A stretch of DNA of 39,509 nt from Pseudanabaena sp. UWO311 (GTDB lineage: Bacteria > Cyanobacteriota > Cyanobacteriia > Pseudanabaenales > Pseudanabaenaceae), in NCBI RefSeq assembly GCF_006937785.1, contig NZ_SJEE01000026.1:32001-71509 (forward strand), given 5' to 3'. Made by a program: the position numbers and the translations under genes. The notes under the pieces are model-generated. The model saw only the letters and a list, made by a program, of their open reading frames with translations, was not told the DNA's origin and ran no database searches. Positions 1-39,509 of this stretch are shown here, piece after piece. The number at the start of each line of letters is the position of its first letter. Positions within the stretch are counted from its first letter, which is position 1.

Positions 1-137
1 TGGCAGTTGGTTATAACATACCTTTAAATCAACAATTCCTATTTATTCCCATAAGGATTCTAACCTGCATTATTCATGAGAACTCAAAAGAGAATAAATT
101 GCATCCAATCAATCAAAAAAATAGAACAAAATCCCAA

Positions 138-200
138 TAGGGGCAGGTTTAGAAACAAGTCAATGGTTTACCAATAGATTTGTCTCTAAACCTGCCCCTA
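138..200. repeat. Imperfect inverted repeat, 21-bp arms
   Basis: Arms at 138-158 and 180-200 are complementary except for one base; the core reads TAGGGGCAGGTTTAGA. The loop is 21 bases. It lies just beyond the 3' end of the minus-strand Rpn gene. Hairpins built on a 'GTAGGGGC(A/G)GGTTTA' arm are common dispersed repeats in cyanobacterial genomes as I know them; that family assignment is from memory, not a search. It may also serve as a transcript end for the gene at 230-1090. Confidence 0.6.
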
Positions 201-229
201 CGCATTATAGGTATATTCCATTTACGGAC

Positions 230-1090
230 TTATTGAACTTGCGATCGCATACTTCTCAATTCCGCAAATTCTGTCAAGATTAGCCCAGTCGCCCGACTAA
301 TAGCATCATCATCCAGCACATCCAGCAATTTCCCAGCCATTTCTAGCATAGCCTCCGTTTTACCTTGCTCCAAGCCCTGCTTGAGAGCCTTGACGATCGC
401 ATTATGTTGATCTTGGATAAAGAACTCCTGATGTTGTAACTCGTCTAATTCTTCAGGCGAAAGATTTCCTTCTCTGGCAAACTCAAAGGCTTGCTTAATT
501 TCTGGCACAAGATTCATACTCTCTGGCACAACATCTAAATCAATCGCATGTTTGAGAAAATATAGCCACTTGTCTGCCAAGGTTTCTAGCACCATCAGTG
601 CTTTATCAAATTTTGGCAACTCGACAAATACCAGTTCCAGATCGTAGATAGGATAGTCAATCAAAAAATCTTTCTCTTTTAAAATAAACCGAGAAGTCAA
701 TTGATTTATTTCGGGAAACATCACAAAATCAGTAATTGTCAGCGCTATCACAGGATTAAGTTGCGAGTATGATTGTCCGATGCCGAGTTGAATGGAATAA
801 GCTTTGGCAGCATTGTAGAGAATCCGCTTCTCAAATCCTTCAATATTTAACACCTGCATTTCAATAATTACGCTTGTGCCATTATCCAGCTTAGCTTTGA
901 CATCGAGATAGGTATCCTTAACACCTCGGATGCGTGGAGCTAAATAAGGATTAAGGATTTCTAATTGCGAGATTCTGCTCTGACCATCGTAAAGCATCGC
1001 ATTCAAAAAACTGATCAAGACATCATGGCTTTGTTCGGAGCCAAAGATTTTCTTGAAGGCAAAATCAGTTTTTGGACTAATAAATTTCAT
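230..1090 (-). CDS. Rpn family PD-(D/E)XK nuclease / putative transposase
   Basis: A 286-residue protein beginning with the family hallmark MKFISPKTDFAFKKIFG. The PD-(D/E)XK nuclease core is visible as D63 in TYLDVKAKL and E77-x-Q79 in VIIEMQV, the usual D...ExQ arrangement. The C-terminal third is helical and charged, with a QGLEQGKTEAMLEMA stretch typical of cyanobacterial members. Family knowledge: Rpn proteins are DNA endonucleases linked to recA-independent recombination, often present in many copies and formerly annotated as transposases (PDDEXK_2). The length is normal and no lesion is seen. An inverted repeat follows its 3' end. Its role in this cell is not evident from its neighbours. 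Confidence 0.85.
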   Translation of the reverse strand: MKFISPKTDFAFKKIFGSEQSHDVLISFLNAMLYDGQSRISQLEILNPYLAPRIRGVKDTYLDVKAKLDNGTSVIIEMQVLNIEGFEKRILYNAAKAYSIQLGIGQSYSQLNPVIALTITDFVMFPEINQLTSRFILKEKDFLIDYPIYDLELVFVELPKFDKALMVLETLADKWLYFLKHAIDLDVVPESMNLVPEIKQAFEFAREGNLSPEELDELQHQEFFIQDQHNAIVKALKQGLEQGKTEAMLEMAGKLLDVLDDDAISRATGLILTEFAELRSMRSQVQ

Positions 1091-1179
1091 ATGCTTCAGT
1101 TAGATCTTATCTCAATTAATCCTAACACTCTCCATCGTCGCGAGATCGCCTTACACTCAAGTGCGTTGTTCAGAGCTAA

Positions 1180-1706
1180 AATCTGTTAAAACAGGTTAAT
1201 TTTGTTGCATGGACAATCTCAACTCCCAATGGCAACATCAATATCGGGGCAGTACCTGATGGTAAATATGTACGGATTACGCCTGAAGGTATTCCTCTTA
1301 GCCTCGATCTGCCGATCGCAACTCAACAAGAATTGGGCATTACCAAACCGATCGTAGGAATTGATTTGCCGAAACTACTTGCTGGTTTGGAGATTATCGC
1401 ACCGACTCGGGCAGGAACTGCGATCGCATCGGACAATCTCACGAATGGCGATAGCATTGTGTCTGAAGGTACTGGTTTTAACCCCACATCATCTTCACTG
1501 ACCAATGCAGCTTTACCAGCAACCAAGAAAGTTGTGAATATATTTGGCTATTTCCTAGTCGAGAGGATTTAGAAGGACTCACACCAAGATTAGATAATCA
1601 AGATTTAGATAATCAAGATCTAGAAGTTAGCTTCATAAAAGTTCTCTGTCTTGACCCATCTCTCGCCACTGCTCAGACAACTTCCATTCCTACTTACAAA
1701 AAATAA
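1180..1706 (+). pseudogene. Decayed C-terminal remnant of a filamentous-haemagglutinin-like exoprotein
   Basis: No open start exists. After the stop at 1177-1179, one frame reads on to 1572 through ISTPNGNINIGAVPDGKYVR and then DLPKLLAGLEIIAPT. This resembles the segment after the repeats in cyanobacterial TpsA/filamentous-haemagglutinin exoproteins (GNI.IAAVPGGK.VRI..., LPxLLxG). That frame ends at 1572, but another frame continues with protein-like sequence (LFPSREDLEGLTPRL) to a stop at 1704-1706, so a frameshift is likely. A 15-base unit, AGATAATCAAGATTT-like, occurs twice near 1590-1622. The signal peptide and secretion domain are missing. The family assignment is by memory of motif style and is tentative; calling it non-functional is safer. 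Confidence 0.45.
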
Positions 1707-1716
1707 ACCCTGAGTT

Positions 1717-3744
1717 TTAGTTGCGCTGTTCTATTCCATTTTGAATATTCGTTACATTTGAAGGTGGACGAGTCCAATTAAAGTCACTAATCCTTATTAA
1801 AAATTCTCCTAACCCTTGATTAGGATTGTATCTAATCAATACAGAATAGGTACGCCTTGCGTATTCTAAGGAATATACAGAATCAAATAAATTGCCAGTA
1901 TCCAAGCTCCAACTCTGCTGAATGCCAAGTCTCAATGGCCCATAGATTTGTTGAACTATTCCTGCGGTCAGCGATCGCGTATCAGCAACGCGGTCAAATA
2001 AGAATGGCGATTTACCGCTAGCAAATGCTTGAGTATAGCTAAGGGTTAAGCCAGTATAGTCAAGGAAGTCTTTAGCAAAATGACCAACCTCCGCAGCTAA
2101 ACCAACAGTTCCATAAAGAACAGCTTGATTAGCTCCATTAGAGTAGAAAGAATTTACGCCTTGCGCGGTCAAAAAAGCATCTAGTCTTGGCACAATTGGT
2201 TTGGGAGAGAAGCGCAATCCCGTTTCTTTTTCGGCTGCTAATGGTTCACCTCGTAGCAGGGGAAAAGCTCGACTGAGAACAGCAGCACCTTGCACACGAA
2301 TTAATGAACCGATTGTACTGGGTTGGATGTCATCTCGTACCGCCCCAACGAGCTGAGCAGAAGCTTGATAACTAAAAGAAATTTGAGAATCTCCAAGAAC
2401 ATAGTTGGGAGATAACAAAGTTGTTCCCAAAATGTTGTTTACATCCTGAAAGCCTAGCGAACCATTGAATACCCGATCGCGAAAAGCATACTGTGAGAGC
2501 AAAGTATGGTTACCAAACACTGGCATCTGATAGCTAGCATTAAAACGCAATAAGGAATCAATCTTAGAAAAATCTAAACCTGAGAAACTCGCTCTTGCCG
2601 ATAAGCTTGAGCCATCATCAAAGGCTCCATTTAAGGTAGCAACAACCCCAATAATATCAACACCTGAAAATCCACTCTGACTAGAAAAAGCACGTTGTAG
2701 AAGCAATTGGGGGGACAATTGAAAATTCAAGTTGGATTGAGTGATCACATCAAAGCTTTGTTGATAAAAAACACCATCTCGATCGCGGCGGTCAAAACCA
2801 ACTAAGGCAGGAGCAAAGCGTTGAAAACGATCAAGTGTAATACTATTGACTGGCAATGGCAGAGAAAATCCCTGATCAAAAACAATGCGTGGAGATTCCA
2901 GATCTAGTCGATTTTGAGTTGGTGAAATCGGAGTTAAGGTAGCTTTACTGGTAGTAAGTTCCAGTTCAGGAGGACTAAAAGGATCGTTCGTAACCCTCAA
3001 ATTTTCGGCTGTCCAAGTATCTCCATCAATTATTAAACGCTCGGCAATAAATCCAATACGGCGCACTTGTCCTTCAGAAGAGTTTCCAGAACCAATAGGA
3101 GCTATGGTGATCGAGTTAGTAGCCAGTTCTGATGGCGATCGCGACACTTCAGAACTTTGAAGAGTGCCAAGGTCAACAGCACCTGATGCGTTGAGGAGAT
3201 CGCCCTTAACAGTCCCGTAATTATAGGTAAGCTTTGTTCCACGTATCTTCTGGTCACCGCGTGTAAAAAACACATTACCTTCGGCAACAACTTCCTGCGT
3301 TTTGGTATTTAATTGAACGCGATCGGCTTTGAGTTCCGATTTTTTATAATTAATTACCACATTGCCTTCAGCGACAAACACCTGAGTATTAATGTCATAT
3401 TCTTGGCGATCGCTAACCACGTTTAGCTTTTCCCCTACACGCGGCGGTAAGGGTGGGCGTGGCTTATCTTTAGGCTTTGGCTTCGGTAAACTATTTGGCT
3501 TGATGGGGCCAGCTTGAGAGATCAGAGTTGTTCTGACTTGCTGAGCGATCGCATCGGGATCAGGCAAGCTCTCTAAAAAAAGCTGTAGCTGAGATTGCAC
3601 CTCTATTGGCAATTCAGTAGGCAATCTAGAAATACGACCATTAAACGCTGACGAAGACGACAACGTTTGGCTAGAGCTAGCCTGTCTCACCTCAGCATAG
3701 GTGCTAGGTGGCAGTTGAGTTGAAGGCAGTGGTAAGAAATCCAT
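1717..3744 (-). CDS. DUF3769 / LptD-like (OstA-domain) outer-membrane protein
   Basis: A 675-residue protein. Residues about 105-195 form an OstA/LptA-like beta domain, with repeated strands such as NTQVFVAEGNVVINYKKSEL and TQEVVAEGNVFFTRGDQKI. The rest, from about 200 to the end, is rich in alternating hydrophobic/aromatic strands (SLEYARRTYSVLIRYNPNQG), as in an outer-membrane barrel. This fits cyanobacterial DUF3769 proteins, the presumed LptD counterparts that insert lipopolysaccharide into the outer membrane. Residues 80-105 are proline/lysine-rich. No classical signal peptide is visible after MDFLPLPSTQ, and an in-frame stop lies two codons upstream, so no longer start exists. It lies downstream of dnaN on the same strand, but hairpin 3798-3836 separates them. 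Confidence 0.8.
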   Translation of the reverse strand: MDFLPLPSTQLPPSTYAEVRQASSSQTLSSSSAFNGRISRLPTELPIEVQSQLQLFLESLPDPDAIAQQVRTTLISQAGPIKPNSLPKPKPKDKPRPPLPPRVGEKLNVVSDRQEYDINTQVFVAEGNVVINYKKSELKADRVQLNTKTQEVVAEGNVFFTRGDQKIRGTKLTYNYGTVKGDLLNASGAVDLGTLQSSEVSRSPSELATNSITIAPIGSGNSSEGQVRRIGFIAERLIIDGDTWTAENLRVTNDPFSPPELELTTSKATLTPISPTQNRLDLESPRIVFDQGFSLPLPVNSITLDRFQRFAPALVGFDRRDRDGVFYQQSFDVITQSNLNFQLSPQLLLQRAFSSQSGFSGVDIIGVVATLNGAFDDGSSLSARASFSGLDFSKIDSLLRFNASYQMPVFGNHTLLSQYAFRDRVFNGSLGFQDVNNILGTTLLSPNYVLGDSQISFSYQASAQLVGAVRDDIQPSTIGSLIRVQGAAVLSRAFPLLRGEPLAAEKETGLRFSPKPIVPRLDAFLTAQGVNSFYSNGANQAVLYGTVGLAAEVGHFAKDFLDYTGLTLSYTQAFASGKSPFLFDRVADTRSLTAGIVQQIYGPLRLGIQQSWSLDTGNLFDSVYSLEYARRTYSVLIRYNPNQGLGEFLIRISDFNWTRPPSNVTNIQNGIEQRN

Positions 3745-3797
3745 ACTTCAACTAAGTTTACAGGATTTTTCTCTGAGATATAGCGATAAACTACTGA

Positions 3798-3836
3798 ATA
3801 AAGTAAAAACCACGCTGCGCGTGGTTTTTACTTTAT
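3798..3836. terminator. Perfect 18-bp hairpin, loop TGC, after dnaN
   Basis: Arms 3798-3815 and 3819-3836 are fully complementary around loop TGC (core GCTGCGC). A-rich on the left and T-rich on the right, so it can act as a terminator in either direction. It sits between the dnaN stop (3849) and the DUF3769 start (3744), so it probably ends dnaN mRNA. It belongs to the palindrome family described in the findings. Confidence 0.8.
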
Positions 3837-3848
3837 AACAATGCTCGC

Positions 3849-5003
3849 CTAATTGCGGATTTGCACAGGCATCAGCAAATAAGTCATTTTGGTTGCCCCA
3901 ATTGGTACAAGCACAGCAGGGCTAGTTGGATTGTTCATCTGAATTTGGATTTCATTGCTCGGTAGAGCTTTTAAGCCATCTAATAAATATTTGACGTTAA
4001 AGGCTATTTCCACATCTTCACCTGAAATCTGGGCAGGCAGAGATTCACGTCCTGCGGCGACATCAGGAGCTTCAACAGAGAGCGAAATTTCCTGCCCAGT
4101 AGAGTCAATTGTAATTTTGACAATGTTATTTTTTTGGTCTGCCAATACAGCAATGCGTTCTAGAGCGGATAAAAATAATTTGCGCTCGACTGTAACTTGA
4201 CGTTCAAAGCGGCTGGGAATCAATTGGCGATAGTTGGGGTAGGTGCCATCTAACAAACGGGAAATTAAGATTTGATTAGCACTTTGAAAAATCATATTGG
4301 CACGATCAAACTTAACTGCGATCGCACCCTCTGTTTGTTGGTTGAGCATCCGTTCTAGTTCACGCAAGGCTCTAGCAGGAATCGTCACCTCCAGATTAGT
4401 AGTCACGGTATCCCCCGTCACAGGAGGCTCATCTGCATCCAAAAATCCAGTTTGCACAACGGATAAGCGATGTCCATCGGTAGCCGCAAACTCTAAGCGA
4501 TCGGCAGTAGCAGTCAGATGCACACCCGTGAGAATACGCTTGGTCTCATCAGCCGAAGTGGCAAACAGGGTTGAGGACAAACCACTCAGCATTGACTCAA
4601 CAGGCAAATAGGTAGTTTCGCCATCTTCGCCAATTTGAGGTAACTCAGGAAACTCTTCCACAGGTAAACCATGCATTTGATAACGTCCTGAACCACAGAC
4701 AATCGAGACCATCGTGTTGTCTGTGTCCACAGTGATCGTGATGTCTTCATCAGGAAGACGCGACACAATGTCGTTAAGTAACTTTGCTGGCAGAGTAATC
4801 GATCCCGCCTCTACGACTTGAGCAGGAAATGAGACCTGAATACCTAGATTGAGATCAAAGGCAGTCATACCAAGACTTTGATTGGAGCCGTCAGCATCTA
4901 ATCGAATGTTTGCCAAAATTGGATGGGTGGGGCGAGATGCGACCGCACGACCGACAAGGGCAAGGTTAGCAGCGAGTTGGTTTTGGGGACAGACTAGTCG
5001 CAT
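3849..5003 (-). CDS. dnaN: DNA polymerase III beta subunit (sliding clamp)
   Basis: A 384-residue protein, the normal clamp length. It starts MRLVCPQNQLAANLALVGRA and ends in the typical clamp C-terminus TYLLMPVQIRN. Other clamp signatures are RPTHPILANIRL near residue 25, the ATDGHRLSV motif in domain 2 and DGTYPNYRQLIP in domain 3. The protein forms the ring that tethers the replicative polymerase to DNA and also binds other replication and repair proteins. It is transcribed away from a dense DnaA-box cluster, the arrangement described for the origin region of Synechococcus elongatus. No dnaA gene is in the window. The ORF is intact. Confidence 0.97.
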   Translation of the reverse strand: MRLVCPQNQLAANLALVGRAVASRPTHPILANIRLDADGSNQSLGMTAFDLNLGIQVSFPAQVVEAGSITLPAKLLNDIVSRLPDEDITITVDTDNTMVSIVCGSGRYQMHGLPVEEFPELPQIGEDGETTYLPVESMLSGLSSTLFATSADETKRILTGVHLTATADRLEFAATDGHRLSVVQTGFLDADEPPVTGDTVTTNLEVTIPARALRELERMLNQQTEGAIAVKFDRANMIFQSANQILISRLLDGTYPNYRQLIPSRFERQVTVERKLFLSALERIAVLADQKNNIVKITIDSTGQEISLSVEAPDVAAGRESLPAQISGEDVEIAFNVKYLLDGLKALPSNEIQIQMNNPTSPAVLVPIGATKMTYLLMPVQIRN

Positions 5004-5099
5004 AGTTTGATAGAAGATTTTCTAAGCTTGAGGGTGAGAGGAAAGAAACAGCGTTAAATTTTGAATGAATTTAGATTCTAAAAAGTGCGGTTAAGGCTC

Positions 5100-5640
5100 G
5101 AAGGGAAAATTCTAGAAGATTTCAAAATTTGAGTATTTTTTAAGGTTTGAAGATTTTTAAAAGAAACAAAAAATGTATTTAAGATTACTTTGCTAATATT
5201 TTTTGAAAACGCAGTTTAAATGAAATTTTTTAAAACAAACTTTTTCTGAAAAGCTTTTTAATTTTGATTTTTTTGATTTGTGGAAGCCAATCATACCATC
5301 GTTGGAATTTTTTACAATATCAAAATCCAAATTTATTTTTTCATTCATTTTTCGTTTGAACTAATTATTACTCTTTAAAGAATAATAAATCTTTAATAGT
5401 AGTAGTAGGGGCTGTGGAAAATGTGGAAAACTCAAAGAGAACTATATAAAATAAGCTTTTTAGCATTTTTTACCTGTGGATAAACCTGTGGATAAACTGG
5501 CTAGTTTTCCACAAGGTATAAATACCTATCAAAAGTTTTCCACATTTATGCAAAAGTTTTCCCCAGATATCTCCATCTTTTCCACAGAAAGATAGTAGTT
5601 ATCCACAGGTTTTCCACAGGTAAAAAATAAACATCTAGAT
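5100..5640. other. Probable chromosomal origin oriC: DnaA-box cluster with AT-rich flank
   Basis: The 950-base gap between dnaN and psb32 has no gene. At 5413-5618 there are nine exact DnaA-type 9-mers. TGTGGAAAA is at 5413 and 5422, TGTGGATAA at 5475 and 5487, TTTTCCACA at 5505, 5536, 5578 and 5610, and TTATCCACA at 5599. A near match, TTTTCCCCA, lies at 5557. The left four boxes point one way and the right five the other. Both TTATCCACA and the cyanobacterial variant TTTTCCACA are known DnaA boxes. The stretch at about 5140-5400 is very AT-rich and could be the unwinding element. Adjacency to dnaN supports the call. Actual origin use is inferred; some cyanobacteria do not need DnaA. Confidence 0.85.
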
Positions 5641-5959
5641 TTATCAACAGATCTATATCAAAAATGTTCACGGAAAACTCTTTTGAAATTTATTGTCAAA
5701 ATCTTAATAATACTTAAATAACCAGAACTTATTAAGAGTTGTAATCCTTTTGATAATTTTAGAATTTGGGAAATTAGGACTTGATTTAGTGATTTTGAAC
5801 GGCATGTTTGAACTGGAAATTCTAAAATATTGCTGAAAATGGTGTGCGGTCGCTGAGGGCGATCGCTAAATTTTCTCTACGATTCCTTGCAGATTGATAT
5901 AGTGATGAAAAGTGAAATTGATTGATTTGAGTTTTAAAATATAGGTTTAAAAAATTGTG

Positions 5960-6673
5960 ATGGAAATATTGCTCAAAAATTTATTTTGCCGCCTATGTTT
6001 TGGGGTGATCGCCTTACTAATTAGCTTTAATTTATTGACTGGTAATGCATTGGCTTTGCAAGTGTCAGATATTCCTGACTTATCCGAAATTAAGACCCTG
6101 ACTGACCAAACTTGGGTGATTGATGATTCTGAGGTATTAAGTGCTTCGACCAAAAGTGCGATCATCAGCAAAGCTGAAAAATTAGCAGAATTAACGGGGA
6201 TCGAAGTTCATGTCGTGGCAATTCGCCGCATTGATTTAGGTCAACCTGCATCAGAATTTACGGCAGAATTATTTGATAAATGGTTCCCTTCTGGATCTGA
6301 GAAGGCTAATCAAGTACTGCTATTTATGGCGACAGAAGACCACCGTACTGCTATTCAGACTGGCGAAAAGGTAAAAGAAGTCCTGCCTGATAGCATTGCC
6401 AATAGTATTGCCGATGAGACGATGCTCTATCCTGCGCGTAAGGCAAACTATAATCAATCTGTAAATGAGGGACTTGCTCGTCTAGAGGCTGTTTTGAAAG
6501 GTAATCCAGACCCAGGTGCGCCCCTATTAGCAGTAGAAGAGACTGAGACGAGTAACTATGCTACTAGAGAGGAAACTGAGGCAAGTTCATCAAATGTGGT
6601 GGTAATTATTCTACTGGTTTTGGCGACGTTGTTACCTATGGCGACTTATTACTGGTTACAAAGTCAACCATAA
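5960..6673 (+). CDS. psb32: TPM-domain protein, photosystem II repair factor Psb32
   Basis: About 237 residues. An N-terminal signal peptide or membrane anchor (LLKNLFCRLCFGVIALLISF) ends near GNALALQ. A TPM domain covers about residues 48-175, with the opening WVIDDSEVLSASTKSAI and the conserved KWFPSGSEKANQVLLFMATEDHRTAIQTG. A single C-terminal membrane helix (VVVIILLVLATLLPMATYYW) follows. This architecture matches cyanobacterial Psb32 and plant TLP18.3, thylakoid proteins that help photosystem II repair and protect against photodamage. ATG at 5960 is preferred over GTG at 5957. The last codons (CCA TAA) lie inside the left arm of the large hairpin 6666-6728. Confidence 0.85.
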   Translation: MEILLKNLFCRLCFGVIALLISFNLLTGNALALQVSDIPDLSEIKTLTDQTWVIDDSEVLSASTKSAIISKAEKLAELTGIEVHVVAIRRIDLGQPASEFTAELFDKWFPSGSEKANQVLLFMATEDHRTAIQTGEKVKEVLPDSIANSIADETMLYPARKANYNQSVNEGLARLEAVLKGNPDPGAPLLAVEETETSNYATREETEASSSNVVVIILLVLATLLPMATYYWLQSQP

Positions 6674-6728
6674 CTCAAAAAGAAAGAGGCGGCGCATCGC
6701 GCCGCCTCTTTCTTTTTGAGTTATGGTT
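6666..6728. terminator. Perfect 30-bp palindrome spanning both stop codons, loop ATC
   Basis: Arms 6666-6695 and 6699-6728 are perfectly complementary around ATC (core GCATCGC). The structure covers the final Pro-stop of psb32 (CCA TAA at 6668-6673) and the mirror-image Pro-stop of the convergent gene at 6721-9186. A-run outside, GGCGGCGC inside and T-run beyond make a bidirectional intrinsic terminator for both genes. Confidence 0.9.
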
Positions 6729-9186
6729 CATCAAAATCGGTGTCTTGTGCTAGGTTGGGTGGAGTTACAGAGCGAGTGACTCTTACTTTATGGCTTTCGC
6801 GTTGGGTTTGAGCTTCGATCGCGATCGCTTCAAAAGCAACATCAATACTACTGAGCGGAATCGAGATGTTTGTGCGGGCTTCAATAAACGCGGCATTGGG
6901 AACAGTACTAAAATCTAAGAGCCAACGTGGTCCATCTACAATCATCCGCGTTTGCAAATCTTTAATCCAGAATTTCACAAAGAATTTAGGAGCAAGTGCT
7001 GGGAGACGAACGGTTACTAACATTGGTGTTCCTGAAATTAGCTCACCAGTAGGAATAAGAATTTCAGGTATGGGAATTGGTTCTTGTTCAGAAAAAGACT
7101 GGGTTGAAGATTCTTGAAGATTGCGAATAGTTTGGGCTGTCTCAGCCAAATTAGAAGCAGCAGAATTTTGGCTTGAGACAGTGCTAACTGGGAAAGTGTT
7201 TGGATCTATAGGATCTTCCCAAACATACTCATTTAAAATCAAATCAGGTTCAGAAGTTAATAATCGATCCAGCTCAACATCAAGTTCGAGATCTAGTTCG
7301 GCGAGGCTGGTGGCTTCGGTGATCGTTCTTGGTGGTTGTTCAGGGTTGTTTAGATCTATGGATGCACTAGTTAAAGTACTCGATAAATCATTTTCTAGTA
7401 ATGGATCGCTGGGTGGGAAGGTTTCGAGTAATAGTTCTTCGGTACGTTGGTTGGCTTTTTGGGATGCGATCGCATCAGCAGATAGAGTTTGTAGTTTATT
7501 GAGAAACCGATTTCCGCTGGGTTTTGATTGATTGGTGACTGATGCATTTTCTTGCCACGGCTGCTCTAGTAGCTCTTCATAGTTGTGAGGGAGTTCTTCT
7601 TCAAAACTATAAAGTAGTTCTGGTTCTTCTTCAGAGTTTGATGAAATTTGGCGATCGCTATCGGCTAAATCATCAATATTTCTCAGATCAAAGTGCGTCT
7701 CAGTTTCTTGAGAAATATCTGTCTCTACCTGTGGAAAACTTTGAGGATAATCATCAGTTATTTCAGGATTAGGGGGAGTATAAATCTGATTACTGCTCCT
7801 ATTTTGTTGAGATGGTAAAGGTGGTAATGACAAAGAATTTGCAGGTGTTTGTTGCTTTAATGCTTCTCCCTGATTAGCTTTAGATCTGTTAGAAGGTATG
7901 GGTGGAAGACTAAGCGAATTGGCTGGTTTTGGCTTTGGTGATAGACTTCTAGACTTATTTTCCGTTGGTGTTGATACCTGTGGAAAACTCTGTGGAAATT
8001 GTTGGTAACTAGACTGATCTCTGGTTGTTTCCGTCGTTTGAGAATTGAGAGTTGTTTCTTGAGAAGAATGTTTTTTAGCTTCTTTAATGAGTTCGGGCAG
8101 AACTCTCGCAGCAGGATAGGAAACTGCGATCGCCTGTTGCGTCACATACAAATCTCTATCTAGTTGAAAGTCTTGATGGGGATGAATTTGGACTTCACCG
8201 ATGAGAACTTGAATTTCTGAAGGTGGCGGCACAATGATCTGATACGCAAAGGTGATTGCGCCAGTTGCTGGATTGCGATCGCCAGAATTCGTGATCTCGA
8301 AGCGCTGATTTACGACAATATCAAGGGTCTGTGGATCTTTGAGGCTGACTTCGATTTCTCCTTGAGTATAGACTTCTCCTGTGAGATGGAAGCTATTGTT
8401 TTCATTAAGAATATATTGAGGCTGTTTTAAACGTAATAAAATACGAGGCTGAAATGGTTCATCTGTTTCTTCAGTTAAATCATTTGGGCTATATGCTTCT
8501 ACCAGCTCCAAGACATTAGGGTGATCGCTTAGAGATTCTGTTTCTAGTTCTATATTTTTAGAATTACCATCAATCTCTTCGTCTCCATCATCCTCATCAT
8601 CAAAGAGTGCAAACTCTTCAAACATAGATTCGACGAGTTCCGTTGATCTTTGCTCAGCAATATCGAGAATTGGTGAGCTATAACTTAGAGGGGTTGGCTC
8701 AGTTTGAATGATTCCCAATGCATTAGTATGTGACTCATTGGCAAGTTCGGCAGGAGTTTCTACTTCTTCTGCAACTTCGTTATATTGCCATTCGGAGCCA
8801 GCTTCTGCTGAAATTTGAATTACATCAAACTTGACAGTCTTTTTCCATGCAGGGATTAAATTGGTGCTTTCTGATCCTGTGCCAGATTCTTGGTTCGGTT
8901 CTGTAGCTATGCAGTCAATCTGCCATATCCCTGGTACAAAGTTGGTGTATGGCATGACGATCAGCAACCCATCATGGCTGATGCGTTTAGCAATTTTTTG
9001 TTGTAAAGGCTGATGCCGCACATCTGCGAGAGGGCGATAGGCGATCGCGATCGCAACTAGCGCATTTGCTGAAGCAGAGCGTGCAGCAAGTCGGTACTGC
9101 CCCTCCAAAATCTCTACAGTTGGAGATTCTAGGGGCAACCAGGACTTGTCACCTTTGCGTTGTAGCAAAAACTCCCAGTTTTCCAT
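6721..9186 (-). CDS. Large acidic cyanobacterial hypothetical protein with beta-rich ends
   Basis: An 821-residue protein I do not recognise. The N-terminus (1-110, MENWEFLLQRKGDKSWLPLE) and the C-terminal 110 residues (ELISGTPMLVTVRLPALAPK) look like globular beta domains. Residues about 245-345 also look beta-rich, possibly Ig-like (FHLTGEVYTQGEIEVSLKDP). Between them are long disordered Ser/Gln/Glu/Pro stretches. Two short duplications are visible: PANSLSLPP(I/L)PS occurs twice and PQSFPQV twice. There is no signal peptide or membrane helix, so it is probably cytoplasmic, perhaps a scaffold; that is inference. Its final codon and stop are encoded by the arm of the palindrome shared with psb32. 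Confidence 0.7.
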   Translation of the reverse strand: MENWEFLLQRKGDKSWLPLESPTVEILEGQYRLAARSASANALVAIAIAYRPLADVRHQPLQQKIAKRISHDGLLIVMPYTNFVPGIWQIDCIATEPNQESGTGSESTNLIPAWKKTVKFDVIQISAEAGSEWQYNEVAEEVETPAELANESHTNALGIIQTEPTPLSYSSPILDIAEQRSTELVESMFEEFALFDDEDDGDEEIDGNSKNIELETESLSDHPNVLELVEAYSPNDLTEETDEPFQPRILLRLKQPQYILNENNSFHLTGEVYTQGEIEVSLKDPQTLDIVVNQRFEITNSGDRNPATGAITFAYQIIVPPPSEIQVLIGEVQIHPHQDFQLDRDLYVTQQAIAVSYPAARVLPELIKEAKKHSSQETTLNSQTTETTRDQSSYQQFPQSFPQVSTPTENKSRSLSPKPKPANSLSLPPIPSNRSKANQGEALKQQTPANSLSLPPLPSQQNRSSNQIYTPPNPEITDDYPQSFPQVETDISQETETHFDLRNIDDLADSDRQISSNSEEEPELLYSFEEELPHNYEELLEQPWQENASVTNQSKPSGNRFLNKLQTLSADAIASQKANQRTEELLLETFPPSDPLLENDLSSTLTSASIDLNNPEQPPRTITEATSLAELDLELDVELDRLLTSEPDLILNEYVWEDPIDPNTFPVSTVSSQNSAASNLAETAQTIRNLQESSTQSFSEQEPIPIPEILIPTGELISGTPMLVTVRLPALAPKFFVKFWIKDLQTRMIVDGPRWLLDFSTVPNAAFIEARTNISIPLSSIDVAFEAIAIEAQTQRESHKVRVTRSVTPPNLAQDTDFDEP

Positions 9187-9265
9187 ATTCGGCGATCGCG
9201 GGTTAAGGCGGTAAAGTGTGCTTAGTTATCGCAAATACTAACCCATCTAGGCTTGTATAGCAATT

Positions 9266-9306
9266 AAAACCAAAGATGTTCAGCGAAGCAGTATATCTTT
9301 GGTTTT
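9266..9306. repeat. Inverted repeat with central GCGAAGC
   Basis: Arms 9266-9277 and 9295-9306 (AAAACCAAAGAT and its complement) flank a 17-base loop containing GCGAAGC at 9283-9289. It is the first of three hairpins packed into the 258-base gap between the 821-residue gene and the DUF4079 gene. It is A-rich left and T-rich right. Confidence 0.65.
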
Positions 9307-9325
9307 CCCACAGTTTTCGATCAGA

Positions 9326-9384
9326 CGAACCAATAAATTTTTAAAAGTGTTGCTTTGCAACACTTTTAAAAATTTATTGGTTCG
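9326..9384. repeat. Perfect 28-bp palindrome, loop TTT
   Basis: Arms 9326-9353 and 9357-9384 are perfectly complementary around TTT (core GCTTTGC). The inner 16 bases of each arm are identical to those of the hairpin at 24644-24692, so these two are copies of one element. It follows the 3' end of the DUF4079 gene and may terminate it. Confidence 0.85.
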
Positions 9385-9386
9385 GG

Positions 9387-9423
9387 TTGTAAGGTTGAAT
9401 CCTGCAAGGGCGCAACCTTACAA
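9387..9423. terminator. Inverted repeat, 11-bp arms, followed by a T run
   Basis: Arms 9387-9397 (TTGTAAGGTTG) and 9413-9423 pair perfectly, with a 15-base loop containing CCTGCAAGG. A run of T at 9423-9430 follows on the plus strand. It is the hairpin closest to the stop of the DUF4079 gene. Its core differs from the GCGAAGC type. Confidence 0.55.
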
Positions 9424-9444
9424 TTTTTTTGTGAACTTAGATAT

Positions 9445-9936
9445 TTAGATAGAAAGACCGAGCTTAATTCCTAGAAAGGCATGAGCTACCAAAAGCATAA
9501 CAATTGCACTACCTAGATAGGCATGAGCATTGCGAAGTAATGGCTTATTTCCCCCAAAACCAGTGAGTGAAATTGCGCCGTTGATCGCTAATAAAGTTAG
9601 TACTACTGAGCCTGTAATAAAATGGGGACTTTCTAGCAGTGGCTTGCCTTGCATGACAAGTGATAGCAGTCCACCTGTGTAGCCCGTAGCCAAGAATACG
9701 GTCATGAGCGGGGCAACTTTGCGGTGATCAGCTTTGTTCTTGTTCGCAACTTCTGGATCTGTGGTCGTACGGCTGCGCCACCCTGAAATTGCCACAAACG
9801 ATCCCATCGCCACAATGACGATCCCCATAAAAAATGGATGCCCCCAATGGGTAACTGGTTCGGGCACATTGAGGGATTTAAATTGATCGGAAATTGGTTG
9901 GAGTGACTCAACGAGTTTAGTAGCAAATTCAGTCAT
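9445..9936 (-). CDS. DUF4079 family four-helix membrane protein
   Basis: 163 residues from the ATG at 9936 (MTEFATKLVESLQPISDQFK). The frame stays open 49 codons further upstream, but that part looks non-coding and overlaps no good start. Four hydrophobic segments are visible: GIVIVAMGSFVAISG, MTVFLATGYTGGLLSLVM, FITGSVVLTLLAINGAISL and LGSAIVMLLVAHAFLGI. Conserved histidines near the helices (THWGHPFF, SPHFITGS, NAHAYLG, VAHAFLG) recall haem-binding b-type membrane proteins. The DUF4079 name is from motif recognition, and the function is not known to me. It is a single gene bounded by hairpins on both sides. Confidence 0.75.
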   Translation of the reverse strand: MTEFATKLVESLQPISDQFKSLNVPEPVTHWGHPFFMGIVIVAMGSFVAISGWRSRTTTDPEVANKNKADHRKVAPLMTVFLATGYTGGLLSLVMQGKPLLESPHFITGSVVLTLLAINGAISLTGFGGNKPLLRNAHAYLGSAIVMLLVAHAFLGIKLGLSI

Positions 9937-10015
9937 AGATTTGGAGTAACTTAGAAGGAAAATTTGTTGAAAATCGCAAAACTCTTTACAATTTTTAACA
10001 ATTGTAGCGTTTTTT

Positions 10016-10064
10016 ACCCAAAAGATGAGAAATGTTGCTTTGAAACGCTTCTCATCTTTTGGGT
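10016..10064. repeat. Inverted repeat, 16-bp perfect arms
   Basis: Arms 10016-10031 (ACCCAAAAGATGAGAA) and 10049-10064 are perfectly complementary with a 17-base loop that contains GCTTTG. The outer sequence ACCCAAAAGATG recurs in the hairpin at 21968-22014. It lies in the 5' region of the DUF4079 gene, so here it cannot be that gene's terminator. Confidence 0.7.
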
Positions 10065-10070
10065 TTCGGT

Positions 10071-10202
10071 CAGCAATTCTCATTATGAAAATTGTTTTTT
10101 TTGAAAGCCTGTCTAAGTCGGGCTTTCAAAAAACCAATTTTGGTGTTTCCAGTGCCGCAGGCACTGGAAACACCAAAATTGGTTTCATATTAAGAATTGC
10201 TG
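10071..10202. repeat. Composite nested palindrome with a 26-bp inner stem, loop GCA
   Basis: Three nested or adjacent inverted repeats. The outer arms are 10071-10080 and 10193-10202 (CAGCAATTCT). A left hairpin has arms 10097-10109 and 10121-10133. A right hairpin is a perfect 26-bp stem, 10131-10156 and 10160-10185, closed by GCA in the core CCGCAGG. The two inner hairpins share bases 10131-10133. The whole 195-base gap between the DUF4079 gene and the STAND gene is essentially made of this and the hairpin at 10016-10064. Confidence 0.8.
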
Positions 10203-10278
10203 GGTTTCTTTGATAGCTTCGACTGTAGTAGGATGTCTGTGTAAATGACGGTATCGTGATCACGGTAAAACGAAACAA

Positions 10279-13200
10279 GTGATTCAGGTCGAACAGTCGA
10301 TCAGAAAGTTGGAAGATGTATATTCCCTAAATGAGCGATCGCTAGAAATATTGGCTAGAACGATCAATCGATCTCAGGGATCATTTTTGTTGATTATTGT
10401 TAATTGCAATTATCGCCGTCTTAGACAAGAACTGTTGATAGCGTTAAGAGCAAAAACAGTCTCTACATATCGTGAGCTTTGGTGGCGAGAACCCCATGAG
10501 ACTCTCTATGATAAATTACAAAATGCATGGAAAAATTTTGGGTGTGATGGTCAGCCTGAGCATATTTCTGCCCTAATGTGTTTGGGCTTAGAACAAACTA
10601 GATCTGAACATTTAGAAGATTTGTTTTTAGAAGCTAACCTATTTCGCGATCGCTTGAAGCAACAGATTAACTGTCCATTGGTATTGTGGCTGAATGATCG
10701 TGAATTGCAACAGTTATGGATTAATGCTCCTGAACTAGCAAATTTGGCTGCACCGCCGATCAACTTTGGATTGAATCCTGAACAACTAGATGCAGAAGTT
10801 CATCAACAAGTAGATCGATTGTTTGAGATTGCCAGAGATCCTCAAATTCCCTTATTTTGGCAAGATACTAAAATCGATGCTGATCGTGAATCATTCTCCT
10901 ATAGTGAACTAGAGCTAGCAAGACGCGATCTGAGACTTGCTCAGTACAAAACTAAGCAAGAGATTTCTCTTGAATTGGAAGCAAAATTAGACCTTGCCCT
11001 TGGACGGTTATTGTGGCGATCTGAGGAAGCAATTGCTAGTGATGTGTATGCCGAATCTCAGGGTGAAGTACATAGTGTTTCTCAAATCTATTATCAATGC
11101 AGCCTTGCCTATTGGCAAAAAGCCGATCGCTCAATCGAGAGTGGGATTGTTTTATTTTATTTAGGTAATTTGTGGTGGCATAATTCCTTTGTGAATGGGC
11201 GACAGGCTCAAGATTCTTGGCACAAGGCAAAACAATTTTTTCAAGAAGCGATCGCTGCTCTTAAACAAGAAAATCAGTTGGATTTAATTGCCAAATATAG
11301 TCGATCTTATAGTGGTGTTCTTGAACAACTTAAGCAATGGCAAGAACTAGAAATCTGGATCGGGTCATTGATGCCATTGCATGAGCAGATGCCTCTTGAA
11401 CTTGCTCAAGATTATGGATACTTAGCCAAAATATCTGTAGAAAGGGGATTATGGCAGCAAGTTAAAGATTATGCATCTAAAGCACTAGCTACTTTAGATC
11501 AAGTTCCTAGTTTTAAAGAAGAAAGCCTTAACCATAATTGGTTGCGGATGCGCCATATTCAGAGAGGTCAATATCAACTCTTAATCACCCAGAGTTATCT
11601 TCAGCTTAAAGAACTGGAACTTGCTGCAAATGTAATTGAATCAACTATTGCTAGCTTTAATCTGAATTATGAACCGAAGCTCTATATTCGGTTTCTTGAT
11701 ACTTTTCATGATATTGCTTTTGCCCAAGGACGTTATCTTGAGGCATTCCAAGCGAGGCAAAGACAGCGATCGCTAGAGCAGCAATATGGACTGAGAGCCT
11801 TTGTCGGAGCTGGTACTCTGCAACCAAAACAATTTTCTCCTAATTCTAGTATTGCGGAGTTAGATTCGATTAGGTTTGATGTTAATGCGGGGGAAATCGC
11901 GGCTTCTGGGCGTACTCAAGATGTAGAACGTTTAGTAGAAAGGATAACCTCAATTGAGCATCAACTAACCGTAATCCACGGTGAATCTGGCGTTGGTAAA
12001 AGTTCACTAGTCAACGCTGGACTAATTCCTGCATTATTGCAGCGATCTTTGGCAGGTCAAGAATTAATGCCAATCAAAATTTATGTTTATACAAACTGGA
12101 TCAATGCTATCTTTCTTGCCATTCACAAAAATCTCATTCCTGACACCAATGTTTTCCAGAAAGCAGATCTACTATCGAATGAATGGAAAGATCGTCGTAA
12201 GAATGGCGATCGCGATGTCGTACATCTATTACACAAACTGAGACAACTAGCAGCTAATGGTACTCAGGTTGTTTTAATTTTTGACCAATTTGAAGAGTTC
12301 TTTTCTACTTGTACTCAATCGCATGAAAGACAAGTTTTTATTGACTTTTGGCAAAATTGTCTAAAAATTCCTTTGCTGAAAATAGTGATTTCACTCCGTG
12401 AAGACTATCTCTATTTGCTTCTAGAACTAGAATCAGCCTATCCAGAAGTTGATATCTTAAGCCGCAATTTTCGCTATGCCTTAGGTAATCTTTCTCCCTC
12501 TGATGCTAAATCACTAATCGAAAATCTTACCGAACATGCCAATTTTACTCTTGAGCCGATTCTTGTGGATGAGTTGGTGCGCGATCTCGCAGGCGATCGC
12601 GGATCAGTACGCCCAATTGAACTGCAACTAGTTGGCTCTCAACTCCAAGATCGCAATATCACCACCCTCTCGGCTTATCAGGCTGCGGGATCTAAGCAGA
12701 GTCTTGTTGAGCAATCAGTCGAAGAAGTAATTCAATCTTGTGGTAATGCGTCCTTTATTGCTCAACAGGTATTGATTTTGCTGACTGATGAGCAAGGTAA
12801 ACGCCCATTGCGTACTTACAATGAATTGCGAGCGGGGCTATTGTCTTATTCAAGTAATACTGAAGAGCTCGATCTAGTTTTAGAGATTTTAATTGGTTCA
12901 GGCTTAATCTTCCAATTGTCTGAAGTGCCGAGTAATCGATATCAACTTGTCCATGACTACCTAGTTTCATTTATTCGGGCTAACCAAGAAACTGGCTTGC
13001 TAAATGAGTTACGCAAAGTCCAATTTTCGGCTCAACGTAGCCAAGCCAATCTTAGCCGCCTTACTAAGGGTGCTCTAGTGGGGACAGTTGTGGGCTTATT
13101 TGTGATGGCAGGTTTGGCATTTCAGGCAAATCGTCAGCGTCAACTTGCAGAGTTTGGTGAAATCGAAGCTTTGATTTCTTCCGCAAACTCTAGCTTTTTG

Positions 13201-15246
13201 CTCAACCGTCAATTGGAATCACTAGCGACAATTATCCAATCTGCGAAAAAGTTAAAGTATACGGATGATGGAACTGACAAAACTAGAATTACTCAGTCAA
13301 CCTTTGAAAACCTGCAAACCATTATCTATAATATCCGTGAGCGCTATCGATTTTTTTCCAAAAAAAGAGATGCTCCATTTTATGCTGCGAAATTTAGCCC
13401 CGACGGTAATATTCTCGCCCTTGGTAGTTTTGATGGCAGCGTAGATCTATATCAACGTAATGGTAAATTGATCACGCAGTTAGTTGGTTTGCAGGCAAGG
13501 GATATTCGAGGTTTAAGTTTTAGTCCTGATGGCAAAAAAATTGCATCCACAGGGCAAGGCAAAAGTGTGCGGATTTGGGATAGTGAGTCTGGTAAGTTGA
13601 TTAGCAAGTTCTATGCTCACCAAGATGACATATTGAGGGTAAACTTTCATCCTGATGGTAAAAGATTACTGACTGGCAGTAAGGATGGCACAGTAAAACT
13701 TTGGGATAGCGATCGCGGCATTGAGCTGCTGACATTAAACCCTAAAAATGTTGGCAATAAATCTTCTGAGAAAGAAGCAGGCTCTATTCAAGATACAAGT
13801 TTTAGCCCCGATGGCAACTTGATTGTGACGGCTAAAAACACCACGATTGCACTCTGGGATTTGCAAGGTAATTTACTCACAAGTGCGATCGCCCACGATC
13901 AAGAACTTTTTACCGTGAAGTTTCATCCCGATGGTCAGCAACTGTTAACTTCGGGTAGAGATGAAACCGTGAAGCTCTGGCAAATTAAAGATCAGAATCG
14001 TCAAATTCAATTTGTGCGGGCCTTGAAAGGAACGTCAACTGATATCTTGAGCTTAAATTTCAGTGCTGATGGCGATCGGATTGCGCTTGGTGCTCAAGAT
14101 AGTTCGATCCAAATCCTTAATTCTGATGGAACATTAGAAATGAAGTTAGGTGGACATACCGATGGTATTTTTGACGTTAACTTTAGTCCTGATGGTCAAT
14201 ATCTTCTATCTGCTAGTAAAGATCGCACAGTGCGCCTCTGGGATCTTAAGGCCACATTACTCAATAATCTCTATGGGCATACAAGTAGTATTTGGTCAGT
14301 TGCATTTAGTCCTGACGGAAAAATGTTTGCATCTGGCAGCGTTGATAAGACAGTACGTCTTTGGAATGCTGATGGGACTTACAGACAGGAACTCAAAGGG
14401 CATGAAGACACAGTCTATGGTGTGAGTTTTAATAATGATGGAACGAAGCTAGTCACGGCAAGTGATGATAAAACTGTAAAGATTTGGAATAGTGCCACAG
14501 GCAAGCTATTACATTCACTAAATATTCATGGAGCGAAGTTGATCTATGCCACATTTAGCCCAGATCAAAAGATTTTAGCGACACTGGGATGGGATAAAAA
14601 AATTAAACTATGGAAATGGAATGATGATGATAATCCGCAATTATTGCATGTACTGGAAGGACATACGGGAACTGTTTGGTCGATCGCCTTTAGTCCCGAT
14701 AATCAGTCACTAGCCTCGACGAGTAACGATCAAACGGTGAAAATTTGGGATGTGAACAATGGTCAGAATATCTATACGATGGAGGCGCATCGCAATGGAG
14801 GGCTTGCCGTTGCCTATAGCCCCGATGGCAAACAAATTGGATCGGCTGGTAAAGATGGCAAATTAAAACTATGGAACGCTCAAACAGGCGTTCTAGAACA
14901 GGTGATTACGGTTACGGCTGATTCTTGGATCTATGGGATGACTTTTAGTCCTGATGGTAAGGCGATCGCGGCGGCAAATGCCGATAAGACTATCAAAATT
15001 ATGGATAGAGCCAGTGGCAAGCTACTCAAAACCCTATCTGGTCACACAGCGGAAGTTTATGCTCTAACATACAGCCCTGATAGTAAAAATATTGTTTCTG
15101 CGAGTCGAGACAATACCCTGAAATTATGGAATGCGGAGATATTAAATTTTAACGAATTAGTGCAGAGGGGTTGTAACTTACTTGATAACTATCTTGAATC
15201 CACACCCACATTGCCTCTAGAGCAAAAACAAATCTGTAAGCAATAA
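10279..15246 (+). CDS. nSTAND-type NTPase with 14 WD40 repeats
   Basis: A 1655-residue protein with a GTG start. Residues 1-160 form a degenerate NTPase-like N-domain seen in many cyanobacterial TPR proteins (QINCPLVLWLNDRELQQLWI). Residues about 210-520 are helical and TPR-like. Residues 560-900 are a STAND NTPase: Walker A GESGVGKSS (568-576, K574) and Walker B VVLIFDQFEEFF with D669. A membrane helix lies near 931-949 (GALVGTVVGLFVMAGLAFQ). Residues about 1034-1620 hold 14 WD40 repeats (FSPDG...LWD), enough for two seven-bladed propellers. STAND ATPases are ligand-triggered switches in signalling and phage defence; the propellers would be the sensor or scaffold. The ligand and output are unknown, and no classic effector domain is recognised. 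Confidence 0.9.
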   Translation: MIQVEQSIRKLEDVYSLNERSLEILARTINRSQGSFLLIIVNCNYRRLRQELLIALRAKTVSTYRELWWREPHETLYDKLQNAWKNFGCDGQPEHISALMCLGLEQTRSEHLEDLFLEANLFRDRLKQQINCPLVLWLNDRELQQLWINAPELANLAAPPINFGLNPEQLDAEVHQQVDRLFEIARDPQIPLFWQDTKIDADRESFSYSELELARRDLRLAQYKTKQEISLELEAKLDLALGRLLWRSEEAIASDVYAESQGEVHSVSQIYYQCSLAYWQKADRSIESGIVLFYLGNLWWHNSFVNGRQAQDSWHKAKQFFQEAIAALKQENQLDLIAKYSRSYSGVLEQLKQWQELEIWIGSLMPLHEQMPLELAQDYGYLAKISVERGLWQQVKDYASKALATLDQVPSFKEESLNHNWLRMRHIQRGQYQLLITQSYLQLKELELAANVIESTIASFNLNYEPKLYIRFLDTFHDIAFAQGRYLEAFQARQRQRSLEQQYGLRAFVGAGTLQPKQFSPNSSIAELDSIRFDVNAGEIAASGRTQDVERLVERITSIEHQLTVIHGESGVGKSSLVNAGLIPALLQRSLAGQELMPIKIYVYTNWINAIFLAIHKNLIPDTNVFQKADLLSNEWKDRRKNGDRDVVHLLHKLRQLAANGTQVVLIFDQFEEFFSTCTQSHERQVFIDFWQNCLKIPLLKIVISLREDYLYLLLELESAYPEVDILSRNFRYALGNLSPSDAKSLIENLTEHANFTLEPILVDELVRDLAGDRGSVRPIELQLVGSQLQDRNITTLSAYQAAGSKQSLVEQSVEEVIQSCGNASFIAQQVLILLTDEQGKRPLRTYNELRAGLLSYSSNTEELDLVLEILIGSGLIFQLSEVPSNRYQLVHDYLVSFIRANQETGLLNELRKVQFSAQRSQANLSRLTKGALVGTVVGLFVMAGLAFQANRQRQLAEFGEIEALISSANSSFLLNRQLESLATIIQSAKKLKYTDDGTDKTRITQSTFENLQTIIYNIRERYRFFSKKRDAPFYAAKFSPDGNILALGSFDGSVDLYQRNGKLITQLVGLQARDIRGLSFSPDGKKIASTGQGKSVRIWDSESGKLISKFYAHQDDILRVNFHPDGKRLLTGSKDGTVKLWDSDRGIELLTLNPKNVGNKSSEKEAGSIQDTSFSPDGNLIVTAKNTTIALWDLQGNLLTSAIAHDQELFTVKFHPDGQQLLTSGRDETVKLWQIKDQNRQIQFVRALKGTSTDILSLNFSADGDRIALGAQDSSIQILNSDGTLEMKLGGHTDGIFDVNFSPDGQYLLSASKDRTVRLWDLKATLLNNLYGHTSSIWSVAFSPDGKMFASGSVDKTVRLWNADGTYRQELKGHEDTVYGVSFNNDGTKLVTASDDKTVKIWNSATGKLLHSLNIHGAKLIYATFSPDQKILATLGWDKKIKLWKWNDDDNPQLLHVLEGHTGTVWSIAFSPDNQSLASTSNDQTVKIWDVNNGQNIYTMEAHRNGGLAVAYSPDGKQIGSAGKDGKLKLWNAQTGVLEQVITVTADSWIYGMTFSPDGKAIAAANADKTIKIMDRASGKLLKTLSGHTAEVYALTYSPDSKNIVSASRDNTLKLWNAEILNFNELVQRGCNLLDNYLESTPTLPLEQKQICKQ

Positions 15247-15295
15247 AAAAACTAATTTGACTAATTTGGTGTTTGTAGTGCCTTTGGCGCTGCAA

Positions 15296-15334
15296 TTTTG
15301 TTGAAAGTACTCCGCAGGTGTACTTTCAACAAAA
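15296..15334. terminator. 15-bp inverted repeat with CCGCAGG loop
   Basis: Arms 15296-15310 (TTTTGTTGAAAGTAC) and 15320-15334 are perfect, with a nine-base loop containing CCGCAGG. It follows the STAND gene stop by 50 bases and precedes the prohibitin gene, so it is a plausible terminator for the former. It shares its core with the hairpins at 10131-10185 and 19903-19944. Confidence 0.7.
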
Positions 15335-15386
15335 CCAATTTTTATAATGAGATATGATCGAAAGCCATAGATCATAGGAAAAAGTA

Positions 15387-16196
15387 ATGCAAGACCAAGA
15401 AACTAGCTGGCAGTCCTTAGTCCTAGTTGCCATATTAGGAATTCTCGCGGTTATCAGTTTTAACTCATTTATAATTATCAATCCTGGCGAAGCAGGCGTG
15501 TTGAGCATATTGGGAAAAGCCAAGGATGGTGTATTGCTGGAAGGAGTGCATTTTAAGCCGCCTGTAATTTCTCAAGTCGATGTTTATGATTTGACTGTGC
15601 AGAAGTTTGAAGTCCCAGCCCAAAGCTCGACCAAGGATTTGCAACAGCTTACGGCAAGTTTTGCGATTAACTTTCGCCTTGATCCGATTGAAGTCGTGAC
15701 TATTCGTCGTACTCAAGGTACTTTGCAAAATATTGTTTCTAAAATTATTGCACCGCAAACTCAAGAATCTTTTAAAGTCGCCGCAGCAAGGCGTACTGTC
15801 GAAGAGGCGATCACTAAGCGTGATGAGCTAAAGCTAGATTTTGATGAAGCTTTAAGTCAGCGCTTAAGTAAGTACGGCATTATTGTTTTAGATACCAGTG
15901 TCGTTGATTTAAATTTCTCGACTGAGTTTTCTAAGGCGGTAGAAGAAAAGCAAATTGCCGAGCAACGCGCTCAGCGAGCTGTGTATATTGCGAGAGAAGC
16001 CGAACAAGAAGCTGAAGCTACCATCAACCGCGCCAAGGGACAGGCTGAAGCGCAGCGACTGTTGCGTGAAACACTGACATCCGAGTTGTTACAAAAACAA
16101 GCGATCGAAAAATGGGATGGCAAGTTTCCCCAAGTACTGGGTGGAAATGGTGCAGTTCCATTTCTTAATCTAGATATTACAAAATCTCAAAAGTAA
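15387..16196 (+). CDS. Prohibitin / SPFH-domain membrane protein
   Basis: 269 residues. One N-terminal membrane helix (SLVLVAILGILAVISFNSFI) is followed by an SPFH domain, about 30-190, that opens with the prohibitin motif INPGEAGVLSILGKAKDG. A charged coiled coil follows (EEKQIAEQRAQRAVYIAREA, about 190-240), containing the prohibitin-like RAKGQAEAQ. Family knowledge: these proteins form large ring or cage assemblies on membranes that organise lipid domains and modulate FtsH proteases; Synechocystis has similar prohibitins. An ftsH gene is 15 kb away in this window, but no direct link is visible. The last codons and stop lie inside the palindrome 16186-16242. Confidence 0.9.
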   Translation: MQDQETSWQSLVLVAILGILAVISFNSFIIINPGEAGVLSILGKAKDGVLLEGVHFKPPVISQVDVYDLTVQKFEVPAQSSTKDLQQLTASFAINFRLDPIEVVTIRRTQGTLQNIVSKIIAPQTQESFKVAAARRTVEEAITKRDELKLDFDEALSQRLSKYGIIVLDTSVVDLNFSTEFSKAVEEKQIAEQRAQRAVYIAREAEQEAEATINRAKGQAEAQRLLRETLTSELLQKQAIEKWDGKFPQVLGGNGAVPFLNLDITKSQK

Positions 16197-16242
16197 TCAA
16201 AAAAGGGGGCGCTTCGCGCCCCCTTTTTTGATTACTTTTGAG
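16186..16242. terminator. Perfect 27-bp palindrome overlapping the prohibitin stop, loop TTC
   Basis: Arms 16186-16212 and 16216-16242 are fully complementary around TTC (core GCTTCGC, the complement of GCGAAGC). The left arm includes the last codons and the TAA stop of the prohibitin gene (16194-16196). A-run, G5CGC stem and T-run make a strong bidirectional terminator between convergent prohibitin and pyrE. Confidence 0.9.
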
Positions 16243-16257
16243 CGTCAAGCGCTGTAA

Positions 16258-16818
16258 TTACAGCCCCTTCGCGTAACTCTGAATTTCGCTGATATCAAAT
16301 ACTGAGCCAAACTTTAGTCCCTCTTTGGCATAAAGCTCAGCCCCACCCTGTTGGCGATCGACTAGTGTTAATACGTGGGTTACTGTATAACCTGCATCAC
16401 GTAACTTTTCGACTGCAAATAACGCTGACTGCCCCGTGGTGACTACATCCTCTAGTACTACTACATTTGTATTTGGCGCAAGCTCTGGCCCCTCAATCCA
16501 TGCTGCTGTCCCATGCCCTTTCGGTTGCTTCCGAATAATCAACGCAGGAATTGGCTTGTTTTCATAGGCTGAGACGACGCTTACCGCGCTAACAATTGGA
16601 TCAGCACCCAATGTCAGTCCTGCTACTGCACCTGTTCCTATTGGCAACATCTCCAATAACACCTGTCCAGTCCACAAACCACCGAATGGATGTAGTGTGA
16701 CTAACTTTCCATTGATGTAATAGGTGCTTTTTTGTCCAGACGATAGGGTAAAGTCGCCGCTCTTGTAAGCAAGACGACAAAAGAGATCCAGTAACTTTTT
16801 GCGATTTGGATGTTCCAC
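16258..16818 (-). CDS. pyrE: Orotate phosphoribosyltransferase
   Basis: 186 residues, usual for bacterial OPRTase. The PRPP-binding signature VVVLEDVVTTGQS is at about 119-131. The flexible loop is near 95-104 (IIRKQPKGHG), and FTLSSGQKSTYYINGK near 23-38 is the N-terminal orotate-site signature. The enzyme transfers phosphoribose from PRPP to orotate, giving OMP in de novo pyrimidine synthesis. It starts at the ATG at 16818 (MEHPNRKKLLDLF). It converges with the prohibitin gene and is a lone pyrimidine gene here, the scattered arrangement usual in cyanobacteria. A HIP1 site lies just upstream. Confidence 0.95.
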   Translation of the reverse strand: MEHPNRKKLLDLFCRLAYKSGDFTLSSGQKSTYYINGKLVTLHPFGGLWTGQVLLEMLPIGTGAVAGLTLGADPIVSAVSVVSAYENKPIPALIIRKQPKGHGTAAWIEGPELAPNTNVVVLEDVVTTGQSALFAVEKLRDAGYTVTHVLTLVDRQQGGAELYAKEGLKFGSVFDISEIQSYAKGL

Positions 16819-16884
16819 AATTTTGATTCTGTTTTTGAGCTTAATAAATACTTTTGTAGTGTATAGCGATCGCTTAACATATAA

Positions 16885-16949
16885 AAATACAAAACCTAAA
16901 AAGAGTTGTTGGCACGAAGCGTCTCCAACTCTTTTTGAGTTTTGTATTT
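16885..16949. repeat. 24-bp inverted repeat (two mismatches), core ACGAAGCGT
   Basis: Arms 16885-16908 and 16926-16949 match at 22 of 24 positions. The 17-base centre holds ACGAAGCGT, a variant of the GCGAAGC core. It lies between the divergent pyrE and the secreted-protein gene, so it sits in both promoter regions rather than at gene ends. A second small hairpin, CCAGTCA...TGACTGG at 16969-16987, lies next to it. Confidence 0.7.
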
Positions 16950-17032
16950 CACGCCCAATTTTCTAAAACCAGTCAATTTATGACTGGATCTGCTACATTA
17001 GTCAGCGTCCAACTGTGAGGATGCATATTTAT

Positions 17033-17479
17033 ATGAGTACTAAGTTCTCGTGGCTTGCCTCATCATTAGTTGCAGCTTCGACGCTGCTGGCTAGTGGTGC
17101 TGCTTTAGCTGACCCCACATTTACGGATCAAGAGCAATTTCCTCGAAACTTTCCTGCTACCTATCCTCAGGCACAGAACAAAGTTTTGGATATGACTTCT
17201 GATCCTAATCTGCCTAACGCTTATATTCAAGCACCCTTTAGGGATCAATGGATTGAGCGTCAAGCAAACGCTTTTAGAGCGATGAATCGAGAAATGATGG
17301 ATTTGCAAACTCTTAGCGATGCGACTATTCGCACTCGTGATTTGCCAAGTCCTTATTGCTCATCTTTGCTGAGTGAAGGTTTTAATGCTTGTGCTGCTCC
17401 TGAAGAACCTGCTGCTGCGGTTCCTACGCCTAGATTTGAGCCAACAGTACCATCGCGTCCTGTTCCTGCTTTGTGGTAA
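17033..17479 (+). CDS. Small secreted hypothetical protein
   Basis: 148 residues from the ATG at 17033, chosen because GAGGA at 17017-17021 is well placed for it; earlier in-frame starts exist at 17015 (GTG) and 17021 (ATG). A clear signal peptide runs through SSLVAASTLLASGAALADP, with cleavage likely after ALA. The mature part is hydrophilic, with two cysteines (SPYCSS, FNACAA) that could form a disulfide, and a proline-rich C-terminus (PTVPSRPVPALW). I recognise no family. It sits beside the cpc operon on the opposite strand and is followed by two strong hairpins. It is likely periplasmic, thylakoid-lumenal or exported. Confidence 0.7.
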   Translation: MSTKFSWLASSLVAASTLLASGAALADPTFTDQEQFPRNFPATYPQAQNKVLDMTSDPNLPNAYIQAPFRDQWIERQANAFRAMNREMMDLQTLSDATIRTRDLPSPYCSSLLSEGFNACAAPEEPAAAVPTPRFEPTVPSRPVPALW

Positions 17480-17524
17480 TTGGTTTAGTTACCCTAATTA
17501 AGTTTTTTGTGTTGAGTCTAAAAT

Positions 17525-17581
17525 AAAATCCCCAACAATAAAGGCAGCGCCTCTAGCGCTGCCTTTATTGTTGGGGATTTT
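17525..17581. terminator. Perfect 26-bp palindrome, loop CTCTA
   Basis: Arms 17525-17550 and 17556-17581 are perfectly complementary. It is the first of two consecutive hairpins between the convergent secreted-protein gene and cpcD. Its core GCGC-CTCTA-GCGC departs from the three-base-loop pattern. It is a likely terminator of the plus-strand gene. Confidence 0.85.
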
Positions 17582-17595
17582 GGCACTTTTTGCTC

Positions 17596-17650
17596 AAAGC
17601 CAAAAAGAGTAATGGCGGCGCTTTGCGCCGCCATTACTCTTTTTGGCTTT
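17596..17650. terminator. Perfect 26-bp palindrome, loop TTT, end of the cpc operon
   Basis: Arms 17596-17621 and 17625-17650 are perfectly complementary around TTT (core GCTTTGC). AAAAAGAG...GGCGGCGC arms give the A-run, GC-stem and T-run of a bidirectional terminator. It lies 19 bases beyond the cpcD stop (17670), so it probably terminates the cpc transcript. Confidence 0.9.
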
Positions 17651-17669
17651 ATTTCCAAAGAGCTATAAG

Positions 17670-17900
17670 TTACTCGCCTTGAGACAAATGCTCATTGAGT
17701 GGACGGATGCTCACAATTGTGCCACCGAGACGGGCGATACTTCGCATTTTTTCATTCATGCGATTATAAGGAACTTGCATAAAAACATTATCGCTAGGGC
17801 GGATAACATAATTACTATTGTCGGGTTGTTGGTAGCGATTAAGCCCCGCTACTTCATAGACAAAGTAGCGATTATCTGAGGCGGAAGGGGAAGGTATCAT
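17670..17900 (-). CDS. cpcD: Phycobilisome small rod-capping linker CpcD
   Basis: A 76-residue protein consisting of one CpcD-like linker domain. It opens with RYFVYEVAGLNRYQQ, has the NYVIRPSDNVFMQVPYNRMN centre, and ends MRSIARLGGTIVSIRPLNE. CpcD (about 9 kDa) caps the core-distal end of the phycocyanin rod and limits rod length. It is the last gene of the minus-strand cpc operon, 131 bases after the second cpcC, with hairpin 17973-18003 between them and a strong terminator after it. The same domain fold forms the C-termini of both CpcC linkers upstream. Confidence 0.92.
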   Translation of the reverse strand: MIPSPSASDNRYFVYEVAGLNRYQQPDNSNYVIRPSDNVFMQVPYNRMNEKMRSIARLGGTIVSIRPLNEHLSQGE

Positions 17901-17972
17901 AAAAACAAATTTTCAATATAGATTGTTGAAATTGATTAATATATGTACCTTTTAGATACACATACTATTGAA

Positions 17973-18003
17973 GTTTTCATTTTGCAGTAGACAAAATGAA
18001 AAC
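17973..18003. repeat. Intercistronic 12-bp hairpin between cpcC and cpcD
   Basis: Arms 17973-17984 (GTTTTCATTTTG) and 17992-18003 are perfect, with loop CAGTAGA. It lies between the second cpcC stop and cpcD. The stem is AT-rich and weaker than the others. In the mRNA it could mark a processing or attenuation point lowering cpcD expression; that role is inferred. Confidence 0.65.
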
Positions 18004-18031
18004 TCAAAACCCTAATAGGATTACTTTTTGT

Positions 18032-18892
18032 TTAAACAGTCGTTACACTGGCAACTTTGCCACCCATTTTATTGATGCGTTGCAAAGTGCTATTCAACTG
18101 CTCATAGGACACGATGTACTCACGGTTACTGCGGCGTACTTTAGGGTATCGAGGCAGAGAAACTGCGGCAACTTCGATGCGGTAAAGACGATCGCCTGAA
18201 CCTGTAGAAGAGCGACCAAATGCACGAGTAGCCATTGCACCCTTTGCAGAACGATATGCCCAGCCATCGTTGCTACCAGAAGCTCCAACGATCGCAGAAG
18301 CACTGTTTTGAGCAAGTTCAGCCGCTAATCTGGAATTATTGCCTTCAATTTGAGAGCGATCGCTGTTGGCATAGCCACGATAGAGGCGGAACATTCTGGT
18401 AAATCCAGTAGTTTGATCGCCAACTTTGTTCTCGAAACCGCGATAATAAGGTACGGTCGAATCGCCAAAATTGGCTTCATACTCGGCTGAATCAATATAA
18501 GAATCGATATCAGCGTCATAGCCTTCGTTTTGATAGCGATCAAGATGCTCGACGACTTCAGCTTCATTATAAGGAGCTCGTCCCAATAGATGCTTGAAGT
18601 TCAACTCAATCACACGGGTATGAAAGTTAGGATAGAGAAACTTGTTTTTGTACAATTCCGACTTTGCTACTGCACGCACAAAATCACGAACGGTGATTTG
18701 ACCATTATTTAACAGGGACTCAAGGGCGGTTAAACGCTCTGATGCCATGATGTAGTCATTGCCCAACACATGGCGATAGACAGCATTAATAACAATCTTG
18801 GCATTTTCTGGAGTCCAGTTAGGACGGAGTTCTGTTGGACTGCTATCGCTATAAGCAGAAATTCCCAAACGGGAAGCAGCATTGGTAATCAC
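18032..18892 (-). CDS. cpcC: Phycobilisome rod linker polypeptide CpcC (copy 2)
   Basis: 286 residues. The start is GTG at 18890-18892, supported by AAAGGAG about 11 bases upstream. The phycobilisome linker (pfam00427-type) domain covers about 18-150, with [45 protein letters not shown] and [23 protein letters not shown] CpcD-like domain forms the last 50 residues ([20 protein letters not shown] ... [13 protein letters not shown]). It joins phycocyanin hexamers along the rod and tunes their absorption. It is a paralogue of the gene at 18991-19809, with which it shares the layout throughout; the two probably occupy different rod positions. Confidence 0.93.
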
Positions 18893-18932
18893 TATATTTT
18901 ATTCTCCTTTAATATTTAAGCAAATAGAAATC

Positions 18933-18985
18933 TAACCGAATTTGTTAAAATTACTGCTAAGCAGTAATTTTAACAAATTCGGTTA
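18933..18985. repeat. Perfect 25-bp intercistronic palindrome between the two cpcC genes, loop TAA
   Basis: Arms 18933-18957 and 18961-18985 are perfectly complementary around TAA (core GCTAAGC). It starts five bases beyond the first cpcC stop, in the middle of the operon, and ends before the AAAGGAG of the second. As RNA it would form a long stem that could stabilise the upstream message or act as a partial terminator. Confidence 0.88.
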
Positions 18986-18990
18986 ATGCA

Positions 18991-19809
18991 TTAAGCTAAA
19001 GAAATCTGCGTAATGCGGCTGTCCCGTTTATTCAACCTTTGTAGAGTTGGTGAAAGTTGGTCATAGGAAACCACGTACTCACTAACACTACGGCGAATTT
19101 GGGTAGTCCGTCCGTTATCAGCTTGGATAGCGCGTACACGATACATCTGTCCGCGATCATCACCAGTAGTACCAGTCAGCGCTTGACCATAGTGAGGCGT
19201 ACGAATTGGATTGGCTGTATTCTGTGCAAGCCCCTCATTTAGCCAAGTTGATTTGTTTTTGGATTGAGTGCGATCGCTATTGGCATAGCCACGATAAATC
19301 TGGAACATGCGAGTAAACCCTACGGTTCTCTGTCCAGTTTGGTATGCAAACCCTCGGAAATAGGGAACAATCGACTCGCCAAAATTATCTTGATATTCAG
19401 CTGAATCAATATATGAATTGATTTCTGCTTCATATCCATGTTCAATGTAGCGATCGAGATGCTCTGTGATCTCTGCTTCATCATTGGGAGCACGTCCCAA
19501 AAGATGTTTGAAGTTCAACTCAATAAAACGAGTATTTGGAACAGTGGAAAAGAACTTTGTCCGATAAAGGTCTGACTGCGCTAGAGCCCGAACAAAATCG
19601 CGTACCGAGATATTGCCACTAGCAAGCAATGACTCAGCACCAACTAGTCGTTCTGATGCCATCAAATGATCGTTACCAAAAACCTGCCGATTAGCCGCAG
19701 TAATTACGGCGATGACATCAGCTCCAGTCCAGTTAGGTCTCAACTCTACAGGAGAAGTATTCACAAAAGGCTCGAACCCTAAACGGGTTGCCGCCGAAGA
19801 ACTTGTCAT
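18991..19809 (-). CDS. cpcC: Phycobilisome rod linker polypeptide CpcC (copy 1)
   Basis: 272 residues from the ATG at 19809 ([15 protein letters not shown]). This start has a GGGAGC-type ribosome site, and linkers commonly begin this way; the frame is open nine codons further. The linker domain covers about 15-145 ([65 protein letters not shown]). The CpcD-like domain covers about 220-272 ([34 protein letters not shown]). It is an abundant rod linker binding phycocyanin hexamers. It is separated from cpcA by a 218-base gap filled with three hairpins, an obvious place for reducing linker expression relative to cpcBA. Confidence 0.93.
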
Positions 19810-19851
19810 ATTTAAGCTCCCAAATTTTTTTAACAATTTTTTTTAAATGCT

Positions 19852-19902
19852 TTTATTCAATAGGATATTTGGTGAAGTTCTACAAATATCCTATTGAATA
19901 AA
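19852..19902. repeat. 19-bp inverted repeat upstream of cpcC
   Basis: Arms 19852-19870 and 19884-19902 are perfectly complementary, with a 13-base loop GGTGAAGTTCTAC. It is one of three hairpins in the cpcA-cpcC gap and directly abuts the next one at 19903. The stem is AT-rich. Confidence 0.75.
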
Positions 19903-19944
19903 GAAAACGGTAAGCACTCCCCGCAGGGCGTACTTACCGTTTTC
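19903..19944. repeat. 12-bp inverted repeat with CCGCAGG core in the cpcA-cpcC gap
   Basis: Arms 19903-19914 (GAAAACGGTAAG) and 19933-19944 are perfect. The centre holds CCGCAGG at 19921-19927, which can extend the stem with CCC-GCA-GGG. The same core is in the hairpins at 10131-10185 and 15296-15334. Confidence 0.7.
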
Positions 19945-19973
19945 GGGGTTTTCATATGCTTTAACATTTTAGG

Positions 19974-20010
19974 ATAATGATCGGCGGCGATTCGCTTTGC
20001 CGATCATTAT
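19974..20010. repeat. 12-bp inverted repeat just after cpcA
   Basis: Arms 19974-19985 (ATAATGATCGGC) and 19999-20010 are perfect, with a 13-base loop containing GCGATTCGC. It lies 17 bases past the cpcA stop (20028). On the mRNA it is the first structure met after cpcBA, so it is a candidate attenuator or 3'-end stabiliser for the abundant cpcBA message. Confidence 0.7.
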
Positions 20011-20027
20011 CTCTAGAAGAAAACCGA

Positions 20028-20516
20028 TTAGCTTAGGGCATTGATTGCATAGTCGATGTAGGAATTAGCTTCCAAAGCTGCATCTCCACTCAAGCCATGA
20101 TTAGCCTTGATTGATTTCAAAGCTTCAACATACCAGCTAGGAGAAAGATCGAAAGCACGGTTGATTTCGGTCAAACCACTTACTAGATAGTCATCCATAG
20201 GACCAGTGCTACCAGCAATCAAGCAGTAGGTGATCATGCGGACATAGTAGCCGATGTCACGAACGCACTTTGCTTTACCGCGAGGGGTGGAAGCGAAGTT
20301 GTTGCCAGACTGTTGGGTGGTGTAGGGATATTTTTGGTAAACAGCATTTGCTGCACCTTCGGCCAAGCTGGAAGCTTTAGCGCTCAATCCTTTAGCAGCA
20401 TCAAGGCTAGCAGCCGCTGTGCGTAAACGACCAAAGGCAGCTTGCATTTCAGGAACGCCAAGATAGCGACCTTGGGAATCGGCTGTAGAGACGGCTTCTG
20501 TTAAAGGAGTTTTCAT
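20028..20516 (-). CDS. cpcA: C-phycocyanin alpha subunit
   Basis: 162 residues, exactly the usual length. It begins [20 protein letters not shown]. The chromophore cysteine is C84, in [20 protein letters not shown], and it ends DYAINALS. It carries one phycocyanobilin and pairs with CpcB in the (alpha-beta)6 discs of the phycobilisome rod. It follows cpcB by 83 bases, with AGAGG upstream of its ATG. The gap before it holds a GGAAAAG tandem repeat. The bilin is supplied by PcyA, encoded 3 kb away in this window. Confidence 0.98.
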
Positions 20517-20543
20517 ACTTAATGTACCTCTAGGATTTTAAAA

Positions 20544-20577
20544 GGAAAAGGGAAAAGGGAAAAGGGAAAAGGGAAAA
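20544..20577. repeat. Tandem heptamer repeat between cpcB and cpcA
   Basis: The unit GGAAAAG is present as four exact copies from 20544 to 20571 and a fifth with one change (GGAAAAA, 20572-20578). It lies in the cpcB-cpcA spacer; the transcribed strand reads CTTTTCC repeats, so the mRNA is pyrimidine-rich and unstructured ahead of the cpcA ribosome site. Copy number probably varies between strains. Confidence 0.85.
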
Positions 20578-20599
20578 ATTAATTTAAGAAATTAATCGA

Positions 20600-21118
20600 T
20601 TAGCCTACGGCGGCGGCGGCTTTGTCGAAGTAGCTAGCGAGTTCAGACATCAAAGCGCTACAATCGCCACGGGTTACGCCGTTAGGATCGTTAGCAAGTG
20701 CGATCGCTGCTGATTTCATTTTTTCGATGCCAACTGCAACCGATCCACCAGGTACGCCCAATGCGCTGTAGGTTTCACGCAAGCCATTGAGGCAACGATC
20801 TTCCAAAACGCTTGCATCGCCAGAGAATACTGCGTAGGTTACATAGCGAAGAATGATGTCCATGTCGCGCATACATGCAGCGATACGACGATGGGTGTAT
20901 GCATTTCCACCAGGAGCGATCAATTGAGGCTGTTCGTCAAACAAAGCACGAGCTGCGTCGGTAACAATGGATGAAGAGCTAGCGGTGATGCGGTTAACCA
21001 CATCCAAACGCTTTGTGCCATCAGAAACTAATTGTTTCAATGCATCAATTTGAGAATCAGATACAAAAGCGCCACGTGTGTCGGCTTGGGCAACTACTTT
21101 AGTAAAAGCATCTAGCAT
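20600..21118 (-). CDS. cpcB: C-phycocyanin beta subunit
   Basis: 172 residues, the usual length. It begins [20 protein letters not shown]. Phycocyanobilin attachment cysteines are C82 (AACMRDMD) and C153 ([10 protein letters not shown]). N72 ([10 protein letters not shown]) is the position of the conserved N-methyl-asparagine. It is the first gene of the operon cpcB-cpcA-cpcC-cpcC-cpcD. AAGGAG sits upstream of the start. The lyase genes cpcE/F, cpcS/T are not in the window. Confidence 0.98.
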
Positions 21119-21934
21119 TCTAAAGAATCTCCTTGTTTAATATATAAGTTTTGTTATGACTCCCAACCCTTCTATTACTTTGTGATATCGAACTGCAATT
21201 AATATCTGCAATTAATATCTTCAAAATATATAGATTCCTAAGTTTTAATTGATTAAACGATAACCAATCTATCCAATTTACTTAAGAGAGCGAAAACTTA
21301 ACTGTTTGCCAGTTGAAGTTGTTCAAATGGCTTTGGGATTGAATTGATTAAAACAACTAATTTGTGCAGATTTTGTGCAAATCAAGAAGTGATGTTTAAG
21401 GCGTTAATTTAAAATTTGGAGAAGTTATGCAAGCCTTTATCAGCAAATCACTCTAGGGATTTCTACCTAATCGGCAATTGTAAAGTATTCGTTTTATTTG
21501 ATCTTATTTCTTAATATAAAGATTGATAACAAACTAATATTTTTAGCCATTCTCATTTATTAGAATTGTCCGTAATGCCAATTTGCGAGGTGTGACTTCG
21601 CTTTCGGAAATTAAAAATCAAACCAATAGATCGGTAATTGTTAAGAACATTGCGACATAATCTGCTTAACAATTATTTATTATTGGGTGGTAATTCGTCA
21701 TCTACCAGTAATTCTCATTATGAAAACTTTGTCTTGATCTGGTGGCAACTATTGAGAATGGCAGCACTAAAAATCTTTAAAAAGCAGATTCTTAGTGCTG
21801 GGCGATGGTTTCGTGAGTATCCGTTCAGCAGAGTCATCCTTGACCAAGAAGCAAAGTATAGATAAAGAAACAGAGAAACTTTCAATGTTTAGATCTACCA
21901 GTTCCTCTGTCTATGATTTAACTTAAAGCCTTAT
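21119..21934. promoter_or_regulatory. Long upstream region of the cpc operon
   Basis: About 800 bases ahead of cpcB with no convincing gene; a short plus-strand frame at 21638-21865 shows no protein-like features. The leader must contain the strong light-regulated cpc promoter, but I cannot place it. Visible structures are a 13-base direct tandem repeat CTGCAATTAATAT (21193-21205 and 21206-21218) about 75 bases from the cpcB start, an inverted repeat AATTGTTAAG...CTTAACAATT near 21636-21675, and CAGCACTAA...TTAGTGCTG near 21760-21800. Confidence 0.5.
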
Positions 21935-22044
21935 ATATAGCAACGTAAGAGATAGATAGGACAATTCAAAACCCAAAAGATGGCAGAGCGAAGCTCTGCC
22001 ATCTTTTGGGTTTTATGTCCTAAGCAAAGCTTACATTGCTATAT
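21935..22044. terminator. Nested palindrome with a perfect 22-bp core, loop GAA
   Basis: Core arms 21968-21989 and 21993-22014 are perfect around GAA (GCGAAGC at 21988-21994). Outer arms ATATAGCAA(C)GTAAG at 21935-21949 and its complement at 22030-22044 match at 14 of 15 positions and end exactly at the stop codon of the beta-propeller gene (22045). It is a likely terminator for that minus-strand gene. Confidence 0.85.
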
Positions 22045-23316
22045 CTATGGCTTGATCTTAATGATATCGATTGTACCGTCCGCTTCATTGGCAGTTAAAA
22101 CCAAATTCCGACTAGGAATCACTACTAATCCTTCTGGATTTTTGCCAGTCGGCACAACCCCTAAAAGAACCGGCATACGAATAGACGAAATGTCATAAGC
22201 AACCAAGAAGTTGCCACGCTCCGAGGTTAGAAAAGCAACCTGTTTGCCGTCTACAACTGAAACTACTGCCCCTTCCAATTCAATACCTCTCTTTGAAGAG
22301 CGTTTGAGAGGATAAAAACTATTTTTAATAGCGATCGCTTCTACAGAGTTGCCGCTTTCATAAACGACTGCACCTTGTAGATCAAAAATAGTCCAGCCGC
22401 GTCCACCAGAATAGACTTTATCCCCAAAAGTTTTGCGCTCCGTATCTCCCTCATTGGCAGTAACCAAAAAAAGACCATCAGCGGTAAAAGCAATCCCATC
22501 GGGTTCGCGCCGACCAGTGAATTTCTCTGTCAAGCTAGCTTTGTCATCGTCGCTCAGGTCTGCAAGTTGAGTAACTGTGCGAGCTGAAAAAATCCGAGTT
22601 ACGCTGGCTGATTTAATATCAATCAAGGCGATCGCATTATTTTCTTGTAAGGTTACAGCAGCCATTTTGCCATCGGGAGAAATTGCCACGTATTCTGGCT
22701 GAGGATCGCTAGGGAAATTCACCCCAGAAATCCCCTTGAGGTTGATGGCGATGTTTTGAATGGATGACTTGGATAAGTTATTGTAATCGAGGGTAACGAT
22801 CGCAACTGTTCCCGGTCTTTTACCTGGCAACTTATCGGTATTTTCTTCATCTTCAATCGCAACTACTAATTTCTTCCCATCAGGGGTAATGGCAATGCTA
22901 TCAGGACCAATACCAGGGAGGGTAAGACTAGCTACTTGCTTGCGATCGCTCATGTTAAAGAATAGGAGTTGACCTGGTTTTTCTTTGACAAAAATAGACA
23001 CGATCGCATACTTCGCATCGGGGGTAATTACTACAGAAGTTGGTTCACCCACATTGGCAACACTAACCACACCAAGCATCTTCGGCTTGCTAGGGTCTTG
23101 AATATTGACAAATCCTATATCATTCTCTTTGGAGTTGACATAGACAATTCTATTACCATCGCGACTAGCTGCAACAATTTCTGGGGCAGAGCCAGGGGGT
23201 TTGAATCGCACTATAGATGAAAGCTTAGCTTCAGGTTGAGCGATCGCTGCGGTAGCGGTAGTAAAGGCTACTAGAGCCATAGCAGGCAGTATGTATGCAG
23301 AACGCAATCCGTACAT
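22045..23316 (-). CDS. Secreted beta-propeller protein (choice-of-anchor I-like)
   Basis: 423 residues. The signal peptide is MYGLRSAYILPAMALVAFTT... with likely cleavage after AIA near residue 26. The rest is made of YncE-like propeller blades (VVITPDAKYAIVS, IAITPDGKKLVVA, VAISPDGKMAAVT, IAFTADGLFLVTANEGDTER). The later part (GDKVYSGGRGWTIFDLQGAV, ELEGAVVSVVDGKQVAFLTS, GKNPEGLVVI, NLVLTANEADGTI) matches the 'choice-of-anchor I' propeller family. Such proteins are periplasmic or extracellular and often accompany phosphatase or phytase domains. No catalytic domain is present here. It is monocistronic; the substrate is unknown. Confidence 0.8.
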   Translation of the reverse strand: MYGLRSAYILPAMALVAFTTATAAIAQPEAKLSSIVRFKPPGSAPEIVAASRDGNRIVYVNSKENDIGFVNIQDPSKPKMLGVVSVANVGEPTSVVITPDAKYAIVSIFVKEKPGQLLFFNMSDRKQVASLTLPGIGPDSIAITPDGKKLVVAIEDEENTDKLPGKRPGTVAIVTLDYNNLSKSSIQNIAINLKGISGVNFPSDPQPEYVAISPDGKMAAVTLQENNAIALIDIKSASVTRIFSARTVTQLADLSDDDKASLTEKFTGRREPDGIAFTADGLFLVTANEGDTERKTFGDKVYSGGRGWTIFDLQGAVVYESGNSVEAIAIKNSFYPLKRSSKRGIELEGAVVSVVDGKQVAFLTSERGNFLVAYDISSIRMPVLLGVVPTGKNPEGLVVIPSRNLVLTANEADGTIDIIKIKP

Positions 23317-23489
23317 GGAGTTGAGTAAATTATTGCTAATGGTAGACTGCTAAATACTACAAGACAAATCTTAAGCAAAGATTAAGCTTGTTTCAGATTC
23401 TTAGTTTCTGGCGCTGAAAATGATTCATTTCACTACGTTTCAGCGATTCAATCGTATTTAGGAATTACACAGCGATCACGGATCTTGTA

Positions 23490-23517
23490 GGGTGCGTTAA
23501 TGAAATTTAACGCACCC
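23490..23517. repeat. 11-bp inverted repeat GGGTGCGTTAA...TTAACGCACCC in a gene-free gap
   Basis: Arms 23490-23500 and 23507-23517 are perfect, with loop TGAAAT, followed by a T run (23520-23525) on the plus strand. The arm 'GTAGGGTGCGTTA' is a dispersed cyanobacterial repeat motif as I recall it. The surrounding gap 23317-23790 (474 bases) shows no gene; another small inverted repeat, CGCTGAAA...TTTCAGCG, lies at 23412-23445. Confidence 0.6.
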
Positions 23518-23790
23518 GTTTTTTCTTTAGTCAAACTATTTTTGGCTAATCTCAAATACTGATTCGGATCTGTAAATGCACACATGACTATAGCGTCTCA
23601 GCTAGACCGTTATACCAACATTCAGATATCTCTGATTTGAAGAATGAAGGCACTGATTGCGCCTAGTGAGGTGCAGAAAGTCCAATTAAGCAAAGATTGC
23701 AGGATTCTTTTGTCGAAGCGGACTAAGAGTTCTTTTAGCAATAGGACTTTTAAGACTTGCTGCAAAAATATTGACTGCTATGCTCTAGAT

Positions 23791-24531
23791 TTAGGCGGCG
23801 AAATCAAACAACATTGTCGTCATGTAACGCTCAGTCCATTCTGTGCCAAAAGACTTCTCTAGAACCCGCCGAGTTTTATCGTTCTGTTGTTGCTTCTCGC
23901 AGTAATAGCGCTGACCCGCCAAAATCTGATCGATTTCCACAGAAGTCGTTAACGGCTCCGTTGCCACCGCTAGCTGACAGTGCAAAGTCAAATATTCGCG
24001 CACACGTTGCAGGAAGTTCGCCTCTTCTTTCTCTCCCATTGGACGCACAAACAAACAGAAATCGGAAAAAATATCGCCCCACTGTGGTAGCTCACGAGTC
24101 TGCTCAAAATGCATCTCAGGTAAACTTGACAAAGCGTTGTGGTAGCTACGAGGTAATGCGCGTTCAGGATGGACAGGAGATAGATCTGCGATCGCGGCGC
24201 TAATACTGCCACGTCCTCCGACTAAATCGGCTCCGAATATGGGAATGCCATATTCAGGATTAGGAAACATCACACAGTGCAAAATATCTAAGCCACTGCC
24301 AACTCTGGCTAGCTCTAAATGCAACTTCCGGAATTGAGGTGTGCTGTAGCAGTGATTTTCAATTACTAGGCGCTCACCTTCTAATGCACCCTCAACATAG
24401 CCAAGATCTTCTGGAACTTGATAATCCGATAAATCTAAGTTTTCCCGCCATACAGATTCGATACAATTAGCTAAATCGTGAATGAGGGGATACTGTTGCT
24501 CTCGCAGCGACGCTTGTGTGGCTTGAGTCAT
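23791..24531 (-). CDS. pcyA: Phycocyanobilin:ferredoxin oxidoreductase
   Basis: 246 residues, normal length. The enzyme reduces biliverdin IXalpha by four electrons from ferredoxin to phycocyanobilin, the chromophore of CpcA and CpcB. The three key active-site residues are present with the family spacing: E73 (KLHLELA), H85 (DILHCVMFP) and D102 (IFGADLVGG), corresponding to E76, H88 and D105 of the Synechocystis enzyme. FRKLHLELARVGSGLDILHC and EYGIPIFGADLVGGRGSISA are strong matches. It lies upstream of, and on the same strand as, the cpc genes but is a separate unit. Hairpins lie upstream at 24644-24809. Confidence 0.96.
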   Translation of the reverse strand: MTQATQASLREQQYPLIHDLANCIESVWRENLDLSDYQVPEDLGYVEGALEGERLVIENHCYSTPQFRKLHLELARVGSGLDILHCVMFPNPEYGIPIFGADLVGGRGSISAAIADLSPVHPERALPRSYHNALSSLPEMHFEQTRELPQWGDIFSDFCLFVRPMGEKEEANFLQRVREYLTLHCQLAVATEPLTTSVEIDQILAGQRYYCEKQQQNDKTRRVLEKSFGTEWTERYMTTMLFDFAA

Positions 24532-24643
24532 GCGATTTTATCTCAATATATGTGAATTTAAAAAAAGTATTTATTGTCTGACCATGACTGATTTTTTGTG
24601 CAAAATATGTGCAATTACAGTGCTTTGCGCTCAAACCCAAACC

Positions 24644-24692
24644 AAGAAAGTTTTTAAAAGTGTTGCGAAGCAACACTTTTAAAAACTTTCTT
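24644..24692. repeat. Perfect 23-bp palindrome, loop GAA
   Basis: Arms 24644-24666 and 24670-24692 are perfect around GAA (core GCGAAGC). With a small bulge the pairing continues outward into AACC/GGTT. The inner 16 bases of each arm are identical to the palindrome at 9326-9384. It is the first of three successive hairpins in the gap between pcyA and the response-regulator gene. Confidence 0.88.
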
Positions 24693-24712
24693 TTGGTTCA
24701 TTTGATCGAAAA

Positions 24713-24781
24713 TTGCTGTAAAAGCCCAATATTGGAAAGACTGGCGAAGTCCGCTTTGCCAATATTGGGCTTTTACAGCAA
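24713..24781. repeat. 23-bp inverted repeat with structured 23-base spacer
   Basis: Arms 24713-24735 and 24759-24781 are perfectly complementary (TTGCTGTAAAAGCCCAATAT...). The spacer contains GCGAAG and CTTTGC segments that can extend the stem imperfectly, as if an older palindrome had decayed in its centre. Confidence 0.8.
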
Positions 24782-24809
24782 TAAATGGTTTGCTTTGCGA
24801 ACTATTTAT
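24781..24809. terminator. 13-bp hairpin with loop TTT covering the response-regulator stop
   Basis: Arms 24781-24793 and 24797-24809 pair at 11 positions plus two G-U wobbles around TTT (core GCTTTGC). The right arm includes the stop codon of the minus-strand response regulator (24806-24808). It begins at the last base of the preceding inverted repeat. Confidence 0.7.
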
Positions 24810-26347
24810 CTATTTTGGTAAGCTTTAACTCGTTGTAGTCGATTATGAATGCGACTTGCTAGATCGATGCCCACGATTGGTTTGCATAGATAGTCATCTG
24901 CGCCAACACTAAAAGCGAGATTTTGAGTATTAACATCTGTCATCACACTCAGAAATAAAATTGGTAACCGCTGCCAGTCGAGATTGCTCCTTAGAGATTG
25001 ACAGAGCTCAAATCCATTGATTTCAGGCATATTAACATCCAACACCAAGACATCAGGCAATACTGATTGCAACACCGTCCAAAAGTCCTGTGGATCTGCC
25101 AAAGTCGTTACTTTAAATCCCCAAGGCTTCAGTAGCTTAGGTAGCGATCGCAAACAATCGACATCATCATCAACAATCATCACCTTAGTTCCAATTTGAG
25201 AATGATCTAGCTCAAATCTTGAAGATGATATATCTGCGATCGCGGCGATGGGGGCGCTTTGAATTCGATGCGTATTTTGAATTGACTCTTCTAAAGAAGT
25301 TACCAATGTTTCTAAAATTTCTAACTGTTGTTTTTTTAGTAAAGGTTGGCTAGTAAGCAAATTTTCTAATTGACGCGCTAATTGCATTGCCATCGTTAAG
25401 CCAAGGGTTCCCAAAGTTCCCGCTAATTTGTGAGCTACCTGTTGAGCCTGTGCTTGTAATTGTGGATCTAGTTTGCCAGATTTTAATTTCCTGACAGCTT
25501 CAAATAATACTTCTAATTGTTCAAGACTTTTCGGCTTGGTGTCTATCCAAATTTGGTTTAAGAATTCTAAATACTGCTTCTGTTGATTATCTTGAGACTT
25601 TGCTTGTGATAATTTAGGTAAATTGCGGCTAGCAGACTCAATTTGGCTTGGCATCACGACATCGTCTACCTTATCTGGCGCTTTGAGGTAATAGCCTCGT
25701 CCATGGACAGTCGCAATAAAATCTGATGGAGCACCTGCCTCTACTAACTTATGGCGTAATCGTCGAATATGTGATCGCACTGTTGCTTCGGAGGGAAATT
25801 CATCGGACGACCATAGGCGATCGAGGATCTCGTCAGCACTGAGTAAATGCTGGCTGTCGCGTAATAACAGTTCTAACAACTCATATTCTTTATTTGTGAG
25901 AGTTAGGGAATGATCGTTGTAGGAAACTTCGCAGGTACTGGGATTTAGCAGTAAACCTCCCCAAACTAGTAGAGGAAAAGAACTGGCATTACTGCGTCGC
26001 AATAAAGCTCGAATCCTTGCAATTAATTCAGCTATATCAAAAGGTTTAACCACATAGTCATCAGCCCCCGCATCTAATCCGCTGACTTTGGCGGTGCTGG
26101 CGTTTTGTGAGGTGAGTAATAGAATGGGTGTGGTATATCCTTCGGCACGAAAGCGTTGACATAGAGTTATTCCGTCTAGCTTGGGCAAAACGATATCTAA
26201 CATAATTAGGTCATACTCAAAGGTCGAGCCATAAGTCCAACCCATTTCCCCATCTTTGACCACGTCTACAATATAGTGATTGTCGGTCAGATTTTTAGTT
26301 AGGACAGCAATTAATACGTCATCATCTTCTACGAGTAATATTTTCAT
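24806..26347 (-). CDS. Multidomain response regulator: REC - winged helix - Hpt - REC
   Basis: 513 residues from the ATG at 26347 (MKILLVEDDDVL); four further upstream codons are open but overlap the preceding gene. Numbering here includes those four codons. REC1 has acidic pocket E11-D13, phosphoacceptor D55 (LIMLDIVLP), T83 and K105. An OmpR/PhoB winged helix covers about 130-228 (TNKEYELLELLLR, RSHIRRLRHKL, TVHGRGYYL). An Hpt domain covers about 260-365, with likely phospho-histidine H310 in AHKLAGTLGTLG. REC2 has D441 (LVLDVNMPEINGF) and K493. One chain thus holds a DNA-binding output and a relay His-Asp pair. No histidine kinase gene is nearby. It is probably co-transcribed with the upstream single-domain receiver. 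Confidence 0.93.
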   Translation of the reverse strand: MKILLVEDDDVLIAVLTKNLTDNHYIVDVVKDGEMGWTYGSTFEYDLIMLDIVLPKLDGITLCQRFRAEGYTTPILLLTSQNASTAKVSGLDAGADDYVVKPFDIAELIARIRALLRRSNASSFPLLVWGGLLLNPSTCEVSYNDHSLTLTNKEYELLELLLRDSQHLLSADEILDRLWSSDEFPSEATVRSHIRRLRHKLVEAGAPSDFIATVHGRGYYLKAPDKVDDVVMPSQIESASRNLPKLSQAKSQDNQQKQYLEFLNQIWIDTKPKSLEQLEVLFEAVRKLKSGKLDPQLQAQAQQVAHKLAGTLGTLGLTMAMQLARQLENLLTSQPLLKKQQLEILETLVTSLEESIQNTHRIQSAPIAAIADISSSRFELDHSQIGTKVMIVDDDVDCLRSLPKLLKPWGFKVTTLADPQDFWTVLQSVLPDVLVLDVNMPEINGFELCQSLRSNLDWQRLPILFLSVMTDVNTQNLAFSVGADDYLCKPIVGIDLASRIHNRLQRVKAYQNR

Positions 26348-26352
26348 AGCTT

Positions 26353-26727
26353 TTACCAATCCAGCATTTTCATAATCTGATCGGGGAGATCGAGGGAATT
26401 AAAAGGTTTTGTAATTACCCCACTAACCCCTAAATCATTAAACTGTCTTCTCTCTGAGGTTTGGGCTTTGGCGGTTAAGAAAATCACAGGAATCTGAGCT
26501 GTTTGTGGATCGGCTTGAAGTGCTTTAAATGTGGCTATACCATCCATATCTGGCATCATCACATCTAGCAAAATAGCATCAGGGCTTTCATTGCAAGCAG
26601 TTTTAATCCCTTGTGGTCCCGAACTTGCAATTAACACCTCCCAATCAGCGACCATCTGAATACCAAACTGCACAACAGTTTGAATGCTTTCTTCATCATC
26701 AACAATCAAAATCCGTTTAGTCGGCAT
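26353..26727 (-). CDS. Single-domain CheY-like response regulator
   Basis: 124 residues, one receiver domain. The acidic pair is D10-D11 (ILIVDDEES), the phosphoacceptor is D55 (AILLDVMMPDMDG), with T85 (FLTAK) and K107 (GVITKPFN). It lacks an output domain, so it works by protein contact or as a relay intermediate. It ends five bases before the ATG of the REC-wHTH-Hpt-REC gene, so the two are almost certainly one operon and may exchange phosphate through the Hpt domain; that exchange is inferred. Its start is ATG at 26727. Confidence 0.93.
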   Translation of the reverse strand: MPTKRILIVDDEESIQTVVQFGIQMVADWEVLIASSGPQGIKTACNESPDAILLDVMMPDMDGIATFKALQADPQTAQIPVIFLTAKAQTSERRQFNDLGVSGVITKPFNSLDLPDQIMKMLDW

Positions 26728-26824
26728 GGCTCTCGCTAGCTATAAACAGTAGTTTTCATTATGAATCGATTTGTGCTTTTTGTATCATTGTGTATTGTCT
26801 CAAGACCTAAATGACTACTTGTAC

Positions 26825-26859
26825 ATTGCGATCGCCAAAATCAACAAGTCATCAAAACA
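26825..26859. repeat. Left direct repeat flanking brnTA
   Basis: A 35-base stretch beginning ATTGCGATCGCCAAAATC and ending ATCAAAACA. It matches 27462-27497 apart from a few substitutions and one single-base indel. The two copies bracket brnTA. An inverted repeat, TTGTAAC (26873-26879) and GTTACAA (26891-26897), lies between this copy and the toxin start and could be the operator of the module. Confidence 0.65.
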
Positions 26860-26924
26860 ATTTGGTAACTTGTTGTAACTACAAATTGTTGTTACAATTA
26901 ACTTGATGTTGATGTAAACCAGCA

Positions 26925-27195
26925 ATGGAGTTTGAATGGGATAAGCAAAGCGTCTTGCGAATCTTCGTAAACATGGAATTGATTTTCTAGATGTTTCTAT
27001 CGTGAAGGAGATACATTAACAGTTGAGGATAATCGCTATGATTATGGCGAGCAGCGTTTTGTCACATTTGGTTTATTACAAAGTTTAGTTGTTGCTATTG
27101 TCCATAGCGATCGCAATGATTCTATCCGTATTATTTCTGCAAGAAAGGCAACTAGATATGAACAAAAAATCTATTTCGAGGAAGTCTTTGACTGA
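26925..27195 (+). pseudogene. brnT: BrnT-type toxin gene broken by two frameshifts
   Basis: It starts with the BrnT hallmark MEFEWDKQ at 26925. The continuation RLANLRKHGIDFLDVSIV is in the next frame (from 26951), and EGDTLTVEDNRYDYGEQRF... SARKATRYEQKIYFEEVFD is in the third (from 27004 to the TGA at 27193-27195). Read together, these give a complete BrnT ribonuclease, including the conserved (R)KHGIDF and ISARKATRYE segments. The pattern fits loss of one base near 26949 and of about four bases near 27003. The unshifted frame stops at 26991, so no functional toxin can be made. Decay looks recent because the remaining codons are well conserved. Confidence 0.85.
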
Positions 27196-27436
27196 TTGGC
27201 AAAGGCTTGAGACGATGAATGATGAAGATATAGATCTGTCAGATTGTCCAGAAGTTACACCTGAGATGTTTGCTAAGGCAATTGTGAAACGTGGTGGGTT
27301 GCCTGTTGCGAAAAATAAAGCACAGATTACGCTTCGGATTGACAGTGATGTTTTAGATTGGTTTAAGTCTCAAGGGCGTGGTTATCAAACTCAGATTAAT
27401 TCTTTGTTACGGGCTTATATGGAAGCTAGAAAATAG
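27158..27436 (+). CDS. brnA: BrnA-type antitoxin, intact
   Basis: 92 residues from the ATG at 27158, overlapping the end of the brnT remnant by 38 bases in a different frame, as is usual for brnTA. The N-terminal half is variable and charged (MNKKSISRKSLTDWQRLETM, DEDIDLSDCPEVTPEMF). The C-terminal half is the BrnA/CopG-like DNA-binding part (AQITLRIDSDVLDWFKSQGR, YQTQINSLLRAYMEAR). BrnA binds BrnT and represses the operon promoter. With the toxin broken, this is an orphan antitoxin that might still act as a repressor or neutralise related toxins. Confidence 0.88.
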   Translation: MNKKSISRKSLTDWQRLETMNDEDIDLSDCPEVTPEMFAKAIVKRGGLPVAKNKAQITLRIDSDVLDWFKSQGRGYQTQINSLLRAYMEARK

Positions 27437-27461
27437 ATCGCCTTTCTCAAAGCTAAAAACA

Positions 27462-27497
27462 AATTGCGATCGCTAAAATCCTCAAGTCAATCAAAAC
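27462..27497. repeat. Right direct repeat flanking brnTA
   Basis: A 36-base stretch beginning ATTGCGATCGCTAAAATC and ending CAAAACA, matching the copy at 26825-26859. It lies between the brnA stop (27436) and the 3' end of the TOPRIM-like gene. Part of the match is a HIP1 octamer, which is common, but the similarity continues well beyond it. Confidence 0.65.
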
Positions 27498-27511
27498 AGC
27501 GATCGCATGTT

Positions 27512-28210
27512 CTACATTTCGTCCCAGATATCCAATAAATACTTCAGGCTAGATAAATGATTAGTTGATCTGCACCGTTCTATGAGAGCTTCTAAATATT
27601 CTTTTTCCGCAATGATTGTTGGATTACTCTGGATATAACCCAAACCAAATCCTCTCAAATACTCGTTTAAATAGGCTTTGTGAAACTTTGCTTTTGTCCG
27701 ATAGGAATGACTGGGTGGATGATCAGTCATCATCTCTGGATCGTCAACTAAAACATTATAATGATCTTTAAAAGCTAAGAATTTTCTAGAGCGATTCTCA
27801 GTACTACTTTTAAGTGGAATTTCTGCGTTACCTAAAAACCAAGTCTCCATGCAACAATTTTGAATGATGATATGAAACTTAGTTGTTTGGCTTTGTTCAA
27901 TGCCAACTTTAACTTTTAGTGTTTCAAGTTTATCGTTAACTTCATCATAGCGATCTTGATAAGTTTCCTCTTCTGAATCAAGACAGATAAAGAAATAATC
28001 TATATTACCGAATTTTTTTATGTCTGCTAAACATGATTCTATTCGACTAAATATGCTCGGATAGCCACCACCTATGATGATTCGACAGGAGCTATTCGTG
28101 TTATCTTCTGGTCTAGCGACAAACTTGAGATTGGGTAATAAATGCAATAACCAAGCCCTGTATATTTGGTATTCTGTGGTTGCCCCTTCAACTAAGAACA
28201 AAAGATTCAT
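27512..28210 (-). CDS. TOPRIM-like (RloB/DUF4276-like) protein, partner of the AAA ATPase
   Basis: 232 residues. The N-terminal MNLLFLVEGATTEYQIYRAW has the 'VEGxTE' signature of TOPRIM-like folds, with E8 as the metal-site candidate. YFFICLDSEEE gives D78 and E80/E81 on the next strand, and IQNCCMETWFLGN (E122, W124) resembles the conserved E-x-W region of DUF4276/RloB-like proteins. These act as nuclease or effector subunits beside OLD-like ATPases. It overlaps the ATPase gene by 4 bases (28207-28210), so they are translationally coupled. The exact family is uncertain; a TOPRIM-like fold is an inference from motifs. Confidence 0.65.
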   Translation of the reverse strand: MNLLFLVEGATTEYQIYRAWLLHLLPNLKFVARPEDNTNSSCRIIIGGGYPSIFSRIESCLADIKKFGNIDYFFICLDSEEETYQDRYDEVNDKLETLKVKVGIEQSQTTKFHIIIQNCCMETWFLGNAEIPLKSSTENRSRKFLAFKDHYNVLVDDPEMMTDHPPSHSYRTKAKFHKAYLNEYLRGFGLGYIQSNPTIIAEKEYLEALIERCRSTNHLSSLKYLLDIWDEM

Positions 28211-29358
28211 GCAACTCCACCTTCATATACAAGAAAGTTAATTAGTTGAGTAAACTTATCTAAGCTAGATGCTGTATCAAGGGCAGGAATATCTATTGCT
28301 TTTCTAGCTCTTATCATTCCGTTAGTTCTACTTACTAATTGCCAAGTTTCCCAAGGGATATTATTAATGATATAGGGATGATGACTGGTAAGAATAAATT
28401 GTAGATTTGGCGATTTGTCTAGAATAAAATCTGTTAGCTGTGGCATACAGTTAATACCCAAGCTATTTTCAAACTCATCAATAACAACTACTGATTCTTC
28501 AGGTGAAGCTAAAATATCTATTAAACAAGTTAATACACGATACATACCAGACGATATTTCTACCTGAGAAATCCAGTTTGCTGAACCTCTCTCTAAAATT
28601 TCTATTAGGAGAGCATATCTATTATCCGACTTCAGTTCAGCATTGACTCTAACATCTTCTACATTGGGAAATATCCCAGTGTAAATATCTTTTATCTCGT
28701 CAAAAGTTTTAGGAAAAATTTTTTCTAGATAGTAAGCCGTAAGCACTGTAGGAGCATCGGCTGCCATGTCTTTGAACTTTTCTAGGTGAATAAAATAATT
28801 AGAGTCTTCTATCTCAGAATCTAACAATACATGCATATTGCTAGGATCAACTCCAATTGACGGAATTAGCTCTTGTGGGATTACTTTAACAATAAATCTT
28901 TTGAATGCCTCAGTTACAGGCGCTATAGATTCTTCTTCTGCTAAAAGACTAATCGCACTTTCAGTTTTTTTGAACTTTTGCAAATTTTCTCCGTTTAATT
29001 TCGACTTTGTTTTGCTCCGATGTAAAATCTCTATTTCTGTGTTATCTTCAAATTTAATGAGCTTTTCTTCTGAAATTTCGACTCGTATCTGTTCACTTGA
29101 GAACGAGTCTTGAATAGAATTTGTTGTTATTTCCCATCTATAATCTTGCCCTAAATGAGAAAAATCAATAGCCCACGCTAGATTTTCTAACGGGAGGACT
29201 TTACCCTGTGCAACATTAAAAATCAGAACAAGTGCTTTCAGAATGGTTGTCTTTCCAGCACCAGAGCTACCAACTAACAAGTTTAAATTATCAAATCTAA
29301 CTTTTTCTATCTGCCAGTTTTGCGTGTTGTTTCTAAAAGTAAAACTTTTAATGTTCAT
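28207..29358 (-). CDS. AAA/ABC-type ATPase of a two-gene OLD-like module
   Basis: 383 residues. Walker A GSSGAGKTT is at 30-38 (K36), preceded by the typical LNLLV strand. An ABC-like signature, ISSGMYR, lies at 268-274. Walker B is VVVIDEFENSLG with D294-E295, and the switch histidines are H326-H327 in ILTSHHPYIIN. This is the AAA_15/AAA_21 type found in OLD nucleases, PARIS AriA, Septu and AbiL ATPases. No nuclease domain is fused; instead the TOPRIM-like gene follows with a 4-base overlap. A defence role is inferred from architecture and neighbourhood. It is divergent from the gene at 29449. Confidence 0.85.
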   Translation of the reverse strand: MNIKSFTFRNNTQNWQIEKVRFDNLNLLVGSSGAGKTTILKALVLIFNVAQGKVLPLENLAWAIDFSHLGQDYRWEITTNSIQDSFSSEQIRVEISEEKLIKFEDNTEIEILHRSKTKSKLNGENLQKFKKTESAISLLAEEESIAPVTEAFKRFIVKVIPQELIPSIGVDPSNMHVLLDSEIEDSNYFIHLEKFKDMAADAPTVLTAYYLEKIFPKTFDEIKDIYTGIFPNVEDVRVNAELKSDNRYALLIEILERGSANWISQVEISSGMYRVLTCLIDILASPEESVVVIDEFENSLGINCMPQLTDFILDKSPNLQFILTSHHPYIINNIPWETWQLVSRTNGMIRARKAIDIPALDTASSLDKFTQLINFLVYEGGVA

Positions 29359-29448
29359 GATTGCTCAAAACTAGGAATAATATTGTGACTATCTTGATAC
29401 AAATGTTTATAACCAAACATAAATGAGTGATTATCATAAGATACAGTC

Positions 29449-30024
29449 ATGTCCAACACAATAGCTGATATGGACTCCAAAAATTCTGACTCGATATTTT
29501 TAACTGACTTGACTGACTTGACTAATGGTTTCCCAGCGATTACTCCTGTATTTGGGGCAACCTTAGCCGAAGCTTGTGCAGTTTGCTTAAGCGATCGCGG
29601 ACATCCTCAGGGCATAAACCTTGCAGTTGAAGGCGACTTTCAGGCAACATTTAAGCTGTATTGGCAACCCGTAACACCACAGATGATTCGATGTTGGAAT
29701 GATTTAGAATATACAACAGAGCAAGCAGCTTACGGTATTGCTTTTATGATTATTACCAGACTTACAGATTTTACTGTTATTGAGCGATCTCGCAAAGGCA
29801 CAGGATTTGACTATTGGCTAGGTACTGAAACCGATGATGAGCTGCTCCCATTTCAGAATAAAGTTCGATTAGAGATATCAGGTATTCGAGCAGGATATCA
29901 AAAACGAATAAACTTTAGATTAAAGCAGAAGCTAGAACAGACCAAATCTTCTGATGGTATATTGCCTGCTTATGTTGTAGTAGTTGAATTTAGCAAACCG
30001 ATAGCAATGACAGCAAAAAAATGA
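29449..30024 (+). CDS. Cyanobacterial hypothetical protein, first of a coupled pair
   Basis: 191 residues, not recognised. It begins with a flexible segment (DLTDLTNGFPAITPVFGATL), then a compact mixed domain with AEACAVCLSDRGHPQGINLA, FKLYWQPVTPQMIRCWND, a possible helix GIAFMIITRLTDFTVIERSR and GTGFDYWLGTETDDELLPFQ. There is no signal peptide or membrane helix. It overlaps the next gene by four bases (ATGA at 30021-30024), so the two products are made together and probably interact. It is divergent from the ATPase gene, sharing a 90-base promoter gap, so a link to the module there is possible but unproven. Confidence 0.75.
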   Translation: MSNTIADMDSKNSDSIFLTDLTDLTNGFPAITPVFGATLAEACAVCLSDRGHPQGINLAVEGDFQATFKLYWQPVTPQMIRCWNDLEYTTEQAAYGIAFMIITRLTDFTVIERSRKGTGFDYWLGTETDDELLPFQNKVRLEISGIRAGYQKRINFRLKQKLEQTKSSDGILPAYVVVVEFSKPIAMTAKK

Positions 30025-30407
30025 CGCAAGTTAATGTATTACATAAAGAAGCAATGGACTTAGCAGAATTAGCCCAAGTGGCTAAGCTCAGAGGTGAAAT
30101 AGAGCAATCTAATCATTTGCTTAGACAAGCCTTTGCTCAAGAGTCAAGCGCCGCCGCCCTAATTGCTAATCATTGGGAATCTGAGCCAACCCGTTCAGTT
30201 TTACATTGTAGTGCTGCCTCTTTAGCGATCGAATGTGGAGAGTTTGAGATAGCCAATCGACTAATTGCAACGGCTCTATCAGGCAATCCTCCAGCAGAAA
30301 TTGCCGAAGAATTACAAGATTTATTCATTCAAATTAATCTTCGCCAATATTTAGAACGTCGAGGTGTAGCTCTAGATGAAGAGAAATTAGCTAGTTTAGT
30401 TAGATAG
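30021..30407 (+). CDS. Small helical (TPR-like) hypothetical protein, second of a coupled pair
   Basis: 128 residues, almost entirely alpha-helical. LHKEAMDLAELAQVAKLRGE and AASLAIECGEFEIANRLIAT read like TPR-type helix pairs (A..A...G....A...). It ends EEKLASLVR. It is coupled to the preceding gene by an ATGA overlap. It converges on the GNAT gene, with only six bases between the two stops and no hairpin. It is probably an adaptor for its partner; no function is claimed. Confidence 0.75.
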   Translation: MTQVNVLHKEAMDLAELAQVAKLRGEIEQSNHLLRQAFAQESSAAALIANHWESEPTRSVLHCSAASLAIECGEFEIANRLIATALSGNPPAEIAEELQDLFIQINLRQYLERRGVALDEEKLASLVR

Positions 30408-30413
30408 AGCAGC

Positions 30414-30926
30414 CTAGATTAAAGATGAAATTGCATCGTTGATTGTAATCATCAAAGTCATCGGCGCAATAGGCGAAACCGTAAAACCACACTTCTCATA
30501 AAATTGCTTTGCCTCATCAGAAATTGCTTCCACTAAAATCGCTCTAATTCCCGCAATTTCAGAAGCTTGCAATGTACGAAGTATCGCATCCCTGAGCAAG
30601 GCTTTGCCAATTCTCTTACCCTGCCAATTTTGAGCAACTGCTAAACGCCCAATAATCATCACAGGAATGGGATCGGGCATATTTCGCTTGACTTTACCTG
30701 TGGAAAGGGTCTGCGCGATCGCACCATTTGCTAAACAGTAATAAGCCACAACCACATTCTCAACAGTAACTACATAGGTTCGAGAAGCACCTTGTATTTC
30801 ATTCTTGAAAGCTCGATGCTTTAACCAATTATTGAGTTGAATATTTCCACAATCAAATTGATCGACTTGATGAGAAGGATTGATTTTTTCGGGTGGGTTA
30901 ATTCCTTGATTAGTCATTAATCCCAA
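30414..30926 (-). CDS. GNAT acetyltransferase toxin of a TacT/AtaT-type TA pair
   Basis: 170 residues. The GNAT acetyl-CoA loop is IIGRLAVAQNWQGKRIGKAL, with Q102-G103-K-R-I-G107. Y143 in AKQFYEKCGF is at the position of the catalytic tyrosine of TacT-like toxins. The N-terminal FDCGNIQLNNWLKHRA and ASRTYVVTVENVVVAYYCLA are typical of this toxin subfamily. Such toxins acetylate the amino group of charged tRNA and stop translation. Here it overlaps the upstream RHH antitoxin gene by 10 bases, the standard antitoxin-first order. All key residues appear intact. Confidence 0.9.
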   Translation of the reverse strand: MGLMTNQGINPPEKINPSHQVDQFDCGNIQLNNWLKHRAFKNEIQGASRTYVVTVENVVVAYYCLANGAIAQTLSTGKVKRNMPDPIPVMIIGRLAVAQNWQGKRIGKALLRDAILRTLQASEIAGIRAILVEAISDEAKQFYEKCGFTVSPIAPMTLMITINDAISSLI

Positions 30927-31234
30927 GGAGCCTTTGTCGTTAATAGTTGGCGCAGATTGTCATTAGGCATGATAGGAGCATCTAAGCGATCCATAAACTG
31001 CTGAAATTGCTCTGCATTAACATCAAAAAAGCAGCGATCGAGTAAAACATCTTGTGCTTTTTGGTGGGCAGATTCCAGCATGAATTCTGAGCGACTTTTA
31101 CCTTGTAATGTTGCCGCCCGATCAATTAAATCTCTCTGATTTTGGCTAATCCGAATATTAATAGACAAGTCACGAGTTTGATTGAGAACTTGTTCTTTGA
31201 TTTTTGTTATCTGAGATTGAGGTGATTTAGGCAT
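30917..31234 (-). CDS. DUF1778 ribbon-helix-helix antitoxin
   Basis: 105 residues from the ATG at 31234 (MPKSPQSQITKIKEQVLNQT). The frame is open to an ATG at 31267, but that ATG overlaps the TATAAT at 31266-31271, so the inner start is preferred. The RHH segment is SINIRISQNQRDLIDRAATL, followed by GKSRSEFMLESAHQKAQDVL, classic DUF1778. The C-terminal tail (FQQFMDRLDAPIMPNDNLRQ) would wrap the GNAT toxin. It neutralises the toxin and represses its own promoter, for which a palindromic operator is visible just upstream. Confidence 0.88.
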   Translation of the reverse strand: MPKSPQSQITKIKEQVLNQTRDLSINIRISQNQRDLIDRAATLQGKSRSEFMLESAHQKAQDVLLDRCFFDVNAEQFQQFMDRLDAPIMPNDNLRQLLTTKAPWD

Positions 31235-31265
31235 AATTAAAAATTTGTTATATACCCTTATTAAC

Positions 31266-31298
31266 ATTATATTAACGCTTTTGTATATACAATGTCAA
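31266..31298 (-). promoter_or_regulatory. Promoter and palindromic operator of the RHH/GNAT operon
   Basis: Reading the minus strand: TTGACA (31298-31293), then the perfect 12-base palindrome TTGTATATACAA (31292-31281), then TATAAT (31271-31266). The spacing between the two hexamers is 21 bases, longer than the ideal 17; TTAATA at 17 bases is an alternative -10. The palindrome lies between the promoter elements, exactly where an RHH antitoxin-toxin complex would autorepress. Confidence 0.65.
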
Positions 31299-31357
31299 TA
31301 CAAGAACCACTATTCAGGGTTTGTGCTGTATATAGCGGTTAAAAGTCTTTAAAAAAA

Positions 31358-31386
31358 CAAAAAGCCGCGCATTGCGCGGCTTTTTG
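31358..31386. terminator. Perfect 13-bp hairpin after ftsH, loop ATT
   Basis: Arms 31358-31370 (CAAAAAGCCGCGC) and 31374-31386 are perfect around ATT (core GCATTGC). It lies 17 bases past the ftsH stop. Read on the minus strand it is a GC stem followed by a T run, so it is the ftsH terminator. Confidence 0.9.
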
Positions 31387-31403
31387 GTAATGAATTGAGA
31401 AAG

Positions 31404-33266
31404 TTATACGTTAACTTCAGCAGGCTTGACTTGAGATAGCAAACCAGTTAGGAAATCACCCTCGATTACTTCTGTTTCTAAGAGCTTCTCAGAGATAGAC
31501 TCTAGCAAATCACGATTCGCATTGAGAATCGCTAGCGCCTTCGCATGGGCATTCTCGACGATGGTTTTGATTTCCTTGTCGATCGCTTCCGAAGTTGCAG
31601 GGCTGACATTGCGTGCCATCTCCATACCGCCGAGGAATTGATTTTGTTGCTTTTGGTAGGCAAGTGGCCCCAAAACTTCGCTCATACCGTAGCTAGTTAC
31701 CATCTTATCTGCCAGATCCGTAGCCCGTTGAAGGTCATTCGATGCACCTGTAGTAATGCTACCGAAGATGATTTCTTCTGCCGATCGCCCACCGAGAAGA
31801 GTTGCAATTTGGGCTTCGATTTCTTCTTTGCTTAACAAGAAGCGATCTTCTGTTGGGAGTTGCAAGGTGTATCCGAGAGCCGCCATACCGCGAGGCACGA
31901 TCGAGATTTTCTCAACTTTGCCGCTACTGGAGTTAAGCGCTCCTACTAGAGCATGACCAACTTCGTGATAGGCAACAATCCGCTTCTCGTTCTCATTGAG
32001 AACACGACTCTTCTTCTCTAGACCAGCAACTACACGCTCAACTGCTTCTGCAAAGTCTTCAAGCAAGACCGTTTCACGTCCAGCACGGGCTGCAAGTAGA
32101 GCTGCCTCATTAACGAGGTTAGCAAGGTCAGCACCCGCAAATCCAGAAGTACGTGTTGCGATCGTTTCTAGGTCAACACTCTTGTCGAGGGTGACTTTAG
32201 CCGCGTGGATTTTGAGAATTGCTAAGCGTCCGCTCTTGTCAGGGCGATCGACTAAGACTTGGCGATCGAAACGACCTGGACGTAATAGTGCTTGGTCAAG
32301 GGTTTCAGGACGGTTGGTTGCCGCGAGAACAATGACAGTAGTTCCATCAACACCAAAGCCATCCATTTCCGTGAGCAACTGATTGAGAGTTTGTTCGCGC
32401 TCATCGTTACCGCCGTACATACCACCGCTAGAACGAGCCTTACCGATCGCATCAAGTTCATCGATAAAGATAATACAAGGAGATTGTTTTTTTGCTTGTT
32501 CAAACAAGTCACGAACTCGTGAAGAACCAACACCGACAAAGAGTTCCACAAATTCAGAACCAGAGATACTGAAGAAAGGAACGCCTGCTTCCCCCGCAAC
32601 TGCCTTGGCAAGCAGAGTTTTACCTGTTCCGGGAGGACCAACTAGCAATACGCCTTTAGGAATCTTTGCGCCGATTTTGGTGTACTTCTCTGGAGTTTTG
32701 AGGAACTGGACAATTTCTTGAAGTTCTAGTTTCGCTTCATCAACGCCTGCAACATCGGTAAACATGGTTTTGGTTGCTTCGCCTTCGACATAGACCTTTG
32801 CCTTGCTCTTGCCAATCTGTAAGCCACCAGGTGCGCCGCCGCCACCATTACGACTAAAGAGTTGGAAAATACCCACAAAGATCAACGGGGGAATTACCCA
32901 GCTAAGTAATGTGCCGAACCAGCCCGACTTTTGCACAGGTGCAGCGGCAAATTCTACGCCACTCTTTTCGAGGCGTTCAGGGAGATTTAAGTCAAAAATT
33001 GGGGTGGTGGAAATCACATCACCAGGAAGTTCAGGGCTAACACCCTTTAGCTGATAAGTGATTTGGTCTTGTCCAATATATACACGTGCTACATGCCCTT
33101 CTTCGATTTCATGCACGAACAGACTATAAGGAACACGGGCTACGGGAGGCGCGAATAAGTTTGGTAAAAATATATTGATAATGAGCAATCCTGCACCGAT
33201 CAGCAATAGGATATTGCCAATCAGACGAGCACGCGATCGCTTGGGGTCTTCTTTTTTTACAGCCAT
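31404..33266 (-). CDS. ftsH: ATP-dependent zinc metalloprotease FtsH
   Basis: 620 residues, normal length. Two N-terminal membrane helices, about 14-34 and 117-137, bracket the periplasmic or lumenal domain. The AAA+ module has Walker A GPPGTGKT (210-217), Walker [12 protein letters not shown] (265-275) and the SRH region [20 protein letters not shown]. The zinc site is HEVGH (434-438). It degrades membrane proteins; cyanobacterial thylakoid FtsH complexes remove damaged D1 during photosystem II repair, the process Psb32 also serves. Which of the several FtsH paralogues this is cannot be told from the window alone. It is monocistronic, with a strong hairpin at its end. Confidence 0.97.
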
Positions 33267-33436
33267 TTTTTTATACTTTAAGATTTGTTGCTAAAGTCAT
33301 TATAGAAATGATGGTTTACAGGCGCTAGACCGAAAACGTAGGGATAGCCGCCTGTATCGCTAGGAAGATAAGCACCAAAAAGCAGCGACTTGTGCGACTT
33401 TTTAGTTATCTACAATTTGATATGAAATAATTATGT

Positions 33437-33622
33437 ATGGCAAAAGATTTATATCACGATCACGTTAAACACGCCCTTGAGAAAGATGGGTGGGAAATAA
33501 CTCATGATCCCTATGAATTGCGTGTAGGTGGAGTTGAAATGTATAGAGCTGTGCAACGCAGTCAACTTAAGCTTTTGGTTTATGACTTAGAGAAGGAGAT
33601 TATTGAACAATGGATAAAGTAA
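33437..33622 (+). CDS. xisH: XisH-like protein with an internal deletion of the nuclease core
   Basis: 61 residues, against about 138 for XisH. The N-terminal part (MAKDLYHDHVKHALEKDGWE, ITHDPYELRVGGVEMY) is a perfect-looking XisH start. It jumps directly to the XisH C-terminus (QLKLLVYDLEKEIIEQWIK). The missing middle normally holds the PD-(D/E)XK-like acidic core (IDL.AE...AVEIKSF). The reading frame is kept, so this is an in-frame deletion of roughly 75 codons with the junction near 33541-33550. Its stop overlaps the start of xisI by 13 bases. XisH is named for the fdxN-element excision of heterocystous cyanobacteria, but xisHI pairs are widespread. Confidence 0.85.
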   Translation: MAKDLYHDHVKHALEKDGWEITHDPYELRVGGVEMYRAVQRSQLKLLVYDLEKEIIEQWIK

Positions 33623-33951
33623 ATGTCTATAGGCAATATATTCAACAACTAATGCAAGCAAGAGCAAATCGTTCTATGCAATCTTCAAAGGAAGTCGAGG
33701 CTCAGACTATTTTTGATGTGGAGCGCGATCATTATCAGTTAGTTTATGTAGGCTGGAAACGCAATGATATAAGAGATTATGGATGTTTATTACATCTAGA
33801 TATTAAGGATCAAAAGATTTGGATTCAATATGATGGGACTGAGGGTGGTATTGCCTATGAGCTATTGAAGCTAGGGGTACCTAGGGAAGATATTGTATTA
33901 GGATTTCAACCTCTTAGAGTGCGTGCTGATACCGAGTTTGCTGTAGGTTAA
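33610..33951 (+). CDS. xisI: XisI-like fdxN element excision controlling factor
   Basis: 113 residues, normal length. It begins MDKVNVYRQYIQQLMQARAN and carries the family core DHYQLVYVGWKRNDIRDYGC, LHLDIKDQKIWIQYDGTEGG and GVPREDIVLGF, with the usual TEFAVG end. XisI proteins accompany XisH; biochemical function is not established, though the pair has been compared to toxin-antitoxin or nuclease-regulator pairs. The gene looks intact while its partner is truncated. Its last codons (Ala-Val-Gly-stop) lie in the left arm of the palindrome 33940-33996. Confidence 0.9.
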   Translation: MDKVNVYRQYIQQLMQARANRSMQSSKEVEAQTIFDVERDHYQLVYVGWKRNDIRDYGCLLHLDIKDQKIWIQYDGTEGGIAYELLKLGVPREDIVLGFQPLRVRADTEFAVG

Positions 33952-33996
33952 AAAGAATTGCGGCGCAAAGCGCCGCAATTCTTTTTAACCTACAGC
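33940..33996. terminator. Perfect 27-bp palindrome overlapping the xisI stop, loop AAA
   Basis: Arms 33940-33966 and 33970-33996 are perfectly complementary around AAA (core GCAAAGC). The left arm holds the last three sense codons and stop of xisI (33940-33951). AAAAAGAATTGCGGCGC arms give the A-run/GC-stem/T-run layout of a bidirectional terminator. Confidence 0.92.
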
Positions 33997-34039
33997 TATG
34001 ATTTTTCAAGCAAGCGAGTCAAGTTGAGAACTCTATATT

Positions 34040-36235
34040 TCATGCAACTTGATAATTGAAATTGAAAGTTGCCCATTGTTGTACATCTAACATCCATGCA
34101 TCACCTATATTAGCGGCATTGCCAAACTCTGAAGGCTTGCCAGCCCGATCGAGATCATCCAAAAGAGATTGTGCGACTTGTAACGGATTAGGAATGGAAA
34201 TTAATCCATTCAGAGATGAGGCTTGGCGTTGCGAAGCTTCTAAAATTTTGGCAACCTGTAAAAGTGGCGATCGGCTAATCACAATATAAACATCGACCAT
34301 ACCTTTAGGAGCAGAAACCGCCCAATTCATTGGCGCTTTGGGATAGGGAATTGTTAAAGTTTCCGATGGTGGAATGATGCCGTCGTTGGCGTAGGGAGTG
34401 GCGATAAAGTTGGGTGTGAGAATCTTGCTGCGCGGATCGAGACAGAAAATTCGCATATATAGCGGCTGATTGCTAAAGTTTTCGATCTGACATTCAAGGC
34501 GATCGCCAATATTAATCGGTTTAGTTCGCGCGATATTACTGAAAGCATTTGCAGGTATTAGAGCAGATCGAGCCGCAGATTTGCTAGCCACAGTGACGGC
34601 TCTTTCATCGACACCGATCATGGCTTTGAGCGTGACTCGCACATCAAGATGGGTTGCGGCTTGATTTTCCGTAGTGCGGATCAGTTTGGCTGCAAAGAAA
34701 CTTTCAAGAAAGGGTTGCAAACGCTTAATCGCCACACCTACCGACTCGCCCACAGAACCAAAGGAGCCGAGAATCGGTGTATGCCCAATTGTAAATAGAC
34801 CATAGCTTGCCGACTGCACTCCAAATAGACAATCAGCGCATTGTTCATTGGCATTTACGCCAAACATATTTGGCATAGTTGAGAAGGCACTGGTGGCATC
34901 AACACGTTCAATTTTGCTTAAGCCAACATCAAGGGCGATCGCTAATTTGACATTGCGCGAAATTGCTCGCATTACTTCCTGAAGTAATTGCCCTTTTTCT
35001 AATTTTGGATTGATGCTGTAATCATTTAAAACTTCAATTTTGCCGTTAAATCCATTGCGCGATTTGAGCTGAACTGTAGTTTGTGGTTTAGATGGAATTG
35101 ATTTGAGAACAGAGTCTGTTTCTGATTCATTACCTATCGGAGCACTTGCTGCTCCCACCACATTCAAAATCGCACCAGCCGCATAGTTACTCAAAACGGC
35201 GATCGGTAAGCCTGCCAAATAGACATCGGCTATATGGCGATCGCTACTGCTGTTAATAATCACACCATCGGAACCAAAGTTAGGAATTGGTAACATTTCC
35301 GCAAAGGTGCTTGAAGCGATCGCCTTTTGTTTCGCCTCTTCAACTTCCCACATATTTGCAACTTGTTTCTCGATGGTGAGATTGTCATTGTGCAAAGCAC
35401 GGCGATCGAGGGTAGTGGCAAGATCACTCATCACCACATTGATTTTCGTAGCAGGAACGATCTGCCATAGTTGCTGCACTAGGGCATAGGTAAATGCACC
35501 ACTACTAAAACCCGACCATTGTGCATCAGCACAGAGCATATCGCCAGAGGCTGCGCGTAAAGTTGTACCGATTAGTTTCTGATCAATGGGTTGCTCGTTC
35601 GGCTCTGCTACAGTTGGTGGTTGCCAGTTTTTCAGTCCAACTCGCGATCTCAAACGAAAGTTGCCAATTGCCGAAACATTCGGATAGTAAAAGCCTGCAT
35701 CGATGATATTCAAAATCCGATCCGTAGCGATCGCTTGCAGCCACCCCTGCCATTCCTGTTCCGTAATATCTCGCAGATTTTCCAAATTTTGCGGCAAGCC
35801 ACTATCTACTGGCACAAGTGTATTGTAATTTCCGAGACGCGATCCATGTCCGCTAAAGTGAACAATCACCAAATCATTAGGTAAAGTCTGAGCAACTAAA
35901 TGGGTCGCGATCGCATCAGTAATGTTGCTGCGGGTAGCATCAAGATCGGTCAGCGTCACAATATCTTGGGGCGCAAAGCCAAAGCGATGAATTAGTAACT
36001 CCTTTTGTAGCTCCACATCATTGATACAACCATGCAGAGGTAGCCATCCATTCGCTTCCTCTTTAGCATCATATTGATTAATCCCTATCAGTAGCGCTCG
36101 TTTACGTGGCGTTGATGCAGTCGTTTGACGCACATATTGCTCGGCAGCAAATGCCACGCGATCGCGAGTGAGAAATTGCCATCCGATTAGACTGGTCAGT
36201 CCTGCTTGTAAGAATTGTCTCCGCGCAATTCCCAT
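34040..36235 (-). CDS. TAT-exported caspase-fold (C14) protein with degenerate active site
   Basis: 731 residues. The N-terminus has a twin-arginine signal (ARRQFLQAGLTSLIGW) with likely cleavage near VAFA. The caspase p20 domain covers about 44-300: RKRALLIGINQYDAKEEANG opens it, and the catalytic histidine H130 is in VIVHFSGHGSRLG. The strand expected to end D-x-C-H/Y-S-G reads IIDAGFYYPN, so the cysteine position is G181 and activity as a cysteine protease is unlikely. The remaining 400 residues contain beta-rich parts (RLECQIENFSNQPLYMRIFC) like DUF4384-type domains. Cyanobacterial orthocaspases with altered dyads are known. The export signal puts it in the periplasm or lumen; a scaffolding or binding role is inferred. 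Confidence 0.85.
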   Translation of the reverse strand: MGIARRQFLQAGLTSLIGWQFLTRDRVAFAAEQYVRQTTASTPRKRALLIGINQYDAKEEANGWLPLHGCINDVELQKELLIHRFGFAPQDIVTLTDLDATRSNITDAIATHLVAQTLPNDLVIVHFSGHGSRLGNYNTLVPVDSGLPQNLENLRDITEQEWQGWLQAIATDRILNIIDAGFYYPNVSAIGNFRLRSRVGLKNWQPPTVAEPNEQPIDQKLIGTTLRAASGDMLCADAQWSGFSSGAFTYALVQQLWQIVPATKINVVMSDLATTLDRRALHNDNLTIEKQVANMWEVEEAKQKAIASSTFAEMLPIPNFGSDGVIINSSSDRHIADVYLAGLPIAVLSNYAAGAILNVVGAASAPIGNESETDSVLKSIPSKPQTTVQLKSRNGFNGKIEVLNDYSINPKLEKGQLLQEVMRAISRNVKLAIALDVGLSKIERVDATSAFSTMPNMFGVNANEQCADCLFGVQSASYGLFTIGHTPILGSFGSVGESVGVAIKRLQPFLESFFAAKLIRTTENQAATHLDVRVTLKAMIGVDERAVTVASKSAARSALIPANAFSNIARTKPINIGDRLECQIENFSNQPLYMRIFCLDPRSKILTPNFIATPYANDGIIPPSETLTIPYPKAPMNWAVSAPKGMVDVYIVISRSPLLQVAKILEASQRQASSLNGLISIPNPLQVAQSLLDDLDRAGKPSEFGNAANIGDAWMLDVQQWATFNFNYQVA

Positions 36236-36362
36236 ATTTCTGCCGTGATTCCCTTTGTTTTTTGCGATCGCTCCTTTTAATTAAAGCCGATGCAAGGCAA
36301 CTCTTTTCAGTTATTTTGCCCAATTTGCAACTAGATTTTTCAATAAGTAGAATTACTCAAAC

Positions 36363-36407
36363 AACAAAAATAAGATGAGACGAAAAGCATCTCATCTTAT
36401 TTTTGTT
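36363..36407. terminator. Perfect 18-bp hairpin at the Uma2 gene end
   Basis: Arms 36363-36380 and 36390-36407 are perfect, with loop CGAAAAGCA. The right arm takes in two bases of the stop codon of the minus-strand Uma2 gene (36406-36408). A-rich left, T-rich right. Confidence 0.85.
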
Positions 36408-37098
36408 AAAGGTTTTCTGGATTAACACCCATTTCACGAAGCTTAGCGGCAAATTTTGCGATCGTATCTAGAGCCTGTTCTTTAGCAAATCTCTCAGTCT
36501 CAGCGCGATCGCGTTCTAGTTGAGCTTGTTCTGCTTGTTCGAGATAAGTTAAAAACTTTGTGCCATCAGGCTGAAAAATCTTGAGAGTTTCATCGGTAAG
36601 TTCAAAACGAATTCCTAAGCGAGGGCTTGTCCAATTTTGGATGTCGTCAATTGGTTCGAGATGACGATCTGCATGATTTCTCAGCCAGCCGACCAAATCA
36701 TTGGCAAGATGATCGTAGACATAGTATTCCTCAACACCATAGGTTTGGTAGAACTCAAATTTCCGTGCCATCTCCGAAATTCGATTTCCCCTCGACAAGA
36801 CCTCAAATACTACTTGAGGTGCAATTCCTTCTTCGAGGTGTTGAATATAGGAACCTCTTGCTCCCTTGGGTCTCCCAAACACGACCATCACATCAGGAGC
36901 GCGGCGAATTTCTGACTGCCCCTCCACAGGATACCAAAGCAAACCTCCCGCAATGAATACATCATTGTTGTCTTTAAAAAGAGCCTCTAATCCGCCCTCA
37001 ATCGTGACGATCCATTGATAATGCTCGGTACTTTCTGCCATCGGTTGCCCGTCACTACTAGGATAGATGATTTCTAATTTGGAGATTGTGTTGGTCAT
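36406..37098 (-). CDS. Uma2 family (DUF820) PD-(D/E)XK endonuclease-like protein
   Basis: 230 residues. Family signatures are RRAPDVMVVFGRPKGARGSY (D69), then IAPQVVFEVLSRGNRISEMA (E99) and KFEFYQTYGVEEYYVYDHLA with K113, matching the Uma2 PD-(D/E)XK core. A C-terminal coiled coil (EQAEQAQLERDRAETERFAK) is the common cyanobacterial extension. The family is multi-copy in cyanobacteria and its function remains unclear, though a nuclease fold is certain. It is a single gene, intact, with a hairpin at its end and another upstream. Confidence 0.9.
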   Translation of the reverse strand: MTNTISKLEIIYPSSDGQPMAESTEHYQWIVTIEGGLEALFKDNNDVFIAGGLLWYPVEGQSEIRRAPDVMVVFGRPKGARGSYIQHLEEGIAPQVVFEVLSRGNRISEMARKFEFYQTYGVEEYYVYDHLANDLVGWLRNHADRHLEPIDDIQNWTSPRLGIRFELTDETLKIFQPDGTKFLTYLEQAEQAQLERDRAETERFAKEQALDTIAKFAAKLREMGVNPENL

Positions 37099-37177
37099 AG
37101 TTTTTGATCGGTATTTGGGGTTGATAAATTCGCGATCGCCAAGTAGCTAAATCTAATTATATAATCTCTTTATCCAA

Positions 37178-37214
37178 TAATCAAAGGTTGGCGCGAAGCG
37201 CCAACCTTTGATTA
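37178..37214. repeat. Perfect 17-bp palindrome, loop GAA, between divergent genes
   Basis: Arms 37178-37194 and 37198-37214 are perfect around GAA (core GCGAAGC, in GGCGCGAAGCGCC). It sits between the divergent Uma2 and hemW genes and ends 18 bases before the hemW TTG start. Here it cannot be a terminator of either neighbour; it could affect hemW translation initiation. Confidence 0.88.
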
Positions 37215-37231
37215 ATTAACGTATCGATATC

Positions 37232-38407
37232 TTGAGCCAAACCTTTCCCAAATCACTATATATACATATTCCCTTTTGCAAGCGGCGCTGTTTTTATTGT
37301 GACTTCGCAATTACTACTGGCGGCGAGAATCTGAAGCAGCAATACGTGGATGTGCTATGTCAAGAAATTGCGCTCACTGTCAAAGAGATTCCTCCCATGG
37401 CAGCTTTACAAACGATTTTTTTTGGGGGTGGTACGCCATCTTTGCTATCGGTAAAACAGCTTGAAAAAATTTTAGAAGCGATCGCAAAATATTTTGCGAT
37501 CGCTTCTAATGTTGACATATCTCTGGAAGCGAATGCAGGAACAGTTAGTCTGGAGAGTTTACAGGGTTATCGCAGTTTGGGCGTAAATCGCATTAGCTTA
37601 GGTGCACAGGCTTTTCAGCAAGAGCTACTAGATGCCTGTGGTCGCGGTCATAGCGTCGCTGAGATCTATGAAGCCGTGGATGCAATTAAGAATGCTGGCT
37701 TTGAGAACTTCAGTTTAGATTTAATCTCAGGGCTACCCCATCAATCGATGGCAGATTGGCAAGATTCGCTTCAGAAGGCGATCGCATTAGAGCCGAAACA
37801 CCTATCTATTTACGATCTCACTATCGAAGAAGGAACCGCTTTTGGGAAGCGCTATCAAGCTGGTGACAATCCATTGCCAACGGAATCCCATACAGTTGAG
37901 ATGTATATATTTGCCCATGATTTACTCCCATCTGTGGGTTACGAACATTATGAAATCTCGAATTATGCTCAATCTGGTTATCAATCAAAACATAATTTGA
38001 ACTATTGGCACAATCAGCCTTTTTATGGCGTAGGTATGGGGGCAACTAGTTATATCAATCGCCAAAGAATCGATCGCCCTCAAAAGATGCGCCAATATCT
38101 CGATGCGATCGCGCTCTGGCAAAGTACAGGAATTGGCTTTACGGCTCCGATGATTGAGCCTATGGAGGAGTTGATGGATTCACTCATGCAGGGCTTGCGA
38201 TTGGCGGAAGGTTTGAGTTTGAATGCTTTGCAAGAAACTTATGGGAAAGAGCTATGCGATCGCGCCTTGCAGATTCTCGATCACTATCGTGAGCAGGATT
38301 GGGTTAGGTTTGTGGAACATGCCGAGGATGTTCGCATTATGTTAGTTTCTCCCGATGGTTGGTTGTTTTCTGATATCGTCATCGCTGATTTGTACGAGAA
38401 TTTGTAG
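37232..38407 (+). CDS. hemW: HemW-like radical SAM protein (coproporphyrinogen oxidase-like)
   Basis: 391 residues with a TTG start; an in-frame stop at 37217 and no nearby ATG force this choice. The radical SAM cluster motif CxxxCxxC is C16, C20, C23 in HIPFCKRRCFYCDF. FFGGGTPSLLSVKQLEKIL and INRISLGAQAFQQELLDACG are the SAM-binding and HemW-like motifs. HemW proteins act as haem chaperones; many are misannotated as HemN oxygen-independent coproporphyrinogen oxidases. The short N-terminus before the cysteine motif fits HemW better than HemN. It is convergent with the ATP-grasp gene. Confidence 0.93.
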   Translation: MSQTFPKSLYIHIPFCKRRCFYCDFAITTGGENLKQQYVDVLCQEIALTVKEIPPMAALQTIFFGGGTPSLLSVKQLEKILEAIAKYFAIASNVDISLEANAGTVSLESLQGYRSLGVNRISLGAQAFQQELLDACGRGHSVAEIYEAVDAIKNAGFENFSLDLISGLPHQSMADWQDSLQKAIALEPKHLSIYDLTIEEGTAFGKRYQAGDNPLPTESHTVEMYIFAHDLLPSVGYEHYEISNYAQSGYQSKHNLNYWHNQPFYGVGMGATSYINRQRIDRPQKMRQYLDAIALWQSTGIGFTAPMIEPMEELMDSLMQGLRLAEGLSLNALQETYGKELCDRALQILDHYREQDWVRFVEHAEDVRIMLVSPDGWLFSDIVIADLYENL

Positions 38408-38451
38408 AGTTAAGGTTTGATATGCGATCGCTATTGACATATAAAAACAAA

Positions 38452-39243
38452 TTATTGGTGATAATCTGCCCACAAAGTGGCAAAACGTTCAGATGTCCAT
38501 CCAACTAAGTCTGACACCTGTCCATCTCCAATTTCTACAACTCGTTTACAACCATCTCGACGCTCTACAACATCTACTGAAAAGAAATTACTGTTAATCC
38601 GTTTAGCACACTCCTCAACAATTTCTGGGATTTCTTCATTTTCTAGTGGAGCAAATGGTTTACTATACAACACAAAATAACGCCGCTCTGTATCAGAAAT
38701 AAAGTCTTCAACTTTGCGTACACAAAGACCTCCCTCAATGAAGCCTCTAAATTTTTGCATTTCAGCTACAACTGTTCCAATCGCAGAAGGTTCATTAATT
38801 ATCGATCCAATTGATGTTTTAAGAGACTTAACGTAATCCTTGATGAAGAAACTGCTCCACCCCATTTCACTTAACTCATCCTCTAAATTATCATCAATGG
38901 AAAAGAAGAGCGTCTCTGGAGTTAAATCACGAATTAATGGATACCAATTAGGTAAGTAATGTGTCGCTAAATATTCATCACGAGAAATTAGAACTTCTGC
39001 ACCAGCATCCATTACAGCATTAACTAGTAGTGAATAATCGTCAGGAGTGATCATCCAGCCCCGATAAATTAGTTTTGATCCTGAATCTGGCTGAGGGAAA
39101 ATTTTGGAATAGCCTGAAGACAAAGCTTCTAAAGAGATAACTGAGGTCTCAAATCCTATGTTTCGCAAGCAATCAACTTGCTCCGAATATTCTTCATCAA
39201 CTTTCTTGGTGTTAAAATAATCACTAGGAAAAAGAAATCTCAT
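38452..39243 (-). CDS. ATP-grasp domain protein (R2K-type, DUF4343-like)
   Basis: 263 residues. The N-terminal part (MRFLFPSDYFNTKKVDEEYS, GFETSVISLEAL) looks like a pre-ATP-grasp domain. The R2K-like core is SKLIYRGWMITPDDYSLLV, FFIKDYVKSLKTS, EGGLCVRKVEDFISD, ERRYFVLYSKPF and CKRVVEIGDGQVSDLVGW. R2K ATP-grasp ligases are predicted to ligate peptides or amino acids and occur in phage, mobile and conflict-related contexts; the substrate is unknown. It is monocistronic. Assignment to R2K is by motif style and tentative; ATP-grasp is more certain. Confidence 0.75.
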   Translation of the reverse strand: MRFLFPSDYFNTKKVDEEYSEQVDCLRNIGFETSVISLEALSSGYSKIFPQPDSGSKLIYRGWMITPDDYSLLVNAVMDAGAEVLISRDEYLATHYLPNWYPLIRDLTPETLFFSIDDNLEDELSEMGWSSFFIKDYVKSLKTSIGSIINEPSAIGTVVAEMQKFRGFIEGGLCVRKVEDFISDTERRYFVLYSKPFAPLENEEIPEIVEECAKRINSNFFSVDVVERRDGCKRVVEIGDGQVSDLVGWTSERFATLWADYHQ

Positions 39244-39302
39244 AAGATTACGCCTATTTTATTTTTCAAAATGCTGTACTTAAAATCCTACTCTAAGTCA
39301 AG

Positions 39303-39354
39303 TGCGATCGCCTCAACGAGCTATCTGCTCAAGGATTTACTAAAGGCGATCGCA
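39303..39354. repeat. Inverted repeat made of two HIP1 octamers
   Basis: TGCGATCGCCT (39303-39313) and AGGCGATCGCA (39344-39354) are perfect complements, each holding GCGATCGC. Since HIP1 is self-complementary and frequent, most of the match is expected by chance. The stretch 39244-39509 otherwise shows no gene. Confidence 0.4.
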
Positions 39355-39509
39355 GTTTGATTTGGGGGAATAGGCGATAGATATTAGACTTGTCGGGAAA
39401 CAAAAGCAAGGTATAGAGGCAACTTCACATTTATTTCTGCACTTCAATCCCTAATTAAACAAACACACGTTCATCGAAATAAATTGAAGCATAACAGAGA
39501 TTCAATTGC

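What the first reader, a model, noticed from the sequence alone, without database searches (positions are those of the whole stretch)
3798..37214. A family of long intergenic palindromes with a common three-base-loop core and site-specific stems
I find about two dozen intergenic inverted repeats. Twelve have stems of 13-30 bp closed by exactly three bases within GC-NNN-GC: 3798, 6666, 9326, 16186, 17596, 18933, 21968, 24644, 24781, 31358, 33940 and 37178. Eleven of these stems are perfect; the one at 24781 has two wobble pairs. The core is GCGAAGC (or its complement) in four and GCAAAGC in four. A further copy of GCGAAGC lies in the loop of the 9266 hairpin. d(GCGAAGC) is known as an extraordinarily stable DNA mini-hairpin. 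The core is shared while outer stems mostly differ. An ordinary mobile repeat would carry the same stem everywhere. This looks like a small fold-back seed whose arms are extended or repaired by copying flanking DNA.
Basis: partly seen in the sequence, partly recalled or inferred. Interest (0 to 1): 0.78.

Follow-up and report, generated by a model that had tools for sequence, protein, structure and literature searches.

The report
Fold-back palindromes copied from gene ends
The cyanobacterium Pseudanabaena carries long, perfect DNA palindromes every few kilobases, and comparing relatives suggests many grew when a small hairpin at the end of a gene made the copying machinery turn back and copy the neighbouring gene end in reverse.

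Summary
The window is Pseudanabaena. Perfect palindromes are common across the genus loci examined, about 3 per 10 kb in this genome; 220 kb from six genomes of other genera of the family holds none. Of 369 distinct triloop palindromes, 359 are closed C(NNN)G and none G(NNN)C.

There are two kinds: dispersed repeats, some inside MITE-like elements, and site-specific ones at gene ends. In several of the latter, one arm is the conserved coding end of the adjacent gene; the other is an inverted copy matching that species' own version. Arms change together: over 47 orthologous sites, 71 Watson-Crick double changes where about 3 are expected. Loops change faster than flanks and are sometimes inverted.

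Best explanation: hairpin-primed template switching (quasipalindrome correction and extension) acting on terminator and MITE hairpins. The mutation mechanism is known; my searches found no report of this density or of the C(NNN)G rule.

The parts
3798..3836 (.). Perfect palindrome, 18-bp stem, loop TGC, 12 bases past the stop of dnaN (3849-5003, minus)
   Evidence: identical in G018; L033 and L038 have compensatory changes at this site
6666..6728 (.). Perfect palindrome, 30-bp stem, loop ATC; the stop codons of two convergent genes (psb32 and 6721-9186) lie in the arms, 8 coding bases each
   Evidence: G016, G009 and G005 carry differing palindromes here, G018 an imperfect-core one
9326..9384 (.). 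Perfect palindrome, 28-bp stem, loop TTT; stem segment shared with 24644; stretch of about 130 bp absent from G009
10131..10185 (.).
16186..16242 (.). Perfect palindrome, 27-bp stem, loop TTC; left arm contains the conserved end (CTCAAAAGTAA) of gene 15387-16196, right arm its inverted copy
   Evidence: the gene end is conserved in eight relatives, none of which has the full inverted copy; G009 has the inner stem only
17525..17581 (.).
17596..17650 (.). Perfect palindrome, 26-bp stem, loop TTT; no palindrome at this place in G016 and G018; origin unresolved
17972..18004 (.). 13-bp stem, 7-base loop; remnant of a two-hairpin element complete in G009 and absent from G018 and G019
18933..18985 (.). 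Perfect palindrome, 25-bp stem, loop TAA; the G019 orthologue is also perfect, with four compensatory pairs
21968..22014 (.). Perfect palindrome, 22-bp stem, loop GAA, centre of a roughly 100-bp MITE-like element with TATAGCAA-type ends, absent from G011
24644..24692 (.). Perfect palindrome, 23-bp stem, loop GAA; stretch absent from G016 and G009
24781..24809 (.). 13-bp stem with two G-T pairs, loop TTT, overlapping the end of gene 24806-26359 (minus)
   Evidence: orthologous gene ends with differing hairpins shown under L151:6747
31358..31386 (.). Perfect palindrome, 13-bp stem, loop ATT, followed by T7 on the minus strand, 17 bases past the stop of ftsH
   Evidence: no orthologous site on hand with both flanks
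33940..33996 (.). Perfect palindrome, 27-bp stem, loop AAA; left arm includes 12 coding bases of gene 33610-33951; G018 has the same gene end but no full inverted copy
   Evidence: direction of change not settled
37178..37214 (.). Perfect palindrome, 17-bp stem, loop GAA, between divergent genes; G018 has an imperfect version

Best explanation
Pseudanabaena intergenic regions hold short hairpins of two origins: terminator-like hairpins at gene ends and hairpins carried by MITE-like repeats. Most are closed by a C(NNN)G triloop. During DNA synthesis a strand folds back at this tight hairpin and is extended on its own upstream flank (intrastrand template switching), or switches between the arms. 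This perfects the stem, lengthens it outward by writing an inverted copy of the flank (often the last codons of the adjacent gene), carries new mutations from one arm to the other, and sometimes inverts or replaces the loop. Shown here: perfect stems, concerted arm changes, arms matching the local gene end, loop inversion in part of the comparisons and rapid loop turnover, and strong enrichment in this genus. Inferred: that the copying happens at replication, that the C(NNN)G turn primes it, and that the hairpins terminate transcription.
For: Local templating: at 16186, L046:13407, L145:4781, L019:7644 (G018, G016) and L008:8293 (G005, G022, G038, G003) one arm is a gene end and the other its inverted copy in that species' own version, while close relatives have the gene end with a shorter or different hairpin. 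Concerted change: 71 Watson-Crick double changes, 71 one-sided and 9 other double changes in 950 scored pairs of 47 orthologous sites; independent change at 9.4% divergence would give about 3 and 160 (my arithmetic). Double changes show no transition excess (182 to 166; flanks 1.26 to 1), against a G-U pathway. Loop per-site difference is 0.47 at 95% or more flank identity; exact loop inversion in 24 of 94 comparisons with stems 90% alike. The AAACCC family: 18 of 22 copies perfect, with 282 of 286 freely varying pairs Watson-Crick and 15 distinct sequences. Loop orientation does not follow transcription (27 to 27).
Against: In the closest comparisons one-sided changes are as common as double ones or commoner (2.5 against 1.7% at 95% or more flank identity), so correction is not instantaneous. 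A looser first test of loop inversion was negative (16 of 136, shuffle 12.3), and in the closest set it is marginal (110 of 2000 shuffles reach it). At 16186 a TTGA(G) in relatives' right flanks may be native, so the last few bases of that arm need not be copied. Many palindromes are dispersed copies (79 of 126). Comparisons share species and are not independent. The rule C(NNN)G also holds outside the genus (21 of 25), so it does not by itself explain the enrichment.
Confidence: 0.65

Rival explanations
1. They are ordinary bidirectional intrinsic terminators in a phylum without Rho, kept perfect by selection through compensatory point mutations; nothing special copies the arms.
For: Unique palindromes favour spacers between convergent genes (17 of 64, against 15 of 246 tandem and 5 of 63 divergent), and in tandem pairs 11 of 16 lie nearer the upstream gene's 3' end. 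Arms run from A-rich outside to G+C-rich at the loop. Terminator-like sites exceed shuffles in the first half of the window (35 against 15.8, sd 4.5), though several of the 35 are repeat calls of one palindrome. Cyanobacteria lack Rho (PMC13289151, abstract).
Against: Selection cannot readily make a non-coding arm match 8-19 bases of the neighbouring gene's codons in one species and another version of them in the next. Double changes are not biased to the transitions that a G-U path would favour. Only 6 of the 12 listed sites are flagged by the terminator scan.
Confidence: 0.15
2. They are mobile palindromic elements (MITE- or REP-like) inserted ready-made; differences between copies are old divergence.
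For: 79 of 126 triloop palindromes share sequence with other places in the sample; one family has 57 copies; stretches with 9326, 10131, 17972, 21968 and 24644 are missing from some relatives; three Y1-transposase matches in the genome.
Against: A ready-made insert would not carry the codons of the gene it lands beside. 47 of 126 have no relative in the 440-kb sample. Copies vary in the middle of the stem yet stay paired (282 of 286 pairs). This accounts well for the dispersed class but not for the gene-end class.
Confidence: 0.12
3. A genus-specific hairpin nuclease (the second SbcCD) opens hairpin tips, and repair of those breaks rewrites loops and arms.
For: A second SbcC in 25 of 25 genus genomes drawn and a second SbcD of about 185 bits in 25 of 26; loops turn over far faster than flanks.
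Against: Six of 266 non-genus genomes have an SbcC2 relative but 2 palindromes in 341 kb, while G161, without an SbcC2 hit, has 15 in 40 kb (stretches chosen around two known cores). Co-occurrence across one genus is a single evolutionary event.
Confidence: 0.05

Closest known systems
Quasipalindrome correction / template-switch mutation (PMC7202029, passages seen; PMC8794818, abstract and passages seen)
   Same: Imperfect inverted repeats become more perfect by copying one arm or the nascent strand; stems gain several compensatory changes at once; loops can be inverted; stable loops are proposed to prime the switch.
   Different: Those reports concern E. coli reporters and reconstructed histories of RNA genes. 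Here it would act on hundreds of intergenic hairpins in each of many genomes, with triloops (in the rRNA data of PMC8794818 four-base loops were enriched and three-base loops depleted) and with copying of coding ends.
Intrinsic (Rho-independent) bidirectional terminators
   Same: G+C-rich hairpin, A-tract before and T-tract after the core, placed past stop codons and between convergent genes.
   Different: The T-tract is usually paired inside a much longer perfect stem, and stems run into the coding sequence.
MITEs of cyanobacteria
   Same: Dispersed, non-coding, about 100 bp with inverted ends, missing from some relatives (21968).
   Different: The palindrome is the centre of the element, and its arms vary in concert from copy to copy.
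REP / REPIN elements (PMC3733652, PMC8266576 and PMC3116915, search listings only)
   Same: High-copy intergenic palindromes.
   Different: Perfect stems of variable sequence with a triloop; I noticed no GTAG or CGTC tag in the printed copies but ran no test for one.
Small dispersed repeats (SDR) of Nostoc (Elhai and co-workers 2008, recalled; not in the library searches)
   Same: Tiny cyanobacterial repeats with compensatory changes in predicted stems.
   Different: As recalled they are 21-27 bases and confined to another cyanobacterial group.

Membership tests
Template-switch (quasipalindrome) products | One arm is an inverted copy of the other, made locally | tested here: met
   Gene-end copies in species-specific versions at several sites
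Template-switch (quasipalindrome) products | Concerted, multi-base compensatory changes | tested here: met
   71 Watson-Crick double changes against about 3 expected in 950 pairs
Template-switch (quasipalindrome) products | Loop inversions | tested here: inconclusive
   24 of 94 (13 of 58 significant, 11 of 36 marginal); looser test negative
Template-switch (quasipalindrome) products | Arises in one step during DNA synthesis | not testable with these tools
   Needs mutation-accumulation or reporter experiments
Intrinsic terminators | Located just past stop codons | tested here: met
   Enriched between convergent genes, nearer the 3' end in 11 of 16 tandem pairs (crude ORF caller)
Intrinsic terminators | G+C-rich hairpin followed by a T-tract | tested here: inconclusive
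Intrinsic terminators | Transcripts end there | not testable with these tools
   No RNA data
MITE | Multi-copy non-coding element with inverted ends | tested here: met
   For the AAACCC family only: 57 copies of the inner palindrome, TATAGC-type ends printed around several copies
MITE | Empty sites in relatives | tested here: met
   21968 missing from G011 as a 101-bp gap. For the gene-end palindrome 16186: not met, the arm sequence stays in relatives
MITE | Target-site duplication | not tested
   Only looked at by eye
REP elements | GTAG or CGTC tag and a cognate Y1 (RAYT) transposase | tested here: inconclusive
   Three Y1_Tnp matches over the cut-off in the genome; their kind and any link to the palindromes not examined; no test for the tags
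Rfam RNA families | Match above a gathering score | tested here: not met
   0 matches in the window

The most novel reading that the evidence does not exclude
Pseudanabaena has an ongoing, possibly enzyme-promoted fold-back copying process, nucleated by C(NNN)G triloops, that keeps rewriting gene ends across the genome: it turns terminators into long perfect palindromes, writes inverted copies of last codons into spacers and perhaps into the ends of convergent neighbours, and resets loops much faster than flanking DNA mutates. A second cyanobacterial lineage (G161, perhaps near Leptolyngbya FACHB-8) acquired the same habit independently.
Probability: 0.2. Interest if true: 0.85.

Novelty: new variant of a known kind. 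Interest (0 to 1): 0.62.

Why it matters
Template switching at hairpins has been seen in reporters or inferred from RNA-gene histories. Here one genus offers many natural cases per genome, with orthologous seeds, extensions and loops to compare. That makes it directly testable how long perfect hairpins and terminators arise, why their loops are C(NNN)G triloops, and whether compensatory base changes can be single events. It also warns that perfect covariation can come from a mutation process rather than from selection on RNA structure.

Tried and rejected
SbcCD as driver: the genus has a second SbcD and SbcC, but SbcC2 relatives elsewhere come with almost no palindromes and G161 has palindromes without an SbcC2 hit, so I dropped it as the cause. 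In this genome the gene beside the extra sbcD is not sbcC; in G016 the two are adjacent. One other-genus genome, G045, has two partial SbcD hits that pass the cut-off.

RNA-level selection on the loop: orientation relative to the upstream gene is 27 to 27. Ranking loops by DNA or RNA folding energy was uninformative, since nearly all triloops score alike in the tables used.

Loop inversion: the first test used looser alignments and was negative; one search required stems at least 90% identical. Both are reported.

The automated one-arm test (69 'one arm only' of 479 comparisons) mixes true cases with indels beside shared palindromes; I rest on the cases read by hand.

L008:8293: that both convergent genes end in EFA looked like codon transfer, but in G006 and G003 the left gene also ends in EFA away from the palindrome, so I do not claim transfer there. 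G009 L151:6747 has a changed C-terminus, but the direction is unproven.

Literature searches: Pseudanabaena with palindromes (25 papers, 20 listed, none apparently about this), template switching and inverted repeats, cyanobacterial terminators, small dispersed repeats, GCGAAGC hairpins, perfect inverted repeats with compensatory change and terminators (0 papers), template switching with terminators, Pseudanabaena with miniature inverted-repeat (0), perfect palindromes with template switching. I saw no report of this in what was listed; the library is open-access only.

Duplicates: L034 and L036 are the same DNA as G018 and G009 and were dropped. One search takes one comparison per site cluster, which limits this.
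Full report
WHAT IS THERE. Two further perfect palindromes, 10131-10185 and 17525-17581, were missed. The window is Pseudanabaena: its dnaN is 91-99% identical to 18 loci, 15 of them named Pseudanabaena, one Phormidium tenue and two other MAG names. It lies in a 5.2-Mb genome of 61 contigs. dnaN, psb32, phycocyanin and ftsH genes are among the neighbours.

HOW COMMON. In 400 kb of this genome there are 98 perfect palindromes with stem 12 bp or more and loop 3, 20 with loop 1 and 10 or fewer for every other loop length, and none in one Markov control. With stems of 13 bp or more and loops 3-5 the own density is 3.2 per 10 kb (141 in 439,509 bp); other genus loci range from 0.77 to 7.4, and one 20-kb stretch of G002 has none (loops 3-8). 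Outside the genus it is far lower: none in 220 kb from six genomes of other genera of the family, one in 120 kb from five genomes of other families, 18 in 1.01 Mb of 62 other cyanobacterial dnaN loci. The strict core GGCGGCGC-NNN-GCGCCGCC occurs 17 to 430 times in 25 of 25 genus genomes drawn and one to five times in 5 of 266 other class members. One of those five, G161, has 15 perfect palindromes in 40 kb (stretches chosen around two known cores) and shares a 15-base stem piece with Leptolyngbya sp. FACHB-8 (L094), so a second lineage seems to have them. In 50 kb of E. coli K-12 five perfect stems of 10 bp or more with loops 3-8 were found, one with a triloop.

THE CORE RULE. Of 369 distinct triloop palindromes in genus loci, 359 are closed 5'-C(NNN)G-3', none 5'-G(NNN)C-3' and 10 by A-T pairs; the next arm base is G in 305. 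Loops folded over strands: AAA 102, GAA 95, GTA 37, TAA 36, GCA 19, ATA 15, GGA 13, then fewer. Loop orientation shows no bias to the transcribed strand (27 to 27).

TWO CLASSES. In 440 kb, 79 of 126 triloop palindromes share sequence with another place in that sample and 47 do not. The dispersed class includes an AAACCC..GGGTTT family (57 copies in this genome), several of whose printed copies sit inside elements with TATAGC-type ends; at 21968 a 101-bp stretch is missing from G011. Stretches around 9326, 10131, 17972 and 24644 are likewise missing from some relatives. The unique class is concentrated between convergent genes: 17 of 64 such spacers, against 15 of 246 tandem and 5 of 63 divergent (crude ORF caller).

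LOCAL TEMPLATING. This is the key result. At 16186 the upstream gene ends ..ITKSQK* in the window and, with nearly the same DNA, in eight relatives; none of these has the full inverted copy downstream. An inner AAAAAGGGGGC stem is shared with G009, G006 and G015 have close versions, and G005, G022 and G011 carry their own stems of different reach. At one orthologous gene, L046 and G016 each have an extension matching their own codons, while the close relatives L047 (99% protein identity to L046) and L039 (96% to G016) lack it. At L019:7644, G018 and G016 each carry an inverted copy of their own, different gene end, the G016 one around a larger loop. At L008:8293 the arms carry the right-hand gene's last codons in species-specific versions; in G005 and G022 the left gene ends about 1 kb away, and in G003 and G038 it also ends short of the palindrome, so the left arm there is a free-standing copy. 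Of 435 palindromes examined, 75 have a stop codon inside an arm and 18 have 8 or more coding bases there; orthologues were on hand for only some.

CONCERTED EVOLUTION. One closest non-identical comparison at each of 47 orthologous sites gives 950 scored pairs: 799 unchanged, 71 Watson-Crick double changes, 50 one-sided mismatches, 21 one-sided G-T and 9 other double changes; 28 of 47 sites have a double change, 38 of 47 in any comparison. At flank divergence near 9.4%, independent change would give about 3 Watson-Crick double and 160 one-sided changes (my arithmetic). Over flank-identity bins of 95+, 90-95, 85-90 and 75-85% the double-change rate is 1.7, 4.5, 10.8 and 14.3%, and the one-sided rate 2.5, 5.1, 7.4 and 10.7%, so mutations appear first on one arm and are then shared. 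Loops differ at 47% of positions already in the first bin. Double changes show no transition excess (182 to 166; flanks 1.26 to 1). With stems at least 90% identical, exact loop inversion is seen in 24 of 94 comparisons: 13 of 58 in the more distant set (3 of 2000 shuffles reach it) and 11 of 36 in the closer one (110 of 2000); a looser first test was negative. Comparisons share species and are not independent.

MECHANISM. The simplest model is hairpin-primed template switching: a seed hairpin folds at C(NNN)G, synthesis copies the strand's own flank, and the stem becomes longer and perfect; later switches carry mutations between arms and flip or replace the loop. Monttinen and Loytynoja describe such events in RNA-gene histories and suggest that stable loops prime them (PMC8794818, abstract and passages); in their rRNA data four-base loops were enriched and three-base loops depleted, unlike here. 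In E. coli, quasipalindromes become more perfect this way (PMC7202029, passages). Termination is a plausible function in a phylum without Rho (PMC13289151, abstract), and in E. coli inverted repeats are enriched at gene ends, mostly as terminators (PMC6060812, abstract).

WHAT DOES NOT FIT OR IS OPEN. The second SbcCD of the genus is not matched by palindromes elsewhere. Why this genus, and why triloops, is unexplained. The direction of change at 6666, 17596, 33940 and 37178 is not settled, and 31358 has no comparison on hand. No experiment or RNA data bears on function.

Noticed in passing
G000:C55:116017-116778 and G000:C12:90583-93582: A second SbcD (25 of 26 genus genomes) and a second full-length SbcC (25 of 25 drawn, one partial), rare outside the genus.
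   Followed up: partly
G018 orthologue of window 24644 (L147): A repeat of about 90 bp with inverted ends (AGGACTTACGCAAAAACG..) has landed inside the left arm of the palindrome.
   Followed up: no
window 17972-18004; complete in G009 (L151): Remnant of a two-hairpin element; a similar paired-hairpin repeat (AAAACACAAAATGGC.. and AATTCACAAAAGTGT..) recurs in the genome.
   Followed up: partly
L008:8293-8347: Two convergent genes both end ..EFA* with 12 coding bases each inside the arms of one palindrome.
   Followed up: partly
L151:6747-6785 (G009), orthologue of window 24781: The gene's C-terminus differs (..QSS* where three relatives have ..QNR*) just where the palindrome arm lies, as if the arm had overwritten codons.
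   Followed up: no
for example G014:C22:3-21, G014:C27:5-23, G001:C156:2-20; L222 (G012): Some draft contigs begin within a few bases of a palindrome core, and G012 has a run of N inside one, so assemblies may break at them.
   Followed up: no
L203, L204 (G161) and L094 (Leptolyngbya sp. FACHB-8): Another cyanobacterial lineage with dense perfect palindromes, mostly C(NNN)G.
   Followed up: partly
window 230-1090: An Rpn-family recombination-promoting nuclease/putative transposase gene (TIGR01784).
   Followed up: no
window 37472-37509: A 17-bp palindrome with a 4-base loop made of HIP1-like GCGATCGC arms.
   Followed up: no
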